From: Nereocystis luetkeana
Taxonomy: Eukaryota; Sar; Phaeophyceae; Laminariales; Laminariaceae
DNA: 64,000 bases
Assembly: GCA_031213475.1 (NCBI GenBank)
Contig: JARUPZ010000030.1
Coordinates: 3,345,371-3,409,370 of the forward strand
Direction of reading: 5' to 3'
Shown: in pieces, positions 1 to 64,000 of the stretch
How the letters are laid out: each line of letters begins with the position of its first letter
How positions within the stretch are numbered: the stretch's first letter is position 1
Made by a program: the position numbers and the translations under genes
The notes under the pieces: model-generated
The model's database searches: none
The model's input: the letters and a program-made list of their open reading frames with translations, nothing else
What the model was told of the DNA's origin: nothing

Positions 1-498
1 CCAATTTCGCCCGTCGCTCGAGCTGTCTTTCCCCTGCTCTCCCGGGTCCGCCGCCTTCCAGGCCCGGTTCGCCGAAATGTGACCCTGTTGTGATTTGAAC
101 CCTTTCCACGGCGGGCTTTGCCGTCATGGCCTGCCGAAGCTCCCTCCGTGCTTGGGCGCCCGCGGTACCGGTCGTCATCGCGGCGATAGGGGTGGTCGTG
201 GGCCTCAGAGCCGTCGAGGATTCCCCGGTGTTGGTGCCCCGGGGGTCGGTGAGTCCGGTCGTCCGAGAGCGGGTTGGAGGGGGCGTGGGCCTGACCCGAG
301 CCCTGTCCGACGTCCGGGAGCCGTTGTCCCTGGGCGCCGAGGTCAGCCTGACGCTTGCAGTGGCGCCCATACTCCGTCGGGGTTCGGCCAAAACACGGTG
401 GTAGAGCACAAGGCGTGGGTCTGCCGCAGGCTTATCACGAGAGCCATGGTGTGCTCCCGGCGTTGCTGAGCCTTACAACTGTCGCCCGCCATGACGAA

Positions 499-1885
499 CT
501 AAGCGTCGTGCGCGGAGAGGTCGTCCTCGGGCATGTCCAGTCGGAGTTCGCGAGCGGCAGAGACGACCCTCGAAGCCGCCTCAAGGGGAAAGCACGAATT
601 TGGGCCGGCGGCCATGCAGGCGACACTCCCCTGGAAGAAATCCAGATCCCCGGTACGCTTGATCCGGGCGTCGACCGCGATGGCGCCAGGAGGGAGCGTG
701 GTGGAGGAGCCAAAACCGGGGGCTGGAGTTGCGGTTGTCGCGGCCTCGGCGAGGGGAAGGCTATTCCCTGAGTTTTTTGTCTTAGAAACACGACGGGGCT
801 TCGTGCTGCTGTCCGCCCGCGCCGCCCGCAGAGTTTCCCTGGCGCGGGATATAGTCTCCTGGGCGCAGGAGGCGGAGCGCGCGGCGTCCTCCGAGACCAC
901 GGCGGCCGCCTTCGAAGCGTTGATTGCGGCCTCCGAAGCAGTGGTAGCGTCGGCGGCGGTGCGAGCGGCCGCTGATGCCTCATTCTCGGCCACCGTGAGC
1001 GCCTGCGCCCGGCGGCGGGCGGTTTCCGTCGAGGTTGCTCCGAGGGTCTCGGCGGCAGTCAAGGCCCGTTCGGCCGTCGCGACGTCGGGGTGATCGTCGG
1101 CTGCAAGAGGCCCTGATCCCCCGCCGAGGCCCGGCACGTCTGACCATGGCCGGATGAGGGCCGTCTGGGCCTCGACCGAGAGGGAGGTCCAGGCCTCTCG
1201 TAGTTGGGGGGGGCGGGGCTTGGTCCCCGTCCAGCGCTGTCCCCCTAGCGGCGCCTTGCATCGTCGTCCGCTCGTCGTCCTCGGAACTGCGGGCCTCGTA
1301 GTCCACAGCGTCGTCCAAATCCGTCCGGCCCGGACGCTGGGGTGTCCGCTCTCCCGACGAGGGATCGGAGCCGTAAGTCCTCAGGCCGCTGGCAGACCTG
1401 GCGGGGCTGGGGGACTCCTCCTTCGCCTTTGGTGTCCGTGGCATGCTGAGTCGGGGACGGGCGAAAAACATCGGGGCAGGGGAGGGCACCGGGGCAGGGG
1501 GGGACACCGGGGCCCGGGGGGGCGGCATTCGGCGGAACTCAGGGTCGTGCAACGAAGGAGCTGCGGTGGCAGTATCCACGGCTCGTGCTTCAGCAACTTG
1601 CCTAGCGGTGATGAGACCATGGCGAGCCATTTGGCGAGCGCTACGAGCGCTTGGGGAGCCAGCATCGATCCGAAAAGGTGGCGCGATAGATATGCGGTCG
1701 TCACGGGGTGTACGTGTACTAACATCCAGTGTGTTTGGTGCAGGTACGTCGCCGGTACTGGGGGGGCTATAATAAGCATCGCCCCTTCCAACAGCAGTAT
1801 TATTTGTTTTCTCAGCACATTTTCCAGCAGGATCGTCGCTGGTCGCTACAGCAGCGGGTATGGTAGGCGCTATACTGAACTCCAC
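499..1885 (-). CDS. hypothetical Ala/Pro-rich protein, split by a homopolymer frameshift
   Basis: Two overlapping minus-strand frames (1885 to 980 and 1137 to 499) look like one coding sequence. The first frame is Pro/Ser/Arg-rich with an acidic patch. It runs through a GDQAPPP stretch at an 8-base C run (plus-strand G run near 1206-1213) and then turns into Arg/Gly-rich shadow sequence. One base fewer in the run would connect it to the second frame, which continues with a helical-looking stretch (LREAWTSLSVEAQ) and then about 90 Ala-rich, probably coiled-coil residues. No family is recognised; a gag-like protein of a mobile element is possible. The first frame has no clear ATG and its start merges into the upstream 161-bp repeats. 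The break could be a sequencing error, a true lesion or a recoding site. Confidence 0.35.
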
Positions 1886-2600
1886 GATGCCGTCTTGTGG
1901 GCGGGGCCAAGGAAAAATTTCACGAGCGGCCGTCTCGCTCCCTCTAGCAGCAGTCTCAAAACTTGCAGCAGTACTCTGTAGGTTCCAGCAGAAACGGCGT
2001 GGGTGGCTATGGCAGAGGAAAAGGCAGGTGCATTACTGAAACGCAGTGTGCCGTCTTGTGGGCGAGGCGTGGGAAACAAAAATCACGAGCGCCCATATCG
2101 CTCCCTCTAACAGCAACATCAAAACTCGCAGCCGTACTGGGATTTTCAGCAGAAACGGCGCGGGTGGGCACAGCAGCGGGCAATGCAGGCGCAATACCGA
2201 ATTCCAGTGTGCCGTCTTGTGGGCGGGGCGTGGGAAACAAAAATCACGAGCGGCCATATCGCTCCCTCTGACAGCAGCATCAAAACTCGCAGCCGTACTG
2301 GAGTTGCCAGGATCTCTGTTTGTTGCTACAGCAGCGAGGGAAGTAGACTCCATACTGAAATTCTGTGTGCCGTCTTGTGGGCGAGGCGCGGGAAAAATCT
2401 CACGAGCGGCCGTATCCCCCCCTCTAACAGCAGTTTTAAAACGCGCAGCAGTACGGAATTTCCACGCGGAATCGTCGTTTCTTTGCAGCTACAGCAGCGA
2501 GGGAAGCGGGCTCAATATTGAAATCCAATTTGTCATCGTGTGGTTCAGGCACGGAAAAAAATCACGAGAGGCAGAATCGCTCGCGGCGATCCTCCGCGTA
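1860..2600. repeat. 161-bp tandem repeat array, about five units
   Basis: The core CCGTCTTGTGGGCG recurs at 1890, 2051, 2212 and 2370, with a decayed fifth unit near 2531. Spacings are 161, 161, 158 and about 161 bp. Each unit also carries a CACGAGCGGCC segment and a TCCCTCTAACAGCAG segment. The period is not a multiple of three, and similar peptides appear in different minus-strand frames in successive units, so a single translated repeat is unlikely without splicing or frameshifts. Confidence 0.85.
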
Positions 2601-3329
2601 TGAGCGATGTCGGGCAGCAGTGGAATCGTGCGAGGCGGAAAGACAGTCTCAATCACTCTCTCATCTGGCCCAGGAGCAGGTAGATCCGGCGGCGAAGGGC
2701 GCAGCTGGGTGGCGTGGAAAACGCTACGTCCAGGCTTGCCCGGCGCTATCCGGCCCAGTGCAGAAGCAGCTGGTTCAACGCTCTCAGCGGAGCCAGGTGG
2801 CTTGGACGACAGTAAAACGCTACGCCCAGGCTTGTCCGGCGCTCTCCGGCCCAGAGCAGAAGCAGCTGGCTCAACGCTCTCAGCGGAGCCAGGTGGCTTG
2901 GACGGCAGTAAAACGCTACGTCCAGGTTTGTCCGGCACTCTCCGGCCCAGAGCAGAAGCAGCTGGCTCCACGCTCTCAGCGGAGCCAGGTGGCTTGGACG
3001 GTAGTAAAAAGCTACGTCCAGATTTGTCCGGCACTCTCCGGCCCAGAGCAGAAGCAGCTGGCTCCACGCTCTCAGCGGAGCCAGGTGGCTTGGACGGCAG
3101 TAGGCACGAGTGGCGAGTCAAAACTGCAAAACCCAAGGCCTGGCTGGTTACGCGCGCCACGCGCTCCGAAGAGTCTGACGCTCTCCGCCCCAGAGCGGAA
3201 GAAGCTGGCTCAACGTTCTCAGCGGAGACAGGTGGCTTGGACGGCAGAGGCACGCTTCGGCGAGCGAGAAGGCTCGGAAAAGGTCTTGAACGAGATCCGT
3301 CAGCCGGAAGCTGCTCGAGATTCGCCTAG
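2489..3329 (-). CDS. repeat-containing open reading frame, function unknown
   Basis: This long minus-strand frame is opened at its 5' side only by a stop near 3330 and has no convincing ATG. It contains in-frame copies of a 32-residue unit beginning LLPSKPPGSAESVEPAASAL, matching the 96-bp DNA repeats. The unit is rich in Pro, Ser, Ala and Gly, has no cysteines and shows no membrane segment. The frame ends inside the last 161-bp repeat unit at 2489. It may be an upstream part of the same locus as the frames at 499-1885. Conservation of the frame across all 96-bp units favours translation, but repeats of this length keep any frame open, so I am not confident it is a gene. Confidence 0.3.
2721..3253. 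repeat. 96-bp tandem repeat array
   Basis: Units begin at 2721, 2817, 2913 and 3009, exactly 96 bp apart, and carry GAAGCAGCTGG and CAGCGGAGCCAGGTGGC cores. A fifth, more diverged unit occupies about 3105-3253 after a ~50-bp spacer. The period keeps the minus-strand reading frame (32 codons per unit). Confidence 0.9.
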
Positions 3330-3747
3330 GGGCCCGAGCCCTGGATCTTTGGACGGGCGAGTTGTACAAGGCGCGCGATCCACGTCGTCATCACGGGGCT
3401 CCTGCCGAGACACACGCTCCGCTTGGTGGTCTGTTGTACAAGGCGCTCGACCTCCATCGACGAGCCTTGGGCGGTGGGGCACTGGGCGGCTCTGGGCCTC
3501 AGTGTTTCGTCCACCACGAGGGGAAGCAGACCCTCCCCCCTCGTGAGTCTCCATCGTGCAGTGGAGCAAACAGACTCTCAACAAAAGCTAAACGAAAGCA
3601 AAAACAGAGTAAAAAAAAAACTTGTACCGGCAAAAAGGCAAAAAATCCCAAGCCGAAGACGCCACTTGTTAAGATCACGGAGAGCGGGACACTTTGTATC
3701 CCTGGACAGGTCTGCCTATTAAGCCGGCACTCGTTGGTACTCACGTT
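3330..3747. other. no supported gene
   Basis: Short frames exist on both strands here, including two minus-strand ones with a loosely repeated LVQ/CTT peptide (3326-3584). None has a recognisable domain or splice context. An A-rich stretch lies near 3600-3660. Confidence 0.4.
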
Positions 3748-3947
3748 GATGTTCGCTTAGAGATTGAAGAGCCACTTTATTCCTTTCGTGCACGACGGAG
3801 ACTGGGACCACGCTCGTGCCTCTCTGGAAAACCCCTGGTTTCCAACCTAAGATACGCCTTCCAAATACTACAAATACGTTCCCAGTGCCAGAACCCAGGT
3901 AATTACCGGGCTTTCAACCTCATCCAGAGCAGTATCATAACAGGGTG
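3745..3947. repeat. dispersed repeat, unfilled paralogue of the foldback host site
   Basis: This segment matches the sequence on both sides of the foldback element at 46091-46713: GATGTTCGCT..TTTATTCCTTTCG..GCACGACGG on the left, then CCTAAGATACGCCTT..AATACTACAAATAC on the right. It contains no insertion, so it serves as the empty reference for that element. The right half continues to CAACCTCATCCAGAGCAGTATCATAAC. Confidence 0.75.
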
Positions 3948-4345
3948 TAGCATAGCCAGGTTCTCCCTACTAGTCCGCCTGGTAACTTGCTACGCCGCAT
4001 GCCGTCTCCGTCCTGGGTTCGTCAACTATGCCCCGCCCCTCGGCGTCAGACAATACCCTGGTACGAAACAAGCAAAGCAGGCTCGTCATCCACCCACGCC
4101 ACACGACTCCTTTCATCAGGCTTGACAAATAGAAGAACGGAAGAGAAATAAATGAAATGAAAATCACAGACGACAAAGCGCAAGAAAGAAAGAAAATAAC
4201 TACAGTAAGAACGGAGACCACGTTCGAACCAGTAGCTGCACCAGGCATGAGTATAACACAGGCATGTGGGCATGTACTACTTCCTAGTCGGCCTGGTGCC
4301 TTGCTACCCTGTCTGCCATCTCCTTTCCACATTCATTCGTCGACG
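3948..4345 (-). mobile_element. LINE 3' fragment (5'-truncated)
   Basis: This is homologous to the last ORF codons and 3' untranslated part of LINE copies A (5330-5700) and B (17375-17750). Shared landmarks are AGCCAGGTTCTCCCT, TGCCGTCTCCG, GCGTCAGACAATAC and the terminal coding piece CTTGCTACCCTGTCTGCCAT. It is more diverged than A is from B, and it is truncated next to the SINE poly-T run. Confidence 0.75.
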
Positions 4346-4355
4346 TGTATACGCA

Positions 4356-4703
4356 TTTTTTTGTTTTTTTTGCTCCTCCCATCTATTACCTTCTCGCCCA
4401 TCTTCTTCTCTCTCCCTTCCGACTCGTAATTCAGATCCGGGGCCACATAGCAGGCTCTTCTCCCCCCTTCCCGCTACGGTACGTGCCTTCATTTTTATCG
4501 CGAGAAGGTTTCAGCCTTTTATTCTCTCGTCGACTCGCATCGAATTGTGCCTACCCACGCTGCAAGGCGCTCTCAATAATTGAGCCCTTTTTATTTTTAT
4601 TTTTGCAAATAAAGTCTAAAGTCCGACCCACCTGGGGCTCGAACCCAGGACTCAAACACAAGTAGAATTCGGGGTTATCCACTTGAACCACCGGGGCGAC
4701 CGG
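4356..4703 (-). mobile_element. tRNA-derived SINE, copy 1
   Basis: Read on the minus strand, the element starts with CGGTCGCCCCGGTGGTTCAA, which resembles a pol III A box. Next comes GGGTTCGAGCCC, which fits the B box GGTTCGANNCC. A ~260-bp unrelated body and an A-rich tail (plus-strand T run 4356-4371) follow. It closely resembles the copies at 13681-14028 and 49472-49815. This is a SINE and not a tRNA gene: the body and tail are conserved, and three dispersed copies exist. Confidence 0.85.
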
Positions 4704-4775
4704 CATTGAACGTGGTTGATAAATATAAATATATATATATTATAAATATAAATATATACCTGGTATATAGATTAT

Positions 4776-7700
4776 GTATGTGTGTGTGTGTGTTCTTCAC
4801 ATTAAACCGTTCTTTCTACCCGTCGACATCCAGCACAACCAGTGTCCGTGCCGATTCTTCCATCCTAGAAGAGATACAAGTTCTGTGGTCACAAAGCTAC
4901 GCCAAAGAGATACTACGTTGCCACGTGTGCAGTGTGAACTGCAGTGGGCAATGCAAAGCCATGTCATCATACTAGATACGACAGGCACGACATACGCAAT
5001 CTATGAAATAGTGAAACGAAAAGAAACAATCAAAGAGAAAACAAAAACAAGGTAGACAAGTCGAAAAAGAAAAAGAAGAAAAATGAAAGCAAAATCTAAG
5101 AGAAACAATCTGTCGTGCCCCCCCCCCCGCAGGCGAGGTGGCCTACACTTGAAAAAGAACGAGCTGGAAAAAAGAAGAAATAACAAAAAAACACCACTGC
5201 TTGTGAACAGAGTAAGACAAAGAACCAAGGAGAAAGTAACAAGGAAAAATAACAAAGGGGAAATAACAGGCAGACCAAAGCCCAAAGCACCTTCCAGGTG
5301 GCGGCAGCAGCTTGTGGTACGAGTAGTATAGCCAGGTTCTCCCTGCTAATCCGCCTGGTACCTTGCTACCCAGACTGCCGTCTCCGCCCTGCGTTCGTCA
5401 ACTATGCCCAGCCCCTTGGCGTCAGACAATACGAGCCGAGCAGAGCAGGTTCGTCTTCCAACCACGCCACACGGCTCCTTGAGTACGGCTTATCAATCAG
5501 AAAAGGAAGAGGAAGAGAAAAAATGAAATGAAAATCACGGAGAGTCAGCGCAAGAAAGAAAAAAAAACAAGACTAAAAGAGAAGACAAGGGAAGACCACG
5601 TTCGAGCCAGCTGCACCAGTTGGTAGCACTAGTAGTATGGTCATATTCTACTTCCTAGTCGACTTGGTGCCTTGCTACCCTGTCTGCCATCTCCTTCCTA
5701 CTTTCGTCTACCGCCGTTTCCCTTCTACCCCTCCTGTTCCCCCCCCTCTCCGCATTCCCTCGGTCGGGCTTTATGCCACTTCTCCTGTTGCCCCCTCCCC
5801 CCCCGTTCCTTTGGGCACCATCCACGGCGGATGCGCGGCGCTGTCTACTCATCTCAGCCTCAGCCTCGTGCCACCTCACCATGAACCGTTCGGCTGCTTC
5901 AAGGATCCCCCGGTACCACTTCCCCGCCTTTTTGTCTGCAGTGGACCACAACGCGGTCTCAACTCCAAACACCAAGGGAGCAACTTCCGTTGACCCTTCG
6001 GTGGCTCGGAACTCCCTAAGGTCTTCGACTATGCATCTATGCCAAGTCTTACACTGTCCGCCTGGTCTCGGGTTCTCCCCACCAGTTATCGTCCCGAACA
6101 TTACCCGACTGGGTAATCGCTCCTTGCTTTGCCGTGCCACGCCCCCCGCAAAGAAGAGCCGCCGTTTACGAATGGTCGTTTCGATGCTCTCGCAACGTGT
6201 CATCTTGAGGGCCTTCGCGTACGAGGGGGTGGCATGGTCAGTATGAAGTCGGCGCTGGAAGCCAATGACTCGCAGCAGGACTTGGTGGTGAGCCGTTCGA
6301 AGCTTGGCAAAGTGTTCCGCTCTGAGGGTCCACGTCACACACCCGTACAGCAGGGTCTCAATCACCTCGGCCTTCAGCATTCGGACTTTAAGGCTAAGGG
6401 GGGCGGTCGTCCTATCATACAACTCCGGGCCGAACCGTTTGAAGCATGCTCGCATGAGGCGGATCCGTCGGTCGATTTCGAGCGAGAGGTCAGCGTTTTC
6501 GTGGATAACGCCGCCTAGGTATAAGAACTGGGTCGTCTGCTTATACCTCTGACCTGCCGCTTCGATGACGAGCGGTGGTGCGAGGGTTGTCCGGTCTGGT
6601 GTTTGTAGGACCATTGTCTCAGTCTTCTTTTCCGACACCGTGAGGCCTGCTGCTTCGAAGACAGTCACGATGACTGTCATCATTTTTGCGAGCCCTTCGG
6701 CCGACTTCGAGACAATTCCTGCATCGTCGGCGTACAACATGCCCCATACAGACCTTCGCACGCACGCCAATGGCTCCTCCTTCCCTGTTCGAACTACTCC
6801 AGCTTCCAAGAGTTGGACCAAATCCCTTACAATGGCTTCGTCTTGGCTGAAGCGTACTAGTACGACGTGTAACGCAGCAGCGAAGAACACGTTGAACAGT
6901 AACGGTGACAGTACACAGCCTTGCCGCAGCCCCTGCGTGACATCAAACCATTCCGAGAGCTCGCCGTCATCAGTACGCACGCGAGCCCGCATGCCATCGT
7001 GGAAATTACGGATAATTCTCAGCATCTTGGCTGGTACGCCAAAGCGTGTGAGTACCTTCCATAACAGCTCTCGGTCGACAGAGTCGTACGCTTTCTGCAG
7101 ATCGATGAAGCACACGTATAAGGGGATTTTCCTCTGTCGTCCGAGCTCTTGCAGCCGGCGCACGACGAACAACATATCAATCGTTGATCGTGCGGGGCGG
7201 AAGCCGCACTGTTCCTCGGGGAGTAGTTCCTCGGTCTCGCAGTAGTTGCTGAGGCGGGACGCGACGATTTTCAACAACACTTTGCCTGCGTGGGCAACAA
7301 GCGAAATCCCTCTATAGTTGTTGCGGTCAGTTCGATCCTTCTTTTTGTGAAGGACCTTGATGATCGCATCTTTCCATTGCTGAGGGACTTCTCCTGTTAA
7401 CCAAACATTGACAAGGATGTTGTGAAAGCGCTGGGCGAATGCCGGGTGGTCGATTTTTAGGAGTTCGACCGGGAGACCATCTGGCCCGACAGCTTTCCAA
7501 TTCGACATCCCCTTAAGTGCTTCGGTCATCTCGTCTATGGATGGTTCATCTTCAAGCGACAGTTTAGGCGGTCGCGGTGGCAAGAGGTCGATGATCGTGG
7601 GATCGAGTTTCAGCGACTTCGTGTTCAAGAGTTTGTGATAAAACCCCGCCCATCGTTCACGAATTCGCACCTTATCCCGTAGGATCGTGCCATCCTCGTC

Positions 7701-8090
7701 CCTAATGAACTGTTCGCTCCTCGCTTTAGTCCCTTCCAATCCTACCGTACTCTTAAGGTGCTTGTAAAAGCCTCTTTGGTCGTTGTTCGCTAGGAGTCGT
7801 TCGGTTTCGGCAAGGTACGCTTCGAAGTACGCATGCAGTCCTGCGGCAATCACCTTCTGCAGGTTCGCACACGCAGATCTCAGGGTCTTCCACGCGGTTC
7901 TGTCCCGGGGGTGGGCACGCAAGAATGGTCGTGCATCCTCCCTCGCTGTCCATGCTGGCATGAATGCGGCCAAGGTTTCGGCAGACTCACACCATCCATG
8001 TCTGCGGTGGCGACGTGCAGGGGGTGGTACCTCTTTTTCGACCGCATCAATAACAGCCGCAGTGAAAATCTCAACCATACCAGACGTATT
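4776..8090 (-). mobile_element. LINE copy A (CFDP2/RTE-like non-LTR retrotransposon), 5' truncated
   Basis: The element carries an intact reverse transcriptase reading frame (5655 to about 8090), then ~880 bp of 3' UTR, and ends in a (CA)n tail (plus-strand TGTGTGTGTG near 4776-4790). Compared with copy B, identity stops abruptly at 8090, just after the shared CCATACCAGACGTATT. It therefore lacks the endonuclease, as expected of incomplete target-primed reverse transcription. It is very similar to copy B along its whole length, which implies recent activity of the family. Confidence 0.9.
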
Positions 8091-8189
8091 ATGTATATGT
8101 AAATAGTACGAAGCACATATAATATATATTTTTCCGATTTCACTTTTTTGCGTGTAACTTTTTTCGATGCTTCTACTCGCTTCCGACAC
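5655..8189 (-). CDS. LINE reverse transcriptase, open but lacking endonuclease
   Basis: 844 codons are open; about the first 34 come from unrelated flanking DNA and the element-derived part starts at [11 protein letters not shown] landmarks are GFYKHLK (140-146), [15 protein letters not shown] (175-189), [16 protein letters not shown] (230-245), NNYRGISL (290-297), motif [11 protein letters not shown] (361-370), the [13 protein letters not shown] block (421-433) and catalytic YADD (486-489). A thumb/C-terminal region follows, with [16 protein letters not shown] (601-616). The C terminus is Gly/Arg-rich. The product would copy element RNA at a nicked target, but without the endonuclease this copy cannot nick DNA itself. 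The annotated start lies in flanking sequence, so in vivo expression is doubtful. Confidence 0.88.
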
Positions 8190-8251
8190 ACCACCTCTGA
8201 GAATGTAAGTCGTGCCTGCCGTATCCCGTACGAAGACATGGCATTGAACCC
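8091..8251. other. AT-rich spacer between LINE pieces
   Basis: This sequence is not found in copy B. It contains ATATAATATATA and a short decayed copy of the LINE 3' motif (CCTGCCGTATCCCGTACGA..GACATGGCATTG). No gene is seen. Confidence 0.5.
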
Positions 8252-8551
8252 GTTCTTCTTTTTCTTTTTCGATTTGTCTACCTTGTTTTTGTTTTCTCTT
8301 TGATTGTTTCTTTTCGTTTCACTATTTCATAGATTGCGTATGTGGTGCCTGTCGTACCTGGTATGATGACATGGCTTGGCATTGTCCACTGCAGTGCATA
8401 CTGCACACGTTGCAACGTAGCATCTCTGTGGCGTAGCTTTGCGACCACAGAACTTGCATCTCTTCTAGGATTGAAGAATCGGCACGGACACTGGTTGTGC
8501 TGGATGTCGACGGGTAGAAAGAACGGTTTAATGTGAAGAACACACACACAG
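8252..8551 (+). mobile_element. LINE 3'-end fragment in inverted orientation
   Basis: This ~300-bp segment is the reverse complement of LINE A positions 4790-5080. It includes GTCGACGGGTAGAAAGAACG, GGTTTAATGTGAAG and a terminal (AC)n. It is a heavily 5'-truncated insertion in head-to-head relation to copy A, and it abuts the inverted-repeat element starting at 8552. Confidence 0.85.
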
Positions 8552-8866
8552 ACGATAGAGGTAGCGAATTTCCTCTATTCTGTTTCTGAAAGACGGGTTT
8601 CCTTGATCCCAAATCTTGATTTCGAAAAAAAACTTTATTTATAGACTTGGGCCATGGGGATGCATTTAGATTTTTGCTGGAGTCAGTTTTCGGGTGAGGT
8701 TTGGAGCTCCTTAACCCTTTTAGAACCGCAGTCCCGTTCTGGGGACAATCCAGTCAAATTTCAAGTAATTTTGTCCCCAAACGGGACTGCGGTTCTAAAG
8801 GGGTTAAGTGAGGAAGCCTCAGAATGTTTTTAAGGTGAACCTCTATCGATAATTGTAGAACGCCTC
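8552..8866. mobile_element. TIR element family 1, copy 1, interrupted by a MITE
   Basis: The left end CGATAGAGGTAGC and right end CCTCTATCGATAATTGTAGA are inverted relative to each other and match the ends of the copies at 14512, 49376 and 47553. The outermost bases of the left end are lost at the junction with the LINE tail. The interior contains the piggyBac-like MITE at 8711-8807. Without that insertion the element is about 220 bp and non-coding. Confidence 0.75.
8711..8807. mobile_element. piggyBac-like MITE, copy A
   Basis: This 97-bp near-palindrome starts TTAACCCTTTTAGAACCGCA and ends with TGCGGTTCTAAAGGGGTTAA. The TTAA tetranucleotide is duplicated at both ends. It lies inside TIR element copy 1. 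The paralogous copy 3 (near 49418-49440, opposite strand) shows the same flanks joined through a single TCAA, which gives an empty-site comparison. It is too short to code. Confidence 0.9.
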
Positions 8867-8893
8867 ATTTGCGCTATCCATTCTCTTTATTGC

Positions 8894-8979
8894 AGACAAA
8901 TCCCTACCAGGTATGTCTGTATCGTAGTTTGGTGACAGACAAATCTCTACCAGGTATGTCTGTATCGTAGTTTGGTGAC
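8894..8979. repeat. 43-bp tandem duplication carrying TACCAGGTA
   Basis: Two nearly identical 43-bp units start at 8894 and 8937 (AGACAAATCYCTACCAGG...). They differ at one visible base, and each carries the 9-bp TACCAGGTA motif. Confidence 0.9.
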
Positions 8980-9275
8980 GACAGAGCTTGTATATGTGAT
9001 CTGAAGGACTGAAGAATCGCCACTACTTTGAGTTTGAGTGTGCTGCATGTCGACGGGGAAGAAACAATGGTTATATGTAACGAACACATGCCCAGCAGCT
9101 CACAGAATCGCACACAGCTTGCAAAGACAAGTTTCGACGAACTCCTCGATCTCGACAGGGTGTTTTATTTTTTTTTATTTTTTTATGAAGACTACTGGTT
9201 CGATATGATAGAGATGTGAAGAACACACACACAGATGCCAACGGGTAAAAAAACGGTTTAGTGTGAACACACAGG
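8980..9275 (+). repeat. diverged LINE 3'-end remnants
   Basis: Near 9000-9095 (GAAGAATCGCCACTA..GTGCTGCATGTCGACGGGG) and 9210-9270 (GTGAAGAACACACACACAG, ACGGTTTAGTGTGAACAC) are decayed copies of the LINE 3' terminus. A T-rich run lies at 9166-9183. Confidence 0.55.
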
Positions 9276-9303
9276 CATACCTGGTATAATGAAGTACCAG
9301 GTA

Positions 9304-11065
9304 TTAATATAGGGAGTTCAGAATTACCTCCTGCAGGTGAGGTTATGGTTTTGTGCCCCCCACAGCCTTTCCCCCAGGCGCACGCAAGCTCACACTAAAA
9401 CACGCACGCACGCAACCCACCCACGTGAAAGACTTCTACATCATCTAGGCATCTGTGTATACATCATCGACCCATCGTCGCCAGGTCTGGTCCCTTAGAC
9501 GCCACACCAACGACCGCAGAAACACCAGGTGAGGGCTTTTCTTGTCCTGCTTGGCGCCTCATGCCCCCCCGTGGGCTCTGGTTCGCGACACCTCGTCTTG
9601 TTGTACAAAATTTATTGTGTTGTGGCTGGTGGACGCGAACCCCCCCCCGTATTGGGATTCTCACAGAAAGTGGAAAGAGGGCAGGGGTTCTCGGCAGTAG
9701 GTCAGGGCAAGAATCATGCACGGCCCACAGAACGTGGGCCACAACCAAAGCGACAGCCTTTCTTTGTTCCCAAACACCTAGAAAGAAGCGATGACGGACG
9801 AAACGTTTCACAGAAGGTGGAAAAAACACGCCCACCTTGCGGAGTTTCTGGCGATCGAGGAGAAGCTAGAACGCCGGTGTCTGCTGAACATGTTTCAATA
9901 GGCCTCCAAACTGCAGGAGTCCAGTCCACCCGTCCTTTTAGCCCTTTTAGCACTGCACGCAGCAGCGTGTTTGAGTTGTTTTTTCACTTGAAACCGTTCT
10001 TTCTACACGTGGACACCTAGCACGATGCAGGGCAATGAATTTGACACTACTTCCAAGTAATTCTCGCTGAAAACGAGACTGCAGTCCTTGAGGCCACGCT
10101 GGCACCCAAGCGTCTCCTGGTCCCCGGGCTTCCGCTTAATATATATTATTAATATATGTTTTATGGGAACAGAAAGCACTCGCTGCATTATTAAGCTTGT
10201 AAGAGGTTCATCACAGCAGCTTGCGTTTCTCGAGGTTGATCTCCCGCCGGTTCTCAACAGAGGCCTACACCTTGACTTCGAGGTGCTCCAGTTAGTTAGT
10301 TGTCGAAATTGATTGGTCGAAATATGGGGTGCACGAAACGAGACAATAAACATCCCCCACCTGATTGTTCGCACTTGACTTACTTGCGGACAGCTACAGC
10401 CGCTCCTCACAGGAAACTAAAGCCCGCGAAATTGAGGGATGCTCCTGATGGGGCGTATAATAAGGGCGTCGGGTGCGCCAGACGGCTGTCGTGGGCAGTG
10501 ATAAACGTCTCAGGATGTGCTTTCGTGTCAGTTGCTATTAATAGCGAGTAGTAGCACAAAAAACTCGCAAAAACGCTAAAAAAAAAAATCCTTCCACGCA
10601 AGGGAGCACACCACAATAATAGCTACATCACCTATGAAGAAATGTAGCAGATTGCTGTTCTCCAGGCGGATGATACATCTTTTTTTTGGGGAGTTGTCAT
10701 CGCAGATGCTGCGGGAGGAAATACTATTATTAATAAAACGTCCCCATGACGGGGTAGTAAGTTATTGGGCCCATAGACCAACGCAAAGGGGGTTTTAAAG
10801 CTCAGGATTCTCATATATTCGCAGCAACCCTTTGTGATACCAGGTATGATATACTGTAGTATCGGGCTATAGAAGTACCAGGTATGAGATAGCCCGTAGC
10901 ATCAAACCCCTGAATACCCTCAGATTATTCCTGGAGCTCTGAAGTTTCCCTCTGTAAATAGGAATCAATTCCTTGAATGTCCTAAGAGTATTCCCGGGGC
11001 TCTGAAGTTTCCCTTGCGGTACAATGGTTACGATAGCCCACTGGAGAAGAGTAGACACGCGCCCT
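9304..11065. other. no supported gene
   Basis: Overlapping frames on both strands near 9464-10020 show no recognisable domain. A short LINE 3'-like piece (ACCGTTCTTTCTACACGTGG) is at 9993-10012. A decayed ~67-bp direct repeat (GGAGCTCTGAAGTTTCCCT) occurs near 10920-11010. Two TACCAGGTA motifs are at 10838 and 10876. Confidence 0.4.
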
Positions 11066-11163
11066 CGTGTCCTTTTAGAACTGCTGCCCCAATTTGGGGA
11101 CAAACCACTCAAAATTCTCAAGTAGTTTGCCCCCAAAACAGGATTCCGGTCCGGAAAGGTTAA
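11066..11163. mobile_element. piggyBac-like MITE, copy B, decayed
   Basis: CCTTTTAGAACTGCTGCCCC and the downstream GTAGTTTGCCCCCAAAACAG align with the other MITE copies. The right TTAA is intact (11160-11163), while the left target site has mutated to CGTG. This is the most diverged copy in its inner arms. Confidence 0.75.
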
Positions 11164-11318
11164 CTCCCTCCAAGCAGCATGGGAACGAGCGCAACGGAAC
11201 GAGGCTGCTCGCGGTCATTCGTTTCCGTTCCTGTTAATAGCTAAAATCACGTGTTTGGGCCCATCCATGCAGAATCCTGGGCCTCGCCAGCCGAATCGGC
11301 ACTAATGATTGGAGGACC

Positions 11319-11637
11319 TTTAACAATCTGGGAAAAGGGATCTTTAGGTTGGTAGGCTGTTCGGATGTTTTGGTTCCTGTTGGGATCAAGGCACGGGCGG
11401 AGACCCAACCCAACCCCTGACTCTAACCCTAACCCTAACCCTAACCCTAACCCTGATCCCAAACCGCAGCCGAAACGGGCCAAAACTCGCCATAAACGAG
11501 GCTACGCCGAGTTTGCATCGAACCAGGAACTTTCTCAGATAGATATAGATGCGGACGACGATTCCGAAGTGCAGACCACGCTACACATTTTTCAAGTGAA
11601 AAACACCCCTAAAGATCCCTTCTCCCAGATTGCTAAA
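11319..11637. repeat. 30-bp inverted repeats enclosing interstitial telomeric repeats
   Basis: TTTAACAATCTGGGAAAAGG.. (11319-11348) is repeated in inverted orientation at 11608-11637 (..CCCAGATTGCTAAA) with two visible mismatches. Between them, CCCTAA occurs about five times in a row (about 11421-11455), equivalent to TTAGGG on the other strand, followed by degenerate CCC-AA variants. The arrangement could be a small TIR element that acquired telomeric DNA, or a repaired break. Confidence 0.8.
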
Positions 11638-12690
11638 CCTACTCAATGAATGGTATCTTTTGCACATGCCACGGCAAATTGGTGTCCACGTCCATCTTCG
11701 TTGGAGTCCATCTACATCAAGTAATCTTCTATTAGTTCCCGTTCGGTCGGGCCGTTCGGTCCCCCCAAACAGGGAGAAGGAGTTCACCACTTCCTCTTCC
11801 CTTCACTACACGATAATCCTGCTGCACATTGTCGGATGGCAAGATAAATAAGAATCCTGAGTTTTGTTGCCCTTTTTTGCGCCCTTCTGATTCCAATTAC
11901 TTAGGGTCATTCTTCTCGGAGAGCTTTTTTTTATAATTTTTCGACATTTCTTTCGCGCAATTTTTTTCAGGCTTCCTTATTTTCCTGTTGTTTTTTTCCA
12001 AATATTGGAATGTTAACGAAATAGATATTTTTGGTTCTGGAGAATTTCACGAATAGTGACAGAACGCCTCCGGATATTGATACATATCTCCGATTATTTC
12101 CAAACTTTGGAATTTTTGGAAAAAGCGATAAGAATGAACCTTACTACCCGTCATGGGAACGAAGTGTTTCCCCCCGCAACATCTTGGACGACGAAAAAGA
12201 TATATCCTGGGTTTTAGCCAAAATCAGGTATACCTGCTCACTTATCGGCCAAAATCAGTTGCATACTTAAAACAAGAACGAAACACACGTCAGGAGCCCT
12301 CCTTTTGGCCAGGCTGACATCTTACCCGATTTGGACTCGAAAAGGCCAAGGTATACCTGACTTTGTCTACTCTGTCTATTAATAGCTAGCTTTCAACTGA
12401 CTTTCGCCAAATTTGAACCGATCAGAGAGGCCATATGAGTACGTACATACCTGGTACACTGTTGTTTTCTCTGTGCACGCATTTGCGGTCCCTTGGTTGA
12501 AAGTCGTATGCAAAACTTTGGACTCGTACGAACATGCGTACGTATTTATACATACATCATGCGCACTCTGACTTCACTTTTTAGGTTCTTTGGGGTGTAC
12601 GATATGCTTCAGTTGTTAGTTGATTTGATTTGTACTTTGTTGGTTTGTATGGTCACAGGAGTCATATTCCCGCACCATGGACACACTCGG
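11638..12690. other. AT-rich region with dispersed repeat pieces, no gene
   Basis: 11806-11850 holds the end of a dispersed repeat (GCTGCACATTGTCGGATGGC) also found at 39985-40030 and 45600-45640. 11925-12065 is an inverted, diverged counterpart of 30300-30440 (GGAGAATTTCACGAATAGTG). No supported coding sequence is seen. Confidence 0.5.
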
Positions 12691-12892
12691 CATTGCTTCT
12701 GCACCACCCCGCATCGAGGTGGACTCAGATTTAGTACGGCAGGATAATTTGTGCCGAGCAGGCGGTTTCGTAAGGATGGCCGAGAAGCTTTAAAACTGTC
12801 AACGGGGGGGCCTGCATGCGTTCTTCGAAGAGTATCTCGCCAAACCGAACGACTCCTCGCGAATAACAACCAGGTGAGATTCTACGAGCACC

Positions 12893-12990
12893 TTAACCCC
12901 TTTAGCCCCGCACTCCCATATGTGGGGACAAAACACTTTAAATATAAGTAGTTTGCCCCCAAAACGGGACTGGGGTTCTAAGAGGGTTAA
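12893..12990. mobile_element. piggyBac-like MITE, copy C, nested in LINE C
   Basis: This 98-bp near-palindrome has TTAA at both ends (12893-12896 and 12987-12990). The flanks are GAGCACC on the left and TAATACGGTGGGATTGG on the right. The same LINE position in copies A and B reads, on the coding strand, AAGCACCTTAAGAGTACGG with a single TTAA. The element thus inserted at TTAA and duplicated it. Confidence 0.95.
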
Positions 12991-13680
12991 TAATACGGTG
13001 GGATTGGAAGGGAATGAGCGAGGAGCGAACAGTTCATTAGGGGCGAGGATGGCACGCTGTTGCGGGATAAGGTGCGAATTCGTGAACGCTGGTCGGGGTT
13101 TTACCACGAACCTTTTAACATGAAATCGCTTAACCTCGATCCCACGATCATCGACCTTTTGCCGACGCGACCGCTAAACCTGTCGCTCGGAGATGAGCTA
13201 TCCATGGACAAGATGACGGAAGCACTTCAGGGGATGTCAAATTGGAAAGCTGTTGGGCCAGTTTGTCTCTCGGCCGAACTCCTAAAACTCGACCACCCCG
13301 CATTCGTCCAGTGCTTTCACGGTATCCGGGTCAAGTTTTGGGTAACAGGAGAAGTCAGCCAGCAATGGAAAGATGCCACCATCAAGATCCTTCACAAAAA
13401 GAAGGACCGAACTGATTGTAACAACTACACAGGGATCTCGCTTGTTGTCCACGCAGCCAAGTTTTTGTTGAAAATCGTCGCGTCTCGCCTCAGCAACTAC
13501 TGCGAGACCGAGGAACTACTCCCTGAGGAACAGTGCGGCTTCCGCCCCGCACGATGAACGATTGATATGTTGTTCGTCGTGCGCCGGTTGCAGGAGCTCG
13601 GACGACAGAGGAAACTCCCCCTGTACGTCTGCTTCGTCGATCTGCATAGAGCGTACGACTCTGTCGACCGAGAGCTGCTA

Positions 13681-14028
13681 TTTTTTTTTTTTTTTTTTTT
13701 TTTTCCATCCCATTCATTATCTTCGCACATCTTCTTCTCTCTCTCCTTCCAACTCGTAACTCAGATCCGGGGTCACATAGCAGGCTCTTCTCCCCCCTTC
13801 CCGCTACGGTACGTGCCTTCATTTTTTATCGCGAGAAGATTTCAGCCTTTTCTTCCCTCGTCGACTCGCATCGAATTGTGCCTACCCACGCTGCAAGGCG
13901 CTCTCAACAATTGAATCCCTTTTTTTATTTTTGCAAATAAAGTCAAAGTCCGACCCTCCTAGGGCTCGAACCCAGGACTCAAACAGGTGGAATTCGAGGT
14001 TAACCACTTGAACCACCGGGGCGACCGG
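13681..14028 (-). mobile_element. tRNA-derived SINE, copy 2, nested in LINE C
   Basis: The plus-strand T run (13681-13704) is the 3' tail; the tRNA-like head ends at 14028 (GGGGCGACCGG). It separates LINE motif A (VDRELL) from the downstream GVPTKML block, which are contiguous in copies A and B. The flanks GAGCTGCTA and GGACTGAATGG are both similar to the uninterrupted target GAGCTGTTATGG, suggesting a decayed target duplication of about 11 bp. Confidence 0.9.
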
Positions 14029-14511
14029 TACTGGACTGAATGGGAGGTACTCACACGCTTTGGTGTACCAACCAAGATGCTGAAAAGTATCCGTAATCTC
14101 CACAAAGGCATGCGGGCTCGCGTGCGTACGGATGACGGCAAACACTCGGAATGGTCTGATGTCACGCAGGGACGGCGGCAAGGCTGTGTACTATCACCGC
14201 TACTGTTCAATATATTATTCGCTGCTGCGCTACACGTTGTACTAGTAGGCTTCAGCCCAGACAAAGCTACTGTAAGGGATCTGGTTCAACTCCGTGATAC
14301 TGGAGTAGTCGGAACAAAGGAGCAGGAGCCATTGGCGTGCGTGCGAAGGGCTGCATGGGCATGTTGTACGCCGATGACGCAAGGAATATCACGAAGTCGA
14401 CTGAAGGGCTCGCCAAAATGATTGAGTCATCGTGATTGTCTTCGAAGCAGCATGCTTCACGGTATCGGAAAATAAGACAGAGACAATGCTTCTACGAATA
14501 CCAGACCAGAC

Positions 14512-14755
14512 GAGTTCTGCGATAGAGGTAGCACATTTCCTCTATTTTTTTTTCTCAATGACGAGGTGCCTTAACTCAAAACCGTCGGAATGCCAATCTT
14601 GTTTCGAAAAATGACGTTTCAGTATATTTGGACTATGGGCTTATTCATCGGGATTCCGTTTGTATTTTGCTGAAGTCAGTTGTCGGGTGAGGTATGGACC
14701 TCCTTCAGTAACACGCCCCAGAAAAAAAGCGTGAACCTCGATCGTAGAACGCCTC
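14512..14755. mobile_element. TIR element family 1, copy 2, nested in LINE C
   Basis: The left end GAGTTCTGCGATAGAGGTAG and right end CGATCGTAGAACGCCTC are inverted repeats. The element is 244 bp, AT-rich and non-coding. It is flanked by ACCAGAC at 14505-14511 and 14756-14762. The empty LINE site in copies A and B reads ACCAGACCGGACAACCCTCG, so a 7-bp target duplication fits. A 7-bp duplication does not by itself assign a superfamily. Confidence 0.9.
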
Positions 14756-15645
14756 ACCAGACAACACTCGCACCACTGCTCGCCATCGAAGCAGCAGGCC
14801 AGAAGTATGGACAGACGGTGCAGTTCTTATACCTAGGCGGCATTATCAACGAAAATGCCAACCTCTCGCTCAAGATCGACCAACGGATCCGTCCGGTGCG
14901 GGCATGCCTCAAACGGTTCGGCCCGGAGTTGTATGATAGGACGACCGCCCGCCCCCCTTAGCCTGAAAGTCCGAATGCTGAAGGCCGAGGTGATTGAGAC
15001 CCTGCTGTACGGGTGTGTGACGTGGACCCTTAGAGCAGAACACTTGCCAAGCTTCGAACGGCTCACCGCTAAGTACTTTTGCGAGTCATTGGCTTCTAGC
15101 GCCGACTTCGTACTGACCACACCATCCTCTCGCATGCGAAGACCCTCAAGATGATACGTTGCGAGAGCATCGAAACGACCACCCGTAAACGGCGGCTCTT
15201 CTTTGCGGGGGCCGTGGCACGGCAAAGCAAGGAGTGACTACCCAGTCGGGTATTGTTCGGGACGATGGCTGGCGGGGAGAACCCGAGACCTGGCGGACAG
15301 TTCAAGGCTTGGCATAGATGCACAGTCGAAGACCCCAGGGAGTTCCGAGCTACCGAAGGGTTAACGGAACTTTCCCCCTTGGTGTTTGAAGTGGAGACCG
15401 CGCTGTGGTCCACTGCAGCAAACAAGGCGGGGAAGTGTTACCGGGGGATCCTCGAAGTAGTCGAACGGTTCATGATGAGGTGGCACGAGGATGAGGCTGA
15501 GCTTTGAACAGGCAGCGCCGCGCATCCGTCGTGGGTGTTGTCCAAGGGAATGGGGCAAGGGGGGGCAACAAGAAGAAGAGTGGAAGGAAACCCGACCAAC
15601 GGAATGCGGGGGGGGGGGGGGGGGTCAGGAGGGGTAGAACGAAGA

Positions 15646-16124
15646 CCGCGGTGGACGAAAGTAGGAAGGATATGGCAGAAAGGGTAGCAAGGCACCAGGC
15701 CGACTAGGATATAGAACATGCCTATGCTACTAGAGCCGCCAACTGGTGTAGCCGCTTCGAATGCGGTCTTCCTTTGTCTTCTTTTCCTTTTTTCTTCTTC
15801 TTTTTTGAGCTTGATTATCTGTGATTTTCATTTCATTTACAAGCTGAACTAAAAAGAGTCGTCTGGCGTATGTGGATGACGAGCCTCCGCGGTGGACGAA
15901 AGTAGGAAGGGTATGTCAGAAAGGGTAGCAAGGCACCAGGCCGACTAGGATATAGAACATGCCTATGCTACTAGAGCCGCCAACTGGTGTAGCCGCTTCG
16001 AATGCGATCTTCCTTTGTCTTCTTTTTCTTTTTTCTTCTTTTTTGAGCTTGATTATCTGTGATTTTCATTTCATTTACAAGCTGAACTAAAAAGAGTCGT
16101 CTGGCGTATGTGGATGACGAGCCT
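15646..16124 (+). repeat. 241-bp tandem duplication at the LINE C ORF end/3' UTR
   Basis: The segment from CCGCGGTGGACGAAAGTAGG to GTGGATGACGAGCCT appears at 15646-15886 and again at 15887-16124 with few differences. It covers the last ~22 codons, the stop and the start of the 3' UTR. A G run (15608-15624) sits just upstream. Confidence 0.9.
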
Positions 16125-17704
16125 GCTTTGCTCGTTTCGTGTTGTCTGACGCCGAGGAGCGGGGCATTGTTGACGAACGCAGGACGGAGACGGCAGGCGG
16201 GGTAGCTTGGTGCCAGGCAGACTAGCAAGGAAAACCTGGCTACGGTATACTCCTGCCACAAACTGTTACGGCTACCTGGAGGGTGCTTTGTGCTTCGGTT
16301 GCCTGTTATTTCCCCGCGGTTCTTAGTCTTCCTCTCTTTATAATTAGCTGTGTTTCTTTTTTGGCTCATTCTTTTCAAGTATCTGCCACATTCCCTGCGG
16401 GGAGGCACGACAGCTTTTTCCGTTTTTTTTTTAAATTTCTCTTTCGAGTTGTTTTATACCTGGTATGTTTTACTCCGAGTTCCCTCTTTGATATATTGTG
16501 TATGTTGTGCCTTTTTTATCCAGTAGAATGACACAGTATTGTCTGCTACTGTTGTGCTTACTGCATACGAAGTACCAGGTACGTAACAACGTAGTATCTC
16601 TGCTGTGGCGTAGGTTTCTGACCACATAACTTGTATCTCACCATCTCTTTATGATTGAAGAATCGGCACGGACACTGGTGTTGTGCTGGATGTCGACGGA
16701 TAGAAATAACGGTTTAATGTGAAGAACACACACAAGGAGTTATGGGCTATATCAACTATAAATATATACCCTGGTACCTGGTACATGGTACAAGGTCCCC
16801 CTGCAGGAGATGTGTGTGTGTGTTCTTCACATTAAACCGTTCGTTCTACCCGTCGACCTCCAGCACAACCAGTGTCCGTGCCGATTCTTCAATCCTATAA
16901 GAGATACAAGTTCTGTGGTCACAAAGATACGCCACAGAGATACTACGTTGCCACGTGTGTAGTGTGCACTGCAGTGGGCAATGCAAAGCCATGCCATCAT
17001 ACTAGATACGACAGTCACGACATACGCAATCTATGAAATAGTGAAACGAAAAGAAACAATCAAAGTGAAAACAAAAACAAGGTAGACAAATCAAAAGAGA
17101 AAAAAAAAAACAAAAATGAAAGCAAAATCTAGGAGAAACAATCTGTCGTGCCCCCCCACCCGCAGGCGAGGTGGCCAACACTTGAAAACAAACGAGCTGG
17201 AGAAAAGAAAGAAAATAAAATAAAATAAGAAAAAACACCACTTCTTGTAAACAGAGTAAGACAAAGAACCAAGGAAAAAAGTAACAAGGAAAAACAACAA
17301 AGAAAGGGGAAATAACAGGCAGACCAAAGCCCAAAGCACCTTCCAGGTGGCGGCAGCAGCTTGTGGTACGAGTAGTATAGCCAGGTTCTCCCTGCTAATC
17401 CGCCTGGTACCTTGCTACCCAGACTGCCGTCTCCGCCCTGCGTTCGTCAACTATGCCCAGCCCCTTGGCGTCAGACAATACGAAACGAGCAGAGCAGGTT
17501 CGTCGTCCAACCACGCCACACGGTTCCTTCAGTACGGCTTATCAATCAGGAAAGGAAGAGGAAGAGAAAAAATAATATGAAAATCACGGAGAGTCAGCGC
17601 AAGAAAGAAAAAAAAACAAAAACAAGAAGAGAAGACAAGGGAAGACCACGTTCGAACCAGCTGCACCAGTTGGTAGCACTAGTAGTATGGTCATGTTCTA
17701 CTTC

Positions 17705-20587
17705 CTAGTCGACTTGGTGCCTTGCTACCCTGTCTGCCATCTCCTTCCTACTTTCGTCTACCGTCGTTTCCCTTCCACCCCTCCTGTTCCCCCCCCTCTC
17801 CGCATTCCCTCGGTCAGGCTTTCTGCCACTTCTCCTGTTGCCCCCTCCCCCCCCGTTCCCTTGGGCACCATCCACGGCGGATGCACGGCGCTGCCTACTC
17901 ATCTCAGCCTCAGCCTCGTGCCACCTCACCATGAACCGTTCGGCTGCTTCAAGGATCCCCCGGTACCACTTCCCCGCCTTTTTGTCTGCAGTTGACCACA
18001 ACGCGGTCTCAACTCCAAACACCAAGGGGGCAACTTCCGTTGACCCTTCGGTGGCTCGGAACTCCCTAAGGTCTTCGACTATGCATCTATGCCAAGTCTT
18101 ACACTGTCCGCCTGGTCTCGGGTTCTCCCCACCAGTTATCGTCCCGAATATTACCCGACTGGGTAATCGCTCCTTGCTTTGCCGTGCCACGCCCCCCGCA
18201 AAGAAGAGCCGCCGTTTACGAATGGTCGTTTCGATGCTCTCGCAACGTGTCATCTTGAGGGCCTTCGCGTACGAGAGGGTGGCATGGTCAGTATGAAGTC
18301 GGCGCTGGAAGCCAATGACTCGCAGCAGGACTTGGTGGTGAGCCGTTCGAAGCTTGGCAAAGTGTTCCGCTCTGAGGGTCCACGTCACACACCCGTACAG
18401 CAGGGTCTCAATCACCTCGGCCTTCAGCATTCGGACTTTAAGGCTAAGGGGGGCGGTCGTCCTATCATACAACTCCGGGCCGAACCGTTTGAGGCATGCT
18501 CGCATGAGGCGGATCAGTCGGTCGATTTCGAGCGAGAGCGCAGCGTTTTCGTGGATAACGCCGCCTAGGTATAATAACTGGGTCGTCTGCTTATACCTCT
18601 GACCTGCCGCTTCGATGACGAGCGGTGGTGCGAGGGTTGTCCGGTCTGGTGTTTGTAGGACCATTGTCTCAGTCTTCTTTTCCGACACCGTGAGGCCTGC
18701 TGCTTCGAAGACAGTCACGATGACTTAATCATTTTGGAGAGCCCTTCAGCCGACTTCGAGACAATTCCTGCATCATCGGCGTACAACATGCCCCATACAG
18801 ACCTTCGCACGCACGCCAATGGCTCCTCCTTCCCTGTTCGAACTACTCCAGCTTCACTGAGTTGGACCAAATCCCTCACAATGGCTTCGTCTTGGCTGAA
18901 GCGTACTAGTACGACGTGTAGCGCAGCAGCGAAGAACACGTTAACAGTAACGGTGATAGTACACAGCCTTGCCGCAGCCCCTGCGTGACATCAAACCATT
19001 CCGAGAGCTCGCCGTCATCAGTACGCACGCGAGCCCGCATGCCATCGTGGAAATTACGGATAATTCTCAGCATCTTGGTTGGTACGCCAAAGCGTGTGAG
19101 TACCTTCCATAACAGCTCTCGGTCGACAGAGTCGTACGCTTTCTGCAGATCGATGAAGCACACGTATAAGGGGATTTTCCTCTGTCGCCCGAGCTCTTGC
19201 AGCCGGCGCACGACGAACAACATATCAATCGTTGATCGTGCGGGGCGGAAGCCGCACTGTTCCTCGGGGAGTAGTTCCTCGGTCTCGCAGTAGTTGCTGA
19301 GGCGGGACGCGACGATTTTCAACACACTTTGCCTGCGTGGGCAACAAGCGAAATCCCTCTATAGTTGTTGCGGTCAGTTCGATCCTTCTTTTTGTGAAGG
19401 ACCTTGATGATCGCATCTTTCCATTGCTGAGGGACTTCTCCTGTTAACCAAACATTGACAAGGATGTTGTGAAAGCGCTGGGCGAATGCCGGGTGGCCGA
19501 TTTTTAGGAGCTCGACCGGGAGACCATCTGGCCCGACAGCTTTCCAATTCGACATCCCCTTAAGTGCTTCTGTCATCTCGTCTATGGATGGTTCATCTTC
19601 AAGCGACAGTTTAGGCGGTCGCGGTGGCAAGAGGTCGATGATCGTGGGATCGAGTTTCAGCGACTTCGTGTTCAAGAGTTTGTGATAAAACCCCGCCCAT
19701 CGTTCACGAATTCGCACCTTATCCCGTAGGATCGTGCCATCCTCGTCCCTAATGAACTGTGCGCTCCTCGCTTTAGTCCCTTCCAATCCTACCGTACTCT
19801 TAAGGTGCTTGTAAAAGCCTCTTTGGTCGTTGTTCGCTAGGAGTCGTTCGGTTTCTGCAAGGTACGCTTCGAAGTACGCATGCAGTCCTGCGGCAATCAC
19901 CTTCTGCAGGTTCGCACACGCAGATCTCAGGGTCTTCCACGGGGTTATGTCCCGGGGGTGGGCACGCAAGAATTGTCGTGCATCCTCCCTCGCTGTCCAT
20001 GCTGGTATGAATGCGGCCAAGGTTTCGGCAGACTTACACCATCCATGTCTGCGGTGGCGACGTGCAGGGGGTGGTACCTCTTTTTCGACCCCATCAATAT
20101 CAGCCGTAGTGAAAATCTCAACCATACCAGACGTATTACGGGGCTGGATAGGCTGGTTGAGAGTGGAGATGACCCTGGAGACTACTCGTTCACGACACTT
20201 TCCATCGGACATAAAAAGCTGCCTGTCGAACTCTCGGCGTTTCGTCGGTCTACGTTTTTTTCTGTTGGGCGAAAAATGACCACCGAGTCGGACTTTGATA
20301 TACAAGATGTTGTGGTCTGAGTCAGCCTTAGCTGGGGCAGGAGGCTGTGGGACGACTTTCGCATCTTTTGCTCTAGGTCGATGGACTTGATGGGTTAGGA
20401 TGTAGTCAATCCGCTTACGGTCATTCGGGCTGGTGCCGTTGTGAGTATGCGATATCCCACCCTTGCGCGTCCTGAAAAACGTGTTGGTGAGAGCTATCGT
20501 TACGAACATCACGTCCATACGCTCCCAGCACTCTGCTTTCATCATCACCGCACCCTTCCTTCCTCTGTCCAGTTCGCGCGTTGGCAT
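17705..20587 (-). pseudogene. LINE RT region of copy B, broken by frameshifts
   Basis: Four overlapping frames reproduce the copy A protein: 20587-19319 (end of endonuclease with RIDYIL and SDHNIL, then the RT fingers), 19325-18906 (motif [10 protein letters not shown]), 18939-18715 (LYADDAG) and 18718-17705 (connection and C terminus). Compared with copy A there is a 1-bp deletion near 19322 (CAACACACTT versus CAACAACACTT), a 1-bp deletion near 18942 (CACGTTAACAG versus CACGTTGAACAG) and a small indel near 18725. The catalytic residues remain, but the frame is lost. Confidence 0.85.
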
Positions 20588-21047
20588 CCATCAGTACAAA
20601 CAGACACTCTTTCGTCGGGTTTTTTTCCACCAGGTACTCCAGCTTCTGCCAGAAAATACGTTTCAGTTCAGCGTCCTTGGTACAATCAGTTGGAGCATAC
20701 GCAACGACGAAATTGACTGCCTCGCATTTGCCAGCCATCTCAAAGCGCATAGACATTAGCCGCTCGTCAACGAGCTGATGAGTATACACAGACTTACTGC
20801 ACAACGATTCCTTGACAGCTAGGCCTACTCCGTACAGCCCTTGCCTGGTGGCTGTTGTTTCCTGTCCTGAACAGAAAAAACGATACCCTGCCGCACGGAA
20901 CGTCGTGCTGCCGGACCTCCGAGTTTCTCGCAGGCCAATGAAGTCACAGCCGAGTTGCCGTCCCTTCGCCAGTACACGCTCGTCATGTCCGTACCCGTTC
21001 TTCCCCTTTACAGCCAGGGTGCGCACATTGTAGGTCGCTACCGTCAC
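20421..21047 (-). pseudogene. LINE APE-type endonuclease domain, copy B
   Basis: The frame contains the endonuclease motifs VATYNVRTL, the glutamate block FIGLRETRRSG, GVGLAVKESL, VVAYAPTD and [12 protein letters not shown]. The later motifs [14 protein letters not shown] and SDHN lie in the overlapping frame 20587-19319, so a frameshift falls near 20500-20590. This domain nicks the target DNA to prime reverse transcription in RTE-like elements. The frame also opens upstream (AKKAAREARKRQKEALVT) into a Lys-rich stretch. Confidence 0.85.
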
Positions 21048-21160
21048 AAGTGCCTCCTTCTGTCTCTTACGAGCCTCGCGTGCTGCTTTCTTTGCCAGCC
21101 GACGTGAGGCTCGTCCCCGCCTTCTTTTTTTCTTTTTTTTTTTTCTTTTTTTTCTCTATG

Positions 21161-21904
21161 GCGAAAGTGGCTCTCCGTTTCGTAGCCCGGTACGCGCCTT
21201 GGTTTCCGTTGGCTGGGTGCAGCCGTCCCAACCCACGCCGACAATCCAATCCTTCCTGTCGTGCATGCATACCCACGCTGTGGCCAGCCTCTCCACTCCA
21301 CCGGCTGCCCACGTAGCGCTCTCTGCTGTGGTGATGTACCCGTCCCGCCAGAGGGATGAACTCCTCGGCGTCGGGGTTAAGAAGAAAAAACATCACCACC
21401 ACCCCACGCGGTCCTTAAAGCGAGCAGGCCACCAGCCGGACCGCGCAAGGTTCCCTACCTACCTAGTCCGAAGCTCGATGTTCGTGTGACTGTCGCTAGA
21501 CCGCTGCAGGTCCTGGCGGACTTCCTCGGCCCACCCCAAGGACGGGGCAGGCCGAAGCAGGCAGGAATCTGTATTGTATGGGAGTGGCGCAAGAACGAAA
21601 TAAAACCCGTATGAAATCGTACCTACACACCTGTTAAGAACTGCACCCACCGATCATTAATATGAAGAACACACATGCATTTGTTTTAGGACAGACTACA
21701 CGGTTTGTGGATTTTAGTGAGTGATCACCACTACAACAATACTACAATACAACGGTAGTGGATAGATTGATCCGGAACAGATTACTCGCGGCGATCAATT
21801 CTGCGCTTGCGGGGGTAACCGAAACGTTGCGTGAGGTCGAGGTTGCGACGTAATACTTAGTCACAAGCTGAGTAAAATACAGCGCATCTGTATACGTATG
21901 TTTG
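21161..21904. other. possible LINE 5' flank, no gene recognised
   Basis: Minus-strand frames (21402-21067 and 21301-21044) run into the K-rich leader of LINE B and may be its 5' region. There is no other support. A short (AC)-type LINE tail motif (ATGAAGAACACACATGC) is at 21661-21677. Confidence 0.35.
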
Positions 21905-22345
21905 TGAACTTTGCAAGGTTAGGTTCTGCAGGATACCTACAGAACCTTGTACCCGGGGTATTTACCCGAGAAATACCATACAGAGATCTTCTGTAAGCTT
22001 AGTGAGACATTTATATCCGTACCCGGAATTTCTGTAAGTTCTGTATGACGTTCATACCCGTACCCAGAAGTTATGTACCGGGTAAGTCTCTACGCCCCGT
22101 TTCGCAATACCCGGGGTACCGGTACATCATTTTTTTACCTGCCCAGAACTTCTGTGCGTTCTGTACACCCGTGCCACAATACCCGGAACTTCTGTGAGTT
22201 CTGTCAGGGTTTTATACCCTAACCCGGAACTTCTGTAAGTTCTGTAAGGCATCCATACCCGTTCCCGGAACTTCTGTAAGTTCTGTCAGACCTTCGGCAC
22301 AATACCCGGGGTAAGGGTATACACTCGGCGCAATACCCGGGGTGC
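21905..22345. repeat. minisatellite field 1, GAACTTCTGTRAGTTC units
   Basis: Imperfect units contain a core such as GAACTTCTGTAAGTTCTGTA plus CCCGGGGTA or ATACCCGGA linkers, at irregular 40-60 bp spacing. The core is an imperfect palindrome (GAACT...AGTTC). Most units point the same way. Confidence 0.8.
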
Positions 22346-22980
22346 CGGTACAGATTAGGATGGCGTTGAGGAGCAAATATGTCGGGAGACAGGAGACAGG
22401 AGTTTCAACCCTTGACAAACAGCAGATTTGCCTTGACATGCCGTGACTGACACCTGACACCAAACTACTAGGTTTCAGTGTGGAAAACTTCGGCGCTACA
22501 CCCGTGACAGCGCATGTTTTGCCTTGCTTGGCATGTCTTCCAACATCTTTGTTGAGGAGTGATGTTATGTCTTCTGACGTCATGTTTCATCAGTGACACA
22601 CAAAATACGAAATGTCGAAGTTACAGCTCAGATATACGCCGCATGTATATATATATACTAGAGGTATATACCTGGTTCAATGCGTATAGAAATAATAATA
22701 TAATATCACAACGAGCGCAACTTATGATACGCACCTACGTACGTCGTAGATGTTTCGTTTTTTCACTCGTACACTATTAAGATGAATATTACATTATTAT
22801 TTCTTAAATAGCAGTGGAATGTGCCGTACCAGTACTCATTTCACGTATGGCCGTAGTCGGGCGGGGTGGTTCAAAGCCGATCATATTTTAATTTGTTTTC
22901 GTCTATACAAAATAACTGAAGCAACGCACGCTGATACACCGACGATTGAGCGCGATTTCAGTGCTTGCGGTAACCTCCTC
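22346..22980. other. no supported gene
   Basis: This is AT-rich sequence with a TATATATATACTAG stretch near 22645 and a variant of the TACCTGG motif at 22669. No coding sequence is seen. Confidence 0.4.
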
Positions 22981-22989
22981 GTTCCTAAC

Positions 22990-23200
22990 CGGAGTCGCAT
23001 CGCACGCACTGGGTGGAGATGATGATGCTCCTCAAGGCCAACTTCGAGCACGTCCCCGATTACGGCGCCATATTCGGGCATGTCCCCCGGCGCGGTTCAC
23101 CGGGAAGGACGATGACTTGGTGGCGGTTGAAGCCGCCTTTGACGTGCTGAACCATCCTGCGGCATCAACTACTCAAGACACGGGCATGGACGAGGGCTGA
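22990..23200 (+). pseudogene. possible exon or gene remnant, frameshifted
   Basis: The plus strand reads MMMLLKANFEHVPDYGAIFG in one frame and then, after a shift near 23090, FTGKDDDLVAVEAAFDVLNH in another, ending with a TGA near 23199. Both halves look like ordinary protein. No family is recognised, and neither a start nor splice sites can be fixed. Confidence 0.25.
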
Positions 23201-23754
23201 CGACGTCTGGGTGGGGGGGGGCTGCTGTTCTTGCTGCAGCTGCACTGTAGATTAGTATTAGCCTGTTATTATTCGACAACCTAGATGATGGGACTCAGCA
23301 CCGCTGCGTGTGATATTATATTTTAATACATTTAATTTAGTAGCTGGTAATTTTGATCGGCATGGCTTCAGTTTTAGTTGTTTTTATGTCGGTTTTGGAA
23401 GGACTTTCGGGCTTTCCATTTATATACTGGAAGTACTTGCAGTAGTATCACTAATATTAATAGTAATATCACAAGGTTTTGTTCTTGTGGAAGGGTATAC
23501 AAGTACCTTGATTTGGGAGGTATATCTACGACCGCGGAAGTCGTTCCCATGAAGTTGGAGCGGTCCTTACCGTGAAAATCGTGAAGTACAGCTATAACAA
23601 AAATGAGCTACAATTGACGTGCATGATACGTATATACTCGTTATTTCCGGTACAGTGTGTCATGTTTGCAGTACACCAATCGCAGTGTTTCGAAATGCAT
23701 TTTACGTATTTGTTTGACAAGTATATTCGTTGTTTTTAGCCCCCTTGAGCTGGG

Positions 23755-24150
23755 TATTTACCAGGGTAGTACCTGGAACTTCTGTATGTTATGTATGGCC
23801 GTGCCACAACTGGAACTTCTGTGAGTTCTCTACGCTCGGGCCACAATCGGAACTTCTGTGAGTTCTGTACGCCCGGGCCACAATCGGAGCTTCTGTGAGT
23901 TCTGTACGCCCGTTCCACAATGAATACCCGGAACTTCTGTGAGTTCTGTACGCCCGTGTTGAAATACCGGGACCTTCTGCGAGTTCTGTGCGACTTCATA
24001 CCCGTACCCGGAACTTCTATAAGTTCTGTGCGACCGAGCCACAATACCCGGGGTACCGGTACACCATTGTTATACGTGCCTGATACTTCTGTGAGTTCTA
24101 TACTTCTGTAAGTTCTGTAAGACACCCATACTCTAACCGTAAATCCACAA
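23755..24150. repeat. minisatellite field 2, same unit as field 1
   Basis: About nine further copies of the GAACTTCTGTGAGTTCTGTA core occur, with CGCCCGNGCCACAAT linkers at roughly 41-45 bp spacing. They are in the same orientation as in field 1, 1.4 kb away. Minus-strand frames repeat TELTEVP/NSQKF peptides only because of the DNA repeat. Confidence 0.85.
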
Positions 24151-24173
24151 ACCCTACAGAACCATGCCTTGCA

Positions 24174-24870
24174 ATTTTTCGTACTTTTGCCAACTTTTCT
24201 CTTCGTACGAAAACTTTTCGGCAAAACAGCAAGTACTCGGACACATGAAGCCCGGCCGGACACATTGGTCGAGGTGTCGGCGCGATCCGTGCACTCTGGA
24301 GCGCGTGACGGGCGCTCAAAGTTTTTCCCGGCGTGAGTGGATAACACGATTTCCCTGGTTTCAGTACGAGAGGCTTTATTTTGTACCAGGGTAAGTACTT
24401 ATCGGCAAATAAATGTTGTCTATTTTCTCCCCTCTCGATTATACATTTTTTTGTGTTCGTGCACAGAGCACGGACCACCGCCCAGACATCAATAGCAGCA
24501 GTGCACAGAGTGTGCCTACCTCTAGCTTCTTACCTCACCACAACCCTGCTGCCCAGCAGCAGCAGTGGGCATATCTTGCGCGTATGGATGATCGTACTGC
24601 CGTTATGAAAGTTGAATTACCAGAGATTTCGATCGATCACGCGACCACGCCACGACCACACCATCGTCACCTCTCTCCCTGCTGCTTCTTCTGCCTATTG
24701 CTGTGTGTGATCCAACATTACCACTGCTCCAGCTGTGCTCAGCACAGTGCGCCAACAGCAGCAGTAGACAGGGTACTATGCGCATGTATGTGGAAGATCC
24801 GCGCTGTGCGCTCAGTACTAGTGTTCGTTGTTGTCGCCATCGGCATTGGCCGCAAAGTTTAATGGGCATG
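24174..24870. repeat. left arm of a large inverted repeat
   Basis: The arm starts AATTTTTCGTACTTTTGCCA and matches the reverse complement of 29420-30262. Shared blocks are GTACGAAAACTTTTCGGCAAA / its inverted form, GGGCGCTCAAAG..., GCACGGACCACCGCCCAGAC versus the inverted GTCTGGGCCGTGGGCCGTGC, and the CTGCTGCCCAGCAGCAGCAG block. Indels separate the blocks. Confidence 0.75.
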
Positions 24871-25559
24871 TTTTGCTCGGTACCGATCATCGCCGGATCG
24901 ATATGTTCGTCGACTTGAGTACAACAGAAACAAATCGTTCGTACAGCAGTGCCAGCTGTGTGTCCTAGACTGCTGACCACTACATCCGAGAGCGAGCTGA
25001 AAGGGGATCAGTACACGTACGTTCCTTTGTCGCAGTACGCGTATCTTCTGCTGTCGTACAGGTATCAGATCACATGGCATGTTACAACAGTACTGCTGTA
25101 TTTATTTGCAGTCGTACTGTACAAGCTACTCTACTGCTGTAGGAGATCCCGCAATGTGTTTTAGATTGCGTAACAAACACGATGTGCCGGCTGTACGAGC
25201 ACTACTCTAGCGTAGATGTCATACTGCGCTTGATATATTTCGTGTGCCCGAAGACGGAAAATAAATAATTACCTCTATTTCCAGTACGAAATAATTAAAG
25301 TGAAACCGAGGTCAATTTTTTCGTTTCGGAGGTTCGATCCCCACCATCCACGCTCACCTGGTACCAGGTATTTGTTTTTTCACTTTTGACTTTTTTGTAC
25401 CAGTACATCCACCTTGCTTTTCTGAATGTGTGATAAAATACAAGTTGTGTGTGTTTTTCCCAAGGCAAAGAACACGTTTACGCGTGGTGTGCGTTAGTAC
25501 CTCGACATTTCACAGCTACTCCCATACTTGGGAGTAAAGTAATTTTTGGTCGTGAAAAT

Positions 25560-26290
25560 ACTGCTGTACGTACTTCGTACACTCGCAGCATTTGTTTTTT
25601 TTGTACCCCAGATACTGCGAGTATTCGCAGTATGTTGAGATTTTGTACCCCTACTTCAGATACTACTGCGTATACATTCGGGCTCGCACCAATTCGGGGC
25701 TCGCTACTGCTGCCGCTGTCGCGGATTCTCCCTGTTGTGCTTCAAGTATTTGGGGGTTCTGTACCACGAGTACGTAGTGCGAGTACTATTAATAGTCTAG
25801 CAGTGTCTCGTCCGTTGGTAGTGTTTGTACTGCTTCTGCGAGCACTCGCAGTAGCACCAAAATGCCCTCAATACGCCCAGTATGCTTCGAGTATAAAGTA
25901 TACTTCGACCGTCTGTGAACCGTGGCGACATTTTTCAGGCCCATTGTTCGGCACAAAACACTCCCAGATAGTCCCACGAGTGGGAGTTGGAACAAATGAC
26001 TTTCGCTGGGGACAACTCGAGTACTTAGAGCACTGCAGTATTTTGAGATATATACCCCTGGTATAGTATTATGGTCTGCGAGGAATATGTGCTGCGAATA
26101 CTCTTCGTATCTCGAGGTTCTGTACTGCGGATTTTCCTTGTACTCCAGGTGTTTCGTGTTTCGAGTACATACTTCCGTGTGCTCTCGGGGTTCGGTACTG
26201 CTCATACTCGCATTACTCTCAGTATTCGGGCCTTCTGAGTACTCGCAATATTTTAGCCGCTAGCACTCCAATACTCTCAGTACTCGGACT
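25560..26290. repeat. AGTACT/GAGTACTCG-rich degenerate region
   Basis: Variants of CGAGTACTCGCAGTA recur many times at irregular spacing in both orientations. Frames in the area carry no recognisable domain. Upstream at 25235-25310 a ~70-bp segment (CCCGAAGACGGAAAATAA) is repeated at 28960-29030. Confidence 0.5.
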
Positions 26291-26454
26291 ACGATTTATT
26301 CTCGAGCGTTTATTTGTGAAACCTTTTTATGTTACCCTGAGCACCCAAGCAAACATTCTTTTTAGGGGATACATATTGTATGTTTTGTATCTTACTCATC
26401 TGGCCACAAATTATTACATGGCAACCTCGACCTCACGCGACTTTTTTGTACTTC

Positions 26455-27004
26455 TGTTACAGCTTGGGCCCCCTCTTGCGACCGCTATCGGCTCGGTCTC
26501 ACCTCGATAGCCAGCTGTTGTCGTTCGTTGAGAGAGTCCTTATGGGGATTTCCTCCGTACCTCGCTCCTAAATCCTCTCTGGCCACGAGATGGTCAGACG
26601 CCACGGAGTCGGGTGTTGGTATTGCTCAGCAAATGCGACGTGGGATTAACAGACATGCACGTGATGGGCAAGACTCATGCACGGTGTGTTAACGGGATAT
26701 GGTTTGACACTTATTTGTTTCTTTTTTCACTTTGGTGGGGTTGACTAAACCTCAGGTAGCGCCACAGAGCACACGTATCGACCACTACAGGCGATACGGG
26801 GTTTCCATGACCCAGACAATGACCTCCCCCGCCGGGGACACTCCATTGTGTTCCTACATCGATATGACAGCGAGCCATCCTACGGCCTTATCGCTGTCTT
26901 CCACTATGCACCCTCCATACGTCACTGGTCAGGTCAGTCGGCGTACATCTCAGAATACCCTGTCGCCCTCCTGGGCGACTCCTGGAGTCCGTAGCGCTGT
27001 AACA
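26455..27004 (-). repeat. LTR (3' LTR in minus orientation)
   Basis: This 550-bp repeat is the better-preserved copy, with inverted ends TGTTACAGC/GCTGTAACA. It contains the shared block CGATATGACAGCGAGCCATC. Confidence 0.75.
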
Positions 27005-27229
27005 CCCCCCCTGCCTGACGCATAACTATCGCCGGCGCACAGCGAATATCCCGGCCACTACCAGGTGACAGCGTGGGCAACCCCTCCTCCACTTCCCCGA
27101 CGAACCGGCTGCCGCGTCCTTCCTTATCCGTTCGACGCTTAACTAGCTTCGGCCATGTACGGACATCCCCGATGCTAGTGACGCGGCTCTTACACCTTCG
27201 GCTTTTTGTTTCTGCCGGGCGCTGCTGCA

Positions 27230-27380
27230 GTTGCGGCTGCGGCTACGGCTGCTCTTGCTGCTGCTGTTGCTGGTACGGCTGCGGCTCGCGCTGCTGCTGT
27301 TGCTGTTGCTGCTGTTGCTTCCGTTGATGTTGTTGCTGCTGCTGCTGATGATGATACAGTTGCTGAGCCTGATGGTGTTC
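27230..27380. repeat. CTG/GCT trinucleotide-rich tract inside the LTR element
   Basis: Runs of GCTGCT and TTGCTG with interruptions encode a Gln-rich stretch on the minus strand (27590-27243, QQQQQQ blocks preceded by eight prolines). Whether the frame is translated is unknown; it could be the remnant of a gag-like ORF. Confidence 0.7.
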
Positions 27381-28054
27381 CTCCTGTTCCTCCTCCTTCT
27401 CCTGCTGGGCCGGCTGTTTGCGCTCACTTGGCGGCGGCGGCGGCGGCGGTGGCTCTGATTGCCCCCCGTCCCGCGGTTTCCCGTTGCCGTGCTCGGTTGC
27501 TGCTCCTACGTTTGCGCTCCCGTGTGGCGCTCCTGCGACGGCGATCGTGGCTGCTACGGCGGTCATGACTGCGACCGCGGCTCCGTGCATCTATCTTGGA
27601 AATGGTACGATGCTATAGCATCCATTGCCACTTATGTAACGAGATAAACACAAACCACCCATCCCAATCCCGACAAACCACACGATCCACGGGGCGCTCA
27701 CATCGCCACAAGCCCGGACCCCAGGACATTCAAGAGCAAGCCAAGTTATGCATGGTTCACACTGTAAACAGCAGTAGTGCTACCTAAATAAATGTACTTT
27801 ATCGTAGTTTGTACGTATCCCTCCCTGCTGGCCCTGGGCCTCTGCTCATCCCAGCCCTTGCAACCCCTCGAACCTCAAAACAAAAACCTCAAAGGAGATG
27901 CGCTTACCTCCGCCTCTCCGTCTTGCTGAGCCTGGACAGGGCTTACCTCCACTGCCCATGCGCATCGGCAGAACCTATTCAAAATATCTACGCGAGATGC
28001 TCACGTTCATCTCTCTGCGCTCGATAAAATTAGCCACCCCTCAGATTCCATCCA

Positions 28055-28250
28055 GGAAAAGCTCGGGCCCAGACACAGATCCCACCCAGGGACAAACTCG
28101 GGCCCCGATACCTGGGCCCGGATTCCACCCAGGAGGAAACTCGGGCCCCGATACTCGGGCCCGGATTCCGCCCGGGAGCTCGGGCCCAGATTCCGCCCGT
28201 GAGAAAACTCGCCCAGGTACTCGGGCCCAAATTCCCTGGGTACCGATCTC
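28055..28250. repeat. GGGCCCGAGTTT-type minisatellite inside the LTR element
   Basis: Several units of GGGCCCGGATTCC/ACTCGGGCCCC at 25-60 bp spacing lie just inside the upstream LTR. On the minus strand they fall in a frame (28323-28030) whose ATG overlaps the LTR/primer-site junction. Confidence 0.7.
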
Positions 28251-28322
28251 CCGTGTCCCCGCCAGAGCTCATGCCCTTGTGCTCCAATCTCCCCCTCTCT
28301 CTGTCATCATCTGGGCTCACCA

Positions 28323-28860
28323 TATTACAGCTTGGGCCCCCTCTTGCGACCGCTATCGGCTCGGTCTCACCTCGATAGCCAGCTGTTGTCGTTCGTTGAG
28401 AGAGTCCTTATGGGGATTTCCTCCATACCTCGCTCCTAAATCCTCTCTGGCCACGAGATGGCCAGACGCCACGGAGTCGGGTGTTGGTATTGCTCAGCAA
28501 ATGCGACGTGGGATTACCAGACAGGCACGTGATGGGCAAGACTCATGCACGGTGTGTGAACGGGATATGGTTTGACACTTGTTTCCTTTGGTGGGATTGT
28601 ATAAACCCCAGGTAGCACCACAGAACACCCGTATCGACCACTCCAGGCGATACGAGGTTTCCATGACCCAGACAATGACCTCCCCCGCCGGGGACACTCC
28701 ATTGTGTTCCTACATCGATATGACAGCGAGCCATCCTACGGCCTTATCGCTGTCTTCCACGATGCACCCTCCATACGTCACTGGTCAGGTCAGTCGACGT
28801 ACATCACAGAATACCCTGTCGCCCTCCTGGGCGACTCCTGGAGTCCGTAGCGCTGAAAAA
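28323..28860 (-). repeat. LTR (5' LTR in minus orientation)
   Basis: This 538-bp repeat is homologous to 26455-27004. The outer end is mutated (CAGCGC followed by TTTTT in place of TGTAACA). The inner end reads CTGTAATA and leads into TGGTGAGCCC. Confidence 0.75.
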
Positions 28861-29299
28861 CTTGCTGTACGTTTTCGCTCCGTACATTGAATTGATCGCC
28901 GCGAGGCATCTGTTCAGTAGGTTCAGTAACCACTTATCGGTACCCTATTTAGTTCGTTTGCCCGAAGACGGAAAATAATTAACTACCTCTGTTTCCAGTA
29001 AGAATTAAAAAAATTGTAATTCAGGTCCAATATTTTTCAATTGTTTTGATCCGAATGCATCTCCGAACCGAAAAGGAAATATTTTTGTGACAATGATCCC
29101 ACACTATTTCCGCGAACAGCAGCGTATTAGTCTGTGCTATTTGTGTTCGTGAATGTCCTTCACGTTAATGACGGCTGGATGCAGCTACTACTTCAACAGA
29201 GATGAGCAGGATTTCATACGAGTATTATGACGCTATTCTTGCGCCACTCCCCTAGGCACCTCCCGGGGGGGAACCATTTACTATATATATATATATAAA

Positions 29300-30262
29300 C
29301 TCCCGCATTGGGGCTACGTAGTCCGCGTGCAATTCAGGATATACTTCAAACATAAAAAAGCGAGGATCGAGCGAGTGGAACCTCGAACCGAAAGTACTAT
29401 CAAGCCCAGTTTGTCATCTACGCTATAGCACTGTAGTACTGAGAATACAGCGCAGATCTGCCGCATGCGCTTAGTACGCTGTGTGCTGCTGCTGCCGGGG
29501 CACTGTGCTGAGTACAGTGGGAGCAGTGCCAATGTTGGATCACACACAGCAATACCCAGAAGAAGCAGCAGCAGAGAGAGGGATGACATGGCGTGATCAA
29601 GTGATCGATTGCAGTCTCCGGTGAATCAACTACCATGGTATACACGATCGTCCATACGCACAAGGTGTGCGCCCTGCTGCTGCTGGGCAGCAAGGTTGTG
29701 GTGGTGTAGGAAGCTGGAGGTAAGCAGGCTCTGTGTACTGCTGTGTTGTCTGGGCCGTGGGCCGTGCTTCGTGCAACACACACAAACAAATGTACAGGTA
29801 CATCGGCCTGGTCATGTATGTATGAAGAAAAAATCTTGTCCCTGGTGAGGCAGACGGTGGAATAAGGACGGCAGGCTCCGATAAACACAACCAGCCTCAG
29901 CGATATACTTCGCATGTATATGGGTGTGTCGCACACGCACGGCGTATAAGCGGCAGCGTTATAGCGATGGGATTTGTGCATGTTGTCTGTTGTGTACCTG
30001 GTATACGTCCGGACTGTGTGCTTAGAGCTCATGCGAGCCTAGCGGTACGTACGTACAAAATGAGGCCTCTCGTACTGACACCAGGGAACCCATCATTCCC
30101 GCAGGGAAAATCTTTTGAGCGCCCGCCACGCGTTCCAGGGTGCACGGATGGCGCGGAGACCTCGACCAATGCCTCCGGTCAAGATTTCCGTATCGGGGTA
30201 GGTAGTTGTTTGCCGAAGAATGCTCGTACGAAGAGAAAACTTGGCAAACATACGAAAAATTG
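29300..30262. repeat. right arm of a large inverted repeat
   Basis: This is the counterpart of 24174-24870 and ends GGCAAACATACGAAAAATTG. It is longer than the left arm because of extra sequence at about 29780-30060. Plus-strand frames of the left arm (24413-24862) and minus-strand frames of this arm (30032-29418) share peptides such as LLCVIQH.HCS.C.QHSAP, as expected of inverted copies. Translation is not implied. Confidence 0.75.
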
Positions 30263-30299
30263 ACAAACAGACGTACCACATATATATACCAAATACGCG

Positions 30300-30880
30300 A
30301 CAGGAAACCGGTTAAAAAAATTGCGCGAAAAAATGTCGAATTTTTGAAAAAAAAACTGTCACTATTCGTGAAATTCTCCAGAAGCAAAAAATCAAGTTCG
30401 TTAATTTCCACGTATTTGGAAAAATAAAACCACGAAAATATGGAAGATTGAAAAATTGCGCGAAACAAATATCGAAAGTTTGGAAAAAAAACTCTCCGAT
30501 AATAATGACCCTGAAGACAAGAAATATACCAGGTAATCGTTTTGGTTTCGAGGGTAGGGGTCTCCATTTCCCGCCCATCCGCGTTTTTTTATTTCACGAC
30601 CAAATCACGATTCGGTTACGAAAAAAAATGCCAGAGGCCGGGGCAAAGATGCCTGTCTATCAGAATGCTCCTTGAATTTGCGCTCAAAATGACACTACTT
30701 TTAGTATCAATACTGGCCTGCGTGATTGTCGTTGACCATCGCCTAGAAGAATCGAATCCAACGAGCCACATTTTGGCCCTCTCCAGCCTCTCCGGAATGC
30801 AAGCTGTTAGAGCATACAAGGAGAAACCATCAACCAAAACAGTGAGAGTAGTGCTATATATAGTAGAAGGGTCAGAATGA
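30300..30880. other. AT-rich, inverted copy of 11925-12065, no gene
   Basis: CACTATTCGTGAAATTCTCC at 30360-30379 is the reverse complement of a segment near 12040. One TACCAGGTA motif lies at 30527. Nothing else is recognised. Confidence 0.45.
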
Positions 30881-31441
30881 GGAGCGCGACTGATGCCTTG
30901 AGGTGGTCAAATGCCTAGCTGCAACAAACTACTGCGTTGGCGGTTCTTCTGAATCTATATATAATGTACATACTTCGTACATATATATATACAAGTTCTT
31001 CCTTCGGAGTGGCATGAGCATAGCGTTTACGGCTTTTTTTTGTCGAAATACATTTTCGGCTATTAATGGTTAGGTTTGAGCTATTCCATCAATTGGAGTT
31101 ACGTGCTTCATTTGGGGCAATAGCTCAAATGTACCTGTTGACAACATAACATGCATTTGGGAGCGCGACTGATGCCTTGAGGTGGTCAAATGCCTAGCTG
31201 CAACAAACTACTGCGTTGGCGGTTCTTCTGAATCTATATATAATATACATACTTCGTACATATATATATACAAGTTCTTCCTTCGGAGTGGCATGAGCAT
31301 AGCGTTTACGGCTTTTTTTTGTCGAAATACATTTTCGGCTATTAATGGTTAGGTTTGAGCTATTCCATCAATAATTGGAGTTACGTGCTTCATTTGGGGC
31401 AATAGCTCAAATGTACCTGTTGACAACATAACATGCATTTG
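30881..31441. repeat. 279-bp tandem duplication, almost identical units
   Basis: GGAGCGCGACTGATGCCTTG begins at 30881 and again at 31160. The units differ visibly by one T/A in the TATATAAT.TACATAC stretch and a 3-bp insertion (CAATAATTGG versus CAATTGG). The high identity implies a recent duplication. Confidence 0.95.
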
Positions 31442-31568
31442 GATAAGAAAGATAGGAGTGGAACATGCAGACGAGGGTGACGCAAGAGGGCAGTTCTAAT
31501 GACCGAAGAAACAGGTAGTATTTATTTAGTACAGTTGCTATGAGACATGAAGGCGACATGAGCGTGAT

Positions 31569-31784
31569 ATGCAACTACGACAGCAAGTACTTCTTCAACG
31601 AACCGGAGACACAGTAGACACACGTCCTTTGTCACCTAACGGTTCTACAACGAATCGAGAACTTTGTCGAACTCCAAAACCAACTACAACAGGAATTCCT
31701 CGAGGAAAAACGTCTCCAACAAAGCGTAGCATTGGGCCTAGGGCCGGCGTCAAACGCAAAAAAAACTCGAAGCGACGGGAGTAG
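31569..31784 (+). CDS. small basic open reading frame, function unknown
   Basis: This ATG-initiated frame of 71 codons ends in a strongly basic tail (GVKRKKNSKRRE) that resembles a nuclear localisation signal. There is no homologue by eye and no splice context. It may be a chance frame. Confidence 0.2.
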   Translation: MQLRQQVLLQRTGDTVDTRPLSPNGSTTNRELCRTPKPTTTGIPRGKTSPTKRSIGPRAGVKRKKNSKRRE

Positions 31785-32580
31785 TAGTAGAATAAATTTA
31801 CTTGCACGCGAATGTCACTACTAACAACAGAAGCAACACCCGGGCAAACACCCAAGGTAGATCGAAAAAAACAGGATTCCTTCGCTAAAGCGAAGGCCCA
31901 CAGCACCCGAAGAGGACGCAGAAAATTAGTCAGACGTTAGCACTCGCCAAGGCACTAGCTTGATAAAGGCGATGCAACACCCGATATCTTCTTGGGTGAA
32001 GGAAACCCAACCGAATCAAAATTAATCAGTCCGCTCCCCACGCTTGATTTAAACGCACTCGCTAGCAAACGTGCAAGACCACGCACAACGAATGTTTGCT
32101 GAAAATATTGGAATATTATGGACGCACGCTGCAACGAAACGCCCGCGAACACCTCTACATTTAGACCCCAGGCGCATACCAAATGAAGATCAACTGTGTA
32201 TGGTGCTCTACCGGAAGACCACGATAGACAGAGAACAGAGTCTTCAAGTACGAAGATATCGTCCGAGCCCGAACCGGAAAGATCCACGGATACAGCCTTG
32301 CGCTTGGCGGCGCTCTTCTCCCGTTCCACCCGAGCCTTGGCGTCGGACTTCGCGTGGCGTTCATCCTGAACCTTGCTCGATCTGGTCGATGAAGAGCTTC
32401 CTGGAGCGCTCGGAGCACGAGAAGTGTAGGGGGTCTTGCACAGACCGATCGAGTTGTCGTTGTTCTCTATGGTTCCTTTGCAGTAGACGCAATCCTTCCC
32501 GACCTGCTAAAATAGATCACAGACAACAAACCGACAACACCGAAGAGACATCTAAGACGTGTTTGATACAAAGAGTTCAG
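31785..32580. other. no supported gene
   Basis: Overlapping short frames occur on both strands (for example 32071-32589 plus and 32329-31955 minus) with no recognisable domain. Confidence 0.35.
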
Positions 32581-32584
32581 TTGG

Positions 32585-34590
32585 TGTGAGTTTGGTTGGC
32601 GTGTTTATTACAAAGGGTTCAGTTGGTGTGAAGTTGGTGGACGAAGACTTGAAACACAGTAAAAAAACGCGTTGGCATCCGGTGTAGAGGCAGGAAGCAT
32701 GGAAGATAAATAGGAATGGGAGGGAGGGAAAAACAACAACGGCAATGGCGGTGGCAAACGTGAGTGGTAGCATTTGTAGAGGCAGTACTCGTACTGGTAT
32801 GAAAAAACAATGTTGCAGTAAGACTTCTATGAGCAAAATAACGAAACGTATACCAGGGTACGTAAAGAGCAGCAGCATAATATGAAGGGAACGCGTTAAT
32901 GTACTCAACGCCTGACTGTTATCATGTCTAAACAACAACAGCAGCAGCGGCGGTAGACAACTGTCTCGGTGTGGAAAGAAACCCAGACTGTAAACAACAA
33001 CGGCAACTGTTCGGGAAATAAAATCTCGGTTATAGTGTGCAAAAAAACAACATCGGCAGCAGCAGCGGCAGCAGCAGCGCAATTTTTTTTGGCAGTACGC
33101 GTTCTATACCTCTGTCTCGATGTGGACGCAGAGCTCGTATCAGAAAACAAAAGGCAAACATATCTTGGTTATAGTGTGAAAACAAATACTTTGAAATTAG
33201 CACGTTCTTTTTGTCTTGGTTTTAGTGCTGGAAGGTCGACTACCCGCGGGAACAGCAACAACGCCAACAACAACAGCATAAACAACAACAGCAGCAGCGG
33301 CGGTACGCACTTGTCTCGGTGTTGAAAGGAACACAGGCCGTACATGACAACGTCAGTAGCTGCGGCAGCAGCAGCGCCTATACTCGGTGTGGAGGCAGAG
33401 CTTGTGTAATAAAAGAAAAATGGAGGTCGCAAATTCTGTTTTGGAGTGGAAAAAACGGAGACTGAAAATAACAACGGGTCTCGGTGTGAGCTCGTATCAT
33501 GAAAAAAAAATGGAAAAAACATATTGGTTGCAGTGGGCAAACAAATATCTTGAGAGACATATCTTTTTTTCTTCTTGGATTTAGTGCAAAAGGTCGACTA
33601 CGTGCGGGAATATCAACAACGCCAACAACACCAGCATAAACAGCAACATCAGCAGCGGCGGTAGAAACTGTTGTGGAAAGGAACACAGACCGCAAACAAT
33701 AACGGCAGTAGTAGCAGCGACAGCAATATAGCGCAAAAACAAATGGCAGTACGCGCAGTAGCGCATAAACAAATGGCGCTATTGAAATCAGTACGTTTTT
33801 TGTCTTGGAAATATAGTCTGAAGGTCGACTACGTGCGGGAACAGCAACAACACCACCACCAACAGCATAAACAGCAGCAGCGGCGGTAGACACCTGTCTC
33901 GGCGTAGAAAGGGGCGCAGGCTGTACATACCAACGGCAGCAGCAGCGGCAGCAGTAGCGCATACGCGTACTATACCCCTATCTCGGTGTGAGCTCGTATC
34001 ATGAAAAAACGGCTTACACATCTTGGCTGTAGTGTACAAAAAGTATCTTGAAATTATCATGCTTTTTTTCTTGTCTTCAGTGCGGAAGGTCGACAACGTG
34101 CGGGAACGGCAACAACGCCAACAACAACAGCATACCACGTGAACAACAGCAGCAGCGGCGGTAGACAATGATTCAAAGATGCTACAACAGCAACAACGCG
34201 AACCACGGCTACACATACAACAAAATCAACAGCATCAGGGACGGTAGGCGCGCGGGGTTACAGCGGCAGGAAAAACAGCAGCATCAGCACGAAGTCGTGT
34301 TCTCGATTGCAATAACAGCAACAACGCGAACAACAACATGAACAACAACAGCAGCAGCGGCGTTAGACACCTCCTACAGCAGCAACGCGAACGACGACTA
34401 CCTAAGCAACAAAAGCAGCATCAGGGACGGTAGACACGCGGAGTTACAGCAGTAGTAGGGGAAGGAACAGCAGCAGCAGTAGGCGTGTTCTCGTATTACG
34501 AAAAAAAATGGCAAGTAAAAAACTCAACAACAGCAGCCGCGGCGGTAGACATAGGGAGCAAACAACAACCGAAGCAACAACAGTAACAGA
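32585..34590. repeat. complex CAA/CAG/CGG repeat array with shared unique segments
   Basis: The block CAGCAGCGGCGGTAGACA or a close variant recurs near 32945, 33295, 33652, 33876, 34152, 34355 and 34538. It is followed in several units by CTGTCTCGGTGTGGAAAG-type sequence and preceded by GGTCGACTACGTGCGGGAAC and AGCAACAACGCCAACAAC. Unit length varies (about 185-360 bp). The minus-strand Leu/Cys/Ala-rich frames are side effects of the triplets. Confidence 0.8.
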
Positions 34591-34927
34591 GAAGCACACA
34601 ACACAACTCACCGCCACCTCCTTCCTCGAGCGTGAAGGACACGGTACCGACGTCGATTTGGCCTGGCGCAGAATTCACAGTCTTTGGGCCACTTTAAGTT
34701 TATCCCGCCTCCGGGGCAGGTGTCGCGCTCGCAGGTCGCAAAATCGACTCTGCCGCAGAAAAAGCAGGAGGAGCACCAGCAGAAGTAGCACCAGCAAAAG
34801 CAACACCAGCAAGAGCGGCACGAGCAAGAGCGGCACGAGCAGGAGTGGCACCAGCAGGAGCGGCACGAGTAGGAGCAACACCAGCAGTGGGCCCAGCGGT
34901 ATACGAAGGGGCAGCGCCAGCGTGTGA
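34508..34927 (+). CDS. Ser/Thr/Arg/Lys-rich repeat frame (doubtful)
   Basis: This ATG-initiated frame of 139 codons has a C-terminal tandem run of SGTSK/SGTSR/SNTS pentapeptides (about residues 88-130) made by a 15-bp DNA repeat. The opposite strand also has an open frame with a cysteine cluster (CFFCGRVDFATCERDTCP near 34715-34775) that resembles a zinc-binding knuckle. Only one of these can be the biological frame, and I cannot decide which. Confidence 0.25.
   Translation: MASKKLNNSSRGGRHREQTTTEATTVTEKHTTQLTATSFLEREGHGTDVDLAWRRIHSLWATLSLSRLRGRCRARRSQNRLCRRKSRRSTSRSSTSKSNTSKSGTSKSGTSRSGTSRSGTSRSNTSSGPSGIRRGSASV
34770..34890. repeat. 15-bp tandem repeat (AGCGGCACGAGCAAG type)
   Basis: About eight units of CACCAGCARRAGCRRC / GGCACGAGCAAGAGC follow each other head to tail. 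Confidence 0.85.
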
Positions 34928-34999
34928 CGCGCGTCGTATGCTGTCTACACGTGTCCACGCACGCAAAAAACCCATTGACCCGCGTCGTATGCCGGCTCA

Positions 35000-37900
35000 T
35001 AGCCGGTCTCTTCACGCCAGAGCAACTTAAATCAACGTTTAATTGGCCAGAAAACTGACAGTCCTGTTGAATCTGTTCCCGAAAAGAAGTATGAAGTCCG
35101 TCCACTCGCGAATAGTTCAAAGCTCTCGCGAATCAGGGTTGACAATCTTGCGAAAGTCTACCAGACCGTCCTCGCAGCGACCGTCCAGGGCAAACGACTT
35201 TATACCTGTATTTATATATATTATATATGTTGCATATGTTGAGCTTGACCAGTTGGGAACATGCTTGACAATCCTCATTTCTACTAGTTAGTCTTCGGAT
35301 TCGCTCTATCGGTTGAGCGATGCGCTTCAACGAAGAAAACGTTCACTATGTTACCACGTAGAATTTGAAAGCGGCAATAACAACACGTCTTCAACAGCGG
35401 CAACATATGCGTGTCCATCGCCATCGCCGCCACGACCAGCAGCAGCAACCCCCACCACTGCCACCACCACCACCACCACCAGCGACGAGCTTCTGCTGCT
35501 GCTGCAGCTGCTGCTGCTGCTACAGCTGCTGCTGCCGGTGCTTCGCTGCCGGTTGTGGTGGTGGTGGTGCCTGGTTTGAGGATGGCTGTTGATGCTCTTT
35601 GGTACCTCCTACTTGGTACATGGTACCTGGTGTGTGGTGGAAAACGCATGCTGGCTTTCCCAGAACGATACACCTGACACCTTGTAAGTAGGTCATTCAA
35701 CATGACCAGTCTTTGCGAACTCGGGATAGCTTTGGACACGAGCAAAGGCGGATGGACATGCTTTTAAAGGGCTCTTCAGAAGCCTCGTCCATTTCTGAAT
35801 CAGTGATGCTTTAGTCGCGCACGGCGACAGAAGGCGACGTACGTATCATTTGATACGAGTATCAGAGCCAGGATGAATGGTGTAATCCTAGGAAACATTG
35901 AACGTAGTAACCGCACTTATGCAAACGAGTAGGTGCGAATCGATGTGGCCACGACGAAAAGTACGGCGCAAGTACAACTTGTACTACAGTAGGCCAACCT
36001 GCAACGTAAGAGGAAGGTGTCGGGCATCCCGACGTACATATGGAGAAGGGTGCGCTTGGAACGTGGGGGAGACAAAAAATCACTGTAGATTATTATATTT
36101 GCATTCACTCCACTCTATGTTACCATGATAACTTAGACATCAAAGATCAATCGATGAAATTAGTGCGTTTGGGGCATCAGAACAACTAAGAATATTCCTA
36201 GGGAATGAGGGACCCTCCCGCCAACACGGTGGCAGGGCCATGTGAAGTAAGTGGAGGTTTTTCATATATGAATAAAGGGCGCTTCGCTCCGCGGGCGGCC
36301 TACGCCGCCCGCTACCCTCGCTCAGGAAGGAAAAGTACATAAACATATGCGAAGCGGACAGAGGTCCATGATTTTGAATACCTGGTATAGTTTATTTTAT
36401 GATTGTAGTTGCAAACTGGTAACTTGATAATGCCAAAAGTCCCGTCGCCATGCTTCAGGAGAAAACAGCCCGGACGCGACATGCGCTTCGAATCGCGGGC
36501 GGTTCCGCCCGCTATGCACGCTCACATGCCATACGTATGTACATACCCTCGGTAGGGTACTTCTTTTCTTCTTTTGGTATGCTGTATGTCCGAAAGAGAA
36601 GCACAGCAAGGCACAGCAGCACTGCAAAAACCATGAAAATGAAGACAAAACTTTCGGAAAGGAAGAAAAGTCCCCGACCTCTCTCATGTTATAACTTCTG
36701 CTTGATTGGAACACCTTGCGCCCGTCGAAAATAAAGAACAAATCGAGCAGCACAAGTTCTCTCTCAGCCTCGTACGCGGCCCACCCCTCTCGCTACCACC
36801 CCGCCACCGATTCGGTCCGGAAAAAGCTTTCTTCACTCTCCGGCACAGTGAGCCCCGTCGCCCGCCTCGCGGTAAGCCCGGTGCTCATCGTGGCCCTCGT
36901 TCGCCATCTCGAGAAAGTTGGTGCTCAGACTGCGTAGCTATCTCTGTGAACGTCAGCTTGGTCGCAAACATAAACACCGCTTGAATCTTATCTTGCAATC
37001 CCGAACGACCCTTATAGAATCGTACATATTCCATCCAATACCACAGATAGAGGCCAGACAGAGCCCATTCATGCTTCTCTCGTGTCTCGAGGCACACGCG
37101 ACGCCCAGCCACGAGTACAGCGACCGCGATCCTTGCAACCCCCTCCCTCTGCCCGCCAGCACCCGCTGCCATCCGCGACGGCGCCGGGCTTGCCCGCGGT
37201 GCCGTGCTCCGAGTACACTCACGCACAAGAAACGAAAAAAGAAAAAAGGATAAATATAACCGAAAGTGCCAGCAAAAATGGCGAAAACAAGGAACCGCTG
37301 GAAAGGCCCGGCAAGTAATGATGGAGGCGTTGTCCAAGTGGGGGCTCTGAGAGGCCAGGGATGTACCAACCAAGCACGCTCAATGAGATACCTGTAAGTA
37401 GTTATCTATCATGGTACCTGTTATGCGTTAAGGTCTCAATTCAGTAAGTGGGACGTGATATTTCATGTAGTAAATAAATCTATTTTTAAAATATAGATGA
37501 AATGGTGAAGCATTTTTTAGAGAGTTGATACGATGACGTTGTGTACATACAGTAGTATGTCATAAATGTAATATTGAGTAGCACGTTTGCCCGAAGCAAG
37601 AACGAATGAATGTAATTGCCGTCTTTGATTGGAATTTAATTTCATAAATTTATTAGGTGCATAGATACATACAAGGGGGGCTTCGCCGCGGCGGGCTGAC
37701 GTCCGCCTGCGGCTCCGCGAATGCCCGTAATGGCTGAGAAAGTACCGGAATGCACTCGACGCTGTTAGTGCGACAGTAGTGTCCAGGGGTTCATTATATA
37801 AAACAAGTTTGAGTGAGGAGGAAGAAACGCAACAAACAGAAGAAAAATAAACGTTGCCGTCCGCCATCCGGCACAACAACACATAACTCGTTCGTACAGC

Positions 37901-38255
37901 AGCAATCAGCACTACAAGTACAACGTATGAGACGGTCGGCGCCCGTACTGTATACATCTTATGCAGAAAGGCACAGCACAGCTAGGGTGGGGAGTTGAGC
38001 AGCAGTTGATCGAGGTTATTGACAGTGCTAAGCGTCGACGAATACGTTGGTGCAGAAAACTCAGCAGCAGCATAGCTCACAGGTACGTATCATACGAAAA
38101 CTGCGTTGGCACGAGACCTCAACCGGGACGCCATACATATGTCTTTTGCGAGACGGTACTCGTACATTTTCCGAAGCAGATGCATCTGTCTTTCAATTTC
38201 GAATTGCGGAGACACGTCACCGAGAGGGGTTGACTTGCATAGTAATCATGCTCAC
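35000..38255. other. long stretch without a supported gene
   Basis: CCA/CCG and CTG trinucleotide tracts lie at 35450-35560. GC-rich hairpins lie at 36285-36312, 36495-36520 and about 37678-37722. A minus-strand frame at 37373-36885 contains an unbroken, protein-like stretch (LSGLYLWYWMEYVRFYKGRS) that could be an exon, but neither splice sites nor a family could be assigned. Confidence 0.35.
36285..36312. repeat. GC-rich hairpin
   Basis: GCGGGCGGCCTACGCCGCCCGC is a strong inverted repeat in AT-rich surroundings. A related hairpin (GCGGGCGGTTCCGCCCGC) lies near 36497. Confidence 0.7.
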
Positions 38256-38259
38256 GGGG

Positions 38260-39240
38260 GTCACCAGCAAAAATATGTCGCGGACAGAGCAGCAGCAGAA
38301 CAGCACAGAAGCATCACATACCAGCGGAAGCCCGAGAGCAGAGGCAGAACAGCAGCAGCAGCCGCAGTAGCGCATCATACACTCCCGAGGCTGCCCCTGG
38401 TACAACAGTCGGCGAAGGGGAGCCCTGTGGGGCACGAGGAGAAAAGGCATACTCATATATTTCAGTGAGGCGGACTGCGTGAGCAGCAGCAACCGCAGAA
38501 GAACACATCAGCTGCACGTAGCAGGAGCAGCAGAGCAGGAGCAGCAGAGCAGCGGAAGTAGTAGCAGCAGTAGCACATCACGCACGCCCGAGACCGTTCT
38601 CGGCAAGGTAGTCAAGGCAGGGGAGCACGGTGGGGTACGGTGAGGAAATGTATAATGGCGTACCCGGTGGCGAGGTACCTTGTAGTGGATGAATGTCGTC
38701 CATACTAAAGTCAAGTTATTCCAGTCTCACCAAGTGCGTGCTCTCGTGCTCGCAGGGACGTTTTCTTGCGTAACAACTAAACGGACTGAAGCGCGAGAGC
38801 GTGCGTTGGCAAACTTCGATGAAAAATCGACTAGTGTTGGGTCTGTGCGACTAAAATGAAGGCACTTACCGGCGGGGCTAAGGGACGACACCTGGGATCA
38901 CGGGTTGTCCAGAAGCTGGTAAGTAAACGTGACATTAAAAAATTCAAAACATACGAAAGGACCATACCCTCGAGGTTCAGCTACGAAACATATCTCAGGC
39001 TGTCCTACTCCATGAGGGAAGCTGCGTGAGCAGCAACAGCAGAACAGCACAGCAGCAGTGGTACGTAGCAGTAGCAGCACCAGTAGCAGCACCAGCAGCA
39101 AGCAGTACATCACGCCCCCCCCGAGGACGCCCAGGCACAGTAGTCGGGGCATTGTAGTACGGTAGGCACGGTACGACTACGAAAAGCATACTAGCTAAAA
39201 ATCACATTCTCGAGGGTCAGGAACGAAACATGTTACGGGG
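38260..39240. repeat. CAG-rich repeat array with diverged units
   Basis: The blocks GAGCAGCAGCAGAACAGCAC, GCATCATACACTCCCGAGGC / ACATCACGCACGCCCGAGAC / ACATCACGCCCCCCCCGAGG and CTACTCC.TGAG..AAGCTGCGTGAG recur about every 200-550 bp (near 38290, 38365, 38570, 39000, 39105, 39240). No coding sequence is supported. Confidence 0.65.
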
Positions 39241-39959
39241 TGACCTACTCCGTAAGTGGAGCTGCGTGAGGGTGTAAACGACACACGACGTCGTCGTCGT
39301 ACCTCGTCGTAACCCGAACACGTACTCGTTTATAACTTATCACTTGGGTTTTTCTTATCGGTTACGTGATAATAAAGAAAAAACGTCTTCACAACATAGC
39401 CAAAACTCCTCGCTTCATGAATGTGCTAATTGCCTGCTGCGTGTACAAAAAAGCAAGTCGTAGACACCGTTCGTACCTCCACCACCGTACCGCTTCTCCC
39501 GCGGTGTAGGCTAATCCCATTCGGTCGAAAACAAATACCCCGTCTTTTCTTCCCCACGATACCTGGTCGCCTAGCGTGCACAGCAGCCGAGGGGGCTGGT
39601 GACGCTTGTTTCGCGACCACATGCTAGCCTACAAATCTCAACACGTTTGCGGAAAGCTCGAGCTTTCACTTAAAATATAGCCCGAATAGGAATTTTGACA
39701 CGCGTTTCTGGGACACTCAACCCTTAACGCACGCGCAACGGCGGACCATGAAACCGACGTCTCAGCCCATATTCCCCACACTCTGGCCGCCTTCAGCTGT
39801 CGAAAGCCGCGGAGGCTGCGGCCTTTCCCGTTTCGGCCAAAGGAGAAGATATCCAATCTGGGTGCTGGCTTAGAAAACAAATAACATTTTTACCGTCACG
39901 AGCGAGCATAGATATCGGTTGACGGCACAATTGCCCATTGACGGATAGCCGTCAAGGGG

Positions 39960-40205
39960 ATCCCAATGCTGAAACCTATTATTATTCCTCTTGCCATCAG
40001 ACAATGTGCAGCATGATCTTCAACATGGATCACTCATAACTTTCCCGAAAGAAGAAAACCTCAGAAACAAAAGGAAACCCATGCACCAAGTCTACCTCCC
40101 TTCCGTGCCAACTTTCAGCTTGTCTACTCTATTTGCTGTATTTGCTCCTTCCTTCTCATTATTACGTGAAACCTATCATTTTCAAATAAATATCAAATAA
40201 CGCCG
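39960..40205. repeat. dispersed repeat, copy 1 (inverted to 45470-45645)
   Basis: TGCCATCAGACAATGTGCAG, CAACATGGATCACTCATAAC and CCCATGCACCAAGTCTACCT match the reverse complement of 45480-45640 almost exactly. Confidence 0.85.
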
Positions 40206-40627
40206 TCAACCAAACTCTTTGTCCACGAGAATGTGATGGATCAAATGTTGACCAGTCAACTGGTCCAACTCTTAGGTGAGTCATGACCTAATTAAAAGGT
40301 TTCAGTAAAACACGAGCACGGCACACCCCGCCAGCAGGCAGCCAGGGCACGGTGCCGGCACGCCCAAGGCTGCGCCCGTCACAGTCGGGCTCGGGGATCA
40401 CGATGACGCAGTTTCGACCCGTAAGGTGAAGCTCATCTCGCGCTAGCACGAACAACGCAAAAAAACACGTCTAAGAAAATCTGAGGAGCGTTGAGAGCAC
40501 ACTGCCAACAATATCGCACTTACACTTATACGCGTGACGGAAGTACTACTGTGTGGCGTTAGATAGTTTAACCACAGGGGCGAACGTGCAGTGGAGATTA
40601 TTCCAAGTGGGGCGTACCGCATAATTA

Positions 40628-40724
40628 TTAACCCCTTTAGAACCGCAGTCCCGTTTTGGGGACAAACTACTTGAAATTTGAGTGTTTAGTCCCCAGAACG
40701 GGACTGCGGTTCTAAAAGGGTTAA
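40628..40724. mobile_element. piggyBac-like MITE, copy D
   Basis: This 97-bp copy has intact TTAA at both ends (40628-40631, 40721-40724) and the best-preserved arms: AGAACCGCAGTCCCGTTTTG and its inverted partner AGAACGGGACTGCGGTTCTA. It should form a single long hairpin. Confidence 0.92.
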
Positions 40725-42975
40725 GATGCGCACCGGGGAGATGATGACACTCTAGAACGTCCGACGGAATCCTCGATCTCACAACTTTTCTCTTCAGTGG
40801 TATATATATAATAAAAAAGTCGGTATCATGCACGAGCTTATCATCACTCGCAATTAATTAAGAAAGTGAGATTCGACAAAACCCTCGCTCTCGAAGCTGA
40901 TCAGGCATATATATTCATCAATATCGTGCCCCCCCCCTCTCCCGTCTGTTTTGTCGGAAATACATGGTGATAATCATAATTTTTAAAGAGTTTCAAATTC
41001 ATCCAAGACGAGGAACATATTTACCCATCTCCCTCGTACGTAGAATCCGCAGTACGCACGATCTTAAATCACACGCGACTTGGCAACATGAGTTTCGACG
41101 AAATCATCGATTTCACGGTGGAATTATAGATAATTATCATGTATGTCCGCTTTTTCCCAGAAAGAATAATGCTCATTATTTGTTCAAAGTCATAAAATTT
41201 ACAAATAATCATCCCTCGGAAAATCTACTCACATGTATGTAGAACCATCCCATACCAAAACTCAACAGCATTCGATCAATCTTTCTTTGTAACATGGAAA
41301 TATTTCAACATGTTGCAACGTCATAACACCCTCCTTTATTTGGCTATATAGTATCAGTGCGCAGAATCATTTATGTCAACTGCCCTGTTGACTAGGGAAG
41401 CCACTGGCCTATGATACATCCTTGACAAGGGATTACGTATATAATACGCGCGAACGGCTTATCAATTATTATTATTATTTCTAAAATCAAGATGAAAAAT
41501 GATATATAGACGAGAAGTATTGCGCAGTTTGCAAAGTTGAGCATACCTATCTGCTTTGTGAGTGGAAGCTATCTCTCGCACGCCCTATATAATATGCTTC
41601 TCTTTAAAATATTGACTCATTTCCTTACTTAGTATTTAATGCTGCTCTCTAGAAGTGATGATGGTACAGTTAGTATCGAAATACACTTACTTATAAACAA
41701 GTGTTACCAGGTAGGTGTGAAATACACACCGTAAAAACTCCCCACTCGTATCAAGGTACTATATAATATGTGCAACCTCGAAAGATTGTCCTCGTTTTTT
41801 TCCAAAAAAACAGAGTCACACCCAATCCTTGAACTAATTATTGGCTTCAAATTTTGCCTCCCTCACACGGACTGTATTTCCGACATACATGATGAGGCAA
41901 ATACACCCGTAGTAGTCCGCGCGATTAAGGTATCAGACACAGCTTGCAGATGAGATATGAGTTTCGGTAAAATCACGAACTCGACAGCTAGCTGTTGCTT
42001 TTTAATTTTGTAAAGATGCTCAAGAAAGGGTTTACTATGATCGGTCTCGCACAGAAGACCGCGGAGGGACAACTATCAGTGGGAGCCGCTCCCACGTCTA
42101 TTAATAATTAATATAGATGAAAGGCAATACTTCGTGTACGATCAAAAGAAAATTCCCAACCTTCGCAGTGAGTGGTTGGCATATATATTCGCGGTACTTT
42201 CGCGGAAGGCCCCCTACCTAGTCGATCACGCAGAAGGATAGCCGGAGGAATAAAAGGAGGGTGTGGAGGGCGTAAGGTCTGAGGTACAGTACGAAAACAG
42301 ACAGCGTAGATAGATGCGGTACGTGTCGCCAGGTTACCTGGTACAGCAAGGTAGTGGGAAGTGTCGTAGGACATTGTCATCTTCGCGCTTGAACCTCTCG
42401 TAGTAAGTGGTCGGCATCGTTGCTGGCGTTTGGATGCGTGGCGAAGTGCGGAGAAGGCGTTGGGATACGGGGCGAAGCGAGGGTTGGTCATACATTTGAG
42501 TGAAATGAACTATTTAGACTGTTTGGACCAGATACAGGAAACACGGTTAGCCTGTTTCTTATTATTCGTAGAAATGCACTCGCGTACGCGTGTCAGCACG
42601 GCTGTTGCTTCGGAGCTACCCTGGTAGTCGGTATGGGTCGTCTGTGTACGCGTGTGCAATGCTGTGCAACATCTGAAAAAAGGAGATAGAGACGTGCGTG
42701 CTGGAAGCAGGCTTAAACTTCTTAGCAACAATCACTAAAAGGTCATTTGAACATGTTTGGCTATTGTCTGCGGTGGGCGTGCGGACGGCGGAATGTGTGG
42801 TGTCGTCGTCCCGCTGTACTGATCTTCAAGATATCCAAGCCTGCTTGTCGTAGCTATGCGTTCGTGTACGCGTTTGTCAGCTGCGCTTTATGTGGTAAAA
42901 TGAGTTAGAAACGTGTGAGCAAAAATGAGATAGAAACGCCGTTGTGCTGAGTTGAGTGTTTCAGAGGCCAGGACA
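40725..42975. other. no supported gene
   Basis: This is AT-rich, non-repetitive-looking sequence with TACCAGGTA-type motifs at 41705 and 42335. The short frames have no recognisable features. Confidence 0.4.
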
Positions 42976-42978
42976 ATA

Positions 42979-43076
42979 TGAACCCTTTTAGCACCGCACT
43001 CCCGTAAGTGGGGACACAACACTCGAATTGTAAGTAGTTCGTCCCCAAAACGGGACTGGGCCCCTAAAAGGGTTAA
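42979..43076. mobile_element. piggyBac-like MITE, copy E
   Basis: This 98-bp copy has an intact right TTAA (43073-43076); the left site has mutated to TGAA. The arms read CCCTTTTAGCACCGCACTCC and, on the right, GGGACTGGGCCCCTAAAAGG. Confidence 0.85.
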
Positions 43077-43479
43077 TAGTAGCTGGAGGGAGTCTTGCCG
43101 AGGTGGAGGCTACCAATGGCGGTGCTTCCTCGTATCGGTCGACTGGTGTATGCTTTGTCGTCGTCTGTAGATTCGACGGATGTGCGTGTGGTCGTCGTCG
43201 CTGAATACGCTGGTATGTGACGGGGTGAATGCGTATCATGGGCTTCGTCGTGCAGGCCCTGGTCTAGAGGAATGTCAGGAAGGGCCGATCTAAACCATGC
43301 ACTGGACAGACGGCGTAACAAAAGCAGCGACCCGGCGGTAAAATGTTTTCGATTCTGCGAAAAAAAAAGTGGGCATCGAAGTTAAACTCTATTTTCAATA
43401 TGTTCGTAAGTAAGTGGGCATCAGTGCTATCTATATACATACCTGCCAGGTAAAAATAATACCGGTAGAAATATATGAC

Positions 43480-43825
43480 CGTATTGCCTGCTGCATTAAC
43501 TATTGTTGAGCTATAGAGTCAAAATCTCGATCGAATACCCAGCCCAGGGTCATCCTTATAACACTCTCCCCTCCTTCTGAACGGTGGGATATTTTGGGGC
43601 GTCGGTACCGTATACGGCCGTAGGCTGACTTACCTGCTTCGATTTAACACCTGGGGAACCAGGGGGATATTCTTTTAGGGACGCACGTGCAAGCGTTTAT
43701 ATAAAATAATCGTTCGGCGAGATATTCGATTTTGGTTCCTTGACGGCTATAGGGGTAGAAGATCAATCGATTACCCAGCCCAGGGATCGATTGCCCAGCC
43801 CAGGGTAATCATTATAACATGCCGG
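43480..43825. repeat. dispersed repeat, copy 1 (second copy at 55350-55730)
   Basis: Shared blocks with 55350-55730 are GGGGCGTCGGTACCGT, ACGGCC.TA.GCTGA, TTTTAGGGACGCACG and the repeated CCCAGCCCAGGGTAATC motif, which occurs three times here (43538, 43774, 43794). The element class is unknown. Confidence 0.7.
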
Positions 43826-43829
43826 TATA

Positions 43830-44095
43830 CATATGCATAGGGGCATTGTGTTTGCCCGCACTTGGACTTTCTTTCGTTTCTTTCGTTTTCCCTTTCTTCC
43901 AACGCATGCTGGACTGTGTAATCGTGTCTGTCGTATCCAGTACGATGGCATGGCATTGCATTGTTTACTCTGATTACTGCATTACAATGTAGTGTCTCTG
44001 TGTCGTGGATTTGTGATCACCGACGACCTGTTATAGTTGGCACGGACACTGGATGTGCTGGGTGTCGATGGGTAGAAAGAACGCACACAAACTAT
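43830..44095 (+). mobile_element. diverged LINE 3'-end fragment
   Basis: GTCTGTCGTATCCAGTACGA, ATGGCATGGCATTG and GGTGTCGATGGGTAGAAAGA match the LINE 3' terminus in plus orientation with heavy divergence. A further inverted piece lies at 44295-44375. Confidence 0.65.
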
Positions 44096-44608
44096 ACGAG
44101 AAGACGAGCCTCCAGGGAGTCCAAACAAGCAAGTTGATATTTATTTGGTGCACAGGGTCGGCTTTGCTGCAAGGGATGGACTGGGGACGTCTCACGTACC
44201 CACCATGAGCCTGGAATAAACAGCAGTAGATCGGATATACTGTATATATATATATATGTGGTCTTGAGAGTTAACTGGTATTTCCACCAGTACACCTAAT
44301 GCCCGTGCCGGTTCTTCAATCCTATAGCGAGAAGCAAGCTCTGTGGCCACCAAACGTACGACACACAGATACTACTCTACTCATTCATACTGGAATGCCC
44401 CCATCTATCAAGACCACCTCCGGCCAGTGCTGCGCTCCACAAAGACGGCATTTCGACACCTTCGTCTCATTCATAACGCCTCCTCTTCCCCCGGATAGGG
44501 AAACCGCCGTTGTCCTCGGGTGACTAACAAAACAAGCACTTAATTCGCCCTAACACTAGGCCCCCTCTGCAACAACAGGTGAAGGAAACAAATATTCGAC
44601 CGAACGAA

Positions 44609-44707
44609 ATGGCTGCATTCCGTCTTCTGGTAGTGGCAGTCTTCGGCCAGATGGTGACTGAGCAAGCCCAGGGGCAAAACTGCGGCTTCCTCTCGCTCGG
44701 ATGTCAG
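44609..44707 (+). CDS. exon 1: signal peptide
   Basis: 33 codons from the second in-frame start candidate (ATGGCTGCATTCCG), ending in TGTCAG before GTAAGTG. The hydrophobic core is followed by EQAQGQNC, a plausible cleavage zone. Phase 0 at the donor. Confidence 0.75.
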
Positions 44708-47700
44708 GTAAGTGTTCCACTACGAAGTACTAAACCGTATCTGGAATATGTATATTGTGTAGGCAATTTGCTTCCTTGCTACACAGCACTATACACCCAA
44801 TGCTGGGGCGCCCGGCAATAGTTCCTTCCGTCGAAACAACCAGCAGCGCAATTTTCCGTGAACAGGTTTTTAGATGGCAACGGAATTGTAAGGGAACCCA
44901 ATATGGCCGTATAGACGTCAACGATGTATGTTATGATGGGGTTTTTTGTTTCCGACGGCAATCGTATTGACCGTACACAGAAAATAAAATTGTATAAAAA
45001 AAGAGGTTTAGTTTCGGCGGCGAAAGGTCGCGCAGTTTAAACCTTTTCGAACTGCAGTTCCGTTTCGGGGACAAACCCCTCCATTTTCAAGTAGTTTGTC
45101 GCCTCAAAAGGGCTGCGGCCTTGAAGGGGTTAAAGTCGGTACGGTCACCGGTAACATTGATTGATATGCCTGGCAGTATTACGCAGGAGTTTTTGGTGGT
45201 GAACAGCACAGCAGTTTTTTCGTTTTATTCCAAGAAAGCACGAGGCCGACAAATCAATAAAGGTGGGTCGATGGCAAGGAAGGGGGTAGTGAAGGAACGC
45301 CTGCTCCAAATCGTCTCGGTGACCACTCAGGTCGCCATTTCGAGGAAGGTGTCGAGGTTCAAGCTCCAGCTTAGGGGCCGCCAAGAAGGACGAAGGAACA
45401 GGGGGGGGAGGGATGACAGACCCACACCGATGGCGTGGGGATGGAGCTTGGATGCAGCTTAGGATTTAAGAATATAAAGACAGTGTCAAATGGAGTAGAC
45501 AAGCCAAAAATTGGTACAGAAGGGAGGTAGACTTGGTGCATGGGTTTCCTTTTGTTTCCGAGGTTTTCTTCTTTCGGGAAAGTTATGAGTGATCCATGTT
45601 GAAGATCATGCTGCACATTGTCGGATGGCAAGAGAAATAATAAAACAAAGACTTGCTGACTGTAACACACAAATTTGCCGAAGCTGGCGGACGATTCCTA
45701 CATGTCATTTGTATGATTAAGTTGAGTCGGCTGGTCGGTGGACTTCTGGCCGTCGTTCGCGGCCCATATATATCGTTATATGGGCAGTTTCTAACTACAA
45801 AAGTTGCAAAATACTAGTAGTAACACAATTCGTCTATTACGGAGGACCATAGTAAATACCAGGTAGGGCTAAATTTTGTGAGTAAAAATAGGTAAATACA
45901 TAGATAGGTTATTGTGTGGACCGTAGGTCCTATTTACTATGATCCCCCGTAAAAGTGGACAGGTCCTATCGACCCAACAGGAGGCTATGTGTAGAGTTCA
46001 AGATCGGGACATTTTTTATCGTTGGGACCCACGTGTGATGTTTGCTCAGATAAAGAAGAAAATCAGCTTTATTCCTTTCGAGCACGATGGACACCTGTGT
46101 TACACTGCCCACCAAAACAAGTTGGCATTATTGCCAAAAGTCCCGACAACAAAGCCAATGGAAGCACGTCTGCCGCCGTTGTTTTCCCGAGGACATTTCG
46201 TTTTTCTGCTCTAGCTCGACCGTTCCTAGCGAGCAAAAAATTGGCAGACCGGATGTGAGCTCCTTGGTGCACTCCCGTGAGTGTGCCAAAGCGACAGCAC
46301 TTTTCGTGTCCTCCTTCATACCGGACCTTGTCGCTGAAGGTTGAAAATGTCGTTCCAGGTGCTTGAATTTTCGGTTTCTTGTACTCTAGTCAAGTATTTG
46401 TTTCTGCTGTAGAACGAGATGGAGGAACCCAGAAACCGAAAATTCAAGCACCTGGAACGACATTTTCAACCTTCAAAGACAAGGTCTGGTACGAGGGACG
46501 ACACAAAAAGTGGCGTCGCTTTGGCACACGCACAGGAGTGCACCAAGGAGCTCATATATATCTGGTCTGCCATTTTTTTGCGCGCAAGGAACGGTCGAGC
46601 TAGAGCACAAAAACGAAATATCCTCAGGAAAAAAACGGCGGCAGACGTGCTTCCCTCGGCTTTGTTGTCGGGATTTGTTTTTTTGTGTTTCGTGGGCAGT
46701 GCAACACAGGTGTGGAGCCTGAGAGCAAGGCTCTCGCGCCTCGCTGCAAAACCCTGCCTAAGATACGCCTCTCAAGTACTACAAATACCGATCCCAACAC
46801 CTGAACCAAGCACAATAATAGTGGTTGCCCTCAAATGATAGTGAATCTTCCCAAGGTAGGCTATTTACGCACCCAGGTAGGTGCGACTACCGACCGGCCT
46901 TTCAGCCTCATTCAAAGCAATACCATAACAACCACGTTTGGCATTGTGTTGGCCGACTGGTGTGAGGGGCCTCTGACTACAGTAACTGTTGTCCCAGAAC
47001 TCCCTCATTTTGCATCATGAACGCCAATAGATATGACGGCTACCTACGGTAGTTTTTTTGAAAAATAGGGCCCACGCTTGCCTATCGCACGAACGAGCCG
47101 TGCCCGTGGGTGATACTCTCACACGAAGTAGATATCCCGTATTATTAGTACAGAGTGGTAGTTCTTAGTTGGCATTTGAATCGCAACTCGAGCGTATATT
47201 TGTCGTTGCTGTTCATCGCTACGTCTATTGTTGTTGGTCAATCATCCCACCTTGGCGCATACCCATTCCCATTGCTGTGCGTGTACGACATCCAACAACC
47301 TACCGCGTGAACGTGTATCATGCCTAACCCACGGACCGGCGCTGCATGGTTCCCAATCTCCTGGCGTCCTGTATGTGCTCGGCTTCTGCAGTGCGACGAT
47401 CACTTGACGGAGTTTGTACCGTATGATGGTCTATGCGCAACACTACACTTTCCTACTTGCCGAGTCCGCGGGGGTGTGACTACAAGGTGCGAGACCTCGA
47501 ACTTCATCGACGAAAACAGTGTGAGTGAGGCATTCGTGGGTAGGGGTGACCTGGGTGCATTCTACAGTAGTACGGTAGAGGGGTGCACCATATGTGTTTC
47601 TGATGGTCCTCACTCGTCGAGGAGCTCAATATCTCGCCCAAAAACTAAACTCCTGAGCACATAGGAACGTGATACCCGAGGGTCAATCCCCCCACGGCGT

Positions 47701-50700
47701 ACCGGGCGTCATAAAACGAACACTAACAGTGCTCCAGCGATATCGGTATGTTCCTCCGTTGGCGAGCCTCCCTGGTCCCAGTGACAGTCTGACAAAAAAG
47801 CGCTACCCCTGTATCGTAGAACGCCTCCCCATGACGCACCGAACAATCACGAAACTCCCCGTTTGGGAAGCTCTGTGGCGTCTGTTGGCCACCCTATGTC
47901 TGACGTATCTGAGGGTTTACTACTGATAGCAACTAGGCTGCATGTGCGGACCCCTACCTTCTGAACCGACGCATAAACGTGGGAACGTCACTTGACTATG
48001 ACGCAATATTAACACTCTATTTATCTCTTCGTACCCTCTTTGTGTTGACTTGGGTTCACCTGCCGAGGCGGGTGCGCAGCGATGAGAGCCCCGCAGGGTC
48101 CTGCTGTGAGTCCAGGGGTGTAGGTGTGCAACCCGAGCTTCCCACTTCGTAAAAAACAAAACACCGTCATTCGATTCGCCGAGATTTTGTCTTTCTTATG
48201 GTGCTTTGTTATTGTTTGTTCCTCATTCGCCATTAGGTTGTGGTTGCATAATAACGGCGATCGCCCCCTCTCGGTCACTCATCTACACTCCTCTCTTCTC
48301 TATCAGAATGAGGTCGGTCAATACACCGGCTTCGCACCTAACCATCATCATGGGTCTACAAGTTTGACTGACAAGAGGGACCTTGGGCTCCAAGCGAGTT
48401 CACCTGGCAGTGAACCAAAAAGCGTTTGCCGCCACCGGACTTTCCAGCGGCACAGGGCGGCCGAAACACGACTCAGCAATTGTACGTTTGCCTGTAGTAT
48501 TATGCAAAAAGCTTACGGCCAATACCATGGACCGTCCACGGACGCCCTACAAGGACCGGGCACGGACGCACCGCCTGCAACGGACTGCCCACCGACTGTT
48601 TACGGACGCCCTGTAACTTTCCATGCTCACCACGTACTGGACACCCTACGGGGTGGCCACGTCTTGTCCACGGGTTGTCCATGGACCCCCTATGTGCTGT
48701 CCACGGACTATTCCCGGACTGTCCATAGACGGTCAACGGCTTTGGGAGTAAAATGAGGGCGATAAAGACAACAGACGACACTCCTTGGAATACATGTCAT
48801 ACTCGTGGCAGGCTTAATTGCGAGGGCTGAGTACACGCTGTAACAAAGACCTTGTAGTCGCCTCGTATCTTAGATGGGCAAGGGTCCTGTCCCTCGAACA
48901 ACCTAAGTACCTCAGCGCTGTCGATGGCTACACTTACGTTAGCGTCAAGTCGACAAAAATATCTCCATCGCCTAGCTCGAGAAAAACGAAGCAGAAGAAC
49001 GTGTGCCACAAGTGGCAGATGCGACAGCTACTCAAATACCACATGTATGGTACAATAGTGGCTGCACGAGCAAGAAACGAGGGTGCCACATAACCATTCT
49101 ATTTTTCATTAGCGATGGGCCTAGTGATGACTGTAGGGGCGACAATTTTCCCCATCCAAAAAGATGCTATCAAAAGAGCTTGACAGCAGCCAGGCGTTTT
49201 ACGCAGGAAGGAAACGCTGATGAACACATCGTTAGCGGAACGAGCTGGTTCCAGGTACCCCAGGGTATGCCTGTAACATGATTCGCGCAAACGCTCCATG
49301 AACCGTTTCTATATCAACAACAAGCTTTGGTTTATCGTTATCTCGAGGTCCGAGAGGCTTTAATCAACGCGATCGGAGGCGTTCTACGATAGAGGTTCAC
49401 CAGATACTTTCTGAGGGTCCTCACTTGAGGAGCTCCACACCTCACCCGAATACTGACGTCAGCGAGAATCATTTTTTTTTTTTTTTTTTTTTTCCATCCC
49501 ATTCATTATCTTCGCACATCATCTTCTCTCTCCTTCCAACTCGTAACTCAGATCCGGGGTCACATAGCAGGCTCTTCTCCCCCCTTCCCGCTACGGTACG
49601 TGCCTTCATTTTTATCGCGAGAAGATTTCAGCCTTTTCTTCCCTCGTCGACTCGCATCGAATTGTGCCTACCCACGCTGCAAGGCGCTCTCAACAATTGA
49701 ATCCCTTTTTTTTATTTTTGCAAATAAAGTCAAAGTCCGACCCTCCTAGGGCTCGAACCCAGGACTCAAACAAGTAGAATTCGAGGTTAACCACTTGAAC
49801 CACCGGGGCGACCGGTTGCATCCCGATGGCTCAAGTATGCAGTTACTTACCTGATATTGCGAAACAAGATAGGCATTCAGACGATTGTGAGTTTAGGAGC
49901 CCCGTTATTCAAAAAACAATTTAGCGGAACTGTGCTACCTCTATCGTAGAACGCGTCATCGGCAACATATTATTAGCCTACTGAAAGAAAAGGGAATGCG
50001 TACACGTCGAGAAGATACTGCTGTCATAAAATACACTGAAACATTGCGCAGGACATAAATAATGGGGAACGATCCCATTTCGAAAAATTCCGCAGTTTTT
50101 CAGCCGAGTAGGGAGTACCACTTCCTCAGTCATGGGTTTTTCGGCCAAGAGGCGCCACTTTTCCCGTCGCAAGCGATATCCTAGGGTACAGGTCAATGGA
50201 AACGACGAAGAAGCGATGTATCAATATATTATTATTTTGTTGTATATATCTTTCGGATTGCGTTGTTTATTATCATTTGCTGTGGCTTGGAAGGGAGAGC
50301 AGCTGGCAGACAAGTCTACCGCGTTATCCTACTCGGTGTCATGCGCACTTTCTTTGCTCATAAACTCATCTCCCTCCCTTCACTTTCTGGGTTATATTGT
50401 ACGAATTCTCGGATGACTGAGACACCCAATGGTCCAACACCATTGTACTGCCCCAAGAAATTCTATATCATGGTATAAACCCTTCGCATGCCACTGAAAA
50501 CAAAAAAGGAACGTAAGTAGATATACACTCGGCTATACCATATCCACCGAGACAATTACCTATTTACATCCTCGAAAACTTCTCCATCCCCTCACCATCG
50601 AAAGAAAAAGGGTGGGTGGGCGGGAGAAATCACGAATACCTGGCGCAGCGAGCGACCGCTGTCCAGGTGCAAGCCTCGGGCCCTGCCTGTTCGCTTGTTC

Positions 50701-50919
50701 TACCAGTCTGCCAGCACCGGTCCGTGGGTATCCACTTGGTACTACATACCACAAGCGCGATCAACCAAACAGTGCCCGCTGCTGCTGTCGAAGTAAGCTA
50801 CGTACTACTGATACGTACTCAGCCAAAGAATGTGAACCACAACGCCTATTTCTCTCTACAACATCAAACAGCAGATTATTATGTATCCGTTCCCGATCTC
50901 TAATAATCTTTTTCTATTA

Positions 50920-50968
<49 letters not shown>

Positions 50969-53900
50969 ATTGTTGTTGTTCTCACATTAACTCTCTGACG
51001 AAGGAATCCGTGGTCACACAAAGGTGCTGGAGCTCTATAAATAGGAAGATCCGGCAAACCATTAAAAAATCGAAATTCGGCTGTCCAAAACAAAATACAA
51101 GAGACGAAAAAGGCGCACACAAGATGAAATCCACTTGCAAACTGATACCAGGTATGTGAGTTCAGCTTCACAACTACGGACGCAGACCAACCAAACAAGA
51201 AATGTTTGTGGGACTACGTGTCGAGTACTCCGGATATGGCTCTGTGGGTACAGTAGTACTGTGTGACCACTGCTTGCCTCGTTTTCGCCTTTCTGCTTCT
51301 CATCAACGCACACAGCTGACGACAGTCACAAATAGTATGTATCCACCCGGCGCGACGCCGTGTGGCGAGAGAGAGAGAGCTACATCAAGCAGCATATCCA
51401 TGTTGCTACAAGATGGCACGCATACGTGCAACGCAAATACATGCCGATGATACATGCGCACTGCCGTGTTGATGTCTCCCGCGAAGATGCTCAAAACCCC
51501 CCGAAGGGGGGTAAGGGGCTCTCTGCCCTATTATTTTCATTTTGGTCCAACCCTTTCGTAACTCAGTAACGCCGGGATGGCATAGCGGGTACCCCCCCCC
51601 CCTGACCGCTACACTGTTCGTATCCTTCGATTTCACCGCTGGGAGGGCCCAGCATTTCCCCACCTCGTCGCCTTGCACGGAGCATTTTACGCCCACACTT
51701 TGCAAGCGGGCTGTCCCAGCCGCCTGTATAACCGATGCGGCATGCTGCTCTCCATCCTTCGCTGTCGTATTATCGTACATCGGTTATATAACGGCGAAAC
51801 AATCGCGTACTCCCTCGATGGCAACCCCAGGTGTGCGGAAGTAACTCTGGAATCTTTGGCTCTGGATCATGCACCTGCATTCAGAGCCAATGCAAATTTA
51901 GCACCGCCAATGATGGCTTGCAGGACTGCGGTGAGTTAGTGCTGGGCATCGGTCACAACAAGAGGATCATACTATTTTTTGCAGCATATTTACGGAATAA
52001 ATAAAAAAACAACAAGAGTAGGATCGAAGGGTTTCGTCGGCTCCCATCTTTCGCGAGCTGTGCGAGCGTAGCACGGGTCTATTACGGCCTCATGCAGGAT
52101 GTCTATGTACGAGGGGGGAATGGCCGCGACCGGCTGACGCCCACCACCTGCGGCTTCGCGCTTGCCCGTACCGGTCGAGGGAGGTGGTAAATGTGACATT
52201 ACCGCCAAGGTGTACATTGAAATAGGTGATGTTCTCACAGAAGCAGCTCTTCAGGGGGGTGCCGGTGTTCTGCGACGTCAGTATGGCGTCCAGGCAAGAA
52301 GAGCTTTTTGTGTGTGTGTGTTCTGATCAGCTTTATACATTTCTCCTCGAATGGTTTCTTATTTTCTCGGCCAAAAATTCAGGCATTTCCAGCGTTTCGT
52401 GATCTTTGTTTTTGCGTGTACCGCAAAAAACCGCGGCTCGAGTACGACTACAGTAACGAAAAGCAGAGCACCTCGCTCTTAAAAAGTGACTTGATGGGCT
52501 GACGGGTCGTGTATTTTTATGATTTGTGGCAGCTGGGTAGACGGCACAGAATCGACCGTCGGCCTATCAGTATTGAACACACGTCGTCTTGGTTCGCCTG
52601 CGTTTGTTACCCCGGGGATAACCGCAGGGTCGGCGGCGTTGCTACTCTTGGATATTTAGCCGTCGATTGCTTCTGTTTCTTATTACGTGTCGGTTTCTGG
52701 CGTGTTGTTGCCGTTTTTGAGCTGTGCTTGACGCCCAGTTTCCTTTGATGTGTTGCCAACTAATTCGAGCATTTTGTTTTTTTTTTCCTTTGCATGACTT
52801 ATGCTTGTACTCACCTACTAGTCCTGTGACGGCGACAGCAGCAGCAGCAGCAGCATCTGCTGCTGCTGCAGCAACTACAGTTGCAGTTTAACTCGGGTAC
52901 GGCAGCAGACTACTGGAGCGTGTAAGTATAATAACAGCAGCAAACACCATCCAAGTATCGTACGAACTCGTATTTGTAGGCACTCCCCAAATAAATGTGA
53001 AAACCCACCGCCAGTCGACAGTCGACAGCAAAAAAATGAAAACGAAAAAGCTCACAGAAAACTGAAGAAAACAAAAAATAACTTGTTTTCGAGCCTCGAA
53101 GGTTTGACTCAAAACTCAGAGTATTATTGCACAAAACCACCAAGACACTGTGGAGAGTTCCTCTTGGAGACAGAGCGTTGGGTATGTTATCTGGACGCAG
53201 GAGTAAAAGTTGTTACCAAGTATGTCGGAAGAAAAAAACCGCCTGGTACAAAATAGACTGGCTTCGGCCCGAAAAACATTTTAGAACGCTCTGCAGGGAG
53301 ACGGCACGGGGACGGCAGAGGCCGCCACTGGCAAAGTCGGGAGGGGCGAGCAAGGCGAGAGGCACGTACGTCCCAAAAACAGCGACCCCGAGGGGTATAC
53401 ATCATCCCAAGTTCGGGTCGTCTCCGGCTCAAAATATCATGCATGAAATCGACATTCAAACAGTCGAGAGGCCACCTCGCATGGATAAATACATGCATAT
53501 TTACAACAAGTCTTCACCGCGGTAGGTTGATGGCTGCCGCTACTCCACCTATGCCCACAAATGCTTGCATCATGTGATATACAGCTACAGTAGCAGATTT
53601 ATCCATCGGATATCAATATATAAAACGACAGTACTGGCAAGGGGTGCATACGTGAGAGGCGGCGGCTGGTGCTACAGATCTCGCTCCGCTGTCGTCTACG
53701 ACAGGTCGCCACACAATAGGAACTATGATACACTCGCCCCTGTCTGATTCGCATTATGGGGACCGTTCTCGGGCAGTTATTTTTATCTATTACCTTGTTG
53801 ATTGCTTGAAATTGAGGACCCGTTTTGTTTTTCAGCGATCGCGACGAGCTAACGCGCTCGAGTAACACACACACGATGCGAAAAAGTGATACGCCAACCT

Positions 53901-56900
53901 CGCTATCGTCCACATACATGAGAAAAGAAGACGGAGCTTATTCGCATAAATATCTTGTTGACAACCAACTTGGAAAATAAGGATCCGTTTCGCTTTTCAG
54001 TGATCGCGATGAGTCCACGCGCTCGAAGAGCACGCACACGCACGGCGACAGCGAGTAATATTCCAACCTTAATATCTCCCACCTAGGCGAGGGAAGGCGG
54101 AGCTCGCCTTGCAACTGACGCTGTTGACGGTCCTCCCGATTGATTGATTTGAAAACATTTGCCTCTCCGAACCGAAAGGATGGTAAACAACGAGCTCGGT
54201 TGTTACAATGCGTGAGCGGCGTTCAAATGTGCTACTCTTTCGCCTTCGTATGAGGTAGAGCAAGGAGCCACAGAGAGAAAACCGAGCGATGTGTTCGACC
54301 GTTCCCTTACTGCCCCCGGGGTTGTATGTTTGGTGTCCCCGGGTTATTGGGCTAACGTACTACACTGTCTTTTGGTGACGAACAGCCGCAAAAACGAGCC
54401 GATCATCGTGGGAGTATCTAAAGCCCAGCGATGTATCTGACCATCCCTTGTTTCGACACGAGACATATATTGTCCCCGTCCCCTGGTTGCCGAACCAACG
54501 TACTACGTTGTTTTTTTGTTATAAATCGTCGCATGATGTGCCAAGCGTGCAAAACGGTACTCGTCTTGCTGTATGACCCTGCGGTCTCTATCCTAATGTG
54601 GATCGAAGTCCGTGGCTGATCTAGGCACTACTTTTCCATCTCTCACCTTTCACCTTCAATCCAGCTTGAGTGCGTTGTAGTTTATGGTCTTGCACCGACA
54701 GGTTCTTCCTTCAAGCCATTCTTCCACGTTTCCTCGGAAATTACCATGCAGAGCTTCAGGCAAGCACAAGGCGTATATGTCAGCATGCACAGTACGATAT
54801 CATGCAAAATGTGTGTGACGCACCTGAGAAAGAAACATACAGGTACATCATACATGGGACCTGGTACGGGGCATGTGGATATTTCTCTCGTTTTTCTTCG
54901 CCCTGTTCAGAGTTTACTGGAAGCTGAATCCTGACTGTCAAGGTACTGATCCCATGTCGTTACGCCATCGAAATATTGGAAACCTTAGACGGTGGTTGGC
55001 TATCGCCTCTTTTCCACTCGAGTGCAGATGGGAGGACCTAACCACTTGATACCGCTTATACCGTAAGCCCTCCGGGCATAGCTAGTATCAGGTAGCTACG
55101 ACGCATCACATAGAGGTCTTTTTCACGGGTTGTCGTGGACCGTTGGTCCGGGCCGGGCCGAGGACTGTGAATATTAAAGGGGCCGGGCCGGGCTGGGCCA
55201 AAATGTTTCAATATTTGATGGACCAGGGCCCGGCCGTGAAATATTTATAGAAGAAGTGTTGCCTCGCGGGATAACGTCGAGTTTCGGCCGCACCCGGGGT
55301 TGACAAGGTCCCACCCCCTGATATGAAATTCTTCAACATATCGACCACTCTAACATCAAGGTAATACCTACTGAGATATAGAGGTAAAATATCGATCGAC
55401 TCCTCCGCCCAGGGTAATCCTGAAAACGCTCTCCCCCCTCTGATCGGCGGGATCTTTGGGGCGTCGGTACCGTGAACGGCCATACGCTGAGCCACCCGCC
55501 TCGTTTTCAATACCTGGGGGCCTGGTAGACATGTTTTCAGGGACGCACGCGCGAGCGTCTCAACAAAGGAAACGTTCGAAGGGAGATTCCAACCAGTGTC
55601 CCGCTGACAACGCAAAATTTAGACGTATTGCATTAAATATCGAGATTTGAACGTATTGCCTACTGATCTATGCAGGAAAAACATCGATATTATTCCTATC
55701 CCAGGGTAATCATTGTAAAACCATCAATATGGGGACCAAACCGACTATTCCCCGGATGTAAACCGCCCCGCACGCTTTCGAAGCCCCAACCCCACTGGCT
55801 GATTCCGGGTTTGGCTGGGGTTTATAGTCGATGCCCCGCCACACCCGGGGGTGATTTCCATAGCCGACTTCTCCCGGGTCGATATCATCCCTCACGCTGA
55901 TCCTTACATTTCCATTCAGAGTGGTATATGACAACACAGTACCAGTATACTACCATGGCAGGTACATATACTGCTATGGGAAATGCAGGGCGAGCTCCAC
56001 GGGTGCAGCCGTGACCGTACCGTGAGTATGTAAAAAAAAATTCCGGCCGGGCCGGGCCTCGACCCATCCCCTGAAAATCCCATTGGCCCGGCTGGGCTGC
56101 GGCCCATTCGATGTTGCCTTTGTATTGTCCCCCCGCCCTGCCAATGAGGCGGCCGATGTTGTGACGGGCGGTCCGGGGACCCCTCCGTGCGCATGTTACG
56201 TGGTGTACTACTGCGGCGACTACGACTGCTTCGAGTGTGCGTGAATCGCTAACTGTCGAAAACAGCTACGTTCGTAGGATGCGTTCTAGGCGAATCGCAT
56301 CGGGTGTAGAAGATATTTTTAAGCCTAATACAATTTGTCGGACCAACGCCGTAGAGTATACACTTGTATAGTGCGTCACATACTCGGTGCGCGTTGACCA
56401 GAGTTCGCCGTCACCACCCTGAGGTCGGTGAAACGTGATCTTGATGTACGTATACACGTCCTGTGCGGAGATGAGATCAACATCTCTCCCAAGATCCGAC
56501 AGCACAGGATGGTGAACATGGTTTAATACCCTGTACATTAGCGAACAGCGTCCAATGTATCAAACGCGGTTCGGGTCACACACCTATGAAAATAGTGTTT
56601 TTAATCACCACGGCACTGCTACTGAAAATCAAAAATACACCCGACCGGACGGAATGCACAGTGAAAATGATTTCAGATCTCCGAGATGCGTAGATTGTAT
56701 TCCTCAAGCAGCTGAAGCGCCACTAAAGCGGTATAAATATACTGCTGTAGTGTTTCGCCGCCCACCAACTAACTCTGACGTGTACTCGCTTTGAATTGCT
56801 CGTTGTGGCTGTCGCGGGCCGCGTCGCCTTGGTACGATGCAGCCAACCCCAACGCGCCTTCGCCAACTCCTGCACCGACACCGCCGGATTTCTGCGAGCC

Positions 56901-59421
56901 AGGTGCGACGATGTTTGTAATTTCAGTTGTTCCTGTATGCACCTGCCTGCTAGAGGTGGCTTGTAACCGGTACAAGGAGATAAGCAGAGTAGATCGCGAG
57001 GATTATTTTATATGATTCCCCGGTCGGGAGTGCGAATTATTCGGGATGTTTGTTGTGGGATTCCAGCGATACATGGTCCAGGGATAGACATCCAAGCAGG
57101 ACGCCTTCTTCTCCTTCCTTTGTATTACGTTGGTTTCCCGTGTTGATCTCGAGATTCAGTTTCTGCTCATTATTTTCTTGTATACTTGAAACCTATAGGT
57201 GGATGGGTTGAACGTTGTGTGACCGCGTCACGGAAGTTAGGGGTTACTCTTAGTTCAGATGCATGCATTCCCCAACGCGCATCATATCAATTCGTAGCAG
57301 GAGTACTGCAGTACCGGCAATGCCAGTCAGGACAGCACGTCATGACACCCAGTTTCGCGCATACGCCATGTCATGTGCCACGGCACGCGTCGTGGTACCT
57401 CCATCGAACGCCACCAAGGTTCCCGTTGATGGGTGGCCGTCGCTGTACTTTCACCGCACCCTCTTGATCAACCCCCATGCCTTGCAGTGGCCATCATGCT
57501 GCTGGGACTCACGGGAGTACGCCACATTACGGGAGTGGTCAAATTATGGCAGCGCCACGAGACCACTCATGGCGCCGCCGTGGGGCATGCGCATGGCAAT
57601 GCCGTGACATTGTTCAGGGCACGCCATGGCAGTCGGTGCCCCGAAACTCCATGGCAATGCCACCAACCGCCATGCCATTGCCGTGGATGCTCAGAACAGC
57701 TCCTGAAAGACCACGGACGCCAAAGAAATTCCGTCAACTCGACTGTGATGCCACCTACTCCCATGCCATCGCCAAAAATCTGCCATGGCACGGCCATTAT
57801 ATTTCCATGAGATCCCATGGAATGTCATACGGACCGTCATGGCGCGTCACGAAAGAGTGTATCAGTGACGCGTACTACGGTCGGGTCAGAACGGTTCAGC
57901 CCGAACGTGTACCACTGACGTATCTGCTCAGATGGGGAAGTTCACGGTATCCCACTACAGTAGGTTTGCGCGTGAGGGGGCCGTTGTTTACCCTAGGCGA
58001 TGAGACCGGTCATCGGGTGAAACCTTCGTTATCCCTCGAAGTCGGTTCGCTATGATGTATGGAGCGTCCCACATGAGGAGTTTCAGCCAAGGTAGGGGCT
58101 GCTCCTCTCCGAGTATGGCGCTATTGCATTGTTGCACCCCTCCTCGAAGACTGATCCAGTGCCAAAGCGATCACGTAACACACGGCTTTACTCGGTCTAA
58201 GGTGTAGGTTAACAGCGCTGACCTAAAGACATACGAAATATATACCTATGTCTATATATGTCACAGCGACTGACAGACAGCTTGCTAACCACTCCCTGGT
58301 AAAAGCAGTCTCTCAAAGGGGTTTCACAAGTGTGCATCCCATAGAGAGAGAGCGACAAGTATGTTTGATATGGACATGGAGTCTTGTGAACGTTGTGATC
58401 CTGCAACGGACACCACAAATCGCTCACGACGGAGCTCCCATTACTCTTTCCATGCGCCCCGCGTTTGGTTTGACCCCACGCAGACACTGACGACACTCTG
58501 ACTGGAGACCCGCACATGGCCGGCCTACGAGGTCAGCACACTGAATGGTCAGGGGTAGACGGCGCCTGGTACAGCTTGATCGCGGACGACCAAGACGACA
58601 GCCACGTGCGCATAAACGTTCGGCTCACCGCGCCCCTCCCCTCGGAATTTCCCGACCGGCAGCTGGTCACGGGATTGGCCGTGATATCCGACGGACACTC
58701 GCTCGTGGTTGAGGTGAAGGATCCTTACTCGGTTGCGACGGCCGGATGTCTCGACGAAACCACTCCCTGTCTTGCGGACGGCGCTCTGCGGGTCACGTCA
58801 GACGGAAGCGAAGATACCGACCTTCTGCACCCTATGGACGGCGCAGTGATTCAATCTGGGGCCATGGTATTGTCAGCCTCGAACCTACCTATAGAGTGCA
58901 CCAAGTTCGGAGGGGACAAGATTTGGGCGGAAATTTTTGCCGAGATGCAAGCGACGAGTCAGCGGCACTTAGAGGATAATCAGAATTTCGGCGACTGGGT
59001 GATCAGGTCGAAGTCTCTGGCAGCGCCAGAATGGTGTGCAAAGTTTATAGCTGAGCGCGGGCTCGCTGAGGTCCAATCCAAGTTCGCAACGTTTAAGATT
59101 CAAACTTCCTCGGTGACGGTGCGCCTGAACGTGGGGGTGAACTACCAGGGCGGGGGGGAAACCGACTGGGACGGGCGCGTGCTGCCCGACCTCGAGTTTT
59201 GGCAAATGGATGTAGGCCTTGCGAACCTCCACATCGGAGATGCCCTGACTGGTATCCTCGGCGAAACGTCGCGGCCTATCCTAGATGAGGAGGGTGTCGA
59301 GATCATGGAAGGACCTAGCGTGATCCGGGGTGCGGTGGAAGACTACCGTCTGTCCGGTCCACTTGACCTGAAGAGCATCAGCGTGTCCTCTGCGCAGAAC
59401 ATTGTCGGAGGAGCATGGTGA
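44609..59421 (+). CDS. secreted cysteine-rich protein with GDPHM/WYSLIAD domain, five-exon model
   Basis: Spliced model: 44609-44707, 47392-47520, 49207-49254, 51831-51930, 58484-59421 (1314 nt, 437 residues plus TGA). All junctions keep frame. Donors are GTAAGT, GTGAGT, GTACCC and GTGAGT; acceptors are CTGCAG, ACGCAG, CCCCAG and ACGCAG. Residues 1-22 look like a signal peptide (FRLLVVAVFG core). Residues 25-125 contain eleven cysteines. Residues 132-145 carry TGDPHMAGLRGQ, reminiscent of the start of von Willebrand D-type domains, followed by WYSLIADD and a ~280-residue domain. From memory this layout resembles a brown-algal secreted protein family and the plant root-cap (PF06830) type domain; this was not checked. 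The third exon is the weakest. The introns (1.7-6.6 kb) hold MITEs, a foldback element, TIR elements and a SINE. Function is unknown; an extracellular or cell-wall role is inferred. Confidence 0.72.
45037..45133. mobile_element. piggyBac-like MITE, copy F, in intron 1
   Basis: This 97-bp copy has TTAA at both ends (45037-45040, 45130-45133) and diverged arms (ACCTTTTCGAACTGCAGTTC on the left, GCTGCGGCCTTGAAGGGG on the right). Confidence 0.85.
45455..45645. repeat. dispersed repeat, copy 2, in intron 1
   Basis: This is inverted relative to 39960-40205 (AGGTAGACTTGGTGCATGGG, GTTATGAGTGATCCATGTTG, GCACATTGTCGGATGGCAAG). A third, short piece is at 11806-11850. Confidence 0.85.
46035..46940. repeat. 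dispersed repeat hosting a foldback insertion
   Basis: The outer parts (46035-46090 and 46714-46940) are homologous to the continuous sequence at 3745-3947. The foldback element lies between them. Confidence 0.75.
46091..46713. mobile_element. foldback element with ~285-bp inverted arms
   Basis: The left arm is 46091-46378 and the right arm is 46432-46713, with a 53-bp spacer. The ends read ACACCTGTGTTACACTGCCC and, inverted, GGGCAGTGCAACACAGGTGT. The arms are highly similar with small indels, and contain CCTTGGTGCAC, CTCTAGCTCGACCGTTCCT and GCTTGAATTTTCGGTTTC. No transposase frame is seen. The unfilled paralogue at 3745-3947 fixes both borders; no target duplication longer than GG is visible. 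Confidence 0.88.
47392..47520 (+). CDS. exon 2: cysteine-rich segment
   Basis: 43 codons with acceptor GGCTTCTGCAG and donor GTGAGTGAGG, phase 0 at both ends. The protein contains CDDHLTEFVPYDGLCATLHF and then FPTCRVRGGVTTRC, ending FIDENS, with four cysteines. A TIR element copy starts only ~33 bp after the donor. Confidence 0.75.
47553..47827. mobile_element. TIR element family 1, copy 4, in intron 2
   Basis: The left end GTGCATTCTACAGTAGTACG with GGTCCTCACTCG..GAGGAGCTC and the right end CTGTATCGTAGAACGCCTC match the family. The interior is diverged. No target duplication is recognisable. Confidence 0.7.
48520..48750. repeat. degenerate GTCCACGGAC repeats in intron 2
   Basis: Variants of the imperfect palindrome GTCCACGGAC/GTCCATGGAC recur about every 20-40 bp (near 48530, 48540, 48650, 48675, 48700, 48720). 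Confidence 0.55.
49207..49254 (+). CDS. exon 3: 16-codon microexon (tentative)
   Basis: The acceptor GGCGTTTTACGCAG is good; the donor CCAG/GTACCC is weak. The 16 codons (EGNADEHIVSGTSWFQ) join exons 2 and 4 in phase 0. The same frame is open upstream, so a longer exon with a different acceptor is possible. Confidence 0.5.
49376..49957. mobile_element. TIR element family 1, copy 3, interrupted by a SINE, in intron 3
   Basis: The left end GAGGCGTTCTACGATAGAGG and right end CTACCTCTATCGTAGAACGC are clear inverted repeats. Removing the SINE at 49472-49815 leaves about 238 bp, close to copy 2. It is flanked by ATCG on both sides, which is shorter than the 7-bp duplication of copy 2. Confidence 0.88.
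49472..49815 (-). mobile_element. tRNA-derived SINE, copy 3, nested in a TIR element
   Basis: The T run at 49472-49493 is the tail and the head ends GGGGCGACCGG at 49815. It is nearly identical to copy 2. Copies 1 and 2 of the host TIR element are uninterrupted at this position, which fixes the insertion. Confidence 0.9.
50920..50980. repeat. (TTG)n microsatellite in intron 3
   Basis: About 20 uninterrupted TTG units with one ATT variant near 50969. Confidence 0.98.
51831..51930 (+). CDS. exon 4: cysteine-rich segment
   Basis: 100 nt with acceptor GGCAACCCCAG and donor GTGAGT, entering in phase 0 and leaving in phase 1. The peptide runs VCGSNSGIFGSGSCTC and then IQSQCKFSTANDGLQDC, with five cysteines. 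The split codon G/AC is completed by exon 5. Confidence 0.72.
52827..52890. repeat. CAG/CTG repeat in intron 4
   Basis: Seven CAG units followed by CTGCTGCTG form an inverted trinucleotide tract able to fold back. Confidence 0.85.
53790..54110. repeat. ~160-bp tandem duplication, diverged, in intron 4
   Basis: TTGTTGA...GGACCCGTTTTGTTTTTCAGCGATCGCGA near 53793 recurs near 53953 as TTGTTGA...GGATCCGTTTCGCTTTTCAGTGATCGCGA, and both are followed by ACGCGCTCGA. Confidence 0.75.
54280..54560. repeat. ~140-bp tandem duplication, diverged, in intron 4
   Basis: AGCGATGT.T.GACC.TCCCTT and CCAACGTACTAC-type blocks occur at 54285-54365 and again at 54427-54510. Confidence 0.65.
55130..56110. repeat. 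GGGCCGGGC-rich patches and dispersed repeat copy 2, in intron 4
   Basis: GGGCCGGGCCG patches lie at 55140-55240 and, inverted, at 56040-56105. Between them, 55350-55730 matches 43480-43825 (GGGGCGTCGGTACCGT, GGGACGCACGCGCGAGCG). No gene is supported. Confidence 0.65.
57440..57840. repeat. degenerate CCATGGCAATGCC-type repeats in intron 4
   Basis: CATGGC/GCCATG words recur about 15 times, in both orientations, over 400 bp. No clean unit length is seen. Confidence 0.5.
58484..59421 (+). CDS. exon 5: GDPHM domain and C terminus
   Basis: This terminal exon of 938 nt is the longest clear coding stretch outside LINEs. Its frame is open back to the acceptor GACCCCACGCAG (a TGA lies upstream at 58471). 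It begins TDDTLTGDPHMAGLRGQ and continues with the WYSLIADD, RINVRLTAPLP and TGLAVISDGHSLVVEVKDP segments. It ends at a TGA after AQNIVGGAW. The ATG at 58516 is internal (residue 137 of the model), although a short form starting there is possible. No transmembrane segment or GPI-like tail is seen. Confidence 0.85.
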
Positions 59422-60320
59422 TCTCCGATGTGTTGGGTTTCACCTCTTAAGTACGTTTTCCGACAGGGGAAATACCGTACAGTATACCTGATGAGAAAAC
59501 GCGCGATGCGAAAGTCAGGCTCATATTTACAGGGACGTACGAATGATGGTGCTTATTACGCCGAAGTCAGTGTAAGCGTCGGCCGTACTCATATATGGCA
59601 TCCCGCCTGGACCAACCTTCCTGATATGTTTAGGTGATCCTGTATTTTAGACAATATATTTCTGGGATTTTGCTAGTGTCGAGCGTGAACTCCTTGCTGC
59701 GTTTTGTAACAGGGGGGGTATATACTCTTGCCAGTCGTGCATCGCCAACGATTGAATGCCGACAACGCGCAAAACAAAATGTTATGTATCTTCGTTTTCA
59801 CCACGTCACAGGGCAGGCACGGAGACGACCGAGTGAAACTTATGTGACGACCGAGACGAGAGGTTCAGCGTCGGCGCGCCGGTGAACACTTGACGGGGTT
59901 GTAGAAGAGGCGCACATATTTTTGATTGATAGGAGACGTTTGAAGGACGCATCCTATGTGCCGATTAGTGGTCGGCTCAAACCGATCACTGAAGAGGCTA
60001 CAGAGGTTTTGTCCCACGCGAGAAATCGAGAAGGTGCTTCGTATACTTGCAGAAATTAGGCATCATTTTCTGCAACGTGCACAGATACCAGAGTTTCTAT
60101 GGTTTTCATTTCCGTTGGCAACTGCCCATCATAACCCAACCAGGTGGCACATAACCGTATTGTTTGCGACGTACTTGTATCTTTTTTGTCGTTTCCTTCT
60201 CGCTTCCCACTGTTGTGTTTGTATACTTCGCGCATCGTGCTTGGCCTAAACTCGGGTCATGTTTGTGATCTATATATACATGTTCAAGGTTCTACCAGCA
60301 TGCTCTCGTTCGTTCGATAC
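59422..60320. other. gene 3' flank, nothing further recognised
   Basis: No clear polyadenylation signal can be asserted. The short frames have no recognisable domain. Confidence 0.4.
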
Positions 60321-60329
60321 TTCCTTCAC

Positions 60330-61405
60330 CTATCTGCAGTCTCGCTAAATTTGTGGAGATCTATGCTGAGCCTAACATCGAGATATTTCTTTTTTGGGAT
60401 CGACGTCGTATCTTGGCAATCATATACAGTAGGACTTATTGTGTAGTTTGGGATCGCCGAGTAACCGTGCCTGGAAGTTATTTATGACGGAATACGGGGT
60501 CGTAGGTCTACCTGGCCTTTGGTGAAACGCTGTTCGCAACCTCTCCAAGCACACACCGAATAGGGGGGTTGGTTGATTTTATAATATACTGGATTGCAGT
60601 TCGGAACATGTCCAAGCACACACCGAATAGGGGAGTTGGTTGTTATACTGGACTGTCGACCATTCCCCTTACCGTAGTTGCTGTCTCGCTCTATTGGGAG
60701 ATATGTACCCTGAGATCGATATTAATGTTTTTTCGTATTGGGATTGTCGTTTTACCTCCGCAATTGTGTAACATATATGATGGAATTCGGGGTTGCCGGT
60801 TTACCACGCCTGGAAATCAGTTTTTGTTTTTACGCGTGGGGTTTCAAGCGTACTTGGCCTCTTGCGACACGTTTTTCGGAACCAGTCGTATCTCGCAGAG
60901 AGTAGGGGGGCTGTTTGGGCTACTATGTGCCGTGGTTGGTACTGTTCTACGGAGATGTAAGGTTCATGTTGTGTAGTGAGGCATTGTTGTTCTGGGCGAC
61001 CTGCCCCCAGATATCGCACCGACTGGGTGACTCGCCTGCCGAGGTCAATACGTGCATAGCGTTACAATACTGAAGTTTTGTGCGAAGTTTTCTTCAGCTT
61101 ATTCTTGTTTTTGGAACACGTCCCTCCCCGTCGTTACTGCCTCGCTTTATATTGGCAGAATTACCCTGAATCGATATACATAAATATGGTACTCGTATTG
61201 GGATACTGGGATTGCCGTTTTTCCTTGGCAACATATTTTCAATGTATTCCACCTTCGATAAAACTTGTGATAGCCGGTTTGCCATGCCCGGAAATTATTT
61301 ATGGTGGAATTTGGGGTTACAGGTTTTTGCCTGGTTCAGGATTTCACCTGGTTTTATGTGACACGTTGTTCGGAACCTGTCGTATCTCGCTCCGAGAGTT
61401 TTAGA
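60330..61405. repeat. three diverged tandem units of about 300-400 bp
   Basis: Units near 60330-60570, 60600-60910 and 61130-61400 share GTATTGGGAT(C/T)G(T/C)CGTTT, ATGATGGAATTCGGGGTT/ATGGTGGAATTTGGGGTT, TGCC.GGAAAT.A.TT and TTCGGAACC.GTCGTATCTCG. The middle junction repeats CCAAGCACACACCGAATAGG. Confidence 0.7.
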
Positions 61406-61744
61406 TTGGCGTTTCACTCATCAAACGGTCATATTCCCATATTGTCCTCATTTCACGTGCTAGACGTTAGCGTTTGGATACCAGCTTGACCCGTTAGGTC
61501 ATACGCGTACCACTTGCCATGCAGAATATCACATAAAAAATCGCAAAACTGCGGTGCGAAAATCCCTTCAACTGTTTGTTGTCGTGGCCGGATCTAAGTA
61601 AAGTCCATCTCGTAGCGTGTATCCTTTGTAAATGATAGCGCGGGCAGTGTGTTATTTAGCCGACCACAAATGGCAAGCTTTACCATCAATAGTAGCGCAT
61701 CCTGCAACACATTGTCTCCCTGCGTACTCGTGTTCGTACTTGAA

Positions 61745-62245
61745 CAATCTTGATCCAAGAAACAACAGCAGTCACGCTCGTCATCCTCACGCAAGCCTCC
61801 CGAAAAATGCACAGCGCATGCAGTAGTCACATCACCAGCGTCTACACGCTGAAATGACATCCCGTCCGTTCGCGTTCAGACGACATCAGCTTGGAATGAC
61901 TGCGTGCACACACATCCGTAAGTAGACCCGCTAGCGTATACGACCCTTCCTGAATACTCGCACTTGGGGTGTTTAGACGAAGAGCCCACATTTCATGTTG
62001 TAAAGCAGTAGAGGCTCCCCGGACATTTCGCTGAGTCGTATTCTTCTCGTAAAAGTCCAAAATCTTGATAGAGAAAACAAGAACCACCCTCATCCTCACG
62101 CAAGTTCCTCGCGACATACACAGCGTATAGTCACAAAAGCAAGCAAGGGTCCATTTACTGGGAGCACGTTCAGTTTGTTCACGTCCATCCAGCGGATGGC
62201 GGCTTGGAGTCAATGCGCGCAGAGAGACCTAACCGCACAAAGTAA
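61745..62245. repeat. two diverged tandem units, period about 315 bp
   Basis: CTCATCCTCACGCAAG...ACACAGCGTATAGTCACA (near 62090) repeats CGTCATCCTCACGCAAG...GCACAGCGCATGCAGTAGTCACA (near 61776). TTGGAATGACTGCGTGCA and TTGGAGTCAATGCGCGCA also correspond. Confidence 0.65.
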
Positions 62246-62249
62246 AGTT

Positions 62250-64000
62250 TATCCTTGAATTCGTGGAACCTGGTACTTGTATGAGGTGTCCTTGCATCGA
62301 AAACAATTCCCGCCGCATATTTGTTACCCGCGAGCTACGTTTTTGGAGATACTGAATCAACCACCGTCGCCGCTAAAGCGACAGAACCTTCGACGGGCGT
62401 AGAAGAGAGCTTATGCCGTGGTCCTCGTTGTTATCGCGTAGAACTGTGTACCAACATTCAACGTGAAAAAAGTGTTTTTCGAATGTATTTCGAAACAACA
62501 TATGTATGGGTATTAACACCAACTCAATTTTATAATTGATGCCATATGTCGGCATTACGATGTCTATACACAGTATGTATAAATATATAACAACGGCAGT
62601 TAAACTGTTTTTTGTGGCGAAATATCATGCGTGTGAAGGCCTCATAGGGAGAGCATCACCAGCATGTCGAGTTGCCGGAGGATACCCCTCAGTGTTCTGA
62701 AAATGTGATGAAATGTGCAGTTGCAGTATTTTTCTGAGATAACCGCGCACCGCCCCTCAAAAGAAAACAGTTTGTCGGCTTGCCGCATACACGAATTTGG
62801 CCCCGCACCGTTTTGGTCGCAGGCGCCAATATTTTATAAGGGAGCGGGGCCTAGTTCGCCGGACTGGAAACAAATGTTTTGGGCCTGTTTTCGCCGCAGG
62901 TGTAATTTCTTCTGGTACATTGTTTTTCCAAATATTAGGGTGTTCCCCAAGCCCATGTTTTTACAAGTCGCCTCCCTACGGTACTCCTAAATACTTGTCG
63001 CCCATTGCGGGAACACGCGGCACAACGGAGGGCACCAGCCTGCCACGGCGACGCCCCCTTTACAGTACATTCTACTGCAACATAGCACAAAATGGCATTA
63101 AAAAAGGGAGTAAAGCAAATATCGTTTTTTTTGGGAGAGGAAGGATGACATTTTTCATGCGTATAATTTGTTTTAGGAAACATATGTACGAACGGCGAAC
63201 GTCTCGAGAGCAACGAATATTTATCATCTTTGTTGACCTCTCCCCATTGATCGGGTGGCTTCCTCTCTGGTCTAACCTTGGTCACCACCGGCCAGAGGAT
63301 GTGAGGAGCTCATTTCCCCCCTCTCGACGCTCACAACTAACTACCGTTGTATGGTAACGACACATACATGACCTTCGCCACAAAACGCTGCACGTTACAT
63401 CATACGATCATAATGCGGGGCTCATAACCTTTTCGTGATCCGTCTGAATAACGACTGGTCTGCAATGTCGGCTGAATGGTGGCTGTCTTCGACTTGCCCG
63501 GTGGAGACTGTCCTCTGGCCGTTTGCCACGGGCTGATTTCATAGCGATTATTGCTCTTGCAGCGCTGAAGGCGGTGATACTTCAGCTGTGGGGGATACTA
63601 TCGGGTCAACAGAAAGCTCATCACTACAGATAATGGAGAGTTCAGGTGCAGGGGGGTACAAGGAAAAAGAACGGCGAGGAGGTTGAGCCTCCGTTCGTCT
63701 GCTGCTCCGTACTTCTACCGTGCGAGTAACTTGCCAGCCAGTGAGTGCTTGCAGAACTACAAGGGGCGCTCGCAAGCAACTCCGCTCTTACACTTTTTAC
63801 GAGCAACTTGGTCGCTGAAACTGTGTTCAATTACGCTTTCAACCTGCCCAATCAAATGCGTTTCAACTGCGGTGCAGAGCTAGTGGGATGGGGATGGGGG
63901 AAGGGGGGATTTGGAGGAGTGGCCAGGGGGGGGGTATTAATAATATCATAATCATGCAGGACCGTACCCTAGCATCGCTGCAATGCCGGGACGGGACATA
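62250..64000. other. no supported gene to window end
   Basis: Frames up to 186 codons exist (62797-63357 plus) but have no recognisable domain, signal or splice context. A G-rich purine tract is at 63888-63938. Confidence 0.4.

Follow-up and report, generated by a model that had tools for sequence, protein, structure and literature searches.

The six short palindromes in the 64,000-nucleotide stretch of Nereocystis luetkeana DNA analysed here (the window, on contig C30) very probably form one non-autonomous piggyBac MITE family, and its transposase most likely came from elements of about 11.35 kb elsewhere in the genome or from a relative of theirs. We regard it as a new MITE family of the piggyBac superfamily with a probable partner. 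The superfamily assignment had been proposed in a preliminary description of this DNA and is supported by the TTAA borders, the CCC tips and the related ends found on elements that carry a PF13843 transposase. The family is a well-supported and mostly ordinary mini-transposon whose single unusual feature is its symmetry. Its interest lies in a probable MITE-transposon pair from a photosynthetic eukaryote, with an end architecture that can be read from the sequence; otherwise it is the ordinary genome biology of an abundant MITE. Light-harvesting proteins gave 68 matches in the genome, counting exon pieces and copies, as expected of a photosynthetic host.

The palindromes are copies of one abundant MITE

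The preliminary description had placed near-palindromes of about 97 bp at six positions (8711, 11066, 12893, 40628, 42979 and 45037), and we confirmed all six coordinates. A profile built from these copies recovered each of them, with E values from 7e-30 to 2e-24, and gave no seventh match in the window above the inclusion threshold.

8711..8807, plus strand: MITE copy 1; belongs to a young subfamily; both borders TTAA; 4.2% from consensus
11066..11163, plus strand: MITE copy 2; degenerate; TTAA retained on the right but lost on the left; 12.1% from consensus
12893..12990, plus strand: MITE copy 3; inserted in a LINE copy; both borders TTAA; 13.5% from consensus
40628..40724, minus strand: MITE copy 4; top profile match; both borders TTAA; 3.1% from consensus
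42979..43076, plus strand: MITE copy 5; TGAA on the left, TTAA on the right; 16.5% from consensus
45037..45133, plus strand: MITE copy 6; both borders TTAA; left tip mutated at its first C; 12.6% from consensus

All copies had been described as starting with TTAA followed by CCC. TTAA is indeed present at both borders in four of the six, but copy 2 starts with CGTGTCC and copy 5 with TGAACCC, and copy 6 keeps its TTAA but has AACC where other copies have CCC. The right end given earlier also needs correction, as most copies end in AAAGGGGTTAA or AAAAGGGTTAA. The family consensus runs from TTAACCCTTTTAG to CTAAAGGGGTTAA, and its termini start with CCC, in line with the CCC or CC[C/T]T motif used to recognize piggyBac elements (PMC2872659). 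A Pfam search of seven long open reading frames in the window found one reverse transcriptase and nothing more, and an Rfam scan of the window found nothing at gathering score.

Copies are scattered over many contigs; positions 8711-8808, for example, are identical to C13:1072866-1072963. Ten copies were found in 17 random 10-kb regions (170 kb), a density that scales to approximately 27,000 copies genome-wide. The tally of TTAA borders that had been proposed as a check was run on samples, and TTAA flanked both sides of seven of the ten random-region copies and four of the six window copies. Divergence from the consensus ranged from 3.1 to 17.9% across 16 measured copies. Among 1441 candidates, the 40 that were scored were all 96-98 bases long at 99-100%. 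Mostly 97-98 bp long, with terminal inverted repeats and a high, homogeneous copy number, these sequences have the properties of MITEs, their coding capacity being judged by length alone. The arms of two copies examined were 34 and 44 nt long and 91% and 89% complementary, and the consensus is self-complementary at 88 of 97 positions, making it a palindrome over nearly the whole element. Some copies stand in tandem with one common TTAA (locus L044).

Empty sites indicate insertion into TTAA

Unfilled counterparts of two of the window insertions lie within the window itself.

7745..7762, minus strand: empty site in LINE copy A; single TTAA; paralogous to the copy-3 insertion
19792..19809, minus strand: empty site in LINE copy B; single TTAA; paralogous to the copy-3 insertion
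49419..49436, minus strand: empty site in a repeat copy; TCAA; paralogous to the copy-1 insertion
14704..14707, plus strand: further empty site of the copy-1 insertion; TTCA; alignment 71% identical

The LINE empty site reported earlier, AGCACCTTAAGAGTACGG, was confirmed in copies A and B. The second reported empty site is present at 49419 but reads TCAA rather than TTAA. The preliminary description had held that empty sites without a TTAA would speak against its reading, and taken literally this one does; two of the six paralogs of the copy-1 site that we found, however, have TTAA. These six comprise TTAA at L024 and L048, TCAA at 49419 and L020, TTCA at window position 14704 and TCAT at L026, and the variants fit one decaying TTAA. 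Altogether, ten empty copies for three insertions at different sites comprised five with TTAA, three with TCAA, one with TTCA and one with TCAT, so that the five departing copies are one or two changes off. The MITE would thus move by cut and paste, inserting into and duplicating TTAA. TTAA duplication is by itself undiagnostic of superfamily, as Kolobok elements use TTAA too (PMC6004289).

A candidate partner transposon

As had been claimed, the window contains no match to a piggyBac transposase, and an autonomous partner had been predicted elsewhere. A search with the PF13843 (DDE_Tnp_1_7) family gave matches at three loci, on C1 and C2, and a piggyBac protein search gave matches on C1, C2, C9 and C36. 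The prediction held to the extent that a PF13843 transposase lies in three elements of about 11.35 kb with defined ends, which are the full copies; that they are the partner is only probable. They are bounded by TTAA and by ends that start with CCC, as anticipated, but these ends are related to those of the MITE rather than identical throughout. Loci with a piggyBac transposase also include a 6.7-kb class.

When joined end to end, the exon pieces of the transposase matched piggyBat and piggyBac in the PDB (9c0f and 6x67), with matches split over several stretches and weak similarity (best PDB E value 5e-05). In the PDB alignment, the motifs DEQ, CDN and GGVD fall within the piggyBac segments containing D268, D346 and D447, residues named for piggyBac in PMC7351741. 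Near the C terminus is a cysteine cluster, CLCKSC...CKEC. A C-terminal cysteine cluster is also a feature of piggyBac and piggyBat (PMC7351741, PMC11707139), but a Pfam search of the C-terminal piece here matched no zinc-ribbon model, so that a palindrome-binding domain is only suggested. Some transposase copies contain stops. Four exon pieces compared between L014 and L015 show 2 synonymous and 18 non-synonymous changes, and three pieces compared between L014 and L013 show 5 and 15, respectively; no constraint is visible in these counts.

The left end of L015 stands where its alignment with L014 predicted. We located the right end by a homology boundary: 32 of 44 alignments start at query positions 300-310, and in 22 of these the start is precisely position 302, which corresponds to L013:1807. 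Twenty left-right pairs were found, 17 of them with TTAA at both borders, and 4 of the 24 left ends had no right partner. We had expected a right end of the same sequence as the left, but no opposite-orientation pair was present within 20 kb among the 24 left-end places, and the right end differs in sequence.

The MITE arms resemble the left end of the transposon

Comparison of the MITE arm with the left end gave a score of 23, against an average of 2.3 (SD 1.9) for 1351 TTAA-anchored non-MITE reads. Only one background read scored 23 or more, and it was the border of a further MITE copy; second came the left end of L014 itself, at 21. The right end has only the tip in common with the arm, and its score of 8 was equalled or exceeded by 21 of the 1351 reads. 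The outer 16 bases common to arm and left end are exact in one of the three 11.35-kb elements, with one change in the other two, and exact in 18 of the 24 left ends. The 12-base tip of the elements, CCCYTTTAGAAC, is present in each arm. Arm and left end also have CCGTTT-GGGGACAA at a nearly equal offset, where it is half of a palindrome. The full arm of 38 bases includes CGCAGTCCCG, and exact GGGGACAA occurs in both arms of 14 of 28 scored MITE copies, in one arm of 11 and in neither arm of 3. The ends are therefore shared in part rather than along the whole arm: the 16 outermost bases and a block further in agree, and arm bases 17-24 are mostly unlike the left end.

In the consensus, each arm also has half of the palindrome that adjoins the elements' left end. 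We infer that the MITE may derive from left-end sequence, that the transposase of the 11.35-kb elements probably acted on it, and that these elements or a relative of theirs would have supplied the enzyme. The mismatch at bases 17-24 and a right end that shares only the tip leave room for a true helper to which these elements are no more than cousins. There is an appreciable possibility that the helper belonged to another piggyBac lineage, extinct or unseen, and that the 11.35-kb elements are cousins with related ends. At least three additional transposase lineages exist in the genome (C1:10026178, C36:3926704 and C9:9500815), and the spread of divergence among the MITE copies implies long activity, set against only three full 11.35-kb copies. 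Yet none of 35 strict matches to the left-end palindrome lay near the other transposases when coordinates were compared by eye. These matches comprised 26 of a 25-base compact form (19 with letters, all identical) and 9 longer ones (7 with letters); the search recovered 22 of the 24 known left ends and misses diverged ones.

Searches for the MITE tip joined to other sequence likewise gave no match near those transposases, as judged by eye and with exact-tip patterns that can miss ends. A 26-base MITE end with a non-MITE interior occurred at 20 places, mostly MITE variants, nested or rearranged, and none was a clear larger element; L047 has one MITE end and no second within its 3 kb. The 16-base tip with another interior, searched with two patterns, occurred at 80 and at 96 places, the latter including the transposon's own left ends. 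Recurring tip classes, such as those continuing to AGAACCGCAGTAGT and AGAACTAA, look like sister families; by eye, no tip-class place came closer than about 30 kb to a left end, the left ends themselves aside. Separately, L033, L050, L051 and L052 seem to belong to a single repeat, with position-by-position identities of 88-89% in three comparisons.

A Kolobok-type TTAA MITE is very improbable. The T2-MITE and Kolobok elements of Xenopus resemble the present family in duplicating TTAA and in the prevalence of their MITEs (PMC6004289), but their termini are described there as AGGRR or AG, an AG / RR pattern absent from the CCC-starting ends here, which instead resemble those of PF13843-carrying elements. 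That the palindromes are a dispersed regulatory or satellite hairpin rather than mobile DNA is less credible still: near-perfect palindromes can be structural motifs and the tandem copies at L044 would fit one, but three insertions have empty sites, most random-region and window copies have TTAA borders, and the copies are dispersed across many contigs.

A possible element with two left ends

Left-end resemblance in both arms is surprising. The Trichoplusia ni transposon piggyBac and the Myotis transposon piggyBat require unlike left and right ends (PMC7351741, PMC11707139); two-left-end constructs of piggyBac (with the native enzyme) and of piggyBat were reported inactive in cells, and symmetric-end use was not seen for either there. 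We tentatively suggest, as a rather unlikely reading, that the MITE represents a naturally occurring piggyBac element of left-end/left-end structure, with two tips around one split left-end palindrome. It may have been born by snap-back at the left-end palindrome, GGGGACAA...TTGTCCCC. If so, expansion to tens of thousands of copies would imply either that this transposase lineage tolerates symmetric ends or that one central palindrome serves both. Should a left-end origin hold for both arms, this MITE family would offer a natural test of why piggyBac requires two dissimilar ends, and it might serve as a model of how palindromic MITEs arise.

Comparison with known systems

The candidate partner has further features of piggyBac, whose target is also TTAA (PMC7351741), and of piggyBat: a left-end tip motif followed by a palindrome, and three catalytic aspartates (PMC7351741, PMC11707139). 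In a brown alga, piggyBac has already been annotated in Ectocarpus, where a row reading 'DNA/PiggyBac 4, 1588' appears to give families and copies (PMC12477816). The main text of that paper does not use the terms TTAA or MITE, and miniature elements that it names are Mariner-Tc1, unlike the present family. A closer parallel is CMITE of Acropora corals, also about 100 bp long, with mostly CCCTTT-type ends, TTAA duplication, an empty allele and tandem arrays; the piggyBac element AmiPB1 of Acropora has terminal inverted repeats identical to those of CMITE family I (PMC2872659). The inverted repeats of CMITE are 13-14 bp or shorter, whereas the palindrome here spans nearly the whole consensus, and about 1600 copies were estimated in A. 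millepora (PMC2872659), compared with the approximately 27,000 scaled from our sample.

MITE copies and their insertion sites

The preliminary description reported a six-copy, ~97-bp, near-palindromic piggyBac-like MITE, and we confirmed all six copies in the window, which corresponds to C30:3345371-3409370 of the genome and where the following features bear on the insertions:

8711, MITE copy 1
11066, MITE copy 2
12893, MITE copy 3
40628, MITE copy 4
42979, MITE copy 5
45037, MITE copy 6
5655-8189 (-), LINE-like retrotransposon ORF, 844 aa; reverse transcriptase domain matching PF00078 at E 5e-35
near 12810-13390 and 19399-19888, stretches related to the LINE-like ORF, where copy 3 is inserted and its empty sites lie

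A profile built from the six copies matched the same six and nothing else above threshold when searched against the window. In the two copies whose inverted repeats were examined, the arms measure 34 and 44 nt and are 91% and 89% complementary, and the 97-base consensus, made from the 37 copies above 80 bits among 67 hits in the sequence examined, is self-complementary without gaps at 88/97 positions. Seventeen random 10-kb regions (the first 17 of 77 drawn, sited on ten large contigs of known length; 170 kb) held 10 copies, which scales to ~27,000 in the 465-Mb genome (Poisson range, roughly 13,000-50,000). Searching with copy 1 turned up 1441 candidates, and each of the 40 scored, the window copy included, was at 99-100% identity; the 16 copies from the random regions and the window diverge from the consensus by 3.1-17.9% (mean 9.5%). 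The MITE thus has a long history with at least one recent burst.

TTAA was found on both sides of 4/6 window copies and on one side of the other two; among the random-region copies the counts were seven on both sides, one on one side and two on neither. All 69 MITE hits in the sequence examined, a tally that takes in loci picked for altered copies, gave 33 with TTAA on both sides, 25 on one, and 11 on neither or with no readable end. Stretches L001 and L009-L012 were excluded from this tally because they overlap other loci. Both-sided TTAA was seen in 8/12 hits at loci from the copy-1 search, 14/40 hits at loci from a search for a MITE end followed by a non-MITE interior, and 0/1 hits at transposase loci.

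Joining the flanks of 32 MITE copies and comparing them with the sequence examined revealed paralogous empty sites for three insertions, in alignments of 69% to 85% identity; the two window cases were also aligned directly. As described before, the 12893 insertion is empty in two paralogous LINE copies, each reading TTAA. Of six empty paralogs of the 8711 insertion, two read TTAA, two TCAA, one TTCA and one TCAT. The third insertion, L042:1436, has two empty paralogs, one TTAA and one TCAA; it and the 8711 insertion occupy different places in related repeats, 137 bases apart in stretch L024. Four flank-match rows within L036 or L044 were not counted, as they reflect adjacent tandem MITE copies, nor was a match of L036 to L041 that sits at a MITE.

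Several variant forms were also observed. A 107-bp form with an additional GTCCCCAATT block occurs twice in the random sequence (L018:9003-9109 and L032:5559-5665). At L044:1408-1602 a tandem MITE pair has one TTAA in common, and at L046:1501-1623 a copy has its left end repeated; coral CMITEs are likewise reported to form tandem arrays (PMC2872659). A ~40-base stretch at L048:1501, TTAACCCTTTTAGAACCGCAGTCCCGTTTTTTTGGGGTTAA, may be a very short derivative that has TTAA at each end.

A probable piggyBac partner elsewhere in the genome

The preliminary description predicted an autonomous partner elsewhere, and that partner is probably now in hand. Searching the genome for the DDE_Tnp_1_7 transposase domain (PF13843) identified three loci, two on contig C1 and one on C2, the last being a fragment of an 11.35-kb-type element. 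Loci L014 and L015 are 97% identical across 8.7 kb. Near one end, L014 reads TTAACCCCTTTCGAACTAGACCACCGTTTGGGGACAATTTTTGTCCCC; the L015 counterpart, placed by alignment at C1:6562659, was found exactly there by pattern search. This search located the left end at 24 places, of which 18 read exactly TTAACCCCTTTAGAACTAGACGACC and six, L014's included, have one base changed within the first 16. When a piece of locus L013 was used to search for the right end, 32/44 alignments started between query positions 300 and 310, with 22 starting at exactly 302, which places the right end at L013:1807, reading CCCTTATAGAACC. Pattern search found 25 right ends, 22 preceded by TTAA and the others by TTAG, ACAG and ACGA. 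Left and right ends combine into 20 elements, leaving four left ends without a partner.

Elements defined by left-right end pairs
Length; number
11.35-11.39 kb; 3
6.75-6.88 kb; 15
13.9 kb; 1
10.55 kb; 1 (pairing uncertain)

TTAA stands at both borders of 17/20 paired elements, a count biased towards TTAA because the search patterns started with it and allowed 3 mismatches. The three 11.35-kb elements match the searched L014 piece over its full length (94-100%); the 6.7-kb class has no match to it at 3209-7764, the location of the transposase exons. The ends of this shorter class are related to those of the 11.35-kb transposon (for example, at C3:11065507, C4:12307261 and C21:411567), and six of its copies are exactly 6747 bases with TTAA at both borders. 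At L013:8314-8896 we noted a large palindrome of a different kind, ~580 bases with 77% self-complementarity.

L014 contains four open stretches similar to piggyBac-type transposases, each separate from the others, within 3878-4369, 5222-5608, 5995-6507 and 6839-7318. Three of these match PF13843 (E 6e-07, 0.016, which is below the curated cut-off, and 2e-07), and the fourth has no PF13843 match in Pfam. Joined end to end, pieces of the four stretches match piggyBat (9c0f, E 5e-05) and piggyBac (6x67, E 5.5e-05), the next structures being unrelated (E 0.6). L014 DEQ, CDN and GGVD align with the piggyBac segments holding D268, D346 and D447, residues named in PMC7351741. Some transposase copies contain stop codons. 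Differences between copies give no sign of constraint on the transposase, with 2 synonymous to 18 non-synonymous changes between L014 and L015 over four pieces and 5 to 15 between L014 and L013 over three.

Both MITE arms resemble the left end

A MITE arm shares its outer 16 bases, TTAACCCCTTTAGAAC, with the common form of the transposon's left end; the eight bases inside these show few matches, and past them both read CCG-TTT(T)-GGGGACAA, the MITE being one base longer. Their alignment score is 23, against a mean of 2.3 (SD 1.9) for 1351 TTAA-anchored background reads outside MITE copies. The sole background read scoring at least 23 comes from another MITE copy's edge; the next, at 21, is L014's own left end. 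Against the right end the arm scores 8, which 21/1351 background reads equal or exceed.

In the transposon, GGGGACAA forms one half of the compact palindrome TTTGGGGACAATTTTTGTCCCCAAA, which in L014 occupies bases 23-47 counted from the tip; the palindrome core is present at 22/24 left ends. Palindromes with perfect 11-base arms and a loop of at most 5 number 17 in the random regions (170 kb), so one this near an end is unexpected by chance. Within the first 200 bases of the right end, neither GGGGAC nor GTCCCC occurs, and GTCCC occurs just once, at base 174. The MITE consensus has one palindrome half in each arm, with ~20 bases between the two at its centre, which makes both arms left-end-like beyond the tip. 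This reading calls for some caution. Both tips could be read in 28 of the 69 hits, a set that includes loci chosen by exact tip match, and among these 28 exact GGGGACAA is found in both arms of 14, one arm of 11 and neither arm of 3. Tip base 4 is T in the left arm and C in the right in 20/28 copies, the same difference that the transposon's right and left ends show. Of 56 tips, 25 are closer to the left end, 31 are tied and none is closer to the right.

The MITE is ordinary in kind, with one testable oddity. It is not new as a kind of element, since the coral CMITEs in PMC2872659 are likewise ~100 bp with CCCTTT ends. According to PMC7351741, the dimer C-terminal domains in solved piggyBac complexes bind the palindrome of one end only, and two-left-end constructs show neither excision nor integration with the native enzyme and both, to a lesser degree, with a hyperactive one; two-left-end piggyBat was reported inactive (PMC11707139). 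An abundant left-left-like element is therefore unexpected. No symmetric piggyBac MITE was apparent in a literature search of titles and abstract openings, which does not prove absence. The helper may be another transposase lineage, and relatives of the transposase were found at four further places:

C1:12825551, nearer relative, 72-87% identity
C1:10026178-10027108, other lineage, 54-56% identity
C36:3926704, other lineage, 39% identity
C9:9500815-9501932, other lineage, 31-37% identity, E about 3e-04

The interpretation in the preliminary description is supported and extended. The 16-base tip pattern also occurs with another interior at 80 places (for example, C10:1584279 and C4:9987831); recurring ends among them, TTAACCCYTTTAGAAC followed by ..CAGTAGT or ..GCAGT, are probably further MITE or transposon families with a common tip. 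Elsewhere in the genome, matches to light-harvesting proteins (PF00504), which point to a photosynthetic eukaryote, are clustered at C32:5191488-5290931 and on C20.
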